The translations under genes and the position numbers were made by a program. A stretch of DNA of 64,000 nt from Bedellia somnulentella (lineage: Eukaryota > Arthropoda > Insecta > Lepidoptera > Bedelliidae), in NCBI GenBank assembly GCA_963576735.1, contig OY755198.1, forward strand, positions 1,612,001 through 1,676,000, in the 5' to 3' direction. The first letter of the stretch is position 1. The number at the start of each line of letters is the position of its first letter. Positions 1 through 64,000 of this stretch are shown here, piece by piece. The notes beneath the pieces were generated by a model. The model did not search any database. It worked only from the letters and a program-made list of their open reading frames with translations, and was not told where the DNA came from.

Positions 1-277
1 CTGCTGTGTAGTGCCGGCATAGAATAGCACTACCCCATCTCTTCCCGTGGGTGTTTCGTAAGAGTCGACTAAGGGACTTCAGGGCTTCTATCATCTTCGC
101 CCTTTCACCAATCTAAGGTCTGCCGTGCTGATAGATGCGTGGCCAGGGGTGAGCCTGGTCTCTAGCGTGCCAACGTCCCGGAGCCTGGTGAACTCCGGGC
201 ACTAAATAACCTTGCTTTGTCAAGCGGGGCTCTGACAAAGTGGACAGAATGCTTCCCTAGCTACTCGTGGGAATCAC

Positions 278-1831
278 ATGTGTTTAAATAAAAATCAACA
301 CGGAGACGGCGATAAAGCTCGCCACTTATCACGTCATAGATTCTCATTGGGCGAAAAGTGGGCTGGAGAGACCCGCTTTAGTACGATGAATGTTTGCGGA
401 GGAATGCAAGAAAAGTTAGATGAAGTATGCCTGGTAATGAAAAAAAAGAATTTAGATTTGCTGTGTGTAAATGAGACGAAGTGTAAGGGAAAAGAGGTCT
501 CGCAACTTGGGTCAATTACTGCCATCTGGTCGGGGGTCGACCCTAATATCAGAGCTTGCCAAGGAGTGGGACTTCTTATGTCTGAAAGGATGGTTCAATG
601 TATGTCAGAGCATGAGTGTGTGAGTCCAAGGCTCCTCTGGGTTAAGTTGAAAGTGGGTTTGATCCGGTTACGCATAATATGCGTCTATGCGCCGGATATG
701 TCGAAAGCACTAACTCAGAGGGAAGAGTTTTGGAATTTATTAGGTGATGTAGTGAATGGGTGTGATTTGAATGAAAGGATAATTATGTTAGGGGATTTTA
801 ATGGTTGGGTTGGTGTGAAACGCAACGGATGTGAACGAGTATTAGGAAAATATGGGGATCAGAGAGTGAATGAAAATGGGGAAAAATTGATTGAAGTATG
901 TTTGGAGAGGGATCTTTGTGTTACTAACACATTGTTTAAACACAAAGATATCCACATGTATACAAGGCAACGAGGTAGCGAGAGAAGTATGATAGATTTT
1001 GTGATTGTGGATGAAAGACTGAAATCAAAAGTGGTTGACACTAGAGTCTATAGAGGTGTCAACGTGGGAACAGACCATTTCCTCGTCGTGTCACGAGTAA
1101 GGGGTCTGTTCAAACGGTGGCGTCATAGGACTAGAGTGCCAACTACTGAACCTTCGAGAATAAGAGTAGAAAATTTAGTAGAAGATGAAAAAATAGGAGA
1201 TGAATATGTTAAGAAATTGGATGAAAGACTGAGTTGCGTAGAAATGACGGATGAAATGGAAATTGAAGATGTATGGAGTGTGCTCAAATCTACGTTAGTT
1301 GAATGTGCGACGGAAGTTTGTGGAGTGAGCAAAAGGAAAATTAGACCATCAGCTAGTTGGTGGGATAAAAATGTGAAAGATGCAGTGAATGAAAAGAAGA
1401 AAGCTTGGCTCGATTTACTAGCAATCAAAGCTAGTAAACGGATGAATGTGTGTATAAATGATGATGAAGTTGAGAGATTTGAAGATGAATATAAGAGAAT
1501 AAAGAGAATGGTTAAGAATAAAATAGAGCAGAAAAAGCGAGATCTGAAAGAATGGAGTGAAAAGAAACTCTCCAATAATTTCCAAAACAATCAAAAATTG
1601 TTTTGGAAATATATCAGACGTGAAAGGGGAGTTTCACAAAACACCAGTACAAATGTAATGAAGGATGAAAAAGGTGAATTAATGACTGATGGAATTAGAA
1701 TAAAAAGGGTATGGAAGGATTATTTCGAGGGTCTCTTTGAAAAAGAGGATGACCCCACTACTTCAGCAATTGATATTAATATTAATTGTAACGAAGTGTT
1801 GGGTGATATGTGTGAAAGTGTGAAAGTGTGA
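278..1831 (+). pseudogene. RTE LINE endonuclease and N-terminal RT linker (part 1 of broken ORF)
   Basis: 517 codons opening the LINE's coding region. Endonuclease signatures are visible in order: a 'TMNVCGGMQEKLDEV' start at about residue 36, 'LLCVNETKCKGKE' (the catalytic Glu motif), 'IMLGDFNGWVG' (GDFN motif) and 'GTDHFLVVSRV' (the usual SDH motif, here TDH). The EN domain would nick target DNA to prime reverse transcription. The frame closes at 1831 beside a direct repeat of 'GTGTGAAA' at about 1809-1830, which looks like replication slippage; the RT continues in another frame from 1828. The 278 ATG is the first in frame, but the conserved part starts later, so the start is uncertain. Confidence 0.85.
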
Positions 1832-2889
1832 TAAGTATGGAAGAAATTGTAAAAGCGATGAAATGTATGAAATTAGGGAAAGCGGCAGGGTATGATAGAG
1901 TTAATATCGAAATGCTAAGGGCTGGTAAAGGGTTAGTGGCTTCTTGGCTGTTCTTCCTTTTTCGAAAGTGTTGGGCACTTGGCAAAGTACCAAATGATTG
2001 GTGCAGAGCGGTGATAGTGCCCCTATATAAAGGGAAAGGGTCACGCCAGGTAGCAAAAAACTACCGTGGTATTAGCCTACTTAGTGTTGTCGGTAAATTG
2101 TATGCTAAGGTATTGATTGAAAGAGTGATGAAAGAAACTGATGAGAAAATCTGGGATGTGCAAGCAGGGTTTAGAAAGGGAATGGGATGTATGGATCAAA
2201 TCTTCTCCTTAAGGTGCGTTACAGAAAAATTCTTAGCAAAGAACCAAAAAGTGTATTGCACCTTCATTGATCTGGAGAAGGCGTATGATAGGGTAGTAAG
2301 AAAGAATTTGTGGGAGGTGTTGTCTAAGTTCGGTTTGGGGAGCCAACTTATACGTGCATTGGAGTCACTCTATGAGGGTTCCAGTGCATGTGTAAGAATA
2401 AACGGAGAAAACACGGACTGGTTTGAAATCTCTAGGGGTGTACGTCAGGGTTGTGTAGCTTCTCCGTGGCTTTTCAATCTGTTCATGGATGACTGTTTGA
2501 AAGAACTACGCGAAAGTGATTATGGTCTGAGAATGGAAGGATTCATCATTAAATGCCTCTTATACGCTGACGATCAAGTATTACTTGCATCAACGGTAAA
2601 TGAGTTGCAAGAGATGGTGAATATTGCGTGTAAGTCTTTTGAAAGAAAGGGCATGCGAGTGAATGTGGACAAAACCAAGACAATGGTTTTCCAGAGAGAG
2701 GAAAGTATGACAGAATGTGAGATTACAATAGGTGGCAAGAAAGTGGAACAAGTGAAAGAGTTTGTATATCTGGGAAGTTTGTTTACAAGGGACGGAAAAT
2801 GCGAGAAAGATATTGAAAGGAGAGTAAAAAAAGGGAAATGCGGTAAATGGAGCCATAAACAGTCTAATGTCGAGCCAGTTCCTGTCTGA
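1828..2889 (+). pseudogene. RTE LINE reverse transcriptase core (part 2 of broken ORF)
   Basis: 353 codons holding the reverse transcriptase fingers and palm. 'NYRGISLLSVVGKLYAKVL', 'CTFIDLEKAYDRVV' (first catalytic Asp), 'GVRQGCVASPWLFNLFMDD' and 'LLYADDQVLLA' (the YADD catalytic pair) appear in canonical order. The frame is lost again at about 2826-2840, in a run of A and G, and the C-terminal part resumes in the frame of part 1. No host function is suggested. Confidence 0.88.
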
Positions 2890-3406
2890 AAAGGCGCGAA
2901 TGGCAGTTCACAATGCTGTACTGGTTCCTACGCTGATGTATGGTAGTGAATGTTGGGCATGGCAAAAGAGGCATGAAAGTAGAGTGAATGCAGTGGAAAT
3001 GAGATCCCTCAGAAGTATATGTAATGTAAGGTTGTGCGACAGAGTGAGAAATAGTGTAATTCGTGAACGTTTAGGTGTGAAAGATGACGTAGTGTGCAAG
3101 ATAGAGAAAGGAATGTTAAGGTGGTTTGGGCACATAGAGAGGATGAATGACAGTAAATTGGTGAAAGAGATCTATAGAGCCAACGTGGAAGGTAATGTGA
3201 GTAGAGGACGACCACGGAGAACACACTTGGACCAAATTGAGAGTGTGCTCAAAAAGGCTGGCGTCCGAAGTATGAAGAATAAAAGAGCATGTATGAAAAG
3301 ATTGATGGATGTAAACGAAGCTAGAGAGGTTTGTCAGGATCGTACAAAGTGGCGATCGATAGTCTCTGCCTACCCCAATGGGAACAATGGGCGTGAGTAT
3401 AAGTAA
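2867..3406 (+). pseudogene. RTE LINE C-terminal region (part 3 of broken ORF)
   Basis: 179 codons in the same frame as part 1. It holds the typical RTE C-terminal string of 'LMYGSECW', 'MLRWFGHIERM' and 'RGRPRRTHLD', ending 'WRSIVSAYP' just before the tandem tail. The same coding stretch appears as short remnants elsewhere in the window (3575, 8062, 10380, 37600, 44950, 50515 and 59670), so this family has been very active here. Confidence 0.85.
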
Positions 3407-3478
3407 GTAAGTAAGTATAATACACATACAAATGACATCCAAGACTAAGAAACAATAAATTATGCTTATCACATAAAT

Positions 3479-3561
3479 GTTGCTCTCAACGGGGACCGAA
3501 CCCGCAACCTCCGGACCGAGAAGCTAGTCAGTAGTCACCTATCCACTAGGCCACGGATGTC
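3479..3561 (-). mobile_element. tRNA-headed SINE fragment (family C)
   Basis: Read on the - strand this is a tRNA-like head with an A-box-like 'TGGCCTAGTGGATAGG' and a B box 'GGTTCGGTCCC'. A related head in + orientation is at 53883. Extra bases in the anticodon region and the repetition argue against a working tRNA gene. Confidence 0.6.
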
Positions 3562-3574
3562 GAAAATCAAAACC

Positions 3575-3665
3575 ATCCACATTGCCTCTATATATCTCTT
3601 TCCATTTTCTCTATGTGCCCAAACCATCTTAACATTCCTTTTTGTATCTTACACACAACGTCGTA
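3575..3665 (-). mobile_element. RTE LINE fragment
   Basis: On the - strand this reads as the 'VVCKIQKGMLRWFGHIE' part of the RTE C-terminal region, matching 3088-3145 of the full element in opposite orientation. Confidence 0.7.
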
Positions 3666-3938
3666 AGCTAATTATCAAGTGTAATAAAATTGAAATGATT
3701 TTCTAAAGTGTTATTATTGGAAATATAATTGAAAATGAATAACATTTTTGAATTGGATATTATTGTTACGTATAATAGTTACTAACTATGCGTATCGAAT
3801 AACGATTAAATTGCATATTTTTATATCGAATAGCTGTTAGTAGCGGCCATTTTGTTGGCCTTATCGCGAATATAGTATGCTAGTCGTATGTACTGGCTTC
3901 ACACGGGTAGTACTATTTTCACTGACATATTCGATCAC

Positions 3939-4260
3939 GACGACGTGATAGCTCAATGGGTAGAACGCCGGTTATCGTGCAAACGACTAGTGTTCAAATC
4001 CCGGGTCGGGCCTACACCAATTTGTCTTTTCTAAAGACATGTGTAGTTCAAGGCTGACCACATGGCTGAGTTGTACTTAGTCATGTGACAGTGTATTCGT
4101 ACAAAACGGCGATAGGCCTGCCCCCTATCACGTGAGTACACTGTCCATGCAAAACGTGGGCACTCTGAACACCAGGTGACAAAGTCACGTGATGTTCAAA
4201 AGTATTAGTACCTCTGCCAACCCCTTCGGGGATATTCGGCGTGAACGTTTGAGTTATGTT
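3939..4260 (+). mobile_element. tRNA-derived SINE (family T), full length with 12-bp TSD
   Basis: A complete SINE. The tRNA-like head has A box 'TAGCTCAATGGG' and B box 'GTTCAAATCCC', followed by a body with 'GATAGGCCTGCCCCC' and a tail 'GTGAACGTTT...GTTATGTT'. The perfect 12-bp duplication ATATTCGATCAC flanks it (3927-3938 and 4261-4272). This copy defines the family; about ten others lie in the window. Confidence 0.88.
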
Positions 4261-4370
4261 ATATTCGATCACTAGTAACCCTATACAGGGGCGTATCCAG
4301 CCCTCAAAAAATCTACCTAAAAATCTGTTAGCCATAGTATTAGTATAATCATGCCATCAGCAGACCATAA

Positions 4371-4622
4371 GGGCCGGCGCTGACTGCCGGCATGGCATGG
4401 CAAAGGATTTCGGTACAGATATAGCATTTTTAATCTTATTACCATGAGTATAGAATTCATTTTACTTTATTTTGACACAACGATGCCGACGTGCTGTCCT
4501 ACCGCGGCCTCCCTCGGCATCGTTGTGTCAAAATGAATTCTATACGCATGGTAATAAGATTGAAAATGCTATATCTGTACCGAAATCCTTTGCCATGCCA
4601 TGCCGGCAGTCAGCGCCGGCCC
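4371..4622. mobile_element. PIF/Harbinger-like MITE with near-complete inverted repeats
   Basis: A 252-bp foldback whose arms start 'GGGCCGGCGCTGACTGCC' and pair over roughly 115 bp each around a short centre. TAA flanks both ends, the 3-bp duplication typical of PIF/Harbinger elements. A second copy is at 36765-37015 with TTA. It is non-autonomous, with no coding capacity. Confidence 0.82.
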
Positions 4623-4840
4623 TAAAAGTGTGAGGACGTAGGTCTATTAGGGTTGTGGGCATGCCCATCTGGCCCATATGGCTGGATCCGCGCTTGACCC
4701 TATATGAAACTTTTGTGATAGCCTTAAGTTACATCTGAAGGTCGTAGGTTTCCATTGGTGAAAGAGTTTTTGTAATCGGTCGGTCGGAGCCTGTTTTTAC
4801 AGACCAACAGACACACATCCAAATCTTCACCTTAATTATA

Positions 4841-5632
4841 TATGTCGTAGGATGATTTGATGTTTAGGTTTTTTGCAAAAAACCTAGGGATTTTGCAAAA
4901 ATCCGGATAATTAGACAACGGTTATAATATTTTCTAATCTTACTAGGTTTTTTGCAAAAAAACTAGTGTGACTCCGAAACGAAATGTCAGTTTTTATGAA
5001 TACTGTACACTGATTGGTCGATTGCAGTGCCCCATAAACACGTCATCTCTGATTGGTTGTTAATTAAGACGTACTTACTTCATTGTTCCTACCTACATTT
5101 AATTTGATTGTTATTTAAATTTTAGCTATCCATCCATTTATAGTCATTTCCCTTTATAACTCTAGCTATGATACTTCAATACTACAATTTAAAACGTACT
5201 TACATTTATGTATTATATTATATTAAATATATCGCTGAGTTAGTATCCCATAATACAAGTGTTACTTAGTTTGGGGTACCTTGATCTGTGTATAATATGC
5301 CCGAACATGATTGTAATTTTACTCCAACAAAAGAGTAAAAAAAATAATTTAATTCCTAGTAGCAAATAAGTATTGTCATTTCTTACCCTTTATAACTCTA
5401 GCTATAATATCTCCATACTAAAATGACGAACCAATCAGAATAAGTGTAGGCGAGCAATCAGAAATCAGCCAATCAGCATTAAAGAAGTACAATCTTACTA
5501 AACCAACTAGTTTTTTTGCAAAAAACCTAGTAAGATTAGAAAATATTATAACCGTTGTCTAATTATCCGGATTTTTGCAAAATCCCTAGGTTTTTTGCAA
5601 AAAACCTAAACATCAAATCATCCTACGACATA
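4841..5632. mobile_element. Non-autonomous DNA element with about 125-bp inverted repeats
   Basis: Both ends begin 'TATGTCGTAGGATGATTTGA' and stay inverted copies to about 4965 and 5507. Each arm carries repeated palindromic 'TTTTGCAAAA' motifs next to 'CCTAG', which could be transposase binding sites. The 540-bp centre is AT-rich and non-coding. Flanking TA-rich sequence hides the exact target duplication, so the superfamily is not assigned. Confidence 0.75.
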
Positions 5633-5708
5633 TATATATTATAGTAACACAAATGGAGACCTAACAGTTCAACTACCTGGTTGATTTAGCTGATGGAACT
5701 CTTGACAA

Positions 5709-5736
5709 AAAACCCTGAGGAAGTCCTCAGGGTTTT
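5709..5736. repeat. Perfect 13-bp hairpin
   Basis: AAAACCCTGAGGA and its exact reverse complement are separated by two bases. It resembles a hairpin terminator in form, but there is no gene beside it, so I give it no function. Confidence 0.5.
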
Positions 5737-5939
5737 GATTTAAATGACTGATTTGACTGAAAACTTAATTTCAAAAAAATTTAAAAATGTGGTTCATATT
5801 TTTTATAACATAAATGATAACACCAAATCTAATATAATGTGTTTATTTTTTTTCCCTAATTAAGGCATATTTTGCATAGGTGAAATACACCAAATTTCAG
5901 TGTTTTAAGCAATTTTATAGGTACCACCACGTTAATTTT

Positions 5940-6310
5940 CGGCCTTGGCTTCAGTTTCGGCCGAAACCAGTTTCGGTCGGACACTAGTCTTCAGCCACAT
6001 CGCCCAAAAATCACGGGCAGAAATGGGTTAGTGCTATCAAACGTGTACGTTTATCGTATTAAATAATCATTTTTATCATCGGTTACTGCTATCGCATTCA
6101 TATTTGCCCGATTCTGTATAAGTTTGTCTCACTCTTGTCGATAAGATAGAGCAAAATAAAACGTATCTTATACTTGCTGAGACTTTGTACTCTTGTCTAT
6201 ATTGTCAAAGGGAGAGATAGAGTTTACAAGGAAAATATCTTTTAAAGGATCTGTGTAGTATGTCAGCTTTGAACAACACTAACTATTATCCCCTGGGTGT
6301 TGTATGAGGC
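5940..6310 (+). repeat. Decayed repeat fragments
   Basis: It contains 'TTTCGGCCGAAACC' palindromic repeats at about 5955-5985, a scrap of SINE family R middle at 5995-6030 and a degenerate SINE-R head at about 6250-6305. No gene is visible. Confidence 0.4.
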
Positions 6311-6321
6311 GGCTTAAAATT

Positions 6322-6582
6322 TTACATACATACATACATACATACGTATACTCACGGCTATAAATACCAAGAAGGGGTAGCCAGAGCTGAGGAATTAAAT
6401 ATTCCCAAGCAACTTTTGGAAAGTCGAGTGGGGAAAAGATGGTGAGATAAAGGTTGTTGGTGATGGGTCTCCAACCGCATCGCCCAAAAATCCCTTAAAA
6501 AGCCCCGATACCGTTAGTTGCCTTTTACGTACACCCACCGGAAGAAATGGGGTAGTGCTATTCTAAGCCGACACTACACAGC
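6322..6582 (-). mobile_element. RTE-ended SINE (family R), full length
   Basis: A full copy in reverse orientation: the tandem 'CATA' tail comes first, then the body, with the conserved head complement 'GCCGACACTACACAGC' at the right. The 11-bp duplication TTAAAATTTTA is present on both sides. The middle carries the family's 'TTGGTGATGGGTCTCCAAC' segment. Confidence 0.88.
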
Positions 6583-7001
6583 AAATTAAAATTTTAATAT
6601 TCCATAATTTCCTAAACAAACTGTGCGTATTGAAAGGCATACATCTATCTAACCCCTGACGACATTCTAGTCGTGAGGATACTAAGACTGTTGCTATAGC
6701 CGATTAGCGGCACCTCTTTAAATATTTCACGCATATTAGTCCGACATAATTTCCTATTAAAAATATACAAACGAATTTTTGTTATAGTTAATTTTAGTTG
6801 TAAAATCGGCTTATCAAAAACTGACCTAATTGCAGTTTTTGTAAACGATCGCCTTGGCAACGTAAGTGTTAACGGTTGCAGTTTTAGTTTTATATAGTAA
6901 CATACACACATTCACAAACACATAGAATTGTTTAGAGATAGAATTTTTTTTATGCCTTTACTTCTTAACAGGAACCGTAAGCATTTTTCTTTAAGGTGTG
7001 T

Positions 7002-7624
7002 TTTTAGGGTTCCGTAGCCAAATGGCAAAAACGGGACCCTTATAGATTCGTCATGTCTGTCTGTCCGTCCGTCCGTCCGTATGTCACAGCCAGTTTATTC
7101 CGAAACTATAAGAACTACATTATTGGAAATTGGTGCGTAGATGTATTCTGTAAACCGCATTAAGATTTTAAAATAAAATCTGAAAAAAAAAACCAAAATT
7201 TTTAGGGTTCCCCATACATAGAACTGAAACTCAAAAACTTTTTTTTCATCAAACCTATACGTGTGGGGTATCTATCAAAAGGTATTTGAAAATGATGTTG
7301 AGGTTTCTTATATCATTTTTTTCAAAACTGAATAGTTTGCGCGAGAGACTTTTTCAAAGTGCTAAAATGTGTGTCCCCCCCCCCGTAACTTCTAAAATAT
7401 GGGCATGATAATACTGAAAAAAATATATGATGTGTATTACTATGCAAACTACTAACGAAAATTGGTTTGAATGAGATCTAGCCCGTAGTTCTATTTTTAA
7501 ACGTCATAAATCAAATTACTTACCTAATTTGGCTCCCATGATTTTCACACAAACGGGATTTTCTATATATATGATAGTACGGAACCCTTAGTGCGCGATC
7601 CGACTCGCACTTGGCCGGTTTTTT
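7002..7624. repeat. Lepidopteran dispersed repeat (CCGTAGCC to GGCCGG type)
   Basis: It starts 'AGGGTTCCGTAGCCAAATGG', passes through tandem 'GTCCGTCC' at about 7060-7080 and ends 'CTCGCACTTGGCCGGTTTTT'. I recognise this wording as a very common lepidopteran repeat; its class is not evident from one copy. A scrap of the right end recurs at about 55840-55880. Confidence 0.65.
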
Positions 7625-7715
7625 TTTATTCGACATTTTATATACTGAAATTTGAGGCCACTAAATCGCAGTAAAATTTACTGAATTTATGTTTATGTTT
7701 ATAATTTATGTTTTA

Positions 7716-7968
7716 GCCGTGTAGTGTCGGCTTAGAATAACACTACCCCATTTCTACCCGTGGGTGATCGTAAGAGGCGACTAAGGGTATAGGGGCTTAT
7801 AAAGTGATTTTTGGGCGATGTGGTTGGTGACCCGTCACCAAAAACATTTATTATTACCATCTTTTCCCCAATTGACTTCCAAAAGTGGCTGAGGAATTTT
7901 TCATTCCAAAGCTCTGGCTACCCCGTTAAGGGATTTATAGCCGTGAGTATATGTATGTATGTATGTTT
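7716..7968 (+). mobile_element. RTE-ended SINE (family R)
   Basis: Full-length copy from 'GCCGTGTAGTGTCGGC' to the ATGT tandem tail. It belongs to a subtype with 'GTTAAGGGATTTATAG' and 'ATTGACTTCCAAAAG', shared with the copies at 15024, 16280, 23178 and 36433. Confidence 0.85.
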
Positions 7969-8061
7969 ACTCAATAACTATAATGTTAAAATGAACAAAG
8001 TAAAGGTCATTAAATTACGCACAAATATATACAACATACGTATGCATGTTGGTTTTCTTAC

Positions 8062-8260
8062 GCAATCAGTTCACATTGGGGTAGGCAGAGACTACCGATT
8101 GCCACTTTGTACGATCCTGGCAAACTTCTCGAGCCTCCTTTACATCTGTCAATCCTTTCATGAATGCCTTTTTATTCTTCTGACTTCAGAGGTATTTTCT
8201 GTATTAGATTTTAAATGGATTCTCCATGGTTGCCTTCTGGTGACATTACCATTCGCTCTA
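8062..8260 (-). mobile_element. RTE LINE 3' fragment
   Basis: The reverse complement matches the C-terminal coding part and 3' end of the element at 1-3417, including the bases for 'RTKW' and 'VSAYPN'. It lies directly upstream of the first LARP1 coding exon. Confidence 0.75.
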
Positions 8261-8407
8261 TACAGATTCATTGATATTGTAACAAATAACAGATGATCCG
8301 CTCACCATGACAAATTAAATAAAGTGAAATAAAAAATAAAAAAAAAGACAAAAGTGCAAACAAAGATGGCGTCGCAGTGAAACAGTGTTGCCAACGTAAT
8401 AGTGATA

Positions 8408-8482
8408 ATGACGGCCGGTGTTGCCACCAAACGGCGAGCCAAGTCGCGGCGGAGCTGGGTGAAACTGGACCAGTGTGACCAG
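8408..8482 (+). CDS. Larp1: LARP1 putative first coding exon
   Basis: ATG at 8408 opens 25 codons of basic sequence ('[14 protein letters not shown]') and ends at CAG before GTATTG in phase 0, which fits the next exon. The phase match and absence of stops support it, but no homology decides the start, and other 5' exons may exist outside the window. Confidence 0.5.
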
Positions 8483-11400
8483 GTATTGATAAGATAGTTT
8501 TGACAGATTTGGAGGACTTACTCGCACACTAGCTGAGTTCCTCTCGAAATCTATATGGTGGGATAATGTGAAAGTATTCTTATTGCTGTTGTCATTAGTG
8601 AATTTCGTGAGAAAACCGTTCCGTAACTATCAACATTAGTAAATTAGGAAACATTAAATATTTGTCCAATACGTTTTAATTACTATGAATAAGTACCTAG
8701 TTGTCTAGCAATTATTTAAATCCAACCCACTACCAATTTATTCTAAATTATTATAATTTAATATATTATAATTTCTATTTCTTAGCCTACACAAACATCA
8801 ACGACTGTTGAAATTTGTTGATTTGAAGTCAGCAACTAATAAAAATCTTTCTTTTTTTTATTTCTTAATATTCTTAACATCCGTTTGTCCGCAGGTGTCT
8901 GATATCATGGACATCGTCGATACAAAAAACTAAACTTTAACCTTAGTAGAATTTTCGTGTCTCTCCTTCCTAGTTTAAAAGCCTTGTGTATCTTCCCCTC
9001 TTTAGCTCACACAAATACAGATATAACAATTGGTCTATATAAATATTCGTTTGTCCGCAGGCATCAGATTTCACGGACATCGGCGACTGGCCGACGCTGA
9101 GCGCGGCGGTGGCGGGCGCGCGGTCGCACTCGTCGCCGCCGCCGCTAGATGGCGACTCCACACATCATAATGGCACTGCGGTATGTGTTTCTTTGTTTAC
9201 TACCCTCATTTTAAAGATTTTATGATGCTTCGCAAAATGGGAGCAATTTACTCCTATTTTGCTATTCTACATCCCGAGAGAGGTGACTTAAGATTTTGGT
9301 ACTTATAAGTAGTTAGAGGATGTGGATGGCGACTCGAGAAATCATAATGGAAATATGGTATTTACGAGTAGAACTATCATCATGTTTTCTATTTTGCTAT
9401 ACTTCTTTCCGCGAGTGTCTTTATATGTGACTTAGAGGATTGAAGCTTGTAAGTAGTTAGGTTTTGTGGATAGCGTCTCGAGACATCCTAAGAGTTCTGC
9501 GGTATGTACGATATTTGATATATACCCCCAAGTCTAGTCTTCCTGGTCTAGAGGTTAAGTTTTCTAGTTCGATCCCCGGGTGGTAAACTTACAAAATTAG
9601 TTTACTAAATACTTCATTAACTTTGGAATGATAATACAAACTTGAATCGGCTTCAAATGTTTCTCGGGGAAACTTACGAATTCAATTTGTAAGATTTCAC
9701 ACAGTTTGGAAGGATTTTGCTGACTTGTATCACTTGATTTCGTGCATCACGGTTGTAGTCGTTAGACTGCTAAGACGCACTGGACTGCGTAGTCCCTATA
9801 CAGGGTAGGCTCAAGCCTCGGTGGAGACATGTATGGGCTGTGAGAAACCTACAAGTGACAGATTTCATTTGACATGTGCACTTTTTCACTGATGTCTAAT
9901 TTTGTCTTTAAATTAAATCCATTATAAATATCATACCAATACTAACTTAACCATTCGAAAATTCCAGGAGCAAGACCGCAAACCGCTCGATGACAACAAA
10001 CACGAGAAGACAGACACGCAGCACTCCGAACACAGAGACAAGCACAACGAGAAACATAACGAGAAGAAACCTGCCGGTGAGGGAGATGTAGTAAGCAAGT
10101 GATTGATTGAATGAGTTAATGATGTATTTATGTGGGAATGACTTGTTGAATGAAGTGATTTTAGTATGGAGCTGGTTCATAGTAAATAATTTATACTTCA
10201 TAAGTATTGACTTTGGTGAAAAGCGGGTGATTAAGTGAGCGTGAGTTATGAGTGAATGGTTGAATGAGTTGTTGAACGATGTGATTTCTAGTTTGAAGTT
10301 GGATCCTAGCATTTCAATGAATACTTCATATTTTATGGACACTTGCAAATAAATGTATGAAATCAGACGTCTACCTTTTTGAACACAAATGCTCTATTTG
10401 ATCTAAATGTCTCCTGCGTGGCCGTCCTCTACTGACATTACCATCAACATTAAGTCTAAATTTCTAAACTTTTCATTCAGACCTTATTTAGCATGTTATG
10501 TTATATTGCAGGATTAAATACTATTTAACTTGTTCACACAGGCGGCGGTAAGGGCGCCGCTAAATCCGGCAAACACAAATGGGTGCCTCTCGATATTGAC
10601 GTGAAAGCGGCCCGGCCTGGCAAACAGGGCATTGGCCATTCGAGATTAGATAGCGGTAAGTGAGATTTGTTGTTTAGTTCTTAGGGAAATGTAAGTATTT
10701 TAATATAAACATAAACGTTCACGCCGTTTATTCCCCGAAGGGGTTGTCAGAGGTACCAATACTTCTGAACTCACATGGCAAGCGCCATCTAGTTTCCAGA
10801 GAAGGTACCCACGTTTTGCTTAGACAGTGTACTCACGTGATAGGGGGCAGGCCTATCGCCCGTTTTGTACGAATACACTGTCACATGACTAAGTACAACT
10901 CAGCCATGTGGGTTTCCTCACGATGTTTTCCCTCACCGTTTTTTTCACCGTTTCGTATTTTAATATGTTTTAAGCAAACACAAAAATACATTTAAAGTGT
11001 AAATCTAAGGTGATTACACAAGGTTTATTCAAAATAATAAAAATGCTATCTAGGATGCAAAAACGAATAAAATAAATTTGATACTTAATGTGTTCTTAGT
11101 TTTAATATTTGTTTTGTAATGTATATTTTTTAACTTTTAAATAATTGAAGCTTAGCGAGCGAAGCTTCATTTAACCCCGATTTTTGTATTTCGTATGTAA
11201 CCTAACTCTTCTAATTAAAAAGAAAAGTTTAGTTTTTAGATCCTTCTGTTTCTGTTGTGTTTGAAATTTTTGTGCCTTCGGTTACGGCGAATAATGCGGC
11301 TCTTTAATTCATTTCTATAACACACACATTATCCTCAGATCCCCGCTATGGTATATACTATACGGTGAAATGGCACGCTGTCTCAATAGTTCTAAAATGT

Positions 11401-14400
11401 GTATTCTTTATCCTATTAATATTATAAATGTGAAAGTTTAAATGATTGTGTGTTTGAGGTGAAAAGGCTTCTCAATTACAGAATGTTTATGAATGAAATT
11501 TAGCAGAATACTAGATAATGACCTCAATTATGACATAGAATACTTTTTATCCCAGAAAAAATTGACCAATAAAGTATTCACGCCTGATTGAACTCAGAGT
11601 ACTGGAAAAAACATCTAAAGTTTGTCATAAGCTAATTTACAGTACGAAGTCTGCCGGGTCAGCTAGTACTCTATATACTTCGGCCGTTCAGAGAATGCGT
11701 TCCTGGCACCTGTCAGTTAGTCATAATAAAGTCAACATAAAGCGCTGACATAACCTTGTCATAGCGCAGCATAGATTTAGAAAAATATTGTTTACCATGT
11801 TATTTGACACTCAGTTTGCACAAAATTGATATAATAATGTTGTTTTAATGCTCATTAATTGTTAAATCGGTAAACAACCAGCAAAACTATTTTTTATCGT
11901 AACTGCAAACGTCATTACAAAGTTGAATTGCGACGTGTCAGGAACGCATTCTCTGATCGGCCGAACTATAGTTTAGCGACGTACAATCTTTATTTACTTT
12001 CGTACTGTCTTTTAGAAAATCAATTTAATTTAATTTTATTGCATTATTATATTGTTAATAATTCAATTTTATCTAAATTTATTTATAATATTTTTGTTTG
12101 TGCTTTTTTTTAAATATTTTTACACACGAACTCCACTGAATAAAATTTATATAATCTTTATTTGGAATTATTTATATTTTTTTAGTATTGTAAATTAGTT
12201 GAACTAAATAGGAAATGTTGTGCATGCTNNNNNNNNNNNNNNNNNNNNNNNNNNNNNNNNNNNNNNNNNNNNNNNNNNNNNNNNNNNNNNNNNNNNNNNN
12301 NNNNNNNNNNNNNNNNNNNNNNNNNNNNNNNNNNNNNNNNNNNNNNNNNNNNNNNNNNNNNNNNNNNNNNNNNNNNNNNNNNNNNNNNNNNNNNNNNNNN
12401 NNNNNNNNNNNNNNNNNNNNNNNNNNNNTACGAACACCCACCGGAAGAAATGGGGTAGTGCTATTCTAAGCCAACACTACACAACACTGGACTACTATAC
12501 TTTATAGCTCTTTCTCGCTCTATCATACGATATGGTGTCTTGCTATATAGTCTACCTCGTTGACTATGGATGAACAGCCGGCGGTACGGACATGACAAGT
12601 ATATATACTGTGTTTAGCTCTGCCTATCATATCTCTGTCTCTGTCGTACACGAGGACGGGCGGCGCGGCCACGAACAGGTAGCTACAATATACTATACTC
12701 ACAGTCCCCTGTCTATGTCTCTCTCTGCCGTACGGTGAAAAGGCAGCCGGTGCAGACACGAACAGGTAACTTTAGTGTGCCTATCTCTGTCTCTGTCATA
12801 CACGAGGACGGTCGTCGCGGTAGGGGACGGCACGGTACCGACACGAACAGGTATGTTAAATTGGTTTTCATATGGTTTACAGCTCTTTATTGCTCATATA
12901 ATATATAAAATAAGTCGGGTTTTCCGTCCTGACAATCTAACTCAAGAACGCGCGAACCGATTTGCACGGGAAACGGACTTTGCTTGTATAATATGTTCAA
13001 TCTGTATTTATTTTAATTATTTTTATTGATCATAGTCTTCCTCTCTATCACTCTGTTTATCTCTCTCTCTCTCTCTCTCCCTCTTTCTCTCAGTGTTCCC
13101 TTTTTCGTTAGTTATATTCTCCCCACCCTCACAATTGGTCATACGCATACACTGTCTCACTCTCCTTTATGCATACTTCCTCTTTTTCCGTTTGTTCTCC
13201 TGCCCTTCTTTGTACAGATAGACAAAGTTAAATATCCTTAGAATAGCAATTGGACTCCCATTTCTTTTTTTTTGCTATCTAAAGATGTTTTAAGAACTAT
13301 TTACGCGAGCCGACTGCGAGTCGGCCATATATATATTTTTATAAAACTTACCCTTTCAAGTTCTAGTAGTGTAAAATGATTTTTTTCCCCAGCCGGTCCG
13401 CATGAACGCTCCATTGGCTGGCCTAGTAGTCCACTACGGTCTATCCGGCGTACCCGGAGTACCCACGATGCCTGGAGTACCCGGTGTACCCGGCGTACCC
13501 GTAGCCGCAGTACCCGGGGTACCTGGGGTCGTAGTGCCTCCGCCATTGGCTAGAGCGTTCTACTATAATGCTGCGCCGTACCCTATGGCTTTGGATGCCG
13601 CCACGCTTAAGGATTTGATTAAGAAACAGATGTAAGTTAAATTGTACTGTTTAATAGTCTAAAAGTAGGCTATTGGTAAGTAAAAGTAGGCAAAAGATAG
13701 GTTAATGTAAGCAAATGGCAATGGTAGGCAGTGATACTTAATAGTAGGCAACAATAGGTAAATGGTTCGTACCATTGCGTAGAATTTGCTAGGGTTATAA
13801 AAGAATGAATGTGTGTGTTAATATAGATCGCATTAGTGTTTGGAGTGGTTACGCCTCCGCCTAGTTAGTAGTAGCAAAATGGTAGGTATAGTAGGCCATG
13901 GTGAGTTAATAGTTGGCAATGGTAGGTGAATGTAAATAAGGTTGAATGATTTTGTTTCTTATTATGAAAAAATTATGTGATGGTATGTGTTGTTAATATT
14001 GAGCATCCGGAGTGGTTGTGCCTCCTCCATTGGCAAGGGCATTCTATTATAATGCAGCGCCGTATCCTATGGCTTTGGATGTTAACTCGTTAAAGGATAT
14101 TAATAAGTATAAGATGCGAGTATGCTGTGTAGTGTCGGCTTAGAATAGCACTACCCCATTTCTTCCGGTGGGTGTACGTAAGAGGCGACTAACGGTATTG
14201 GGGCTTTTAAGGGATTCTTGGGCGATGCGGTTGGAGACCCATCACCAACAACCTTTATTTTACCATCTTTTCCCCACTCAAGTGGCTGAGGAATTTCTAA
14301 TTCCTTAGCTCTGGCTACCCCTTCTAGGGATTTATAGCCGTGAGTATATGTATGTATGTATGTAAGATGCGAGTCTTGTTTGTGTAATAGTGGGTGAAAG

Positions 14401-17400
14401 TAAATAATGGAAGGTAAATTTTGTTGACTAAGAAACAGATGTGAGTTGCCTTTAGTGTTCTTAAAGTGGTAACTGACATGAATGTCGTGTTTTATGCCAG
14501 AGTCGTAGGAGAGTGAATGTGTTCGTATCAGCTAGAGATCTATGATCAAAGCTGTATTTCACGCCACCTAATTGAGGGAAAAAGTCATTTTTCATATCAT
14601 TTAGAGCATATATTTGAATCTGAATTTACTTAGAATTTGTTATAAATCCAATAAGTCAATTTAATAGGTAGAATAAACATATTCCATCATTTATTTTGTC
14701 AATATCACTTAGTATTTTCTTAGGAAAAATCTTGTGTAACATTATATTTACATTTTACTTACTATGTTTGTTAAAAATAAATGTAACAAGTTGAATTAAA
14801 AAATGGTTAAATATTCTTTGATTAGTCACACCCACAATTTAGGCCTCTGTACCCTCCTCTATAGGATGCTCGGGTTACGCATTGTGGGTAAATTAATTAC
14901 TCTCTTGGCAATTGTCATACCTTACTATAAAGTGTCACGATTGTATCGAGAGAAAACATTAAATTTGGACATGTTCATTGTTTTTATCTAGCTATAACTG
15001 AAAACCCCATTTATATTGGTTATTTACATACATACATACATATACTCACGGCTATAAATCCCTTAACGGGGTAGCCAGAGCTTTGGAATGAAAAATTCCT
15101 CAGCCACTTTTGGAAGTTGATTGGGGAAAAGATGGTAATAGTAAATGTTTTTGGTGACGGGTCTCCTACCACATCACCCAAAAATCACTTAATAAGCCCC
15201 TATACCCTTAGTCGCCTCTTACGATCACCCACGGGTAGAAATGGGGTAGTATTAAGCCGACTCTACACGGCATTTACCTAAACAATTAGTCCTGAAATAT
15301 TTACATTTCTCAACGAAAACGTGTGGCATTGGGGTCTTATTGAAAGGCGTCGGTTTTATTCATAACATATTCAGGTAACATAACTGACCTTAATTAACCT
15401 TACCATACAGTACCTGTGATGAAAAAAATATATTTGTGAACGATACCCGTCATTCGTTCGTAGTTATTATCATAAGCTTGGACTTATACATGCATCCTTT
15501 TTATTTTTATAACTACGAAATTAAATTTTTGATGGTTTTTGAGCAATGCCATTAATAAAGCAGGGGTTTGCACGGTAAGCCATTGGTCTCGGTACGTTAC
15601 GTAGTAGTCGTTAGTCTGCCAACCCGCAATTGGCCATTGTGGTGGACTATGGCCTTATTGACAATATGGGCTGTGAGTCCAAATGAATTATAACTACCAA
15701 CCAGATGACACATACCTACCATTTACCATGTATTCTTATTAATTATCGGTTACCTATTGTCATCAATATTTAATATTTACACGCCGCAAGGCAGAACAGG
15801 AAGAACATTTGTAAAAAAAACCTACCACCGCATATACTCTTGTTTCTTGTAAATAAAGGATTTTTATTTTATTTTATTTTTATTTTTTTTTATTTACCAA
15901 TATCACCAAACACTTTACACATAAAAGTAACGCCATCTATCCTCCCCAGCGAGTACTACTTCAGTCCGGACAACCTCGCTCGTGATTTCTTCCTCCGCCG
16001 CAAGATGTCGCCCGACGGAACGATACCCGTCACTCTGATCGCGTCGTTCCACCGCGTCAGAGCTCTCACCAGCGATGTGTCTAGAGTATTGGACGCTATA
16101 CGTGATTCGGATAAGTTGCAGTTGTTGGATGAGTATAAGGTAACGTGTAATGGTTGATATACATGCAAAAAGTATACATTGTAAAAAATCCAAAAGGGGA
16201 AGCCATATCTTCAGAATGTCTCCCATAGTACAGTTAAATCTAGTTTGAGAGACACGACAAAATGTTTGTAAAAAGTCGCATACATACATATACTCACGGC
16301 TATAAATCCCTTAACGGGGTAACCAGAGCTTTGGAATGAGAAATTCCTCAGCCACTTTTGGAAGTTGATTGGGGAAAAGATAGTAATAATAAATGTTTTT
16401 GGTGACGGGTCTCCAACCACATCGCCCAAAAATCACTTAAAAAGCCCCTATACCCTTAGTCGCCTCTTACGATCTCCCACGGGTAGAACTGGGGTAGTGT
16501 TATTCTAAGCCGACACCACACAGCAAAAGTCGCCAAATTCCAAAACTAAATTGTGACATATATTTGTCAAATGCAAATAAATATTTTTTAAAATAAAATT
16601 TAATGAGACATTTTTAGCCACATAAGATATATGGGGAGAGTATAGCTATATAAAGGATTATTGATAATGGGATACCAGCCACATCGTCCAATAAGCCCCA
16701 ATAAAAAGAGTTAAGAAATGGATGAGCGCCATTTTAAGCCTTCACTATATCCTCCATCCCCCACTATAAATTAAGTACCGAACTAACAGTAAACCTATAC
16801 TCAACACCTAATAATAATACCGAACAAAACTTAAATTGTATCATTTCTAATACTAGAAAAATAATAACGAAATTCAATTGCAGGTCCGCACAGCATTCGA
16901 GCCTACAAAATGGCCGATTCTCGACGCTAACATAAACCAAGCCACAAGCGAAGAGCACGTACGAAACGCGCCCGAATCCCAACATGCAAGTGCGAGCGAG
17001 ACAGAACATACCTCTACCACTGGTGCGAGCGAGATAGAAGATACAACCGCTACAAGTGTGAGCGAGACGGAACTTGCTCCCGCAGTTCATACTTTGAGTG
17101 CGAGCGAGACAGAAGATACGAAGACGGTCGGTGCGAGCGAGACGGAGACAAGCGAGTCGGATTTTCGCCGGGGCTCTAGTGAAGTGACTAATGTGGATAG
17201 TCTGTGTGTCAGTGATAGTGTCAGTGAAAGTGGGGGGGAAAAGGTAAGTCGGATTTTACTTGGGGAGGGGAGGTTTTTATGAATATTGTTTGTGGTAAGA
17301 TAAAAGTTGTTGCATAAAAAGTAAGGATATAAATTATGGACTATGTTAGAATAATGTAATTTTGAATCTGTGTTTACTTAGAATTTGTTATAAATCCAAT

Positions 17401-20400
17401 AAGTCAATTTAATAGGTAGAATAAACATATTCCATCATTTATTTTGTCGATATCACTTAGTATTTTCTTAGGAAAAATCTTGTGTAACATTATATTTACA
17501 TTTTGCTTACTATGTTTGTTAAAAATATAGCTAAAGAAACTCATGAATCTAATGTTCACAAATTAAGTCTGTGTTCAGGGCTAACCTGACCGTCAGTACG
17601 TATGATACTTACATACGGCACTGAACGCTCTTTAAAATTTATTAAGACAACCTTAATATAAACTGTGTAGTGTCGGCTTAGAATAGCATTACCCCATTTC
17701 TTCCGGTGGGTGTACGTAAGAGGCGACTAATGGTATTGGGGCTTTTAAGAGATTTTTGGGCGATGCGGTTGGAGACCCATCACCAACAACCTTTACTTTT
17801 ACCATCTTTTCCCCACTCACATTTCCAAAAGTGGCTGCGGAATTTCTAATTCCTTAGCTCTGGCTACCCCTTCTAGGGATTTACAGCCGTGAGTATATGT
17901 ATGTATGTATGTAATATAAACTTAAACAAATTGATAAATATTTTAAATAATGTAAAATTAGAAGCTATGACGAACACTTGTTTCAACAAAAAGATAAACA
18001 TACAAACATTACAGAATGCACAACAAACTCTTGAGCAAACCACCCCGGCAAGTCAATCAGCTGATCCAGAAAAACCAGTCCAGGACTCGAATGAGGATCC
18101 TCCGTTGCAGTCGGAGGCTGCTGAGGAAAAGACTGGGGAGAAAAAGTGGGTATTTTATACTAATTGATTTGTGTATGATTGATATGTGATGTATATACAG
18201 AATGATTTTTTAAACAATATGTCTTAAAGTATTGGTGTATTATATGGTATTATTGCTGTGTAGTGTCGGCTTAGAATAACACTACCCCATTTCTGCCGGT
18301 GGGTGTTCGTAAGAGGCGACTAACGGTATTGGGACTTTTAAGGGATTATTGGGCGATGCGGTTGGAGACCCATCACCAACATCCTTTATTTTGCCATCTT
18401 TTCCCCACACAACTTTCCAAATGTTGCTGAGGAACTTCTAGTTCTTTAGCTCTGGCTACCCCTTCTAGGGATTTATAGCCGTGATTATATGTATGTATGT
18501 ATTGGTCTTAATTAATTTTAGTACACCTCCTATCTGCTACATATGTCTAACTCTATCAAACATCCTGTATAATGTTCTTATGTACGAGTAAGAGAAAACA
18601 CTGATTACCATCCAATAGATTTTATGAGGTTTTACTTAGTCATAAAACTTTACAACCAATTGACAATTAACCTGATTAAATGCATATGTTACTATAAAAT
18701 GTATATATTTTGATTGTTTTAATGTCTTAAAGATTTGTTTAACGCTCACAGTGTAATATTGAATACTTAAAAAGACCAAATGACAACCTTACATAAGAAA
18801 AAAAACGAATATAATAATTATTATACGTATTTTTTACGTCCTAACGTCCAATTTGTTCCTCAGAGCCCGTCGCAAACAGATGTTGGGTATATTTCCTCTC
18901 GCAACCGCCGGGGGTCCGTTAGTATCGCCAGTTTCCAGTTTATTAAGAGCAGTGCCGCCACCGCCTTTGCCTAGGTATGTATGGAAATTATATATTTTAA
19001 ACGAAATTCTATACTATTAATATTATAACTGTGGAAGTTTAGATGTGTGTGTGTTTGAGGTAGAAAGACTTCTCAATTACAGAATGTGTATGAATGAAAT
19101 TTAGCAGAATGCTAGATAATGACCCAAATTATAACATAGGATACTTTTTATCCCGGAAAAATTTGATTAATAACATATTCACGCTTGATTGATCTAAGAG
19201 TACATGAAAAAACGCCTAATGTTTAGCATAAGCAAATTTACAGTACGAAGTCTGTTGGGTTAGCTAGTATCTAATAATTTTTCCAACTAAATTGGATATC
19301 GGTATTGGGGCTTATAAGGGATTTTTTGGGCGATGCGGTTGGAGACCCATCACCAACAACCTTTATTTTTACCATCTTTTCCCCACTCACATTTCCAAAA
19401 GTGGCTGAGGAATTTTTAATTTCTTAGCTCTGGCTACCCCTTCTAGGGATTTGCAGCCGTGAGTATATGTATGTATGTATGTATGTATGTGTGTATGTAA
19501 ATTGGATAATTTGTGGCGAGTTGCCGTTTAGTGCCGGCTTAGAATGTCACTACGATTTTCTACCCACGGGGTTAGTAAGAGGCGACTTAGGTTATGGGGC
19601 CTTTTTTAAGTGATTTTTGGGCGATGTGGTTATACAGTTTCTAGCTCTGAAGCTCTGGCTACCCCGTTTTGGGATTTATGGCCGTGAGTATAAGTATATA
19701 TGTATGTAGTTGAAGACAGCAAATACTAATGGCTAGTACACCCCACTGTGTACTAACTTATAATTTATGTTTATACAATGGGACTAGCAATAAAATAGAG
19801 GAAAATAATATTACCGATTTGTTCCCGCGGGTGCTGTAAGAGACGACTAATTGTTTTTGGCACTTTTTTATTAAATTTTTGGGTAATTTATTAGTTTATG
19901 CTATGTAGTCCGGTCAATTTAGGCCTAAAATAAGGAGGAAGGTTACATAAATTCATAAGAAGCTGAAAATTGGCACAATTGTTCAAAACATGATTATAAA
20001 TGAAACCTCAAAAGTCCCCATCGTTCCGAGGTGTGCTAAAAATTTTACACGGGGTCAAAGGACAAAAAAATTAGTTTTTTGCGATTTTAAGCGAAACGGT
20101 GAGTTTTTCGCAAAATCTTTCCAGTACAAAATTGTAGATCAGAAGATTCTCTACAAAAAAGATTTCAATATTTTTTTTCCTAAAAGCCACCATTTTGAAG
20201 ATATAACGCGTTGAAAAGTTCGATCATTGGTAATCTTCATACTTTGCAAATGTACGCCACGTATGAACATCACTTATAAGGTGTTATAACTTAAACCTCA
20301 GTAGCTGCTCACCAACATTTATTTTGGATATATTACCAAGTTCAAGTGTGTCTTGGTAATCACCTAGACCCTAAAGACTGGGGTTGGAAGTTGGTCGACA

Positions 20401-23400
20401 ATACATTAGAGCCAGTTCTAACTTTACTTCCACCAGCACCAGAGAAACTTCTCAACTCAATATTTTGTAACTGTAAAAAAGGTTGTAATGCTAAATGTGG
20501 ATGCAGAAAAGTTGGACTGTTTTATTCCCTGGCATGCACAAACTGCCAAGGCCGATCGTGCTCTAATGTTGAGTCAGCTAATCTAGAAGACTCATATGAT
20601 ACCAATGAGGAATCGCTAGTGGGACAGTTGATCTGTGAAATAGAAGAAAAAGAAGAAGCAGAAGAAGAACAGGAAGAAGAACAAGAAGAAGACGAAGGAC
20701 AAGAAACAGTAATCCTGGAAAATTACGAATCAGACGAGGAATATTAATCATTTCATTTTCAATTACACCGCCATTATTTTAACCAACCGATATGTACAAT
20801 AATATTTTACAATAGTTTTAAAACAAATAAAATCAATGCAGACCCGTGGAATAGGCCTACAGGAGATACCACGTTAAAATAAAACGCGCTAAGTACACTA
20901 CCTCATTGGTGGCGTGGAAACGTGTGCAAAGTATGAAGATTACCAATGATCGAACTTTTCAACGCGTTATATCTTCAAAATGGTGGCTTTTAGGAAAAAA
21001 AATATTGATATCTTTTTTGTAGAAAATCTTCTGATCTACAATTTTGTACTGGAAAAATTTTGCGAAAAACTCACCGTTTTGCTTAAAATTGCAAAAAACT
21101 ATTTTTTTTTACCTTTGACCTCGTGTAAAATTTTTAGCACACCTCGGAACGATGGGGACTTTTGAGGTTTCATTTATAATCATGTTTTGAACAATTGTGC
21201 CAATTTTCAGCTTCTTATGAATTTATGTAACCTTGAATGTATAAATTGACCGGACTAATGCCAACGGTACAAAGATATTTTTTCGTTTAAATAAAATTTA
21301 ATTGTTTTCCTATAGTTAAAGTTATGAGTTGAAAGTTGATTATTATACTATTATAGATTAGATAACATTACAATTACAATTTAGATTTCAATAATATAAT
21401 ACAATACAATAACTATAACATTTAAAACAATTAAAATAGTCACTTATTTATTATCCTAATGATAAAACTACTGAATTAAATTACATTCAGTAAGGTTTAA
21501 AATTGAATAACAGTTCTATGTGTGTACGTAATTAAGTAATATGGTGAAGACCCATCACAAATAACCTTCATTGAATGAAGTACATTTTATTTAAATTCTG
21601 CTACCCACTTTAGGATTTATATGAAGTATGTATGTATACTGATGTAAATTATTCCCGATTATATGTAAAGTAAATAACAATATGTTTTTAATAGTGTGAA
21701 TGAATGTGAATCTTATTCTAAAATGTTTTTTTTCTCCAGGATGTTTCGCTCAGGGCGCATTCAGCCGCCAGTAGCACCACGTGACCATCTCAATCCGCTC
21801 GTTGCAGAATTTGTACCTCACACTTATAAACCGGGTGAGTTGTCTTTCAGTTACTTATTTAACTTAAACTTTCATGATGTATGTCCCCGAAGGGGTAGCA
21901 GAAGTACTAATACTCCTGAACTTTATGTGACAGGTGGTCGATGCTGCCAATGTTTTTTTTAACATAACATAACATAAACATAAACGTTCACGCCGAATAT
22001 CCCCGAAGGGGTTGGCAGAGGTACTAATACTTCTGAACATCACGTGACTTTGTCACCTGGTGTTCAGAGTACCCACGTTTTGCATGGACAGTGTACTCAC
22101 GTTTTTTTTAACTACATATGAAACCCTAAAGATTACAAACTGATTTCAATTCATTTTAAGTTGAAGGATGCTGGAGCAAGGGCAAGAGCGACAGCCGCTG
22201 ATGAGCATAGAAATAACATACATATACTCACGGCTTTAAATCCCTAGAAGGGGTAGCCAGAGCTAAGGAATTAGAAATTGGTCAGCCACTTTTGGAAAAT
22301 TGAGTGGGGAAAAGATGGTAAAGTAAAGGTTGATGGTGATGGGTCTCCAACCGCATCGCCCAAAAATCCCTTGAAAGCCCCAATACCGTTAGTCGCCTCT
22401 TACGTACACCCATCGGTAGAAACGGGGTAGTGCTATTCTAAGCCGACACTACACGGCGAAGTTAGAGTTAGAAAAATACCAACGTTTTGCTTAGACAGTT
22501 TACTTACGTGATAGAAGGCAGACCTATCTCCGTTTTGTATGAATACACTGTCACATGACTACGTACAACTTAGCCAAGTGGGTTTCCGTACAACCGTAAC
22601 TTTGACTTTAAAAAACATAAATCGATGTGGGGCCGCTCAGGATTTGAACCCACATCTCTGCTCGAGAAGCGATGGTGTTCCCACTGAGATATAAAGGTCT
22701 GTAATAAATTTAAACAAAATGTCATGATACGTTTTTTTTGCGCCGTGTAGTGTCGGCTTAGAATATCACTACCCCGTTTCTACCGATGGGTGTACGTAAG
22801 AGGCGACTAACGATATTGGGGCTTTTAAGGGATTTTTGGGCGATGCGGTTGGAGACCCATCACCACCAACCTTTATTTTTACCATCTTTTCCCCACTCAC
22901 ATTTCCAAAAGTGGCTGAGGAATTTCTAATTCCTTAGCTCTGGCTACCCCTTCTAGGGATTTACAGCCGTGAGTATATGTATGTATGTATGAACATCTTT
23001 CTTTTATCTCCTACCTTTCTCTATTTCCAGAAGAGTCAGCCCCAAGTTCTGAGCAAAGCGAGGTCCCGGCAGAGTCAAACACAGCTAGTCCCGCCTCGGG
23101 GACCAGTAGCGCGGAAATTTGGACTGAGGTAATGTAGTTTTGTTATTACCGATTCATTCATTAATATAATTACTATAGCCGTGTAGTGTCGGCTTAGAAT
23201 GACGCTACCACATTTCTACCCGTGGGTGATCGTAAGAGGTGACTAAGGGCATAGGGGCTTTTTAAGTGATTTTTGGGCGATGTGGTTGGACCCGTCACCA
23301 AAAACATTTATTATAACCATCTTTTCCCCAATCAACTTCTAAAAGTGGCTGAGGAATTTCTCATTCCAAAGCTCTGGCTACCCCGTTAAGGTATTTATAG

Positions 23401-26400
23401 CCGTGAGTATATGAATGAATATGAATTCATACTCACGGCTATGAATCCCAAAAAGAGTCACACACACACTTTTATTCATCATCTACGTCTGTGGTTAAAT
23501 TTGCGTTGGCAATAGTTTTTTTAGAATCATTTCTACATACTCACGCAGTTAGTTCCTGTACGAGCCACCCTTTACATGTCAGAACAGTCAGCAGTTTACT
23601 TTATGGGGTCCTAATCCGAGTCAGTTCGCCTTTGCTACTCAAACACCGCGTGTGCTATCAAACTTCATTTATCTATATAATTTAATTATATCAATATATT
23701 ACATAACATATAACATAACATAAATATAAACGTTCACGCCGAATACTAAGGTACTAATACTTCTGATAGGTATAATAATAAGGTACTACCCGAAGGGGTT
23801 GGCAGAGGTAATAGTTCTTCTGAACATCACGTGACTTTGTCACCTGGTGTTCAGAGTACCCACGTTTTGCATGGACAGTGTACTCACGTGATAGGGGGCA
23901 GGCCTATCGCCGTTTTGTACGAATACACTGTCACATGACTAAGTACAACTCAGCCATGTGGGTTTCCTCACAATGTTTTCCCTCACCGTTAACAACCATG
24001 ATAAATTAACCACACATATATCTTTAGAAAAGACAAATTGGTGTAGGCGGGCCTACAGTCAATATAAATACAGGGTCGGGACCCTGGATTTGAACACTAG
24101 TCGCTTGCACGATAACCGAGTGTTCTACCCACTAGGCTATCACGGTTGTTATGTATGTATCAATATATTAAACCTCAATATATCAGGAATTCTTACTTAT
24201 TATTATCATTTTCTGTAAGGAAAGCCGTTATAGTTCCTATTGTAGTGGGCAGAAACTATCGATTGTACATACATATACTCATACCGTTAGTTCTTTTGTA
24301 CAATCCTTAAAAATCTTTCATGCAAAGACTCACAATCGTGGTGAAGCTTCATTTACATCTTATCAATATTTTCATACATGCCTTTATATATACCATTATA
24401 TCTTCAGGTAAAACGGCGAACAAAAGCGAGTTCCCGCGAACGCGACCGTCCCGAGCCTCGTACTGAAGGTCGAGTATCTCCTCCGCCGAGAGAAGAGTTG
24501 CATTTTCAACTTGATGAGGAATTGGAACTGCCTCCGCCGAGGAATAACGCGTTCTCTTGTTGGTAAGTAGGACAAAATGAGATAAATAGCATTAAATAGA
24601 GTAAAAACTACAATAACAGAGTAGAATAGAGAAAGAGTTAGATGAATAGAGTAAGAAAAAGAGATAGAGTATGAGAGAGAGATAGAGCCACGTACTGAAG
24701 GTCGCATATCTCCTCCGCCGAGAGAACAGTTGCATATTCAACTAGATGAAGAATTGTGCCGAGAAATAATGCTTTTAGTTGTTGGTAAGTAGGAGAAATA
24801 GATGGAAAGAGCAAAAAAAGTGCGAACAATGGAGAAAAAACTGAGAAAAATAGAATTAGAGCGCAAAAAATTGAGTGAGAGAGATAAAATTAGAGTTAAA
24901 TAGAGAAAGAGAGGGAAGAGAGAGATAGACCCGCGAACTGAAGGCGCGTCTCTTAGTAATGTGAAAATACTAAATTATTCATATCAGTGTACAAATAAGT
25001 AGTCTATCTCATTTCCTAAGACATATCTGCCAAATAATACATGTTCTATTGGCTCCCGGACTAGATAAAACCTTTATATCGGGCAACTTGTCTACTAATA
25101 AATGACTTAGTTTGTATCTCTAAATTGTCCAAATGGGCTATTTGACAATGCGAGAAACAAAGTGTCAATTGCTGTCATCAGTATAAATTAAGAGTTTAAA
25201 AATGGTTATTTATTAACGTAAGTTGAAAATAATAATTGATTTCTTTAAAAATCCATAAATAAAAATGCAATTTTTGAAACGTTTGTCACGTGACACAAAA
25301 CGTTCTTGAATGGTCGAGTTTATGATGATGTCACATGCCTGTAAAGAAATCTCGTGGCTCGTTTGTTGCCACAGACCAAATACAGGCAAGTGACGTCACT
25401 GACCCGTTTGCAGCGCCATATTGTCAAAATAGTGTTTTGACGCGCTATTTGAATATTAAATTTTTAATTTGATATTTTTCAGCAAATGTGCACCAGATTT
25501 AAAAAATATAACTTTGACTGGGTTCCTTCAACTCTACTACATCATATAAAATGGATTTTAAAAACCTGTCAAATAGCCCATTAAACAAGCCACTAACCCA
25601 CCAACCCACCTTCAGGTCCGACGAGGAAAGCGACGCGGAGTTCCCGGACGGCGACGTGGGCCGCCTGCTCATCGTGACGCAGTGCGGCCGCCCGCCGCGA
25701 CACGAGCACGCCAGGACGGCCGACTGGGAGACCCGCACCAAGATCACGCAGCAGCTGGAACAGGTGCGCTATTTGCATAAAAATAGATATGTAAAATAAA
25801 AAAAAAAAAAAAATTAAAAAAAAAAAAAATCTCAAATGCAAATTAAGATCACGATGCAGTTGGAACAGGTAGGTTATTTATGTAAAAATACATATGTTAA
25901 ATAATAATACAAAAATATGAACAGAAACAAAAGTACTTTTTTTTTACAAAAATAAAAAAAAAACTAAAAATGAGTCTCAACTGCAAATAAAGATCACGAA
26001 AATTGGAACAGGTATATTGATTATGTAAAATAGTAAAAATGGCATATTATCGTAATGCAATGCGGTAGACAGTAGCGACACGAACACGCCAGGATTACCG
26101 ACTGGGAGACCAGGACCAAGATCACGCAGCAGCTGGAACAGGTACGTTTTTTACATAAAAATAGATATGTAAAATAAAAAAAAAATACAATTAAAAAATA
26201 AAAACTAAAAATAAATCTCAAATGCAAATTAAGATCACGATGCAGTTGGAACAGGTAGGTCATTTATGTAAAAATACATATGTTAAATAATAATACAAAA
26301 TTATAAACAAAAATAAAAAAAAAGTTAAAAAAAAAAACTAAAAATAACCAAAAAAGAGTCTCAAATGCAAATTAAGATCACAAAGGTTGGAACCAGTAAA

Positions 26401-29400
26401 TAAATTGTGAAAAATAGTTTGGAAAGGCATACATTATTGTGAGGTAATAAGAGCAAAAACATAAAAATTACATACATATCATGCGTAAATATTTATTTAT
26501 TTATTAAGCATGCACACAGTACCACATCATAATATTATAATTTCCAAAAGACATAATGTTCTGCTCAGATACAGTACCAAAACAGCATGCACAGCATTAC
26601 CTAGTAAGTTGAACTATACAATGTTTCATACAAATATAAATGATTAAAAATAAAATATTGTAAATTTAATTCAATGGAAGTTCGTATATATAAACAATTC
26701 AAAAAGAAAAATAAAGAAAAATATTATAAATAAATTGAAATTAAATTAAAATTGAAATCAAATTAAAACATTAACACCATATTGTTCAATATATCGAGGT
26801 CATTTTGTAAATTCTTGCAGTCTTCATGGGAATAAATAATTTTAAATATTTTTAAATCATCGGCGTATAAAAGACATAGGTTTTTAATTTTACTTACAAG
26901 ATTATTGATAAAAATGTTAGAAAGAAGGGGAGCAAGTAATGATCCCTGTGGAATACCGGAGGTTGCCAGGATGGGTTTAGATAAATAGCCTTTTAACGCT
27001 ACAAGTTGTGTTCTATTATCAAGATATGACTTCAGTCAACGTAGAAGACTACCATGGATACCATGGATATTGAGTCGGGAGTTTCAAATTTACATTGACA
27101 GGAAAAACAAGGAACGATTTACCATTTTTGTCTTGAGTCTGATGAGTAGCCTTAGTTTAATGACCTATAGTTAATTCCTATTTTAAGTCAAAACAATACG
27201 GCTCCATGTAGGTTATATAGAATAAAGAAATAGATAAAATTAGCTGTGTAGTGTCGGCTTAGAATAACACTACCCCATTTCTTCCGGTGGGTGTACGTAA
27301 GAGGCGACTAACGGTATTGGGGCTTTTAAGGGATTTTTGGGCGATGTGGTTGGAGACCCATCACCAATAACCTTTATTTCACTATCTTTTCCCGACGCAA
27401 CCTCCAAAAGTGGCTGAGGAACTTCAAGTTCCTTAGCTCTGGCTACCCCTTCTAGGGATTTATAGCCATGAGTATATGTATGTATGTATGTAAATAGATA
27501 AAATCCCTCTTGAAGGATCAAAATGTTCTGGTGGCTTCCGTAACCTAAAATGATTATTTCAATTGCAATGAATTTAGATATTTATGTATTTTAAATAATA
27601 TTTATCTACATTACTTAAAGTCTACCCTGACCATGCGCCATAACCGTGAAACATTCTGTATATTAATTATTTTTATATTAAGATTATTTTCGATTCATGT
27701 TTTTGTATATTTGCAGGTTATTACCGATGGCTTAAGAAGATACGAAGAAGATTTATGGACAGACAACGACTACACCGGAGTAAGTTAATATTTATGCTAT
27801 AGATTTATTGCATTACATTATATATATGTTATTCAATTACATGGTTTAATACAAGTTCAAGTTAATTTTCAATAATCCATGAGTTTGTTGTGTATATAAT
27901 ATTTTAGGCTTCCGATCCATTAACTTTATCCTGATCTTATAAGTTGTGTACACAAATAATTCCATTAGAACTTGGCCACCGCGATGTACGATGTACGACG
28001 TCTATCATCTCCTTCTCTGCAGCCATGATATCGCATGGTGCCAAATTTTGATACCAACACTGGCATTAGATTACTATAGAATATGTATTTTGAATATACA
28101 TAGTACGATATATACAGTTTGAACGCACGCACGTCTCTAACCCGCAGGTATAAATTAGGTTTTGGATATATATCCTAAGAATAATCCAATTTTTTCGAAT
28201 GGATTGGTTGCTGCTGGCCCTGGGGCCTGTGCGGCTTCACCATGACTTTATGTGTTTGGGGCAGCTGAAGGCCGCCCTGGCCCGGCCAAGGAGTGTACCT
28301 AAGCTAAATCGGATAGATAGTCGCACACAAACTAGTGCGATGTACTATCCCTCTACCACGACATCTATCTTAATCCCTCTCCTCAGCCAATCTAATCTAC
28401 CGCTCAGACTCTCTCATAGTATAGTCTCATCTCATCTCAATAATAAATATATATTCTTCTACTTTGGTATCTAGGAAGGTCATATCTATTATTAGGTATT
28501 CATACTATATATCATATACTCACGGCTATGATTCCCTAGAAGGGGGAGCCAGAGCAGGGAAAAGATCGTAAAATAAAGGTTTTTGGTGATGGGTCTCCAA
28601 ACACATCGCCCAAAAATCCATTAAAAAGCACCAATATCCTTAGTCGCCTCTTACGACACCCGTTAGGTAAATACCATTCAAACCTTTATATACCACCGTA
28701 TGAAAACTTCGCCACCGCGATGTACAATCTACCTACAACGCCATCTAACGGCCAGCTTTGTCTCTATCTCAGCCATCCTACCGCACGGTGTCGCTAGTGC
28801 CCCGCGCGCAGTTCGAGCGCACGCAAGGCACCGCGGCCGCGCATTCTAACCCGCCGCAGCCGCCGCCGCCGCCGCCCTCGCTTACTGCTATGCAACAGAC
28901 GGTAACTACCTATACCATTACATAACCTATGTAATCATACATACATACATACATATACTCACGGCAATAAATCCCAGGAAGGGGTAGCCAGAACTAAGGA
29001 ATTAGAAATTTCTCAGACACTTTTGGAAATTTGAGTGGGGAAAAGATAGTAAAAATAAAGGTTGTTGGTGATGGGTCTCCAACCGCATCGCCCAAAAATC
29101 CCTTAATAGCCCCATACCGTTAGTCGCCTCTTACGTACACCCACCGGAAGAAATGGGGTAGTGCTATTCTAAATCGACACTACACGGCACCAACCTATGT
29201 AATCATTCTTATACTATTGGACTTTAGAATAAAAATAATATGAAATAGCATTAACAGGACCTTTACACAACGTCTTTGTAAGTATAAAGGGCGTTTGACG
29301 GTGCGACAAAGTGATATTTGACAAAGTGTGATATGCAAAGGAGTTTACACAGTCATAGAGGAAATACTTCCCAAAATAATTTAGCTTTATATAATTGGGA

Positions 29401-32400
29401 TATAGATCAAATACAGTTTTTAGTTTGAAAAGACTGTATAAATGTTTTGTTTTGTGAAAGTAATAATATTGGTCCTTCGAGACTATATACTATTTGATTA
29501 AAGTTCTGAAAAAAAAACACGGTTGATACTTGAGCTTTTAAATTATGTTGCTACTATTTTATGTGTATTCATTTATCTAGCGATTGAATATAATTTTGGT
29601 CCTTCGATTCAATTAAGATAAAACAAAAACGAATAGCTATAATATAATCTATAAAATATTTATATCGCAATAAAATGTTCTTAAAATATGTTTTTTGATA
29701 TTCACAACACATTTCAATTTAAGTCACACTAATAGCCATAAGTCTCTATCAACAGCTATTTGTCTCTACCAACATCTCATACCTAAAACCACATTATTAT
29801 TTAAAACATCCGCTTTTATCTTTATATCATCTAAATCATCCAATTTCCGTACAGAGCGACGCCCCATCGGAAGCCCCCAAAGGCAAGCGTCCTCGCCGCA
29901 CGGCCAGATTCTACGCGGCCGATAAAGATCCGCATGCCACCGATGTTATGTGAGTATTGTGCCTATTATTACATATTATTAAACACTTTATTGCATACAA
30001 ATACAATGTTTTTACATAGGTACAGATCATTAGGACTAAGTACACAAAGGCGGACTTATCGCCTTAACGCGATTTCTTCCAGTCAACCTTTATGGTGAGG
30101 AAAAACAAGTACAAAACGCTTAAACAGAAGTCATTGAAAATTAATATGCAAACAAAACCAAACTTAACTAAAAACACACACAACCTATTCACATACATGG
30201 GTTTTTCTCCGTAAAGTGGGCAACTTTTGGGCGAAAAGTGTCCCAGCCAATTTTTATTTAATTTTAAAGACCTGTCTACTCAATATAATAGTTTATTATG
30301 TATATAATATTATGCATTAACAGAACGCTTGAAGTTCTACTTATTTTAGGAAATATTAAACTTTTTCGAAAAAACTGACACACGGGACTGTTGCCTGCTA
30401 CAGGGGACTGACTTTTTATAAATAATATGCACTGTTTAATCACAAAATCTACATATTTATTTATCTTTTCTTGAGTACTTATGTTATACATCTTATATTT
30501 TGACAACCTCTTAAAGAAATCTTAAAATTAGCTATGAGATCTCACCTTATAGGTAAGTACATTATTATCAGTAGCTTAAATTCTTAAAAGGAATTTTGAG
30601 TTTCTGTTCAGTCCTAATTTTTAATTATCACAATCAACTTATACTTAATAAACATTTAAAAATATATAAAATTCACTTCAGCTTTCATATACTTTTAAAA
30701 GCATATTTTTTAAATTATAATTTTAAAGGCAAAACTGCAACAACATAATTTGGTATCATTTTTCAAAGACATTGACAGGTAAATCAAACTTATAAAATAC
30801 TCTATTTCCTTTTAATAAAATATTTGGACTAGGCAACTTCTCCACCACTTGATCCAATGTTACATCCGCTACATCCTCTTCATTAAATTAAAATGTTTGA
30901 CCTTTTTCATCATGTAGTTTCAGAAAAGTAACAGTAATTTCACCTTCTTCATCATCTATATCACGAATAACACTTACATATCTCCACTCCACATTCTTAC
31001 CAGGCACTCTAACCAGCACATAATCACCGTGTTTAAAATCAGTTTTATCTGTGTTACTTGGTCCAGCTTCAGGCTGTAATTCTGGTTCTGAATCTGTATA
31101 AACGCCATCCACGTTTAGTCTCGGCAATAATTCATAACCCATTTTTCCGATGTTGAAATGGGCGCAACTTTCTTCACCACAGAAGCAGCTTAAACTCTTC
31201 ATCACTAATACGACGTTACTTAATCTTAAACCTAGTGACGAATAGAAGATTCCTGTTACTTGGTAAGGAGTCCTGTCAAAACAATTTTGGCATTCTCTAG
31301 ACAAACACAGCTCTTCAAGAAGCTTTGGGTGGCTGTTATAACTCAAAATTTTACGAGAATGAAGTGCTGTCAATTTTAAGTCCACATTTGCATGTGTGAC
31401 GCACAGGCAAGTATCGCGTTCTCCAAGTTTAGGAACATCCACCCAAAATGGGCGTAGTTTACAGAAGGTCTGATAAGAGATCTTGACACGTGAAGTCTGC
31501 TTGAACTTTTTATACAAACCAAGTAACGAATCAAGCAAATATCTTTTTTGTTTCCGCAACTTTTTTGTCGTTATGAACTCCTTCTTCCCTGCTCCCAGTC
31601 TGCTATTTGGGTCATCTTGGTAGAAATTTGTGACCTCAGAAATCACTTTGCTTGAAAGTTTACGTTTTCTTGTTACAGATACTTTAGCTTTCATTATTCT
31701 TTTATAGTTTAAAACTCCAGCGTCTTTCATTCTCCATAGCTTATATTTATTCAACAACTTTCCTGACACTATTTTGGTAATCAAACGTTTCTCGGTCACA
31801 GTTTTAGTTTGAGATAAGTTTTCTTCCAATTGCTCCTTCAAGACTTCGCCGAACAAAGCTTTCTTAACTAATTATTTTCTGGATTCTGGTGTATCAAGCA
31901 TCTTTTGCAGTTTGGTATTTGGAGTTTGATTCTGAGAATTTTCATCTTGCTTCTTCTTTTCTAGTCTTGATAAGCGTTTCTTATATTTCGATAGCTTTTT
32001 CTTCAACCTCATAATTTCGTAATTTTTATTTTTCATCATCATATACCGCATTTTTCTCGCTTTATCATTTTTCTTCTTGGGCATTATTTGAGGAGCAGGA
32101 GCAGATGACTGGGTCTCAGATGCAATGGAATCAGGTGTGTTTTCCTTCACAAACATTTGCGTGATGTCTCGTAACGCCTTATTCTTTTTTCGATACTGCG
32201 TGCAGTGCTCTTTCCACTTCTTCTTTGTTTCTCTGTGTTCTCTCGGAGTCATATCTTTGACAAGTTTTTTAGAACCCTTTTCCTTATTTTTCAAGTACTT
32301 GAGGCGTACTTTCTCTCTCAGTTCTTCCCTTTTCTGTGGATCATTTTTCATACGTTCATATCGTTACGCTCATTATCTCTTTTTCTTTGTAGTGTTTCTT

Positions 32401-35400
32401 CTGTTGTAAGTTTTTTCTTCCTTGGTGCCATATTTCAAGTTGATAGACGAACCTGAAATAAGTGTAAAGAAGATAAAACAGTCCCCTGGGACAAGAAACA
32501 GTCCCCTGATCTAATAAATAGCAGGGGACTGTTGCTTGTTGTTTGATTTAAATACAAACTTGTATAGAAAATATGAAGCTTACATTCAAATTAAAACCAA
32601 AAAACACAATTAACTACAAAAATACACAACACATATAAATATTATTACATAAATTTTAAAATTGCCGGAAATATTACTTACCAGTGGACTGACGGCCGTA
32701 GCGTTCCAGCATGTGTCGAGGTGACGAGAACTCGCCTGGCACTAAGCAAAATGGCGTGGGTGTGCTTTTGGGGGAATCGTTGCTAACTTCAGATCATTTG
32801 CGTTTCGTTTCTACTGCTTAATCCCAAAATCAAACTTTGAATGATATTTTAATAACGTTTTAAATATTTGACAGGGGACTGTTCACAAAACTTGGGGACA
32901 AACTTTGAAATAGGGTATTATTAAAAAAAAACCTTTATTTTATTTACTGAAATATTTTTCATAAATATTAACTTTTTAGTATTATAACATGGAACACCAG
33001 TATTGATTTAGCAAAGTAATATTGAAAATAAGTTACCTAATAACATAGAATTTGATTTTGTGACCACCCAGGGGACTGTTTTTCGGGCCTAAAAACAGGT
33101 TTTTTTAAATGGAAATAGGTAATTGTACTATTTTGTTTTTATTGTGACAACTATATGACGTTTTCATTAAACACTTTTCATTCTCAAATATTTAATTGGT
33201 TAACTACTTTATTTTTTATTGCTTGGTGACCATGAGTTGCCCAGTTTACGGAGAATCACCCACATACACAACACTAATCCTTTAAAAAATATGACAGTGT
33301 TTTCGTACAAAACGGCGATAGGCCTGCCCCCTATCATGTGAGTACACTGTCCATGCAAAACATGAGTACTTTGAACTCCAGGTGACAAAGTAAGGTGATG
33401 TTAAGAAGTATTAGTACCTCTGCCCAATCCCTTCGAGGATATACGGCGTGAACGTTTATGTTATGTTATGTTACACTGACACGGTAATGAAAAACAAAAC
33501 GAAATTTTGATAAAAAAAATCGCTATCTTCCTGCTTGGCTAGCACGAGCAACCTTTTAATTATTTATTACGGATTGCCAACAGTAAAAATAGTAAACAAT
33601 CTTAAAAAGTACTTGAATTGAAATGACACATATCAACTAAATACACCAATTATAGGCTAATCACATCATTCGATTTAAAAATTGAAATAATTAACAATAT
33701 TACTAACATTACAGATATAACATTCTAAAAAATGATTATTTTAAAATTTTAATTAATTGATTAAAACTAAATTAAAATTAAATTAAAGAAAACAATTAAC
33801 TATGCCAATTATAGAAATTACAACAATAAATATATTTAAATGATCAGACATTTCTTCCCTAATAAGAATAATTTAATAAAGAACTAAGATAATAGGAAAT
33901 AGACTACAATCATAAGAACAAAATTAACATTCAATTTAGTAATACAATTGCTAAACTAATTAAATACAAAAACATTAGACATCGTATGGTATAAAAGAGC
34001 TATCTCTTGCGCTCTTACATAGTATCGTATACCTACCTTTATCTCATACTAACCGACACAGTAACGACAAAATAACGCTCGTGCTAGGCCTCCTCATTTA
34101 ATAGACAGTAGAAATGTAACAAAAGTTTTTAAAGGAATTTCTAATTCCCTAGCACTGGCTACCCCTTCATGGGATTTATAGCCGTGAGTATATGTATGTA
34201 TGTATGTAAATGTAACATGTCACTTAGCTACTGACAATGAATAATGGTCGTATGACTGGTCACATAAAAATCTTCAAAAGTATTAAAGCATAAGACCACA
34301 GCTTTTTACTTCAAAATGTACTTTAAAAAGGTACAGATCAAGATTTAAATTTTAGGTTTTTGTAAAAAAAAATATAGTGCTCATATTTATATAATCTGAT
34401 TTTAGTTTATGTACATAAAAAACCTATTCTTGTGTTGGGATATACAGATACTTTTTTTCATGTACCAAAACTAAAACCTATATTAACGCTTTTGTTTTCG
34501 TTTGGTGTAAACAGAAGCAGTCGCAAACGCAAGACACGCTACAGTCTGAACCCGCCGGTGGAGCACCACGTGGGATGGATCATGGACGTCAAGGAACATC
34601 GGGCTAGGACTTATAGTCAGGGGTGAGTAGTGAAAGAAAAGTATTTAACTGTGCATATTAAAAACGTAAGAGATAAACTTCGTTTTATGTAAAATATAAC
34701 ATATATTATGCACTAAGTTATACTAAGTTTGCTGTGTAGTGTCGGCTTAGAATAGCACTACCCCATTTCTTCCAGTGGGTGTACGTAAGAGGCGACTAAC
34801 GGTATTGGGGCTTTTAAGGGATTTTTTGGCGATGCGGTTAGAGACCCATCACCAACAACCTTTATTTCACCATCTTTTGCCCACGCAAATTCCAAAAGTG
34901 GCTGAGGAATTTCTGATTCCTCAGCTCTGGCTACACCTTTTAGGGATTTATAGCTGTGAGTACATGTATGTATGCATACTAAGGTAATGTATCGTTAGTG
35001 TTAACTAAGTTATTAAAACCTTATTAATGTGGTCAATTATTTTTCGTGACGAAATATTGTAGTTTATTGTTTAGTATTAAGACTCCTCAGATATAATTTA
35101 TTTATGCAATACACAACTATAACACTAGTTCACATTCGCAGTACCTCATAGTCACATAAAAACTTCGCCACCACATCCAACGACATCTACCGTCCAATTT
35201 TGTCCCTACCTCCGCAGCCATCATACCGCACCACGTCTACATAACACTCACTAATATTAATTTATTCTCTTATATATAATATTAAAATAAACATTTTATT
35301 AAGTAGTTTTTTTCTTCATCCATAAAAACTTCGCCACCGATATGTACAATCTACATACAATACATGCAGCAGCATACATTTTATTTGGTCCAAATAAAAA

Positions 35401-37572
35401 TTATTTTATGTATTTCTTAATACATTTTACTTATTAATACTATTAATATCAGTTAATCGCTACGCGCGTCCCCCACGCTAGTCTCTTCCTACGGGTACGC
35501 CCCCCAATCTTTACCGGTGTTTCATCATCTGTGTATCACTCGTTGTTACTTATATTATACCATACATATAAACACTGTATTATATATATATATATAATGC
35601 AACTATATACATGTGGCTGCAGGTCTTTGACACTCGTAGTAGATCCATAGTTCTCTATACACCCTCACATATTAACTTTACCACAGCGATGTTCAATTAT
35701 CCAGCGCAAATTTCCCAGCGCCATCTAACGGCCAACTTTGTCCCTATCTCAGCAGCATTTATACCGTTTACTCACTCATTCATTCATTCGTTCCACTAAC
35801 CCTTTATGCATTTTTTTACTAATTTTATTTATAAAATCGTATTTTTCTATTTATTATATTAATTATTCCCCAGTTCATCACTAGGAGCGTCTCCCACGCT
35901 AGGCTGCTCATGCGGGTGCGCTCCACAATCTCTACCAGTGTTTCATCATCCGTCTCACTCGTTGTTGCATATATTTTACCATACATTTTAACACAGCATT
36001 ATGAATATAATACAACTACATATGTGTATAGACCTTTATATACACTCTAAAATGAATTTCGCCACCGCGATGTACAAACCACCTGCAACACCATCTAGCG
36101 GCCAACTTTGTCCCTATCTCAGCAGCCATCATACATGTATGCTCTTTTATTCTTCATTCTTCGCAAGTCTACCTTGTTGCACAAACTATCTATGTGGTCC
36201 AAATAGGATTTATTTTATACATATTTTTTATTAGATTTCTCAGATTAATATTATTAATTTCAGTTCATCACTAGGAGCGTCCCCCACGCTAGGCTCATCA
36301 TGCGGGTCCGCCCCACAATCGCTACCAGTGTTCCATCACCCGTCTCACTCGTTGTTGCGAGAGAACCATTTCACACAGCAGGCCTATCATAAGTACAGGG
36401 CGAGGTGTTTGAAAGGTACGTTTTTTTATATTACATACATACATACATATACTCACGGCTATAAATCCCTTAACGGGGTAGCCAGAGCTTTGGAATGAAA
36501 AATTCCTCAGCCACTTTTGGAAGGTGATTGGGAAAAGATGGTAATAATAAATAACTGTTTTTGGTGACGGGTCTCCAACCACATCGCCCAAGAATCACTT
36601 AAAAAGCCCCTATACCCTTAGTCACCTCTTACGATCACCCACGGGTAGAAATGGGGTAGTGTTATTCTAAGCCGACACTACACTGCACTTTTTTACATTA
36701 ATATTGGTAATTATGTAAAATCAAAATCTTTATATTATATAAACGTAAACGTTCACGCCGTTTAGGGCCGGCGCTGACTGCCGGCATGGCATGGCAAAGG
36801 ATTTCGGTAAGATATAGCCATTTCTAATCTTATTACCATAAGTATAGAATTCATTTTACACAACGATGCCGACGTTCTGTCCTACCGCGGCCTCCCTCGG
36901 CATCGTTGTGTCAAAATAAAGTAAAATGAATTCTATACTCATGGTAATAAGATTAAAAATGGCTATATCTTACCGAAATCCTTTGCCATGCCATGCCGGC
37001 AGTCAGCGCCGGCCCTTATCCCCGAAGGAGTTGGCATAGGTACCAATACTTCTGAACAACACGTGACAGCGCCACTTAGTGTTCAAAGTAGGTACCCACG
37101 TTTTCCTTAGACAGTGTACTCACATGATGGTTTTTAAATATAAAATAAAATGGACAAAGGGAACAATCAATATGACATTTTCTAATTTTGAATTTGCTTT
37201 GCTAATCTTGTAACCGACAACGGTAATATCATCCATATCTCTTTACATTCCTATTAATATTATTTCTATCTCACTCGCACTAAATGAAGAACCAGAAATC
37301 GGTCTTGTAGTCACCCACAAGGAGAAAAATATGAAAGAAAAATGAATGACCCCCTTTTTTTATTTCGTTTTCAAAGTTTTTTTTCTTATAGAGCATAAAA
37401 TGTTGATGTAGTATTATCAAATATGGTACAATATGTTAATTTTTATATATTTCTACAGAACGCAAGAAGCTAGGTCCTGGACAATCACAGGAAATGAACA
37501 CTCTGTTCCGGTTCTGGTCGTTCTTCCTGAGAGACCATTTCAACAGGAACATGTACGAAGAGTTCCGGTGAG

Positions 37573-37603
<31 letters not shown>

Positions 37604-40600
37604 TCTCACGCCGTTAGTTCCCATTGGGGTAGGCAGAGACTATCGATCGCCACTTTGTACGATCCTGGCAAACCTCTCTGGCTTCGTTTACATCCATCAA
37701 TCTTTTCATACATGCTGGGAAAGGAATGCTGTGTAGTGTCGGCTATGCTGTGTAGTGTCAGCTTAGAATAGCACTACCCCAATTCTTCCGGCGGGTGTAC
37801 GTAAGAGGCGACTAACGGTATTGGGGCTTTAAAGGGATTTTTGGGCGATGCGGCTGGAGACCCATCACCAACAACCTTTACTTTACCATCTTTTCCCCAC
37901 TTAACTTTCCAAAAGTGGCTGAGGAATTTCTGATTCCTTAGCTCTGGCTACCCCATCTAGGGATTTATAGCCGTGAGTATATGTATGTAAAGGATTCTAA
38001 AATAAAGGTTGTTACTGATGAGCATCTAATCGCATTGCTTAAAATATTCTTTGAATACCCCAAGTTGCTTCTCACGAAGACACCCAGGAAGTAATGGGTT
38101 TTTGCCATTCTAAGCTGACACTACACAGCTATATTATCTTTGTTGTCGATCTATTATCAGATTGACTTTTTATTAGTTGATGTTTACCTATTTAGCTATG
38201 AGAAGAAGTCTGTAAATGATCATCACCATCAGTTATATGGTTTTACTCACTAAAATAATCACTAATGATTAAAGAATAAATGAAGGAAAGAAAAATTTCG
38301 ACACAGGCCGGAATCGAACCCGCGACCTCGGGTATACGCACCGACGCTTCGCGGGTTCAATTCCCGCCTGTGTTGAAATTTTTCTTTCCTTTATTTATTC
38401 TTTATTTATTAGTAATAATCCCCACATGAGGTTTTCATGAACAAAAAGATTTAAACTAAAATAATCATTTTAGTCATGACCTTAGTTTCCGCCCCTCTAT
38501 TAATAAAACCATTTTACAAACACAAGACAGCTAAATTAAAACTATATTTTCAATCCAGATCACTGGCCAAAGACGACGCCTCCTCAGGCTTCCGTTACGG
38601 AGTAGAATGCATGTTCCGTTTCTACTCGTACGGACTGGAACGGAAGTTCCGTCCGGAATTGTACAAGGACTTCCAGATCGAGACTATCGAGGATTATGAG
38701 AGCGGTGAGTATTTTAATAATTAAAAGGTTAAAGACTAGAGTAGATAATTTAAATCTTTTTGTTCATGAAAACCTCATGTGAGGATTATTTCTAATAAAG
38801 AATAAATATAGGAAATTGCTTTCCTTGAAGGTTTTCATGAACAAAAAGATTTAAATTATGTGATAGTTAAGCGTTTTCAACATTTGCATTCTATCTGAAA
38901 AGGTAGACCAGTGGCCGTCCGAATTAGTTAAAATTCGGAGGTAGGAAACGCAAACACTACTTAAACGTGTAAAAGAAATAAAGGATAGAAGAATTTCGCA
39001 CTGGCAGCCAACTGACACGGTGGCTCAGTTGGCAGAGCGACGGGGCGTATACCCGAGGTCGCGGGTTCGATTCCCGCCTGTGTCGAAATTTTTCTTTCCT
39101 TTATTTATTAGACTAGAGTAGAGTTTGTAAGTGCCAAATTTTTTGCTACATTTTTCGGCCGATCATATAATATTATGTTACCCTCAGTAGTTTTCATGCC
39201 TCAATATTTACGTACCTGTGATTTCATTACAATGCAATTAAATGGAGAAAGTGTCAAAATTATGTTACGCTTCAGTGCTTTTTTTTGCGCCTTAATGCGC
39301 ATTGAGTTGTTATATCATAAGCTCCCAGTGCATTTTTTTTATCTGTGTTATTTTAATACCATTTATGTAAATTTAAAAATACGTTGATTTGTGTTTTATG
39401 TTATTAAAATCAATATTTAAAAAAACATAAGATTAATAAATTATTACATGCTGTAAATCATTGTATTGTTATTCTAACAAAAACTTATTTGTTTTTTTTA
39501 TCTCTTACCTGCCTGACTGTATTCGAATGACCTTACAAAGGTTGTTATGTAGAAAAAAAACCACAACCTCCCATCTGGTTTTGTTGTAAAACTGTCTCAT
39601 TACTTCTATTAATATTTAATGTCTAATGTGCAATAATGAATTCTATTCTTTTCCCTACAAACTATAGGTACATATATCTAATATTTGTGTATCTATTTAC
39701 AGGCCAACTCTACGGCTTAGAGAAATTCTGGGCCTTCCTGAAATACTACAAGCACGCTTCGGAACTACAAGTGGAGCCGCGACTGAAAGCGCATTTAGAT
39801 CAGTTCCGCACTATCGAGGACTTCAGGGTGTTAGAGGTGGGTATTATAGGGTAACATAACTTAAAGGGTACATCAGGGTATCAAAGGGTACGGTAATCTT
39901 TATATATTATTTCTGTAAGCCTCTTTCTTGCCCGGAAGCCTGTGACGCGATGAGTTGAGCTAGAAATTTGGTTCAGGTATCGTTTTGTACAGTTCGCGGC
40001 CGTGGTGTGCACAAAATTCAGACATCTGATGTAACGGGATTAAGTTAATTGTTACAGAATTTCAAAGTTTCGATTTTGGCCCATAGACTTTGCTTGAGTG
40101 TCATAAGCGCGCGCAAACTTTAGTCGATCAGAGATGCGCTGTGATTGGTCGGATTTTTTTCAAACCGGCCAATCAGTAAAATTCACTAGAAATTCAAAAG
40201 AGCTGCGCTGTGATTGGTTGGAAAATTTCAAAATAAACTCATTTTATTGGACGCGACGTAGTCGCGCCAGGGTTACCCACTAGTTACTATAAATCTGTAA
40301 CGTCGTTTTAAGAGAGTTCATTTCAGAGTACTGTGGGATACTAAAGTGTAGTGCAGGGGCTTCAAGGTACTGTAGGGCAGTAAAGGGTAGTGTAGGGGAC
40401 TATACATTACTGTAGAGGTCTATTATATGGTGCTAAAGTTCCTCAAGTACTGAAAGCATGCTACGGAACTACAAGTGGAGCCGCGACTGTAAGCGTATTT
40501 GGATCAGTTCCGCATTATCGAGGAGTTTAGGGTACTGGAGGTGGGTAACAGGGTAATATATAGGGTGTAGCAAAAGGGGATGACAAGACAAAAGAGGGAT

Positions 40601-43600
40601 GTGAGGGAGATAATTCTGAACAATGTTTGCTATGGGCGAACTTGATAAGAGCAACTGTTTTTTCCTTTTTTCCCATTCAAAGCTATAAGTTCATCTATAA
40701 TTTTATTTACGAACTAGTACAAATGAGTCGTCAAGATATATGAATATCTATTTAGCAAAATTAAACAACGATTTATTATTAAATATAAAAAAAAGTATTT
40801 TGTTTAAAAATATTTTTCTCCTTTTTTTATAACACTAATTAAATATAACCCTTATTTTGTTTCCAGCCGCAACTAAACGAGCTCCTCTCGTCACAAGGCT
40901 CGCTAGCCCCAGGTCGCGGTCCACATGCCCGCCCCTACCTGAGACATCGCTCGCAGAGTGAGAGCGACAGACAGACACGACAACTCGCGTATGTATATAT
41001 ATGTTATGTTATTGAAATAGTCGGAATTAAATGGGCTATCGTTCGGTGAAAGTTACATCCAAATCAGTTCAGTAGTTCAAGAGATAAAGCGCTATAAACA
41101 GATAGGCAACTTTCCTACCTGTGACATTGCTCGCAGAGTGAGAGCGACCAACAGACACGACAACTCGCGTATGTATAGATATATTTTATGATAAGAGCAT
41201 TCGGCATGAAATAGGCTATCGACCGGTGAAAGTTTGATCCAAATGGGTTCAGTAATTTAGGAGATAAGGTGGTACATACAAATAGACACACAACTTGCGT
41301 GTTTGTATATAATATGGACCCACGCTCGCAGAGTCAGAGCGATAGACAGACACGACAACTCGCGTATGTATTTTAAAAATTCTGTTCCAAAACACTCTGT
41401 TAAATGAGCTATATTAAGGTGAAAGTCCCGTCCAAATCGGTCCAGTAGTTTAGGAGATAAGTTAGTACATACAAATAGACAGACAACTTCGTATGTATGT
41501 ATAATATAACCCCACGCTCGCAGAGTGAGAGCGACAGACAGACACGACAACTCGCGTATGTATATATAAATTATGTTACCAAAACACTCTGTTAAATGAG
41601 CTATATTAAGGTGAAAGTCCCGTCCAAATCGGTCCAGTAGTTTAGGAGATAAGTTAGTACATACAAATAGACAGACAACTTCGTATGTATGTATAATATA
41701 ACCCCACGCTCGCAGAGTGAGAGCGACAGACAGGCACGACAACTCGCGTATGTATATATATTTTATAATATGGGCTATCGTTCGGTGAAAGTTTCATCCA
41801 AATCGGTTCAGTAATTGAAAAGATAAGTTGGTACATATAGAAAGACGGACAATTTCGTATGTATATATATACTATGACTCCAAGCTCGTAGAGTGAGAGT
41901 GATAGACAGACTCGGCAACTAGCGTATGTATAGATATTCTGCTAACACACTCATTATTAAATTCGACCAGTGAAAGTTTGATGCAAATCGGTCCAGTAGT
42001 TTAGGAGATAGCTGGTACATACAAACAGACAGACAAAGTATCTGTATATAATATTAATAATTTACTTGTTACTATATCAGCTATGTTCCGGTGAAAGTCT
42101 TGTCCAAATCGGTCTACCCGTTTTAGACGACGTCTTTGGTCTAGTTGAAAGTTTTTATTATATTGTTATTTATAACCGTTATATTATGCAGCTGTGTAGT
42201 GACGGCTTAGAATAGTACTACCCCATTTCTTCCGGTGGGTGTACGTAAAAGGCGACTAACGGTATTGGGTTTTTAAGGGATTTTTGGGCGATGCGGTTGG
42301 ACTTTGGAGACCCATCACCAACAACCTTTATTTCACCATCTTTCCCCACGCACCTTCCAAAAGTGGCTGAGGAATTTCTAATTCCTTAGCTCTGGCTACC
42401 CCTTTCTTGGGATTTATAGCCGTGAGTATATGTATGTATAAAGTTTCATTCTCTTTTCTCTACGCTCTATCCATACACAACACAATGATGAAGGTAACCT
42501 AACCTAACGATATAGTTCCAGCAACACGGTGATTCCCAAACTTCCGGCCAACACGAACAGAACTCGCGCCGGGTCTTGCGGATCTAAGATCGTGGTCGCC
42601 GGCAGTAGCCAGAGATGTGAGTATTCATCATTATTTGTTATAAACATTTAAGGAAAAGAAAGCTGAATGTTATTTTTGCTTCAGAGCATAAACGACAAAA
42701 AAAATATATAATAACTACGTAATAAAAAAATAAATTGTTTTTTTCTAATATAAATACCATATCCGGGGTTCTTAATAATCCTACTGTCAAAATTTGTTTA
42801 AAAATTGCATCATAGGTAGTCATACTTTTTTTTTAAAATGGAAGACACCTGACTGATGATCCCACGCCAAGACACTCGTTTCCATTATACTGAGATCTAT
42901 ACGGATTCAATAGTAATAACATAAAAGCGAATTATTCAAATTCGGTGAAAAATTTTCCCAATTATCAGAAGAAATTATTGATTTTAGACCAAACCTCACA
43001 GGCGGAAATCGAACCTGCGACCTCGGGTATACGCCTGTGTCGAAATTTTTCTTTTCTTTATTTATTATTTATTTATTAATCGTAATAAGTATATTTAAAA
43101 TAAAACTGAAAATGTAATGGGTGCGACAAGCATTTGTAACGGGTGTAACACAGTATAATTTTGCAAGTTTTATGGTAAAGTAAAATATGTTATAAAAACC
43201 TCATGTGGGGATTATTACTAATAAATAAATAATAAATAAAGGAAAGAAAAATTTCGACACAGGCGGGAATCAAACCCGCGACCTCGGGTATACGTCTGTG
43301 TCAAAATTTTCTTTCCTTTTTTATTATTTATTTATTAGTAATAAATCCCCACATGAGGTTTTCATGAACAAAAAGATTTAAATTACTTATTACGATGTTT
43401 GTACATTTCAAATAACGTAGTCATTTGAGAAAACTAGTCAAGTTTAACATATAAAAATCTTAGTGTATACTTTCATTAAAAATTTTACAGGTTTAATATC
43501 GAAAGTCATCTTGTTCGCATCAAGAGATTTCCTAAGGTCGCACCCGTTACGCGATTATGACGTGCTAGATCTTTATTATAAGTTTCTATACAGATCTTGT

Positions 43601-44374
43601 TTGAGTTAAATACATTTATTTTCTTACAATTTTTGTTGATAAACGTAATTTGATATATAGAAACAATTATTTAACTGATAAAAACGCAGAATCAGTGTCG
43701 CACCCGTTACAATGGAAATACCCCAATGTAACCCATTGGTACAATTGGGAATTCCTCAGCTACTATTGTCATTTGGGTGGGGAAAAGATGATAAAATAAA
43801 GGATAATTGGCGAGGGGTCACATCGCCAATTAATCACTTGAAAAGTACCAAGTAGTCGCCTCTTAGAAACCCCAGGAAGAAATGTGTTAGTGCTATTGTA
43901 AGCCAGAACTTCAAGGCTGTAAAATTACGAACATGTATTATCTGTAATATCGTGTAAAATATAATATATACATACATACGACGTCCCTCAGCAGGGACAA
44001 AGGGCCTTGAGCAGATTTCTCCATCTGGCGCGATCTTGGGCAGCGGCAGCGAGATCTTTTCACTTCATTCCCACAACTTTTGGCTCATTCTCCACAGAAC
44101 GTCGTCAGTGTTTTTGTAAATATAATATATAGATTCACTAAAGTGTGAAACCGTCACAAAATCCATAAATTTTCAATAAATTCCGTAGAAATATTTACTT
44201 AAAAATGTCACGCAAAACAGGCGCACAGAAGACGTCGACTTGCGGAAATTACCCGTTTAAATACAATACAATACAATACAATACTTAAAAATGTTATTTT
44301 TTATTTCAGCGTCCAAATCGAAGCCCGACCAAGGATCTAGTGAATCAAAAACCGCGACCGCCAAACCTCAGTGA
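8408..44374 (+). CDS. Larp1: La-related protein 1 (LARP1), 24 coding exons traced, at least one missing
   Basis: LARP1 is a cytoplasmic RNA-binding protein. Its DM15 region grips the 5' cap and first cytosine of TOP mRNAs (ribosomal proteins, translation factors) downstream of TOR, and its La module binds RNA. The exons join at GT...AG sites with consistent phases to about 1,050 residues, close to vertebrate LARP1. Landmarks are 'DIGDWPTL', '[12 protein letters not shown]', the La motif running from '[20 protein letters not shown]', 'WSDEESD', '[16 protein letters not shown]' and the DM15 repeats up to '[13 protein letters not shown]'. The phase between the exons ending 10655 and starting 13393 does not match, so an exon (probably the Arg/Gly-rich one) is lost in or near the N gap. 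Introns are full of TEs and partial exon copies. The start exon is the least certain part. Confidence 0.93.
8882..8930 (+). pseudogene. Partial copy of LARP1 exon 9061 (acceptor side)
   Basis: 'CGTTTGTCCGCAG' and the following 'TCTGATATCATGGACATCG' resemble the acceptor and first codons of the live exon 180 bp downstream (SDFTDI against SDIMDI). It soon runs into a stop. Confidence 0.7.
9061..9180 (+). CDS. Larp1: LARP1 exon with [11 protein letters not shown] motif
   Basis: 40 codons between 'TTGTCCGCAG' and 'GTATGT'. They include the LARP1-typical 'DIGDWPTL' followed by an Ala/Arg and Pro stretch ('SSPPPL'). The exon is much more GC-rich than its intron. Pieces of both its ends recur in the introns at 8882, 9324 and 9466. 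Confidence 0.85.
9324..9510 (+). pseudogene. Two tandem copies of the 3' end of LARP1 exon 9061
   Basis: Copies at about 9324-9360 and 9466-9510 resemble the exon's last about 35 bases ('GATGGCGACTC...AT...GGTAT'). The second keeps a 'GCGGTATGTA' donor. Their surroundings ('GTAAGTAGTTAG') repeat with a period of about 142 bp. Confidence 0.6.
9737..9870 (+). repeat. Dispersed repeat fragment
   Basis: It shares 'GTAGTCGTTAG' and 'TATGGGCTGTGAG' with 15605-15680, a pair I connect with a common lepidopteran repeat. The type is unknown. Confidence 0.35.
9968..10076 (+). CDS. Larp1: LARP1 charged exon (Lys/His/Glu-rich)
   Basis: After 'ATTCCAG', 36 codons rich in Lys, Glu and His ('[13 protein letters not shown]') end in phase 1 before GTGAGG. 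It is low-complexity and probably disordered; its place follows from splice phase. Confidence 0.8.
10378..10490 (-). mobile_element. RTE LINE fragment
   Basis: The reverse complement contains 'GGTAATGTCAGTAGAGGACG', the RTE C-terminal coding region near 3190 of the full element. Confidence 0.6.
10542..10655 (+). CDS. Larp1: LARP1 exon with [10 protein letters not shown] motif
   Basis: It encodes '[12 protein letters not shown]', the most conserved N-terminal landmark of LARP1 outside the domains (vertebrate counterpart HKWVPLHLDV). Good acceptor 'CACACAG' and donor 'GTAAGT'. It ends in phase 1, while the next recognisable exon starts in phase 0. Confidence 0.9.
10705..10945 (-). mobile_element. 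SINE family T, lacking its tRNA head
   Basis: From the tail complement 'ATAAACGTTCACGCCG' through the body to 'TTTTCCCTCACCG'. The tRNA-like head is missing. Confidence 0.8.
11411..11667 (+). mobile_element. Helitron-like non-autonomous element
   Basis: It starts 'TCCTATTAATATTATAAATG' and ends '...GGGTCAGCTAGT', with TC and CTAGT termini as in lepidopteran Helitrons. A second copy is at 19008-19267. No target-site duplication is seen, as expected. Confidence 0.72.
11681..11963. mobile_element. MITE with about 28-bp inverted repeats
   Basis: The ends are 'CGGCCGTTCAGAGAATGCG' and the complement of 'CGGCCGATCAGAGAATGCG', each followed by 'TTCCTG'. The 283-bp unit is AT-rich and non-coding. 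The flanks do not give a clear target duplication; hAT-like is a guess from the length and ends. Confidence 0.65.
12229..12428. other. Assembly gap (200 N)
   Basis: Exactly 200 unknown bases, a conventional gap size, so the real length is unknown. The gap lies where LARP1 should carry its Arg/Gly-rich exon, and a SINE family R remnant (12429-12485, - strand) abuts it. Confidence 0.98.
12429..12485 (-). mobile_element. SINE family R head at gap edge
   Basis: Only the first about 57 bases of the SINE are present, in reverse orientation; the rest presumably lies in the gap. Confidence 0.7.
12556..12856 (+). repeat. Four tandem copies ending in a donor-like ACGAACAG/GTA
   Basis: Units at about 12556-12600, 12616-12684, 12704-12772 and 12773-12856 share 'CTGTCTCTGTC' and 'TACACGAGGACGG' with a 3' end 'CACGAACAGGTA'; the first copy is degenerate. 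They resemble the exon-end copies found elsewhere in LARP1, and the Arg/Gly-rich reading ('EDGRRG') suits the missing exon. No copy has a full open frame with both splice phases right, so none is called an exon. Confidence 0.5.
13055..13092. repeat. CT microsatellite
   Basis: A run of CT repeats with a few CC and TT interruptions, in the intron before the VPG exon. Confidence 0.8.
13393..13631 (+). CDS. Larp1: LARP1 exon: VPG repeats and start of La motif
   Basis: Acceptor 'TTTCCCCAG', donor 'GTAAGT' after CAGAT. The first half is a run of Val-Pro-Gly repeats ('[19 protein letters not shown]'), which is likely flexible. The second half has '[17 protein letters not shown]' and 'LKDLIKKQ', which joins in phase to 'IEYYFS' of the next exon and so begins the La motif. 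A near-perfect protein-level copy of residues from 'GVVVPPPL' onward lies in the following intron at 14003. Confidence 0.92.
13835..13866 (+). pseudogene. Short copy of LARP1 exon 13393
   Basis: 'GGAGTGGTTACGCCTCCGCC' resembles the codons for GVVVPPP but reaches TAG immediately. Confidence 0.55.
14003..14108 (+). pseudogene. Copy of the 3' half of LARP1 exon 13393 with silent differences
   Basis: About 26 codons from '[20 protein letters not shown]' to 'MALD' are identical at protein level to the live exon, while about nine third positions differ. The copy then diverges ('VNSLKDINK') and has no donor before a SINE at 14124. A separate 'AAGAAACAGAT/GTGAGT' at 14432-14447 is a second copy of the exon's extreme 3' end with a donor. 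It could be a recently silenced alternative exon. Confidence 0.75.
14124..14364 (+). mobile_element. SINE family R, full length
   Basis: From 'GCTGTGTAGTGTCGGC' to the ATGT tail, flanked by the duplication AAGATGCGAGT. It sits just after the copied exon fragment. Confidence 0.88.
14614..14779 (+). repeat. 165-bp direct repeat, copy 1
   Basis: Nearly identical to 17362-17526, starting 'TTGAATCTG' and ending 'GTTTGTTAAAAATA', with only a handful of differences. It is AT-rich and non-coding with no evident terminal motifs. Confidence 0.75.
15024..15271 (-). mobile_element. SINE family R
   Basis: Reverse copy of the 'GTTAAGGG' subtype, flanked by a short ATTTAC duplication. A lepidopteran repeat scrap follows at 15560-15690. 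Confidence 0.85.
15950..16139 (+). CDS. Larp1: LARP1 La motif exon
   Basis: It encodes '[19 protein letters not shown]', '[18 protein letters not shown]' and '[17 protein letters not shown]', the winged-helix La motif that binds RNA 3' ends and poly(A). The aromatic and Asp residues of the RNA pocket (YYFS..NL..D.FL) are intact. Acceptor 'CCTCCCCAG', donor 'GTAACG', phase 0. Confidence 0.95.
16280..16525 (-). mobile_element. SINE family R
   Basis: Reverse full copy flanked by AAAAGTCGC on both sides. A much older, degenerate relative follows at about 16625-16745. Confidence 0.85.
16884..17243 (+). CDS. Larp1: LARP1 exon: end of La module and SETE-repeat linker
   Basis: It opens '[14 protein letters not shown]', matching the conserved end of the LARP1 La module ('EPEKWPI' in vertebrates). 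A Ser/Thr/Glu-rich linker follows, with 'ASETE' occurring several times. The repeats are likely disordered and free to vary in length. 120 codons, phase 0 at both ends. Confidence 0.9.
17362..17526 (+). repeat. 165-bp direct repeat, copy 2
   Basis: Partner of 14614-14779. The two copies flank the La motif exon and the exon after it. Confidence 0.75.
17661..17913 (+). mobile_element. SINE family R
   Basis: Full-length copy with the duplication TAATATAAAC on each side. Confidence 0.85.
18015..18145 (+). CDS. Larp1: LARP1 linker exon
   Basis: 44 codons of Gln/Glu/Pro-rich sequence from acceptor 'CATTACAG' to donor 'GTGGGT', phase 2. The next exon completes its last codon and keeps the frame open, which supports it. 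Confidence 0.75.
18253..18501 (+). mobile_element. SINE family R
   Basis: Full-length copy with tail 'ATGTATGTATGT'. It lies in the next intron from the copy at 17661. Confidence 0.85.
18864..18974 (+). CDS. Larp1: LARP1 linker exon (PPPPLP)
   Basis: Read in the phase set by the previous exon it gives '[19 protein letters not shown]' and ends in 'AVPPPPLP' before GTATGT. The other frames are not used. Its acceptor is 'GTTCCTCAG'. Confidence 0.75.
   Translation, partial: SPSQTDVGYISSRNRRGSVSIASFQFIKSSAATAFA
19008..19267 (+). mobile_element. Helitron-like non-autonomous element, second copy
   Basis: It starts 'TCTATACTATTAATATTATA' and ends '...TTAGCTAGT'. The body matches 11411-11667, for example 'CAGTACGAAGTCTG'. 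Confidence 0.72.
19296..19708 (+). mobile_element. Two SINE family R copies in tandem, first one 5'-truncated
   Basis: 19296-19498 lacks the head; 19523-19708 has a head but an internal deletion. Another degenerate SINE-R piece lies at 19815-19890. Confidence 0.75.
19906..21257 (+). mobile_element. 1.35-kb inverted-repeat transposon with CXC-domain ORF
   Basis: The ends are 'TAGTCCGGTCAATTTA' and its complement. The inverted arms run about 345 bp (to about 20265, and from about 20910). ATG stands on both sides as a possible 3-bp duplication. The centre holds the 133-codon ORF at 20346. The arms differ by scattered substitutions, so the element is not brand new. Superfamily not assigned. Confidence 0.78.
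20346..20747 (+). CDS. CXC/Tesmin-like cysteine-rich fragment inside a transposon
   Basis: 133 codons. 'PKDWGWKL', then '[20 protein letters not shown]' and '[20 protein letters not shown]', then a long Glu tract. The Cys pattern (CxCKKGCxxKCGCRK...CxxC) is like the CXC motif that recurs in insect transposon-borne ORFs; I know such sequences as the C-terminal end of longer proteins. This looks like a kept tail of a lost transposase or accessory protein. The start codon is only the first ATG in frame. No host role is suggested. Confidence 0.6.
   Translation: MCLGNHLDPKDWGWKLVDNTLEPVLTLLPPAPEKLLNSIFCNCKKGCNAKCGCRKVGLFYSLACTNCQGRSCSNVESANLEDSYDTNEESLVGQLICEIEEKEEAEEEQEEEQEEDEGQETVILENYESDEEY
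21740..21834 (+). CDS. Larp1: LARP1 linker exon ([14 protein letters not shown])
   Basis: Between 'TTTCTCCAG' and 'GTGAGT' it encodes '[18 protein letters not shown]', conserved-looking and in phase with both neighbours. Confidence 0.82.
21885..22104 (-). mobile_element. Truncated SINE family T pieces
   Basis: A small piece at 21885-21950 and a longer tail-first piece from 21961 with 'AACATAACATAA...ACGTTCACGCC' that stops at 'GTACTCACGT'. Confidence 0.7.
22213..22458 (-). mobile_element. SINE family R
   Basis: Reverse full copy sitting beside family T material on both sides. Confidence 0.83.
22476..22700 (-). mobile_element. SINE family T body with an unusual tRNA head
   Basis: The body starts 'ACGTTTTGCTTAGACAG'. 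The head complement 'GATTTGAACCCACATCTCTG' differs from that of the copy at 3939, so the same body carries another tRNA-like head. Confidence 0.65.
22742..22991 (+). mobile_element. SINE family R
   Basis: Full-length copy immediately upstream of the exon acceptor at 23031. Confidence 0.85.
23031..23128 (+). CDS. Larp1: LARP1 linker exon (Ser/Glu-rich)
   Basis: 33 codons of Ser/Ala/Glu-rich sequence ending 'SAEIWTE' before GTAATG. The phase matches on both sides. Confidence 0.8.
23178..23418 (+). mobile_element. SINE family R
   Basis: Full-length copy; the tail is GAAT-rather than GTAT-type. It is followed by a short inverted tail piece at 23430. Confidence 0.82.
23700..24149 (-). mobile_element. 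SINE family T with internal rearrangement near the tail
   Basis: Tail, body and tRNA head are all present. About 60 bases near 23745-23805 are rearranged, with 'GGTACTAATACTTCTGA' appearing before the normal position. Confidence 0.78.
24408..24562 (+). CDS. Larp1: LARP1 linker exon ([18 protein letters not shown])
   Basis: It encodes a basic stretch ('[18 protein letters not shown]') and then '[15 protein letters not shown]', ending phase 2 before GTAAGTAGG. Shortened copies of its 3' part with the same donor lie at 24685-24784 and, very short, at 24927-24955. Confidence 0.87.
24685..24955 (+). pseudogene. Copies of the 3' end of LARP1 exon 24408
   Basis: 24685-24784 reads '[16 protein letters not shown]' and keeps 'TGTTG/GTAAGTAGGA', exactly the live junction, but has lost the codons for 'ELPPPRN'. 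24927-24955 is a shorter third copy. AGAGA-rich repeats separate them. Confidence 0.75.
25131..25584. mobile_element. Non-autonomous DNA element, 15-bp inverted ends
   Basis: Ends 'AATGGGCTATTTGACA' and 'TGTCAAATAGCCCATT' bound about 450 bp of AT-rich non-coding DNA. The right end is about 33 bp from the acceptor of the WSDEESD exon, so the insertion nearly abuts the splice signals. Confidence 0.65.
25616..25763 (+). CDS. Larp1: LARP1 exon with WSDEESD and LLIVTQ
   Basis: The joined codon gives '[19 protein letters not shown]' then 'IVTQ', matching the LARP1 segment 'WSDE..D..DLKKILIVTQ'. It ends 'KITQQLEQ' before GTGCGC. It is very GC-rich for the region. A MITE ends about 30 bp before its acceptor, and five copies of its 3' end follow in the intron. 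Confidence 0.92.
25845..26396 (+). pseudogene. Five copies of the 3' end of LARP1 exon 25616
   Basis: 'AAGATCACG...TGGAACAG' followed by GTA occurs at 25845, 25989, 26056-26141 (long copy, covering about 85 bases including 'GACACGAACACGCCAGGA'), 26228 and 26371. A-rich runs and 'ATAGATATGTAAAATAA' separate them. Confidence 0.75.
26490..27060 (-). mobile_element. Jockey/CR1-like LINE reverse transcriptase remnant
   Basis: The - strand reads '[20 protein letters not shown]' and then '[12 protein letters not shown]', RT motifs with the catalytic YADD. The frame upstream includes '[12 protein letters not shown]'. The remnant has neither end. Confidence 0.75.
27243..27492 (+). mobile_element. SINE family R
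   Basis: Full-length copy flanked by the 13-bp duplication AAATAGATAAAAT. Confidence 0.88.
27717..27779 (+). CDS. Larp1: LARP1 short exon ([14 protein letters not shown])
   Basis: 21 codons, phase 0 to 0, acceptor 'TATTTGCAG', donor 'GTAAGT'. It corresponds to the LARP1 stretch 'VINDGLFYYEQDLW'. Confidence 0.9.
27966..28042 (+). pseudogene. Copy of the acceptor region of LARP1 exon 28773
   Basis: 'GGCCACCGCGATGTAC' and '...TCTGCAGCCATGATATCGC' resemble the intron end and first codons of the live exon about 800 bp downstream. Confidence 0.55.
28505..28675 (-). mobile_element. SINE family R, deleted
   Basis: Reverse copy with internal and terminal deletions ('CTCACGGCTATGATTCCCTA'). Confidence 0.65.
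28773..28901 (+). CDS. Larp1: LARP1 exon with polyproline tract
   Basis: 43 codons, phase 0 to 0: '[19 protein letters not shown]' followed by '[11 protein letters not shown]'. Part of its acceptor region and first codons recurs at 27966 and several times between 35158 and 36135. Confidence 0.88.
28936..29187 (-). mobile_element. SINE family R
   Basis: Reverse full copy with a perfect 15-bp duplication AACCTATGTAATCAT, which marks a recent insertion. Confidence 0.9.
29190..29854. other. Intron DNA with nothing recognised
   Basis: AT-rich intron before the exon at 29855. A pair of similar 'TTGGTCCTTCGA' words at about 29470 and 29597 is the only structure I see. Confidence 0.5.
29855..29949 (+). 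CDS. Larp1: LARP1 exon ([14 protein letters not shown])
   Basis: Acceptor 'TCCGTACAG', donor 'GTGAGT'. It encodes a basic '[18 protein letters not shown]', resembling the conserved RFYPV/RFYA stretch of LARP1 upstream of the DM15 region. A large transposon (30198-33262) sits in the following intron. Confidence 0.88.
30888..31856 (-). CDS. Transposon protein, Cys-containing, probably internally deleted transposase
   Basis: 322 codons. Lys-rich N-terminus, then '[20 protein letters not shown]' and '[18 protein letters not shown]', then a Cys patch ('[14 protein letters not shown]', '[11 protein letters not shown]') and a C-terminal '[19 protein letters not shown]'. The [15 protein letters not shown] wording recurs in transposon-encoded proteins of arthropods and Hydra as I recall them; those are longer and carry an acidic catalytic core between the two halves, which I do not see here. 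I infer a non-autonomous deletion derivative. The stop lies before the preceding ORF at 31872, and a frameshift may separate them. Confidence 0.6.
   Translation of the reverse strand: MFGEVLKEQLEENLSQTKTVTEKRLITKIVSGKLLNKYKLWRMKDAGVLNYKRIMKAKVSVTRKRKLSSKVISEVTNFYQDDPNSRLGAGKKEFITTKKLRKQKRYLLDSLLGLYKKFKQTSRVKISYQTFCKLRPFWVDVPKLGERDTCLCVTHANVDLKLTALHSRKILSYNSHPKLLEELCLSRECQNCFDRTPYQVTGIFYSSLGLRLSNVVLVMKSLSCFCGEESCAHFNIGKMGYELLPRLNVDGVYTDSEPELQPEAGPSNTDKTDFKHGDYVLVRVPGKNVEWRYVSVIRDIDDEEGEITVTFLKLHDEKGQTF
31872..32351 (-). CDS. Lys/Glu-rich coiled-coil N-terminal ORF of the same transposon
   Basis: 159 codons, extremely basic, with heptad-like '[19 protein letters not shown]' near the C-terminus and '[19 protein letters not shown]' near the middle. 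It is likely the N-terminal DNA-binding or oligomerisation part of the protein whose rest is at 30888-31856; the two are 15 bases apart. A further in-frame start may lie upstream near 32430. Confidence 0.6.
   Translation of the reverse strand: MKNDPQKREELREKVRLKYLKNKEKGSKKLVKDMTPREHRETKKKWKEHCTQYRKKNKALRDITQMFVKENTPDSIASETQSSAPAPQIMPKKKNDKARKMRYMMMKNKNYEIMRLKKKLSKYKKRLSRLEKKKQDENSQNQTPNTKLQKMLDTPESRK
33290..33473 (+). mobile_element. SINE family T, 5'-truncated
   Basis: It lacks the tRNA head but keeps the body and the tail '...ACGTTTATGTTATGTTATG'. It lies directly beside the right end of the 3.1-kb transposon. Confidence 0.8.
33480..34130. other. AT-rich intron, nothing recognised
   Basis: Runs of 'AATTAAATTAAA' type; no gene or element is visible. 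Confidence 0.5.
34130..34208 (+). mobile_element. SINE family R 3' fragment
   Basis: Only the last about 78 bases, from 'AGGAATTTCTAATTCC' to the ATGT tail. Confidence 0.7.
34515..34622 (+). CDS. Larp1: LARP1 exon ([16 protein letters not shown])
   Basis: It encodes '[20 protein letters not shown]' continuing '[12 protein letters not shown]'. This is the strongly conserved LARP1 segment just before DM15. Phase 1 to 2, donor 'GTGAGT'. Confidence 0.94.
34731..34975 (+). mobile_element. SINE family R
   Basis: Full-length copy with ATACTAAG on both sides. Confidence 0.85.
35158..36135 (+). pseudogene. Tandem array of copied LARP1 exon pieces ([10 protein letters not shown] exon and PSYRT acceptor)
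   Basis: The roughly 400-bp unit holds a piece like the acceptor of exon 28773 ('CTTCGCCACC...CAGC') and then a copy of exon 36264. Exon copies start at about 35450 ('[14 protein letters not shown]', stop at the second codon) and 35870 ('[20 protein letters not shown]', open). The live exon at 36264 is the third. The copy at 35870 has 'TTCATCACTAGGAGCG' identical to the live start, but runs into intron-like sequence instead of the helix and donor. Confidence 0.75.
36264..36415 (+). CDS. Larp1: LARP1 DM15 exon A
   Basis: It encodes '[20 protein letters not shown]' and continues '[15 protein letters not shown]', the first DM15 helical repeat. Two diverged copies of this exon precede it at about 35450 and 35870. 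The live copy is the only one with the full helix and donor 'GTACGT'. Confidence 0.95.
36433..36688 (-). mobile_element. SINE family R
   Basis: Reverse full copy just after the DM15 A exon. Confidence 0.85.
36742..37130 (-). mobile_element. SINE family T split by a MITE
   Basis: The SINE tail complement 'ACGTTCACGCCGTTTA' is interrupted at 36765 and resumes 'TTATCCCCGAAGG' at 37016. The tRNA head is missing. Confidence 0.8.
36765..37015. mobile_element. PIF/Harbinger-like MITE, second copy
   Basis: 251-bp foldback with the same 'GGGCCGGCGCTGACTGCC' ends as 4371-4622, inserted in SINE family T with TTA duplicated. Uninterrupted SINE copies act as empty sites and confirm the 3-bp duplication. 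Confidence 0.88.
37459..37567 (+). CDS. Larp1: LARP1 DM15 exon B
   Basis: It encodes '[20 protein letters not shown]' and then 'FNRNMYEEF', DM15 repeat B. Acceptor 'TTCTACAG', donor 'GTGAGT'. Phases fit both neighbours. Confidence 0.95.
37595..37720 (-). mobile_element. RTE LINE 3' fragment
   Basis: The complement of the 3' coding end and tail ('GTTAGTTCCCATTGGGGTAG') follows a CATA repeat directly after the exon donor at 37568. Confidence 0.7.
37742..38130 (+). mobile_element. SINE family R copy and degenerate reverse copy
   Basis: 37742-37987 is a full + copy with a duplicated head start at 37727; 37995-38130 is an old - strand relative ending 'CTGACACTACACAGC'. Confidence 0.75.
38262..38455. 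mobile_element. tRNA-like foldback element, copy 1
   Basis: Two inverted tRNA 3' halves face each other ('GAACCCGCGACCTCGGG' and 'CGCGGGTTCAATTCCCGC'), flanked by inverted 'GGAAAGAAAAATTTC' arms. The right end is 'GAACAAAAAGATTTAAA'. The 12-bp duplication CTAAAATAATCA is perfect (38250-38261, 38456-38467). Confidence 0.82.
38559..38704 (+). CDS. Larp1: LARP1 DM15 exon B/C
   Basis: It encodes '[20 protein letters not shown]' and then '[20 protein letters not shown]'. DM15 holds the pocket for the m7G cap and +1 cytosine in human LARP1, and the sequence is unbroken here. Confidence 0.95.
38746..39110. mobile_element. tRNA-like foldback element, copy 2 (longest)
   Basis: 365 bp between perfect GACTAGAGTAGA duplications (38734-38745, 39111-39122). 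The left part is a foldback of 'AATTTAAATCTTTTTGTTCA'. The right part is a full tRNA-like unit with A box 'TGGCTCAGTTGGCAG', B box 'GGTTCGATTCC' and the tail 'CCTTTATTTATTA'. Confidence 0.82.
39123..39702. other. Intron, nothing recognised
   Basis: AT-rich DNA before the last DM15 exon; short open frames only. Confidence 0.5.
39703..39836 (+). CDS. Larp1: LARP1 DM15 exon C
   Basis: It encodes '[18 protein letters not shown]' and ends 'TIEDFRVLE' before GTGGGT. A diverged copy of its last about 90 bases with the same donor is at 40448-40540. Confidence 0.94.
40040..40290. repeat. Possible Helitron-type 3' end
   Basis: 'GCGACGTAGTCGCG' followed by 'CACTAGT' resembles the hairpin and CTAGT end of some lepidopteran Helitrons; 'GCTGTGATTGG' is repeated in the body. 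The start is not found. Confidence 0.3.
40448..40540 (+). pseudogene. Copy of the 3' part of LARP1 exon 39703
   Basis: It matches the last about 93 bases and the GTGGGT donor but carries TGA and TAA in frame. 'ELQVEPRL' and 'LDQFR' remain readable. Confidence 0.82.
40867..40988 (+). CDS. Larp1: LARP1 C-terminal exon ([12 protein letters not shown])
   Basis: 40 codons after the DM15 region, low-complexity and Ser/Arg/Gln-rich, ending '[14 protein letters not shown]' before GTATGT. The last about 40 bases plus donor are repeated five more times in a tandem array in the next intron. Confidence 0.85.
40949..41930 (+). repeat. Tandem array repeating a LARP1 exon end with its donor
   Basis: The first unit is the live exon end (40949-40988). 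Further copies at about 41129, 41322, 41512, 41706 and 41882 are spaced 177-195 bp. Each has 'GCTCGCAGAGT' (last copy: GCTCGTAGAGT), a Gln/Arg-coding stretch and, in four of five, 'CAACTCGCGTATGTAT' with the donor intact. Between them is a repeated 'GTCCAAATCGGTCCAGTAG' intron segment. Confidence 0.85.
42191..42441 (+). mobile_element. SINE family R
   Basis: Full-length copy upstream of the exon at 42522, with an extra 'GACTTTG' in the middle. Confidence 0.84.
42522..42616 (+). CDS. Larp1: LARP1 C-terminal exon
   Basis: 31 codons of basic, Asn/Thr-rich sequence between 'AGTTCCAG' and 'GTGAGT'. The phase joins both neighbours without stops. Confidence 0.8.
42992..43085. mobile_element. tRNA-like foldback element, copy 3 (short)
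   Basis: 'ACAGGCGGAAATCG' to 'GGGTATACGCCTGTGTCG' and a 'TTTATTTATTA' end. The arms are reduced and no clear duplication is seen. Confidence 0.6.
43191..43383. mobile_element. tRNA-like foldback element, copy 4
   Basis: Inverted 'CCTCATGTGGGGATTATTAC' arms enclose one tRNA 3' half ('CAAACCCGCGACCTCGGG'). It ends 'AAAAAGATTTAAATTA'. Target duplication unclear. Confidence 0.68.
43740..43920 (-). mobile_element. Old SINE family R relative
   Basis: 'GGAATTCCTCAGCTACT' and 'GGGGAAAAGATG' remain; the head and tail are degraded. Confidence 0.5.
43965..44115 (-). mobile_element. LINE remnant of another family
   Basis: The complement of 'TTTCTCCATCTGGCGCGATC' reads '[14 protein letters not shown]', wording I know from RTE-like insect LINE polyproteins. 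Confidence 0.5.
44310..44374 (+). CDS. Larp1: LARP1 last coding exon with stop
   Basis: It completes a Ser codon across the splice and ends '...TATAKPQ' with TGA at 44372-44374. The 3' UTR follows directly, with AATAAA-type signals at about 44657 and 44709 and a further cluster at about 50455-50475. Confidence 0.82.
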
Positions 44375-44949
44375 CAAAACGACGCATCCTGTACATAAAA
44401 TTTAAAGAAACCGCACCATCCTGTATATAAACGAAAGAAAACACCATGTATATACACCGGCAGCTGAAAAAAACTACACGCTGTATATAAAAAAATTAAA
44501 AAAAAACAACGGTGACTGTGAGACAAGAACTAAAAGTTACTAAGTAGACAAAAGTATGAATAATGCATTTTTATATATACACACATACGCATATATGATA
44601 AACATAACGAAATATTAATATAGTATATATATATATGGACGTGTTTTGTAAAAAAAATAAACAAGTTTAATATAAAAAGACTGTAGTTAAACTAAAAGTA
44701 GGTGTTGAATAAAAAGTTAAGTGTCACTTATTGTTGTGCGCGAATTTCTAAAGTGAAATACCTTGGGCTGAACTGTTTTTGATGCGGTTCTATCGATGGC
44801 GAGGTGGCTCGTCTATTTCGACGGTATTTTGGGTCGTAGGTATGTATATTCATTTCCATAATTATTGATTGAAAGAATTATAATAATCTCCCAAATTGAG
44901 TATATAAGGGCATATAAGAAAAGAAATAATGATGATAGAAAGGTTTGCC

Positions 44950-45010
44950 ATGTTCGTACAAAGTACGATCGTCTCTGCCTACCCCAAGGGGATAAATGGC
45001 GTGAGTATAT
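44950..45010 (+). mobile_element. RTE LINE 3' end fragment
   Basis: 'GTCTCTGCCTACCCCAAGGG' and '...GGCGTGAGTATA' match the very end of the element at 1-3417. Confidence 0.7.
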
Positions 45011-45087
45011 TTAATGTGGCTAAGGATTTTTTAATTTTGGAGATCTGGCTACCAATTTCAATTATTTATAGCCATTATAATATGTAT

Positions 45088-45342
45088 GCCGTGTACTGCC
45101 GGCTTAGAATGTCGCTACCCCCTTCTACCCACAGGTGTCGTAAGAGGCGACTAAGGGTATTGGGGCTTTTTATTGGATTTTTGGGCGATGCGGTTGGAGA
45201 CCCATCACCAACAACCTTTATTTTGTCATCTTTTCCCCCCTCAACTTTCCAAAAGTGGCTGAGGAACTTCTAGTTCCTTAGCTCCGGCTACCCCTTCTTG
45301 GGATTTATAGCCGTGAGTATATGTATGTATGTGTGTATGTAT
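45088..45342 (+). mobile_element. SINE family R
   Basis: Full-length copy in the presumed 3' UTR region. Confidence 0.84.
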
Positions 45343-45439
45343 AATATGTATGTATCTTATAGGTAAAGCTTCTAATTTAGCATATTTTTGTACTCAATTT
45401 AATACACGATATATTTTTATATTTTTTTGTTTCGCTTTG

Positions 45440-45696
45440 AGTACACACACTTACACACATACTCACGGCTATAAATCCCAAGAAGAGGTAGCCAGAGCTA
45501 AGGAATTAGAAATTCCTACTCCACTTTTGGAAATTGGAGGGGGGAAAAGATAGTAAAAATAAAGGTTGTTGGTGATGGGTCTCCAACAGCATCGCCCAAA
45601 AATCCCTTAAAAGCCCCAACACCGTTAGTCGCCTCTTGCGTACACCCACCGGAAGAAGAAATGGGGTAGTGCTATTCTAAGCCGACACTACACAGC
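45440..45696 (-). mobile_element. SINE family R
   Basis: Reverse copy flanked by CTTTGAGTA on both sides, about 100 bp from the + copy, so the two can form a hairpin in RNA. Confidence 0.85.
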
Positions 45697-47123
45697 TTTG
45701 AGTAGTTTTTTCATATTTTCTTTATTACAACCCGTATTTTTCCCCTCAAGAGGCTTGAGCTCTCCCCTGTTTAAGTTACTCTTCTGTTTACTACATTCAA
45801 TATTGCAAATAACGTTTGTAATGTGATATAATATTTTGTATGAAAATAACATGTATTTCTCTTTGTTTCAGTTTGTATCGACAATAAATTGTACTCAGCG
45901 TGAAAGCCGCGTAGGTAATATCATTAATACGAAAAAAAATACTGTACGAATAAGAGAATTAAACAAAAATATAGCAATGTTATGCTTATACATACATGTA
46001 GCGATAAGATTTTCTTTATTATCGCTAATCTATATGACTTGTCTTTTGTGTTTAAAATTATTTTTTTTCGCTATTTTTTGAACTGGCAATATTTTACATG
46101 GTTTAAAAAATTAAAAAAACAATATTTTATAAAATTCTTGGGATGCTTAACCATAAAATAAAATAAAATAATTGTTATAATTTTCTGTTAAAGTTATGGA
46201 GTTCCTAACAAAATTGCCAGTTCTAAAAATACCGTTATATTTTATTATTTTTCAGTTCAGCATATTTTATGGGTAGCGTAGTAAACACAGAATAAATACA
46301 ACCATTTTTCTATCTTATTACTTCATGGATCCTAATTAAGCAATAAATTATATGTTACTGTTTTCGTCTTTATATTATGTACAAGTTTGGTGCATAAATA
46401 TATTCAGTAACAGAGGTTCCTAAAAAAAACTTAAAAATTATTTTTTTGTCTTAACTCTTTAACTGTCCTTGCATTTCATGTAATGCACTGAAAAGCTGGC
46501 TTGATACGTTAATGCATGACAAATAATGCACCAGTGTATTGATCTAGATTCTGGGAATGATTATGGGACATCTAGTGCTGGGAAAGTAAAATAGCCATGG
46601 GACAGTTAAATGTTAACAAGCTTAAAAGTAAAATATTTCTTAACCCTTAGCTAAGGTGGCCATTGAAAGCGACATATAAAGAAAATACGTATTTATAGTG
46701 GTTAGGTTATCTCTGTTACTTAATATATCTATGGTATAATGTATAAGCGTTTTTAAAATTAATCCTAATTTCGTTGTGACGTCTTAGATTTTCTGCCAAT
46801 ATCAATTTTGTAAGCGTAACTTATTAGTTTTCAAATACTGCCACTGATAAAGACTGCAACCTTTAAGGCTTTTTGGTATATTTTTTGGCTCTTAATTACT
46901 AATTATAATTGCTGCTTTGTAAAGACCATTTTTCATGTATCCAATTGGGACTCAAAGTTTTAAAAATGCCAACGGTTCACAGTTAGGGTCATTTTTCAAA
47001 TAATCAAATAAATACCTTTCGGTTTCTTTTACGCACTGAATTTTAGTGGGATGTGGTTCTGAAGATTGTAGGTTTATATTTATAAAGAATTGTTTAAATA
47101 TTTCCAAATGAATATACATGACA

Positions 47124-47188
47124 TAACATAAACATAAACGTTCACGCCGAATATCCCCGAAGGGGTTGGCAGAGGCACTAATACTACG
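47124..47188 (-). mobile_element. SINE family T tail fragment
   Basis: Tail complement 'AACATAAACGTTCACGCC' and about 45 bases of body only. Confidence 0.7.
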
Positions 47189-50100
47189 GTAATAATAATA
47201 ATAAGAATATACATGAAGATTAAAAAAAAACAATTAGGAAAGCCCTATATAAAACTAAAAGTATATATTGTATTCTTAGGCCTAACGCTTATATACTCAA
47301 AATTTCCTAAGAAAAAACTAAATATTAAAAAAGCAGTAGTTTTTGAAATAAGAGTCAAAAATATACAAAAAAGTAAATTTTAACACAACATAAGCACACC
47401 ATTGTACAACATTTTAGACGTTTGAGCAAATATCGTACAATATGTTTAACCTAGTAAGCGATGGATATTGTATAACTGAAGTTTAATTTTATATTCGGCT
47501 AAGACACTGTTGATTATTTTTTAATTTAATTAAGCAATTCAAAAGTTTACTTAAAACGATTTTTTTCGCACACGATTTAAAATTTAGGATTTAGTATTCA
47601 CATATGAAAATGATTTTATAATGATATTAAAATAGGGAATTTTCACTTGTCCTAAAAGATGTGAGCAATTTTTACTGTTTCTTTCTATCTCTATTATTAA
47701 CTTGCCTAAACTCAACTATAATTCACATTTTTCTTTTTCTTTACTCTGATTAAAAGTCGATTTCGTAAAAAAATAATATTATTATTGTTGCTAACAAATG
47801 AAATATCATTTTTAATATTATGATGTGTCTATAATCTAAGCCTTTTTACTCAAAGGCCTTTAGGCTTTAAAGGATATGATAGGCTCAGGCCTTGGTATCA
47901 CGAGGTGGAAGGATGGCTGAATGAAAGTCATTTAAGGCCTATTTTCATAAGTTTATATATTCCTTTTTTATTGCGGTTGCCAAATCCACCATTGGTTATG
48001 GTTCACAATCACTTATGACTTTATGGGTATATCTTATTCTTAGAAAAATATTAAGGAATAATCATTTCGTACTTCAATAGCAGTAAAATACAAATTAATG
48101 AACTAGTAGAATAAATATTTTCTTGAACTATGGACACTCTGCAACTTTTTTAGTTACGTCTTTATTTCTTAGCAATTTCCACCAATTCTTGTTGTAATAA
48201 ATAAGATAATATTTCTTATAGTCCAAATTAAATTTATGTTATATATTGGTATGGAAAGAAAGGGATGAAAGAGACTTGCTAGTTCTCTTTCGCATCTCTA
48301 AGAATAGAGTGAGAAAGAAGAAGGAAGTACATGGCTTATATATCAAGACTGCCATGTCGTATCCATTCAAATGAGTCCTTAGATTTCGAAGATAATAAAT
48401 ATAATTTAATATAAATATCCAAATAGTCGATTTAGCTGCGAATTGTGAGAAATAACGTTTAAATAGAAGACAAACTTAATCTACTAAATAAGCATCAGGG
48501 CTGCCAAATGTATGACTTATGTATGTATATTTTGGGCTCCGAACCAAAATGAGATGATATCAAAAGACAGCCCTGATTTGATTTGTTCATATAAGAAACA
48601 TTAAGTTAATATTTTAAAGTTTAATTTGACTAATTTGCTCAACATTGTTGTGGAAGAGTTGTACTGGGTACTGTTTCTAAAATTAAAATAAAATCTTTGT
48701 ATAAACATTGAGTTATTATTAAATTTGATAACTCATGTGTATCTACCATTGCTGCAAGATTTAAAACAGTTGTCGGTGTCCACACTTTTAAGTATGTTTG
48801 AGCACATTTGATTATGTTCAAACACATTTCAGTAGGTTCAATTTCTAATGAATAAATTTTGACTATGACCTAGCCTAAATATTCGAGTATAGGTATATTT
48901 TGATTAAGTGTTTTTCTTTTGAGTAAATTCACTTAGAACTATTAATATCAAGCACTAATGAATAAGTTGGAACGCACGTGACTAAGTTAGCTAAGTGTAA
49001 ACATATATCTAAGTTTGACCACTTATCATTAAATATAAAAGCTATTGAGTAAAATGTATAAGTGTAGTCGATTTTGACTCTTTTTGATTAGTTTAAAAGC
49101 TTGCAATTGAGTCTAAAGTATTGTGAGCACGTAAAAATGTGAGAATAGTGTTTTAGCAGCAATTTGAAATTAATTTAATACTCGCACAGAGGCAGTACTA
49201 CAGACAGACAACTCGACAACTCTTGGTGTGGACTTTTGCTTTTTTTTTAATAAGTTAAACAAAAATATCTAGCGCGAGTTAAGTTATTTTAGTGACAGTG
49301 TGCTAAAAGTACTATAAAATATATCTAATTTTAAGTTCGTCGTAAGTCATAAATGATAGGGGGCATTTTTGTGGTAAATAAAGGAAATAATGTAAAAAAA
49401 TTGTCGTTTCAAAGCATTTAAAGTCTATTTTTGGAGAGTGAGATAAATCAATGAATATAAAACACCATAGGATTCTTCCAGAAATTCGGCTGCGTTTTCG
49501 TATATGCCCAAGTTTGCGTGTTAGTCATTAGATAGATAATATAACAAGGATCGTGGTAAGCTGTTTGAGAAAAGGATAATATTTTTTTTTGGTTCTACGT
49601 CCGACTATGTCATTTTTTTTGTAGTTTAGTAAAAATTTTAGTGTCAAGCTTAGATCGCTTCTATAGTTCCTATATGACAGGTTAATGTTTTTTTAAAAAA
49701 TATAAGTTACCCGAATTAAAATCCGCGATATATTTTCTTAGTGCCGTCCTTTCTTGATATTGAAACCTTACAGTTATACTCTAAAAATAATGACGAGGCG
49801 ATCATAAGCTTTTCTAACGACACTTTGGTCTTTGGCTGACGAATTGTTGCTTGCAGCAAAATTTGTAGCGTTCCTGACCTTTTTTATATTGTTAAGTTTT
49901 ATCATTATCTTTTTTTAATCGTTGCTAAAAAAAAACTTCACTTAAGTATGTACGCCAAAGGTGACTTCTGCTGAAGCGTATAGGGGTTATGTCAATGAAA
50001 AAAAAAACAAAAAAAAATGTCTTGCTATGTATAGTTTGTAAGTAAATAAGATTTAGGAAGTAGAATGAGTGAACACTATTTTTTCAGTGAAATATAACAA

Positions 50101-50514
50101 ATTGTTGATTTTGTCCTATTTTTTTTCATTTTATATCGTGGAGTAAAAAATGATAAAAAAAATTGGTTGTTGTAATATAGTGTTAAAACGTTGTAATGTT
50201 AGTCATTTACTTAAAAATAGGATTTTCTTGATAAACGAAATAAGGATGATTTTTGTAAAGCTTGGCGTGTGCTAGGACAGTGATCTTTCACAACAGGAAC
50301 GGAAGTAAAACGAGATTTGGTTAAAAATCGAATGAAATATTCAGCAATATGTAAAAAGAGGTAATAAAATAGTTGAAATGTAGTTCTTTGCTGTCTTAGC
50401 GCAGGCTCCCGTGGCTGTAAGTTATACAATATATACATATTATTATATTGATTAAATAAATTAATAATAAAAACCATGTTTTGTTTTATTGTTATCCTTA
50501 GATAAGGACCTACC

Positions 50515-50582
50515 TATCTTTGTACAAAGTGGCGATCGATAGTCTCTCCCTACCAATGGGAACTAATGTCGTGAGTATATAT
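50515..50582 (+). mobile_element. RTE LINE 3' end fragment
   Basis: 'ACAAAGTGGCGATCGATAGT' and '...GTCGTGAGTATAT' match 3343-3400 of the full element. Confidence 0.72.
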
Positions 50583-50747
50583 TACTTGTAAAAACCTTGC
50601 GGAGCTCTTCAACGAATAAACATTGAATACATTTATTTAATCTGATGAGTGTTTTTAACCCGTCATCTAAAAATCTTTTATCTCTGAAGTTAGGATGATT
50701 GGCAATGGCACTGCGGCTACCTCGCCCCACAACATATCATATCATAA

Positions 50748-51105
50748 CATAACATAAACGTTCACGCCGAATATCCCCGAAGGGGTTGGCAGAGGTACTA
50801 ATACTTCCGAACATCACGTGACTTTATCACCTGGTGTTCAGAGTACCCACGTTTTGCATGGACAGTGTACTCACGTGATAGGGGGCAGGCCTATCGCCGT
50901 TTTGTACGAATACACTGTCACTTGACTAAGTACAACTCAGTCATGTGGGTTTCCTCACGATGTTTTCCCGCACCGTTAACAACCATGATAAATTAACCAC
51001 ACATATGTCTTAAAAAAAAACAAATTGTTGTAGGCCCGACCCGGGATTTGAACACTAGTCGCTTGCACGTTAACCGGTGTTCTACCCATTGAGCTATCAA
51101 GTCGT
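50748..51105 (-). mobile_element. SINE family T, full length
   Basis: Tail, body and the same tRNA head as at 3939. It seems to split an older family R SINE, whose remainder is at 51115-51212. Confidence 0.84.
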
Positions 51106-51263
51106 CGTCCCACAAATATTTAAAAGGCCCCAATACCCTACGTCATATCGTATGGCATCCGCGGTATGAAATGCGTTGATGCTATTTTAAGCCTAAACTA
51201 CACAGCAAGATAAGGTCTAGGCAGGAATACAGAATTATATTGGATACAGGTGCAACAGTGTTT

Positions 51264-51496
51264 GCTGTGTAGTGTCTTAGAATAGCACTACCCCATTTCT
51301 TCCAGTGGGTAAGAGGCGACTAACGGTTTTGGGGCTTTTGAGGAATTTTTGGGCGATGCGGTTGGAGACCCATCACCAACAACCTTTATTTCATCATCTT
51401 TTCCCAACACAACTTCCAAAAGTGGCTAAGGAATTTCTGATTCCTTAGCTCTGGCTACCCTTTCTAGGGATTTATAGCCGTGAGTATATGTATGTA
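51264..51496 (+). mobile_element. SINE family R
   Basis: Nearly full-length, with a small deletion in the head ('GTGTCTTAGAATAGC'). Confidence 0.83.
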
Positions 51497-52857
51497 CACG
51501 TGGAACAGGTCATATACTCACGGCCAAAAATCCCAAAATTATTAACAAAATAATTTTTAAAATCGGATTCATTACAGATTAACAAACAAACACATAGATA
51601 TACCTACTAATCCATTAGTTCCCATTAGGGTAGGTACAGATTGCAATGATATTTTTTTTAAAACCTACAAATAATTGTCGTAATGCTGGTAAGGGGGAAA
51701 ATATCGAAAGAATGACCACATATGCGGCTTCAGCATTACGCTTAGCGAACTTAGCTCATTATACGTGTGTCGAGCTCCTGTGAGTAAAGGTGTGTGAGCC
51801 TGAGCTATATCAGATAAAGAGAGGAAAGAACCAGTGAGCAAGAGGAAGGTTTCTGTCTCATGACACTTTTTGATGGTACCTGTTGACTTTAAGGCTGCGT
51901 TCGAAAAGAGTACACATATTATTACTTTTTATATTATTCGATTATACTGCAAGAATTGGCCTAGACCTCGTTTTTAAAACATACCCTTTTTACATTTTAA
52001 ATTGATAGAAGACATCAAACTAAACAACTTTGCCTATGGAATGCTTATCTTAAATATTGTAATTTTCAAAATAAATAATACATAAAAAGTGAAATAAAAA
52101 AAACATCTGGTTAAATCACAACTTTGACTATGAACACTATAGACAGAGTCCTAATGCAACGGGAGAGTACCTCTTTTAGATAGCAATATTTTTCCCTGTA
52201 ATGTTGCGATCACTAGAAAACAATTACCCCAAAATACTATAATAACCATTCTAAAAGCTACTTTTTAATTTAAAATTGATTACGTCAATTTATTGTTTAA
52301 TTAAAGGTTTACTGTTTACTATATTATTTCCTGCAATCATATAATTATACATACTTGCTCCTAGTATTATACAATCTTTTTTGTTTAATTTTACCATTTA
52401 TACTGATGTTTAATACACCGTGAAATCTAAAGCATTGTACTAACTATAAGGGATGAATCTTCCCATGATTACGAATAAATTTTTGTACGGGACTAACTTT
52501 GTTACTGGACAAAAAAAAACAGCTGTTCCATAAGTGCAAGTTATGTAAATATCATACGGGTCATCATGGGTATAGTGGGGTCTATGTTTGTATTTTGAAA
52601 AATAAAAGACAGCACTATTTTGTACATGAGTTTTATTGCATTATTTTCTATTGACCTTTTAACAAAATCAGTTTCGTGTGAAAAATTCGAATTCATTCGT
52701 CTATTTCAGTCACATTTTTCAAAAGATGATGTATTCGTACATCTAAGTATTTTAAAGCTATAACCTTTATTAACAGCACAAGGTGGTCGTTTAATGTCGG
52801 AAATATTCTTTTACCTAAATTCTTTTTCAAAACAACTGCGACCATTTGAGCCAAAGC

Positions 52858-52984
52858 TTAGTCTTTGGACAAAAACGAGGTGCCTTTCAATTTTATAGTA
52901 TGCCTCAAAACTTTGGTTGATTTCCAATTGCATCTTCCAGTGGCCGCAATCCATTTTTCTCGTAGATTCGGGTCTTTAGGAAAA
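52858..52984 (-). pseudogene. THAP-domain second exon, broken
   Basis: After acceptor 'CATTACAG' the frame continues 'FPKDPNLREKWIAATGRCNW', the THAP signature (FPxDxxLRxxWxxxxxRxxW). The reading then loses similarity before the expected final Cys and His and stops at 52858, so the zinc finger is incomplete. Confidence 0.6.
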
Positions 52985-53351
52985 CTGTAATGAATATGAA
53001 GAAATTAAATAAATATAACAAATTTATTACTTACTAATTCCGTAGATAACAATTGGAAATCATTCAGCGTCGCTATAGCGCGACGAAATTCATAATATAC
53101 TCACTCATTAACATCAGTTTACTAATTTGAAAATGTTACCCTAACGACAGAGTAGGATGAAAACGTGAATTATGGCAACACTGAGATACTGCATATTTTT
53201 AGGTTATACTATTAAAAAATTGCTCAAAATTACTAAAGAAAATGCTAGTAATCTAGTTCAACGTAATTAACATTTGAATCACTTATTTTCTGATCGCGCA
53301 ATGTATTTATTATGTATTTATCTGTAGAAAAACAATAAAAAACTCACTCAC

Positions 53352-53422
53352 TTGTGGAAAGTCAATCCTTCGATGTGTTTTTCGCTGCGGCTTCCGCAGC
53401 CAAGCACGCTACACCCAACCAT
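53352..53422 (-). CDS. THAP-domain first exon (transposon-borne)
   Basis: The - strand ATG at 53422 gives 'MVGCSVLGCGSRSEKH' and 'IEGLTFH' before donor GTGAGT. The start CSVLGC fits the CxxxxC half of a C2CH THAP zinc finger with 'TFH' in the usual place. Confidence 0.6.
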
Positions 53423-53882
53423 ACCTCACTAAATGATAACTTAACTAATGGAGTCTCTTTTGTCACAATAACAATATACAAATGAATAAAATCTTTCTCA
53501 AAATCAAAAGAAAACCAAAATCGCTCACAAGTCGACGCTTTGTTTGTCACAATTTAAAAGTGTGACATCAACAAAACGGGTTACGCGATAGAGATGACAA
53601 TAAAGATTTGTGTCTCTTTTTAACATATAAGAACTTTTCTTAATAAGGGCTTCTCTTTTTAAAATGGATGACGTAACATCGCTCTGTCTATAGTGTTCAT
53701 AGTCAAAGTTAGATAAGCATTCCATATGCAAAGATGTTTAGTTTGATGTCTTTTATCAATTTAAAATATAAAAAGGGTATGTTTTAAAAACGTGGTCGAC
53801 CCAATTTGTAGTTTGGACCGAAAACAAAATATAAAAGCTACAGCTTCATGTTTAGTATTTCTGCAGAAATTTACGACGTTCA

Positions 53883-53975
53883 AGGCCGAGTGGATAGGTG
53901 ACTCGCTTCTTGGTCCGGAAGTCTCGGTTCGATCCCCGCTGGCAGCGACATATTTAAATCTATGATTCAGAATGA
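53883..53975 (+). mobile_element. tRNA-headed SINE fragment (family C)
   Basis: 'AAGGCCGAGTGGATAGG' and 'GGTTCGATCCCCGCTGGCAG' are similar to the complement at 3479-3561. A tRNA-like head without an identified body. Confidence 0.55.
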
Positions 53976-54517
53976 GTAAACCCTTAACTTTTTTAGAGCA
54001 GAATATTTGTTTTTTGCTTATTATCCACTCGTGAAAATGTTACTACTCCTGCTTGCCACAGCAAAATGTCTTGTATATATATTTTGCAATATTTAACGCT
54101 ATTGTAGGAAACTGAGAGAGAAGAAAAAGAAGCTATATTCAGTTTTTTTTTAAATATAAGTAGATTGTGGAATATTATTTAAAAATAATGTCCAACAGTT
54201 GTGGTGGCGCTGAAGCATAGAGAACTTAGCTAAATAGAGAAGAAACGAAGAATGGCAATATAAATATAAACGAATATGAGAACACATGGTGATTTTTGAC
54301 GTTCGTTTCATCGAATAGAAAGCGCCAATATTAATATTTTCCATACATTTCAAAATGTCAAAATTCGAATATTTGTTGCGCACGAGGGAGAGATAGAAAT
54401 AATTTTAATATAGCTAGAACTTCTACTACTTCTACCGTAGAAGAGATAAGTATGCCAATTATCGTTCTCCGCGTAGACGTAGAAGAGAAGACCTTTCAGT
54501 GGATTTCAACTGACTAA

Positions 54518-56435
54518 AGGCCAGTTTTTTGATCCCGAGTTAAAAATATAACCATTTGTTACATTGACTATAGTTAAATGACTAACCAGTAGTTAAATCG
54601 TAAATCCATTTTGGTTCGATATTTGACCATTAGTTACTCTAACCACGGGTCAAAAAATGCTTTTGCTGATATGTAACTAATACCCAAGAAACACGTCGAA
54701 GCCGCATATCAGCCAAATCAAGGCATTGCTGTATCCTTTAAGCATTTTGAACTGGTTGTGTAAAAGGCATATATACGGCTATACGGCTACTATACGGCTT
54801 ATTTGGGCACAAATTTTACGGCTTTAGAACGTACATTGGCATTTGCATGAGTAAATTACGGCTAACGGCCGTAAAAAAACATTATATTGGACAATGAAAA
54901 GGCGAATGGCCGTAAAAGAGCATTTTTTGCTTCAAACAAAATGCCAAAGGCCGCAAAAAAGCACTACTGTTGTCAAAATACGGGCCAACGGCATTAGAAA
55001 AGACTCATAATGGTCATTCAAAGGGCCAATAGCATTGTATCTGTCAAATATACGGCCAACGGCATGAAACTATTTTTACAGTGTCATTGCAAAATTATCT
55101 CTAACGCCACGGCAAAGGTGATATTATCAATTAAACGTGATTCATTTATGTCAATGAATGAACGACGATGGCAGTGAGAGTGAAGTGACTTGACAACCAT
55201 ATTTATTTTATAAAAATATAAATTATAAAGTGTTAGTATTAGTTTAACTATAATTCTGTGCTTAAATTACTGCGCTTTTATTTTTACTGTGAATGTCTGT
55301 ATAGTTTCCATTGAAAATTTTCACGCGCCTTCGATTTATTGTAGTTTTTGAGGAAAAAATGTGTGAAATGATAAAATAATTGTACATTCCGAGCATAATT
55401 TGAGTTTTGTTGGCTTATTATTAGTAGTTATAGTTGTTTGAGGAGTTTAGATTGAAGTGCCAGCATAACACAAAGGATTATTTCTCTTAGAGGAAATAGA
55501 TTAGAATGTTGATCTTTATGCATAATAAAATATTAACGAAATGGTGCCACCATTATTACAATTTGGAGATCCTTGAAGTTGAAAAAAAACCCTCGCTTTC
55601 CAAATAATATGTGATTTGTGAATATTATAAAGGTATTAAAAAAATATATGATTTATATGTTGTTGAATTCCTTTTTCATACTATTTTTCTGTTAAAACTT
55701 TATCCTTTTTTTTTCTTTTCTTAATGGAAACTTTATATTTAGTAATATCCCTCTCCAATCAGGGACCATTCATACTTTTTTTAGTTAGCACAAACACATT
55801 TAAGTCAGATTTTAAAAAAACATGATAGGTAACATCGTACGGAACCCTCTTCACGCGAATTCAACTCGCACTTGTTTTTTTTAGAGAAATAATAAGATAA
55901 CCTCAAATATTTTCCTTCTCATGGCTGCCTAATGGTTGACAAATGCATCAAAATGGATGCAAATACGGCTTGAGGCCTTAAAATAAGCCAAGTATATCTG
56001 GTTGATTTGCTGTTAGCCGTTCAAACAACACACAGTTGACCTTTGAAATGCTTGCCGTAAATTGGCATCCTGTCGTGCTAATGTACGGCTTTAGACATTT
56101 ATTATGTATATCTTCATGAGTTTACGCGGCTTTTGGCATGATATTACGACAGATTAATGCCACTTTACGGCCAATGGCACTTGAATCCACTCAGAGCCGC
56201 AAAACTGGATTGGATTATTCCAATATCTGACCGCTATGCGGCTTTAGAGCGTTAGAATGATTTTGGAGTGCCAATATAAAGCCTTAAGACGTGTGGCAAA
56301 CTTATATACGAGCTTTTACGGGCTTTAAGCTCTGCATAGGTATAGAAAAAGATAGTTAGAGGGCTTTTCGTGTTACTTGGGTAGTTACGGTATTTAACAA
56401 ATTGTTGAGTTAACCACGGATCAAAAAACTGGCCC
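54518..56435. mobile_element. Outer inverted-repeat element, Harbinger/ISL2EU-like ends
   Basis: Ends 'GGCCAGTTTTTTGATCC' and complement, flanked by TAA on each side (54515-54517, 56436-56438). It contains a second element at 54681-56383. The 'ACCACGG' next to the right end recurs at 54650, an extra inner copy of the end. Confidence 0.7.
54681..56383. mobile_element. Inner 1.7-kb element with many TACGGC/GCCGTA motifs
   Basis: Ends 'TACCCAAGAAACACG' and complement 'CGTGTTACTTGGGTA'. The outer 400-500 bases at each end carry well over a dozen 'ACGGC' or 'GCCGT' words in both orientations, often as 'ACGGCCAACGGC' or 'TACGGCTTTAG'. The centre (55.1-55.9 kb) lacks them and is non-coding. Superfamily unknown. 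Confidence 0.7.
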
Positions 56436-56849
56436 TAAGAGGAAGCAAATGTATGACCAACAAATGACAGAACATTGAATCAACCAATCACGGTAAAAAG
56501 ATAAAAAATATTTATTTCAAAATAAAAAAAATTGTTCTCTATTTTTTGAACGTCACAAACTTACGTAATAGTTAAATCTTACTCTACTGACTCTACTTCG
56601 GTTTCGGAAGGTGTATTGTTGCGAGAAGAACCCGTAAGAAACTCAGCAACACACATCTTTTCTTAGTCATATTACAATATTGGTGTATGTCTGGAAATAT
56701 CCTGAATAGAGCCCTGGTAACACCAAGCAGTTTCATCTATCTTAGAATCATTTAAACCATAGAGTAAAGTAATACACTGGATTTAAACTCACATAAGCTT
56801 TTAAATGAAGACTGCGTTTTATAATTACTTTGAATTTCTTTTCTGTTAG

Positions 56850-57862
56850 ATTCAAAATGTCATCAGGTACTTTATTATAAAATTTTACACATAAACCCAT
56901 AAAAGATGTATTTGTTTTTGACAATCTGTACTTTTGAATTGAAATTTTATTATTATCTCTAAGACTTCTAATATGTCTGTCACAGTTATTGGAAAATGCT
57001 TTATTTTTTTTCTTACATACATGATGTTTTCATATATATATTGACAAGGCAGTGTCATTATATTTATGGTTTTAAACAATTCTCTAAGGGAATCTCGTGA
57101 ACCTAAATTATAAATAGCTCTTATTGCTCTTTTCTGTAGAATAAATATGGACCCAACATCAGCAGCTCTGCCCCAGAGTAAAATGCCATAAGATATGATG
57201 CTATGAAAGTAACTATAGTAAACTAAACGAGCGGTCTGTACATCAGTTAAATGTTCTTATTTTTCTAACGGCATAGGCAGCACTGCTTAGCCAGCCAGCT
57301 AGCGAGCTAATGTGGGGTCCCCATTGGAGCTTTGAGTGAGATGTAGATGATGTATCCCTAAGAAAACTGCGCTATCCGTAAATGCAAATTTTTTATTATT
57401 TAATGTAATTTCATTATCAACACTTTTAACATTTGGTAATGCAAATTTAATACATTTTGTTTTTTGGCATTTAGTACAAGACAAGAAGAGACAAGAAGCA
57501 AACCATGTTTGAATTTGGGAAACTGCATTATTTACATCGTCAATATTTTTCTAATTCCTTTTAACGTCAAAAAATGAAGATGTATCATCAGCAAATAATA
57601 ATATTTCAGACCTTTTCTCGACCATGAACGGCAAATCATTAATTTATACTAGAAACAAAAATGGGCCTAATATAGATCCCTGTGGAACACCCATTTTTAC
57701 GTGAGTTCCAGATGATTTCATTTTATCGATTTGCACTTTTTGTATTCGATCTGAGAAGTAGGACTTTATTAATTTAAGTGCGTCACCTTCGATGCCATAA
57801 TGTCCCAATTTTATGAATAAAATATTATGATCTGAGGGTGTAGGGACAACGTATGTAGACAA
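56850..57862 (-). mobile_element. Jockey-like LINE reverse transcriptase remnant
   Basis: Several - strand frames read 'VGVPQGSILGP'-type sequence ('MGVPQGSILGPFLFL'), 'LLFADDTSSFF' (the catalytic FADD), 'TVFLG'-type 'SAVFLGIH' and 'YFHSIISYGILLWG'. These are the ordered RT and thumb motifs of Jockey LINEs. Frameshifts and stops break it; neither end is seen. Confidence 0.78.
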
Positions 57863-57982
57863 TTAGTTTTTAGCGGAATTTATTCAGTAATTTTTGTACT
57901 GAACTACGTTTGGTTTCCGGTCCATTTACTTAAGTCCTCTATACGCGGTAGCAACTGAAAATAAACTTTATGTGTGAGGTAA

Positions 57983-58132
57983 ATGATAAATTCCTCAGCC
58001 ACTTTTGGAAGTTGTGTGGGGAAAGGATGGTGAAATAAAGGTGTTGGTGATGGGTCTCCAACCGCATCGCCCAAAAATCCCTCAAAAGCCCCAAAACCGT
58101 TAGTTGCCTCTTACGTACACCCAGTACTACAC
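57983..58132 (-). mobile_element. SINE family R without its 3' tail
   Basis: It keeps the middle and a shortened head, yet is flanked by a perfect TAAATGATAAATT duplication. The tail is absent although the insertion is bounded. Confidence 0.75.
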
Positions 58133-58139
58133 AGTAAAT

Positions 58140-59168
58140 GATAAATTGGGGTTAAATAAAAAGAAAGAGTAATCAAAATATTTTTATTTAACAGTTTCAT
58201 ATTTTGGATATTAATTGAGTTTATAAATGTCCTTATTATATTTTTACATCAATCAGTTGACATTTTCTCTTTTTTTTGTAAAAAAAAGGAAATTTTAATA
58301 ATTACAACCATTTTTAATAGTGCATTTTTTAAAAATAAAATATATCTGTTTTTTTTACTATCTAAAATAAATATTAATACACAGGATGCAACTAAACGTT
58401 ACAAATGGTTGTTTATTTCATTATTCATGTGATTTTGAAAAACAAATACATAGTTAATTTAACATAATAATTAGAAAAAAATCACATTTTATTTACTAGT
58501 TTTGAGTTCCATATATTTTATTATTAGTAACAACCGATCTGTAAAGCGTTATATTATTTTTTTTAAATACAGTTTTCCAAATTAGGGAGTGGAAAATATT
58601 AATTATACAAAGCAAGGCATAATATATTAAGTTTTTTTGTTGTAATTACACACCTCAAAATAAGCATCATTTATATTTTTAATTTATTACATATGGTTAT
58701 TCGATTATTCTAAATGTTAATAAAGTCTTCTTTTGTATTAAATATCAAAAAACATTATAATCCTAGCTTTTTTTAGGTCTGAAATTCACCGACAAAAACT
58801 ATTTAATTCATTATTCTTTTTACAATGTTCTTTAAGATGTGTAAAAAATTGAATATTAATAGTTACATCAATTATAAATCCAAGACATGCAGCTTAACAT
58901 GTTATTCAAATCATCCTTACAATTTTTAAGAAATCAAAATTCAATCTTAATTAATATTTTTAAAATAAAAAAAAAATTCAATACATAATAAACCATTACG
59001 TCAATGTAAACATTAACAAAAAAACTGTAACAAACAAATAATTTTAATATTTTTTTTATTAATGCTATTTTTTTAATATATTTATTATCACTCTTTTTTG
59101 CAGTCACATCCTGTATATCCACCATTATGTTAATTCCACTAATATTTCAATAAAAATCGTAAATTCGT
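58140..59168. other. AT-rich spacer, probable 3' UTR of the DDHD gene
   Basis: Poly(A)- and poly(T)-rich DNA left of the DDHD stop codon. On the - strand several AATAAA-like signals are possible (for example near 59050). No elements recognised. Confidence 0.4.
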
Positions 59169-59201
59169 CTAATCATAAACTGGAACTGGTAGAAGGGCCG
59201 T
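59169..59201 (-). CDS. DDHD phospholipase putative last exon
   Basis: Acceptor 'TTTCTTTCAG', ten codons '[10 protein letters not shown]' and TAG at 59169-59171, phase 0. The splice site and phase are good, but so short an exon could be a coincidence. Confidence 0.55.
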   Translation of the reverse strand, partial: TALLPVPVYD

Positions 59202-62200
59202 CTGAAAGAAAAACACAACAAATCTTCAATTTGCATTAAACCAGAAGGGGTAGGTACTGGGTTTGTTCAAAGTTAGTAAAATATTTTGACAGAAAAGACA
59301 TGTGGGTATCCTCACGATCTTTTTCCTCATTCCAAACAAACTTGATAAATGAACAACATATTTGACTCAGAACTACAAAAGGGGTGCGCAGCGCAGGTAG
59401 ATTAAAAATTTATTGTTCCACTTAGAAGTATTCCCAATTATAAATTCTTGTTCTACATATATACATATACTCACGGCCATAAATCCCAAAAAGGGGTAGC
59501 CAGAGCTAGAAACTCCTCAGCCACATTTGGTAGTTGATAGAGGACAAGAGGGTAGAAATAAAGTATCGTTGGTGATGGGATCTGAAGGGGAAAAGATGAA
59601 ATAAAAATATAATTACCTGAAGGGTATCTAGAAGACTCTAGTTCCTGGAAAGTAAATATTTTTTTGAAATATAATTCTCTATGTGGTAGGCCTCTCGAGC
59701 TTCATTTACATTGATCAATTTAATAAATAAAGAATAAATAAAGGAAAGAAAAATTTTGACACAGGCGGGAATCGAACCCGCGACCTCGGGTATACGCCCC
59801 CGTCGCTCTGCCAACTGAGCTACCGTGTCAATGGCTGCCAGCGCGAAATTCTTCTATCCTTTATTTCTTTTACACGTTTAAGTAGTGTTTGCGTTTCCTA
59901 CCTCCGAATTTACCCGAGGTCGCGGGTTCGATTCCCGTCTGTGTCGAAATTTTTCTTTCCTTTATTTATTCTTTATTTATTAGTAATAATCCCCACATGA
60001 GGTTTTCATGAACAAAAAGATTTAAATTATTGATCAATCTATTCATACATGCTCATTCATTCTTCACACTTCGGATCTTCACATTCACATTGTTAACCAA
60101 CTTAACATTCTTTTGTCACTTATTAGGTAACCGTAAAATACAGAATAGATATTTTTAAAAGGTAATTTTAAAAACACTCACAATTTAAAGTAAATCTATT
60201 GTATATCTATTTTTTTTTATTTTATTATTGAGTGATATTTAAGATTTTTTTTATTGTTCTACCCTGCTCTAGTCCTACAAAATATACCCTTAGGGTCCTC
60301 CCTTACCTTCTCTGCTATGGTTATAGTTCTTTCCACTGTCATTTTCTGCTGACATTACTTCTATACATACTTCTTATTTTGAACTATATGATTTTTTTAA
60401 CCATTCCATTGCCTTTTCAATCTATCACATAACCTTACATAACCAAATTAATAATCTTATGTCTAAAAACAGATTTATTTTATATCTACCTTCATTTTTA
60501 TTGTATAATTAAGTGCAATTTCACCATAATTTTTGAAAACCTTTTCTTGTCACACAAAATATCTCCCCCCTCCCCTGTATACCCTAAGGGTCCTCCCCTA
60601 CCTGTTCCGCCAAGGTCCTAGTTCGCTCCACGGTCATCTTCTGTTGCGGAACTGTGGTGTCAGGGTTGATGCCTATCGAGTCGTACACCTCTTTTAGGAT
60701 CATTAGCATTGTGTCTTCGGATTCCCTGCGAAATTTTGCATAAATTAGTATCGGCTCATAATAGCGCTAACCCTTTTCTTCCCGTAGGTGTTCATAAGAG
60801 GAGACTTTAAAAACTTACACTAACAACCACTATATTAAAATTTAATTTAAATCTTTTTGTTCATGACAACCTCATGTGGGGATTATTACTAATAAATAAA
60901 AGAAAGAAAAATTTCGACACATGCGGGATTCGAACCCGCGACCTCGGGTATACGCCCCCGGAGGTAGGAAACGCAAACACTACTAAAACGTGTAAAAGAA
61001 ATAAAGGATAGAAGAATTTCGCGCTAGCAGCCATTGACACGGTAGCTCAATTGGCAAGAGCGACGGGGGCGTATACCCGAGGTCGCGGGTTCGAATCCCG
61101 CATGTGTCGAAATTTTTCTCTCCTTTATTTATTAGTATATTAAAATCTTTTTCCTACTCAACTTCCAAAAAAGGCTGAGGAATAGTTATTATTCTAATTC
61201 TCTGGCTACCCCTCCTATGGATATATGCAATATATAGAAGAAATAGCTATAAAAAATTTCTGGGAATCAGGGAATACCCAGGTTGTACATATATACATTA
61301 ACTCACAGCTATAATCACCAACAACCTTTTTTTCACCACCTTTTCCCCACTCAACTTACCAAAAGTGGCTGAGGAATTTCGAATTCCTTAGCTCTGGCTA
61401 CCCCTTCTAGGCATTTAAAGCCGTAAGTATATGTATGTGTGAGTACACTGTCTAAGCAAAACGTGGGTACCTTCTCTGGACACTAGATGGCGCTGCCATG
61501 TGAGTTCAGAAGTATTAGTACCTCTGCCAACCCCTTCGGGGATAAACGGCGTGAACGTTTATGTTATGTTATGTATATATGTATGTATGTCACAGCTATA
61601 ATACCGAAAAGGGGTAGCCAGGGCTTCAGAATAAATAATTACTGAGCCTCTTCTAAAAGTTAAATGTAATAAAGGATAACATAACATAAACGTTCACGCC
61701 GAATATTCCCGAAGGGGTTGGCAGAGGTACTAATACTTCTGAACATCACGTGACTTCGTCACCTGGTGTTCAGAGTACCCTCGTTTTGCATGGACAGTGT
61801 ACTCACGTGATAGGGGGCAGGCCTATCGCCGTTTCGTACGAATACACTGTCACATGACTAAGTACTACTCAGCGATGTGGGTTTCCTCACGATGTTTTCC
61901 CTCACCGTTAACAACCATGATAAGTTAACCACACATTTGACTTTAGAAAAGACAAATAGGTGTAGGACCGACCCAGGATTGGAACTCACGCCCTTCTGTT
62001 TTTCAGGCGGGTGTTCTGCCCACTGGACTATCATGTCATTTTAATTTAAATCTTTTTGTTCATGAAAACTTCATGTGGGGATTATTACCAATAAATAAAG
62101 AATAAATAAAGGAAAGATTATTTTTTTTCCCCCACCGCCTGTGTCAAAATTTTTCTTTCCTTTATTTATTCTTTATTTATTGGTACTATCATGTCATATA

Positions 62201-64000
62201 AAAACAAAATAACAACTAATAAAACTCACCAATACCCCACATGGCTCCGCATCGCAAACAAATATTCGTTGATCATCTCGAAAGGCGCTTCTTGCAGTAC
62301 ATAGTCTATGCGGTTACCTCCGTTCAACTTGCCTAGGCATTTCTGTAATGTATTTAAACACTAATTAATAAAGGATGAATAAAGGATGGTTTGCTGTGTA
62401 GTGTCGGCTTAGAATAACACTACCCGATTTCTTCCGGTGGGTGTACGTAAGAGGCGGCTAACGGTATTGGGGCTTTTTAAGTGATTTTTGGGCGATGCGG
62501 TTGGAGACCCATCACCAAAAAACTTTATTTTACCATCTTTTCCCAACGCAACTTCCAAAAGTGGCAGAGGAATTTCCAATTTCTTAGCTCTGGCTAAATT
62601 TATAATGGTGAGTAGATGTATGTATGTATGTTAGTGCTATGTGTATCAAAAGAAAATGTTCAGAGAAAGTGTGCATATCCTGTATCAATTTTTTTTTTAT
62701 TTTTATCTGTATCTTTTGTATAAGTATGTACAAAGTAGGTAAAGTATAAGTAAGTAAATATGTAAAATTAAAATACCTAATAAATAAAATTATTAAAAAT
62801 CAACATCACAATAAAATATACTTACGGCATCTGGCTCAGCCGTCGGTTCCTCTTTAGTATCCGTTTGTAACGGCTCTTTGGTCATTTGGTCTTCCAAAGT
62901 CTGAAAAATAAACATAACTTTACTTGAAAAATTCGATCTTATTTATTGGCAACAGATGTTTTTGTCTACAAATCATGTATTCACATATGTCATAACCATA
63001 GATCGGATAATCGGATGCATATTTACCTAAACTTATTTTTTGGCTAAGAAAATATGGAGACGGCTTCTTTTTTCGGAATTGTCTTTTTCAATGTTGGGAT
63101 TCGAAAAAAAACAGGGATGTTAAACTAATCGGATATAAAACAAATTACGAATTTACGAGTTAGTTGGTTACCTACCTATCAAATTATCATATTAATTTAT
63201 ATTAATCGATGCAAATATGTATTAAGTATTTGAAAGGTGAAAGAAAATGGGTAGCATGTGCTAAAAAAAGACAAAAATACATTATTTACTTATTAAATAA
63301 AGTTGCTTCACCTTCTCACCTTTAACTTAAGAGTTGAACAATGTTATTCAAATATTGTTCTCAACGCAAATAATTACGGCTCCTCATTTAAAAACCTTTA
63401 TTTGAGTGTGCATTCAATTATATTTATAACCAAAACGCTAACGGTATTCATCCCGAAACATTGGGTTTTTCTCCATACAAGTAATGTACATACAAATAAT
63501 ATATTGTAATAGAAAACACTACAAATGTAATGAAAATACACTTAATTCTATATTCCGAACATTAAATGCATCAATTCCGAAATCCCGAAATCTTTACGAT
63601 AAAGAAGTGCTTTCCATACTAAGCCGCCGGTCAACTTTAGGTAAATATGCATCCGATTATCCGATCTATGGTCATAAATTACATTATATGGAATAAAATT
63701 AAGAAAAAATATTAAAGTTTTAAATTTATTGATACTTTTGCCTCTTTTAATATTTAGAGCTATTTTAGAGCAATTAAAATTATACAAATTAAATTAAAAA
63801 AATACAATATAAAACAAACATAAAATTTTTTTTTGGGAACCTATATACTTTTTATATATATATATATATGTATGTAATAATCACCTCATCAAAAACTGGA
63901 GGCTGTGGCGGAGTTCTCCACACGGAGGCCCACGTGGCGCGGATGGACTCTTTGAACTTCTGTTTCAAATCCGCACTCACACGCGCCACGGCTTCTTTTA
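59169..64000 (-). CDS. DDHD-domain phospholipase A1 (PAPLA1/DDHD2/SEC23IP family), 3' part, five exons
   Basis: Intracellular PA-preferring phospholipase A1 enzymes of this family act on membranes at the ER-Golgi interface. Only the C-terminal region is in the window; the catalytic GxSxG part lies beyond the right edge. Exons join in phase. '[20 protein letters not shown]' and '[12 protein letters not shown]' lead on to '[19 protein letters not shown]', matching the C-terminal DDHD landmark 'RIDYVLQE...NEYLFALQSHLCYWESED' of DDHD2 and SEC23IP. The gene converges with LARP1. I cannot decide between DDHD2-like and SEC23IP-like, as insects may have one gene. Confidence 0.9.
59455..59600 (-). mobile_element. 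SINE family R, 3' half
   Basis: Tail, 'CTCACGGCCATAAATCCC' and a diverged middle; the head is lost. Confidence 0.7.
59668..60120 (-). mobile_element. RTE LINE fragment split by a foldback element
   Basis: 'GGCCTCTCGAGCTTCATTTA' before and 'CTATTCATACATGC' after the insert at 59720 are consecutive in other RTE copies, giving an empty site. Confidence 0.68.
59720..60028. mobile_element. tRNA-like foldback element, copy 5
   Basis: A perfect ATTGATCAAT duplication lies on both sides. The left part is a full tRNA-like unit in - orientation ('GGAATCGAACCCGCGACC'); at the right a second, inverted 3' half ('GAGGTCGCGGGTTCGATTCC') and then the 'CCTCATG...AAAGATTTAAATT' arm. Confidence 0.83.
60307..60352 (-). 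pseudogene. Copy of the 3' end of DDHD exon 60602 with donor
   Basis: The - strand reads '[15 protein letters not shown]' before GTAAGG, against '[15 protein letters not shown]' in the live exon. Similarity continues into the intron ('GGAGGACCC.AAGGGTATA'). Several differences are silent. Confidence 0.8.
60602..60725 (-). CDS. DDHD phospholipase exon [14 protein letters not shown]
   Basis: Follows in phase: '[20 protein letters not shown]' then '[18 protein letters not shown]' before GTAGGG. A copy of its last 15 codons with donor lies 250 bp downstream at 60307-60352. Confidence 0.92.
60842..61135. mobile_element. tRNA-like foldback element, copy 6
   Basis: Perfect 11-bp duplication TATATTAAAAT (60831-60841, 61136-61146). 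Left arm 'TTAATTTAAATC' to an inverted tRNA 3' half; right a complete tRNA-like unit with B box 'GGTTCGAATCC'. It is inserted in an old SINE family R copy, whose halves lie on either side (60745-60841, 61147-61212). Confidence 0.85.
61313..61577 (+). mobile_element. SINE family R 3' half joined to SINE family T 3' half
   Basis: 61313-61438 is family R without its head; 61441-61577 is family T without its head, ending in the ATGTT tail. Confidence 0.75.
61678..62039 (-). mobile_element. SINE family T with a third tRNA head
   Basis: Body as usual, but the head complement 'GGATTGGAACTCACGCCC' and 'CAGGCGGGTGTTCTGCCC' differ in the anticodon region from the copies at 3939 and 50748. Confidence 0.75.
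62040..62184. mobile_element. tRNA-like foldback element, copy 7 (short)
   Basis: 145 bp with a perfect 13-bp duplication ACTATCATGTCAT, whose left copy is the end of the neighbouring SINE head. Only short tRNA 3' end pieces ('CGCCTGTGTCAAAATTT') remain between the inverted 'AATAAATAAAGGAAAG' arms. Confidence 0.8.
62230..62342 (-). CDS. DDHD phospholipase exon with RIDYVLQE
   Basis: Contains the most conserved wording of the family in this window, ending 'MRSHVGYW' across the splice. Acceptor 'CATTACAG', donor 'GTGAGT', phase 2. Confidence 0.92.
62393..62632 (+). mobile_element. SINE family R
   Basis: Nearly full-length copy in a DDHD intron, antisense to the gene. Confidence 0.83.
62826..62900 (-). 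CDS. DDHD phospholipase linker exon
   Basis: 25 codons ('[19 protein letters not shown]') from acceptor 'TTTTTCAG' to donor 'GTAAGT', phase 0 at both ends. Confidence 0.75.
62995..63673. mobile_element. Non-autonomous DNA element, about 36-bp inverted ends
   Basis: 'ACCATAGATCGGATAATCGG' followed by 'ATGCATATTTACCTAAA' at the left and its complement at the right, with CATA on both sides. The centre is AT-rich; its short open frames have no recognisable content. Confidence 0.72.
63852..63876. repeat. TA microsatellite
   Basis: Alternating TA followed by GTATGTA, 20 bp from the DDHD exon donor. Confidence 0.7.
63895..64000 (-). CDS. DDHD phospholipase exon, cut by window edge
   Basis: Reads '[20 protein letters not shown]' and '[18 protein letters not shown]' before GTGATT. 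It is a linker-like charged stretch, so homology alone would not place it, but the phase joins the next exon. Confidence 0.72.

Follow-up and report, generated by a model that had tools for sequence, protein, structure and literature searches.

Tandem copies of exon ends and their splice sites in introns of Bedellia somnulentella

The introns of Bedellia somnulentella hold partial copies of adjacent exon ends, an observation first made in a sequence-only reading of this DNA and confirmed by our analysis. The window, that is, the whole stretch analysed, comprises 64,000 nt of assembly GCA_963576735.1 (contig OY755198.1, positions 1,612,001-1,676,000). The copies form tandem arrays on one side of their exon, recur in genes across the genome and decay in a neutral-type manner. 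Short tandem duplication between a breakpoint inside the exon and another in the intron beside it very probably explains them.

Exon-end copies in the window

Nineteen exons were read in the window, 17 from LARP1 and 2 from a neighbouring gene on the minus strand. In the gene model built in this analysis, exon 10542 is in a different frame in the joined coding string, and its acceptor or phase is provisional. The description of the copies as lying on the same strand and within 1 kb proved true for 8 of the 19 exons (7/17 in LARP1 and 1/2 in the neighbouring gene), and the self-BLAST of the window listed no local minus-strand copy of these eight. Among the LARP1 exons that had been named as having nearby copies, self-BLAST recovered them for 9061, 13393, 24408, 25616, 36264, 39703 and the end of 40867, but not for 28773. 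The matches of the latter (28682-28781 to 36032-36134 and 28655-28773 to 35629-35753) were nearly all intronic, dispersed and about 7 kb away, and it was rejected as an exon-copy case.

The seven LARP1 arrays lie on the plus strand. Around exon 9061-9180 (array 8876-9507, with the exon ends of the gene model), self-BLAST showed an acceptor-end copy upstream at 8876-8920, and further comparison showed two donor-end copies downstream, at 9325-9361 and 9469-9507, both with GT. A genome-wide search with the stretch 9061-9400 returned one match, namely itself, and thus no dispersed copies. For exon 13393-13631 (array 13393-14121), the 3' part with the donor (13525-13637) was copied at 14009-14121 with 78% identity over 113 bp in self-BLAST; the donor of the copy is GC, and a SINE-like repeat starts at this copy. 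A possible short remnant was also noted at 14424-14459. Coding constraint on the 14009-14121 copy, considered because of a run of synonymous-only differences, was dropped, as 6/36 first and 3/36 second codon positions differ over its whole length.

Exon 24408-24562 (array 24408-24953) showed a head-to-tail duplication with a unit of 232 bp, 24453-24684 being followed directly by 24685-24953, with the donor kept (self-BLAST match 24453-24711 to 24685-24953, 70%). The array of exon 25616-25763 (25616-26467) is nested: a unit of exon 3' end, donor and intron, already repeated, was included in a 378-bp duplication (25671-26061 to 26049-26448, 81% in self-BLAST). Exon 36264-36415 (array 35373-36415) has two acceptor-end copies upstream in a tandem array of ~415 bp, with self-BLAST matches of 35373-35547 to 36182-36356 (78%) and 35411-35968 to 35826-36358 (68%); position 35874 was rejected as a start of this exon and belongs to the upstream copy. 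The 3' part of exon 39703-39836 (array 39703-40560) and its donor were copied at 40439-40560, at a distance of 704 and with 85% identity over 124 bp (self-BLAST); the donor is kept, and the copy contains stop codons in the exon frame. A 180-192-bp minisatellite grows out of the end of exon 40867-40988 (array 40867-42123) and the GTATGT next to it and reaches about 42123, as seen in self-BLAST and by a tandem repeat finder (40934-41267 and 41129-41761). We read this exon as internal with its donor there, or else as the last exon. In the neighbouring gene, exon 60602-60726 (minus strand, array 60187-60726), which had been described as a DDHD exon, does have a local donor-end copy on its own strand, at 60287-60351 within a matching stretch of 60187-60351 (65% over 185 bp in self-BLAST), with the donor kept.

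Geometry of the arrays and their spread over the genome

Reading the DNA around exon-like matches of other genes revealed 12 further arrays in kinesin, myosin, HECT, ubiquitin-hydrolase (UCH) and SNF2 genes among ~335 matches, with identities from 75% to 100% and up to about 21 copies. The range of identity indicates that the events were both old and new, and exon-end tandem duplication is a genome-wide process. The matches, less the rows that were themselves copies, were 79-2 for kinesin, 79-9 for myosin, 62-3 for HECT, 94-14 for UCH and 73-24 for SNF2, giving 335. This number is approximate, since rows were counted by eye and some gene duplicates and bridged exons are included; the 9 myosin rows removed include 3 Mhc rows, and 334 matches were used in the statistics. 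Candidates were all scored for kinesin, HECT, UCH and SNF2, and 65/116 for myosin; the search cut-off was E up to 10 for HECT, UCH and SNF2 and 0.001 for the other families. A less sensitive kinase search, in which 126/529 candidates were scored, gave no array among 138 matches. The 12 arrays leave out possible copies at C1:11046255, C21:896208 and C9:4787038. A HECT place (C6:11942317, L029) considered as an acceptor-side copy was rejected, its DNA consisting of ordinary successive exons, and the myosin search had four near-whole repeats (C16, positions 374-440), which we excluded, taking them for the established alternative exons of Mhc.

Across the 22 arrays, donor-end copies always lay downstream and acceptor-end copies upstream of the exon, and each repeat unit combined an exon end with the splice site and intron sequence next to it. 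Contiguous, same-strand, head-to-tail units were found in 24408, 25616, 36264, 40867, L021, L024, L028 (where 147-327 abuts 327-509), L031, L032 and L035. In 13393, 39703, L005 and L020, the matching parts were separated by other sequence, and TE-like insertions adjoin the copies in 13393, L005 and L020. At 13393 and 39703, where the copies are 484 and 704 bp away and the match is limited to the exon plus a few intron bases, strict head-to-tail contiguity is putative. Unit lengths or spacings ranged from about 120 to 970 bp. In none of the 22 arrays was a whole exon copied with both its acceptor and its donor; the nearest were L005, which lacks ~7 bases of the exon start, and L033, which lacks ~27 of the exon end. 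Donor-side arrays outnumbered acceptor-side arrays by 17 to 5 (p = 0.017), and by 9 to 3 in the five families alone (p = 0.15). In the gene model of the window, the copies sit in introns already flanking the exon, with no new intron inside coding sequence that was continuous before.

Frequency at exons, decay of the copies and other explanations

Enrichment was evaluated with repeated sequence masked, and a copy was required to clearly beat shuffled queries within 1.2 kb. Local copies were detected for 9/37 exon ends in the window (8/19 exons) and for 23/250 random non-exon pieces, 18 of which lay inside exon-anchored arrays, leaving 5/232. Copies were therefore commoner at exon ends than at random intron pieces, both in this comparison (Fisher p = 8e-6) and against all 250 pieces (p = 0.012), and 8/11 local duplication clusters in the window fell on exons. 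We infer that exons were struck more often than introns. An unlikely alternative is that exons are not special, duplications falling anywhere and those touching exons being more visible because exon sequence is conserved and complex. There is indeed a small baseline of intron events, with non-exon local duplications at 10093, 12630 and 33586 in the window and several non-exon clusters among the seven local clusters listed in 180 kb; the rate outside the window, ~12/335 matches, is far below that within it; and past 20% divergence per copy, simulation detected exon-partial duplications more often (76 vs 24 of 120). However, at the divergence typical of the window (most longer copies differ by 6-13% at the first two codon positions), simulated detection was nearly equal (120/120 each; 118 vs 110), in a simulation that did not use BLAST the ratios reached 1.2 at most, and simulated decay accounted for only part of the exon-end excess. 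Tentatively, exons could be mutational hotspots of tandem duplication in this lineage, perhaps because they form GC-rich transcribed islands within AT-rich introns; intron growth would then proceed from exon ends, and duplicated splice sites differing in age would make up a natural library in the genome, filtered by selection, with many donor-side, fewer acceptor-side and very few whole-exon cases.

In the donor-side alignments, copy and exon differed at 55/614, 39/619 and 112/609 of codon positions 1, 2 and 3, respectively, a pattern that fits free copies beside a constrained exon. The third-position excess was 2.4-fold, against a rough neutral expectation of about 1.7. GT was kept in 26/28 aligned donor copies, as would be seen if copies were retained as alternative or decoy splice sites, a very unlikely scenario: by our own arithmetic chance alone would leave ~85% of GT pairs intact at 7.6% divergence, and the search favours copies aligning across the donor, so the retention is unremarkable. 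In addition, read-through to the donor of the best-scoring copy met an in-frame stop in 14/14 donor-side arrays. Intact donors were thus present as the earlier reading had stated, but judging from these translations their use would mostly yield truncated or decayed mRNA. For L031, outside these 14, the read-through stays open in frame along the fetched sequence.

Units are 100% identical in the sequence fetched for L031 and for L035, which is compatible with recent expansion. Their copy number rests on one assembly, and the youngest arrays could be assembly errors, but this too is highly improbable: the arrays of the window and the majority of the rest have diverged and are thus real sequence, so that doubt extends at most to how many copies the youngest arrays have. 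Such identity could also reflect homogenisation by gene conversion, which would copy exon ends into introns or keep exon ends and copies alike, yet the ordinary decay in diverged arrays and the head-to-tail units with matching intron make this scarcely probable. Of the common genome-wide mechanisms first suggested, short tandem duplication is supported by the arrays in five families, while gene conversion is not supported, given the neutral-type decay. Identical units in young arrays may mean youth or homogenisation, and short conversion tracts could hide in the neutral-type codon pattern. A transposon family carrying exon ends is extremely improbable despite the TE-like insertions beside some copies, as eight different exons are involved, arrays differ in sequence and unit length rather than tracing to a single TE family, masked repeats are other sequences, and the only two far matches listed for the eight exons in the window, both at 36264, begin past the exon end in a SINE-like repeat (self-BLAST).

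Proposed mechanism and known relatives

Under tandem duplication, short duplications with units or spacings of about 120 to 970 bp would have one end within the exon and the other in the intron next to it. On either side of the exon, such an event would leave a full exon flanked by its own splice sites, and would be tolerated for this reason. The extra truncated copy of exon end, splice site and intron would stay in the intron and decay neutrally; some duplications would later expand to minisatellites, and some would be recent. The molecular step may be repair of a break, its ends being filled in and joined, or a template switch at short homology. Breakpoints were deduced from the duplicated state. 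This indirectness, the gaps at 13393 and 39703, the 2.4-fold excess against ~1.7 and the 0/138 kinase result were counted against this explanation.

The kind of duplication is already known from single human cases, and its abundance in this genome is what is new. The human CBS 31-bp VNTR, c.1444_1467+7(16_21), is polymorphic in people (PMC2630376); its name gives 24 exon bases and 7 intron bases, so the repeat is an exon end with an intron start. It shares the donor-side form of these arrays, but is one locus with a shorter unit, whereas many genes with longer units are involved here, in one assembly. CBS 844_845ins68, a duplicated intron 7/exon 8 junction, corresponds to the acceptor-side form; of its two sites, the distal one is reported to be used with strong preference, giving normal mRNA (PMC2630376). 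The text calls these sites donors, and by position they are at an acceptor junction. It is a single human variant, in contrast to repeated arrays in several genes. Tandem and mutually exclusive exon duplications are likewise local and within a gene, and surveys of them include partial and intronic matches as well (PMC9013439, PMC12343006), but they mainly concern whole exons with both splice sites, unlike the single ends here. Intron gain by tandem genomic duplication also creates extra splice sites by short in-gene duplication (PMC3443670, PMC4974935); there, an exonic stretch turns into a new intron, whereas here existing introns lengthen and the exon is unchanged. Fill-in at DNA breaks is described as yielding small tandem duplications with no end repeats needed (PMC8355091), but from induced breaks in human and mouse cells and mainly as insertions <100 bp, shorter than the units here. 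Beyond the human CBS cases, we found no genome-wide account of boundary-spanning arrays in the parts of the literature covered.

If such arrays are common, they provide natural duplicated-splice-site experiments, with many near-equal site pairs of graded age in one genome, the choice between which is readable from RNA. Through them introns would also grow, lengths would vary next to splice sites, and gene models would acquire false exons. If the skew towards donor-side arrays is upheld, it would reveal on which side of an exon a second splice site is tolerated. The genes themselves are left intact, and their introns carry surplus exon ends, decaying and with splice signals that look intact.

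Exon-end copies in the window

We read LARP1 from its splice sites as 17 exons on the plus strand, an identity backed by a La domain (E = 6e-22) and a LARP1 HEAT domain (E = 4e-75). The neighbouring gene on the minus strand, represented by exons at 60602 and about 63885, is presumably a DDHD gene, the label given in the sequence-only reading; exon 60602 itself matched no Pfam family. This gene may continue into the adjoining stretch, where an exon in the fetched locus L005 matches WWE (E = 1e-4). Repeats that include a tRNA-like stretch adjoin exon 60602 as both inverted and direct copies (59733-60029 and 60843-61133). Open frames at 236-3403, with endonuclease- and reverse transcriptase-like translations, are taken by us to resemble a non-LTR retrotransposon. 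Within LARP1 introns lie an assembly gap of 200 N (12229-12428) and two long minus-strand open frames (30891-32363), probably a transposon gene.

Partial exon copies had been claimed in the introns of both genes, and self-BLAST with shuffled-query tests confirmed local, same-strand copies of exon ends near 8 of the 19 window exons. Each copy consisted of one exon end, its splice site and some intron. Tandem duplication geometry was seen where 24453-24684 is followed immediately by 24685-24953, where 25671 is repeated at 26049 (a match of 391 bases) and where 35411 is repeated at 35826, while the end of exon 40867 leads into a 180-192-bp minisatellite. The copies of exons 13393 and 39703 lie 484 and 704 bp away, and there the match covers part of the exon and a few intron bases, with no head-to-tail adjacency visible. 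A separate stretch of about 100 bp recurs in two LARP1 introns (28682-28781, 35170-35226, 35629-35753 and 36032-36134), its first occurrence ending at the acceptor of exon 28773.

In all 22 arrays read, donor-end copies lay downstream of the exon and acceptor-end copies upstream. Seventeen were donor-side (window exons 9061, 13393, 24408, 25616, 39703, 40867 and 60602; fetched stretches L005, L020, L021, L024, L025, L028, L030, L031, L032 and L034) and five acceptor-side (exons 9061 and 36264; L026/L027, L033 and L035). Exon 9061 was entered on both sides, and L013, a coding end with its 3' flank in tandem, was left out of the count.

Exon ends compared with other sequence

A local copy was present at 9 of 37 exon ends and in 23 of 250 random non-exon, non-repeat pieces of the window (Fisher p = 0.012). 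Eighteen of these 23 sat within exon-anchored arrays; once array pieces were removed, 5 of 232 remained positive (p = 8e-6), and two of the five (13790 and 13795) may be what is left of copies of exon 13393. Self-alignment thus bore out that copies are commoner at exon ends than in random intron pieces of the window. Under identical BLAST settings, the window yielded 11 local-duplication clusters, 8 of them on exons, and 180 kb of other genome sequence, 60 kb of which adjoins the window, yielded seven, labelled by reading as two coding ends (L005 and L013), two repeat-like (L010 and L015) and three other.

Such an excess might arise if copies lacking exon sequence decayed beyond detection sooner. 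When simulated duplications were put through the same search, exon-partial and other duplications were detected alike (120/120 each) while each copy diverged by 10% or less; exon-partial ones led by 118 to 110 up to 20%, by 76 to 24 at 20-30% and by 6 to 0 beyond 30%. Divergence at codon positions 1 and 2 is 6-13% in the longer window copies, about 12-20% in the short 25616 copies and 22-27% in the 9061 copies. Because simulated detection was near equal at the divergence of the longer copies, differential decay can account for part of the window excess but not most of it, against a thin intron baseline. The stretch that holds LARP1 may be a hot spot, with arrays at 8 of 19 window exons vs 12 of 334 elsewhere (p = 1e-6), rates that compare DNA-level with protein-level detection.

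Tandem duplication across an exon boundary

The arrays are tandem duplications across one exon boundary, in which one exon is left whole and the copies, old to new, are decaying. A duplication with a single breakpoint inside the exon would leave a complete exon and would put copies of the donor end downstream of it and copies of the acceptor end upstream. The initiating step may be the fill-in and joining of broken ends, which produces small tandem duplications (PMC8355091); candidate short shared motifs were read near the junctions of L032 and L035. Donor-side arrays outnumbered acceptor-side ones by 17 to 5 (p = 0.017), and by 9 to 3 in the five protein families alone (p = 0.15). On our reading of these small numbers, a second acceptor or whole second exon would upset splicing more than a downstream second donor.

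Across 14 donor-side arrays, the copy departed from its exon at 9.0%, 6.3% and 18.4% of codon positions 1, 2 and 3, the pattern of a free copy next to a constrained exon, with third-position change somewhat above a rough neutral expectation. GT was kept in 26 of 28 aligned donor copies, where about 85% would be expected of unconstrained sites at that divergence, and read-through to the best-scoring copy's donor met a stop in all 14 arrays.

The kind is already known, since human CBS shows both forms found here: a boundary VNTR, c.1444_1467+7(16_21), whose name denotes 24 exon and 7 intron bases in 16 to 21 repeats, and a 68-bp duplication at an intron/exon junction, from which normal mRNA is still made, the distal site being preferred (PMC2630376). 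Genes with partial and intronic events outnumber those with whole-exon events in exon-duplication surveys (PMC12343006), and exonic nucleotides with a homologue of at least 80% identity inside the extended gene make up about 2% in human vs 0.08% in fly (PMC9013439). Our literature searches turned up no account treating boundary-spanning arrays as a genome-wide class; what is new is their unusual abundance in this genome.

Spread over the genome

Exon-like matches of protein families were sought across the assembly (548.9 Mb, 486 contigs) and screened for local repeats of the same domain part. Twelve arrays were found at the protein level, two in kinesin, three in myosin, two in HECT, two in ubiquitin hydrolase and three in SNF2, and reading the DNA confirmed all 12; the total comprises candidates read as DNA, three others standing outside it. 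These counts are evidence of spread, not of enrichment over introns. The HECT place L029 was rejected once its DNA was read, and four near-whole repeats within one myosin gene on C16, which we take to be the known alternative Mhc exons, were set aside. The kinase search, in which 126 of 529 candidates were scored, gave 138 matches and no array among them.

Three units were counted at a HECT exon on C3 and four each at exons of ubiquitin hydrolase (C2) and kinesin (C5). Downstream of the ubiquitin-hydrolase exon at C23:14633208, its end recurs in eleven matches spaced 129 bp apart, and the fetched units are 100% identical; as 129 bp is 43 codons and the frame is open across the fetched stretch (L031, C23:14632750-14633600), this array could in principle be translated. 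The SNF2 exon at C17:15152424 has its start matched 21 times in the sequence before it, at intervals mostly of 140-190 bp, again with fetched units 100% identical. These repeats of the exon start with its acceptor, about 21 across L035 and C17:15152711-15156350, lie upstream of the exon, and each unit contains a short internal repeat that ends in an acceptor-like CAG.
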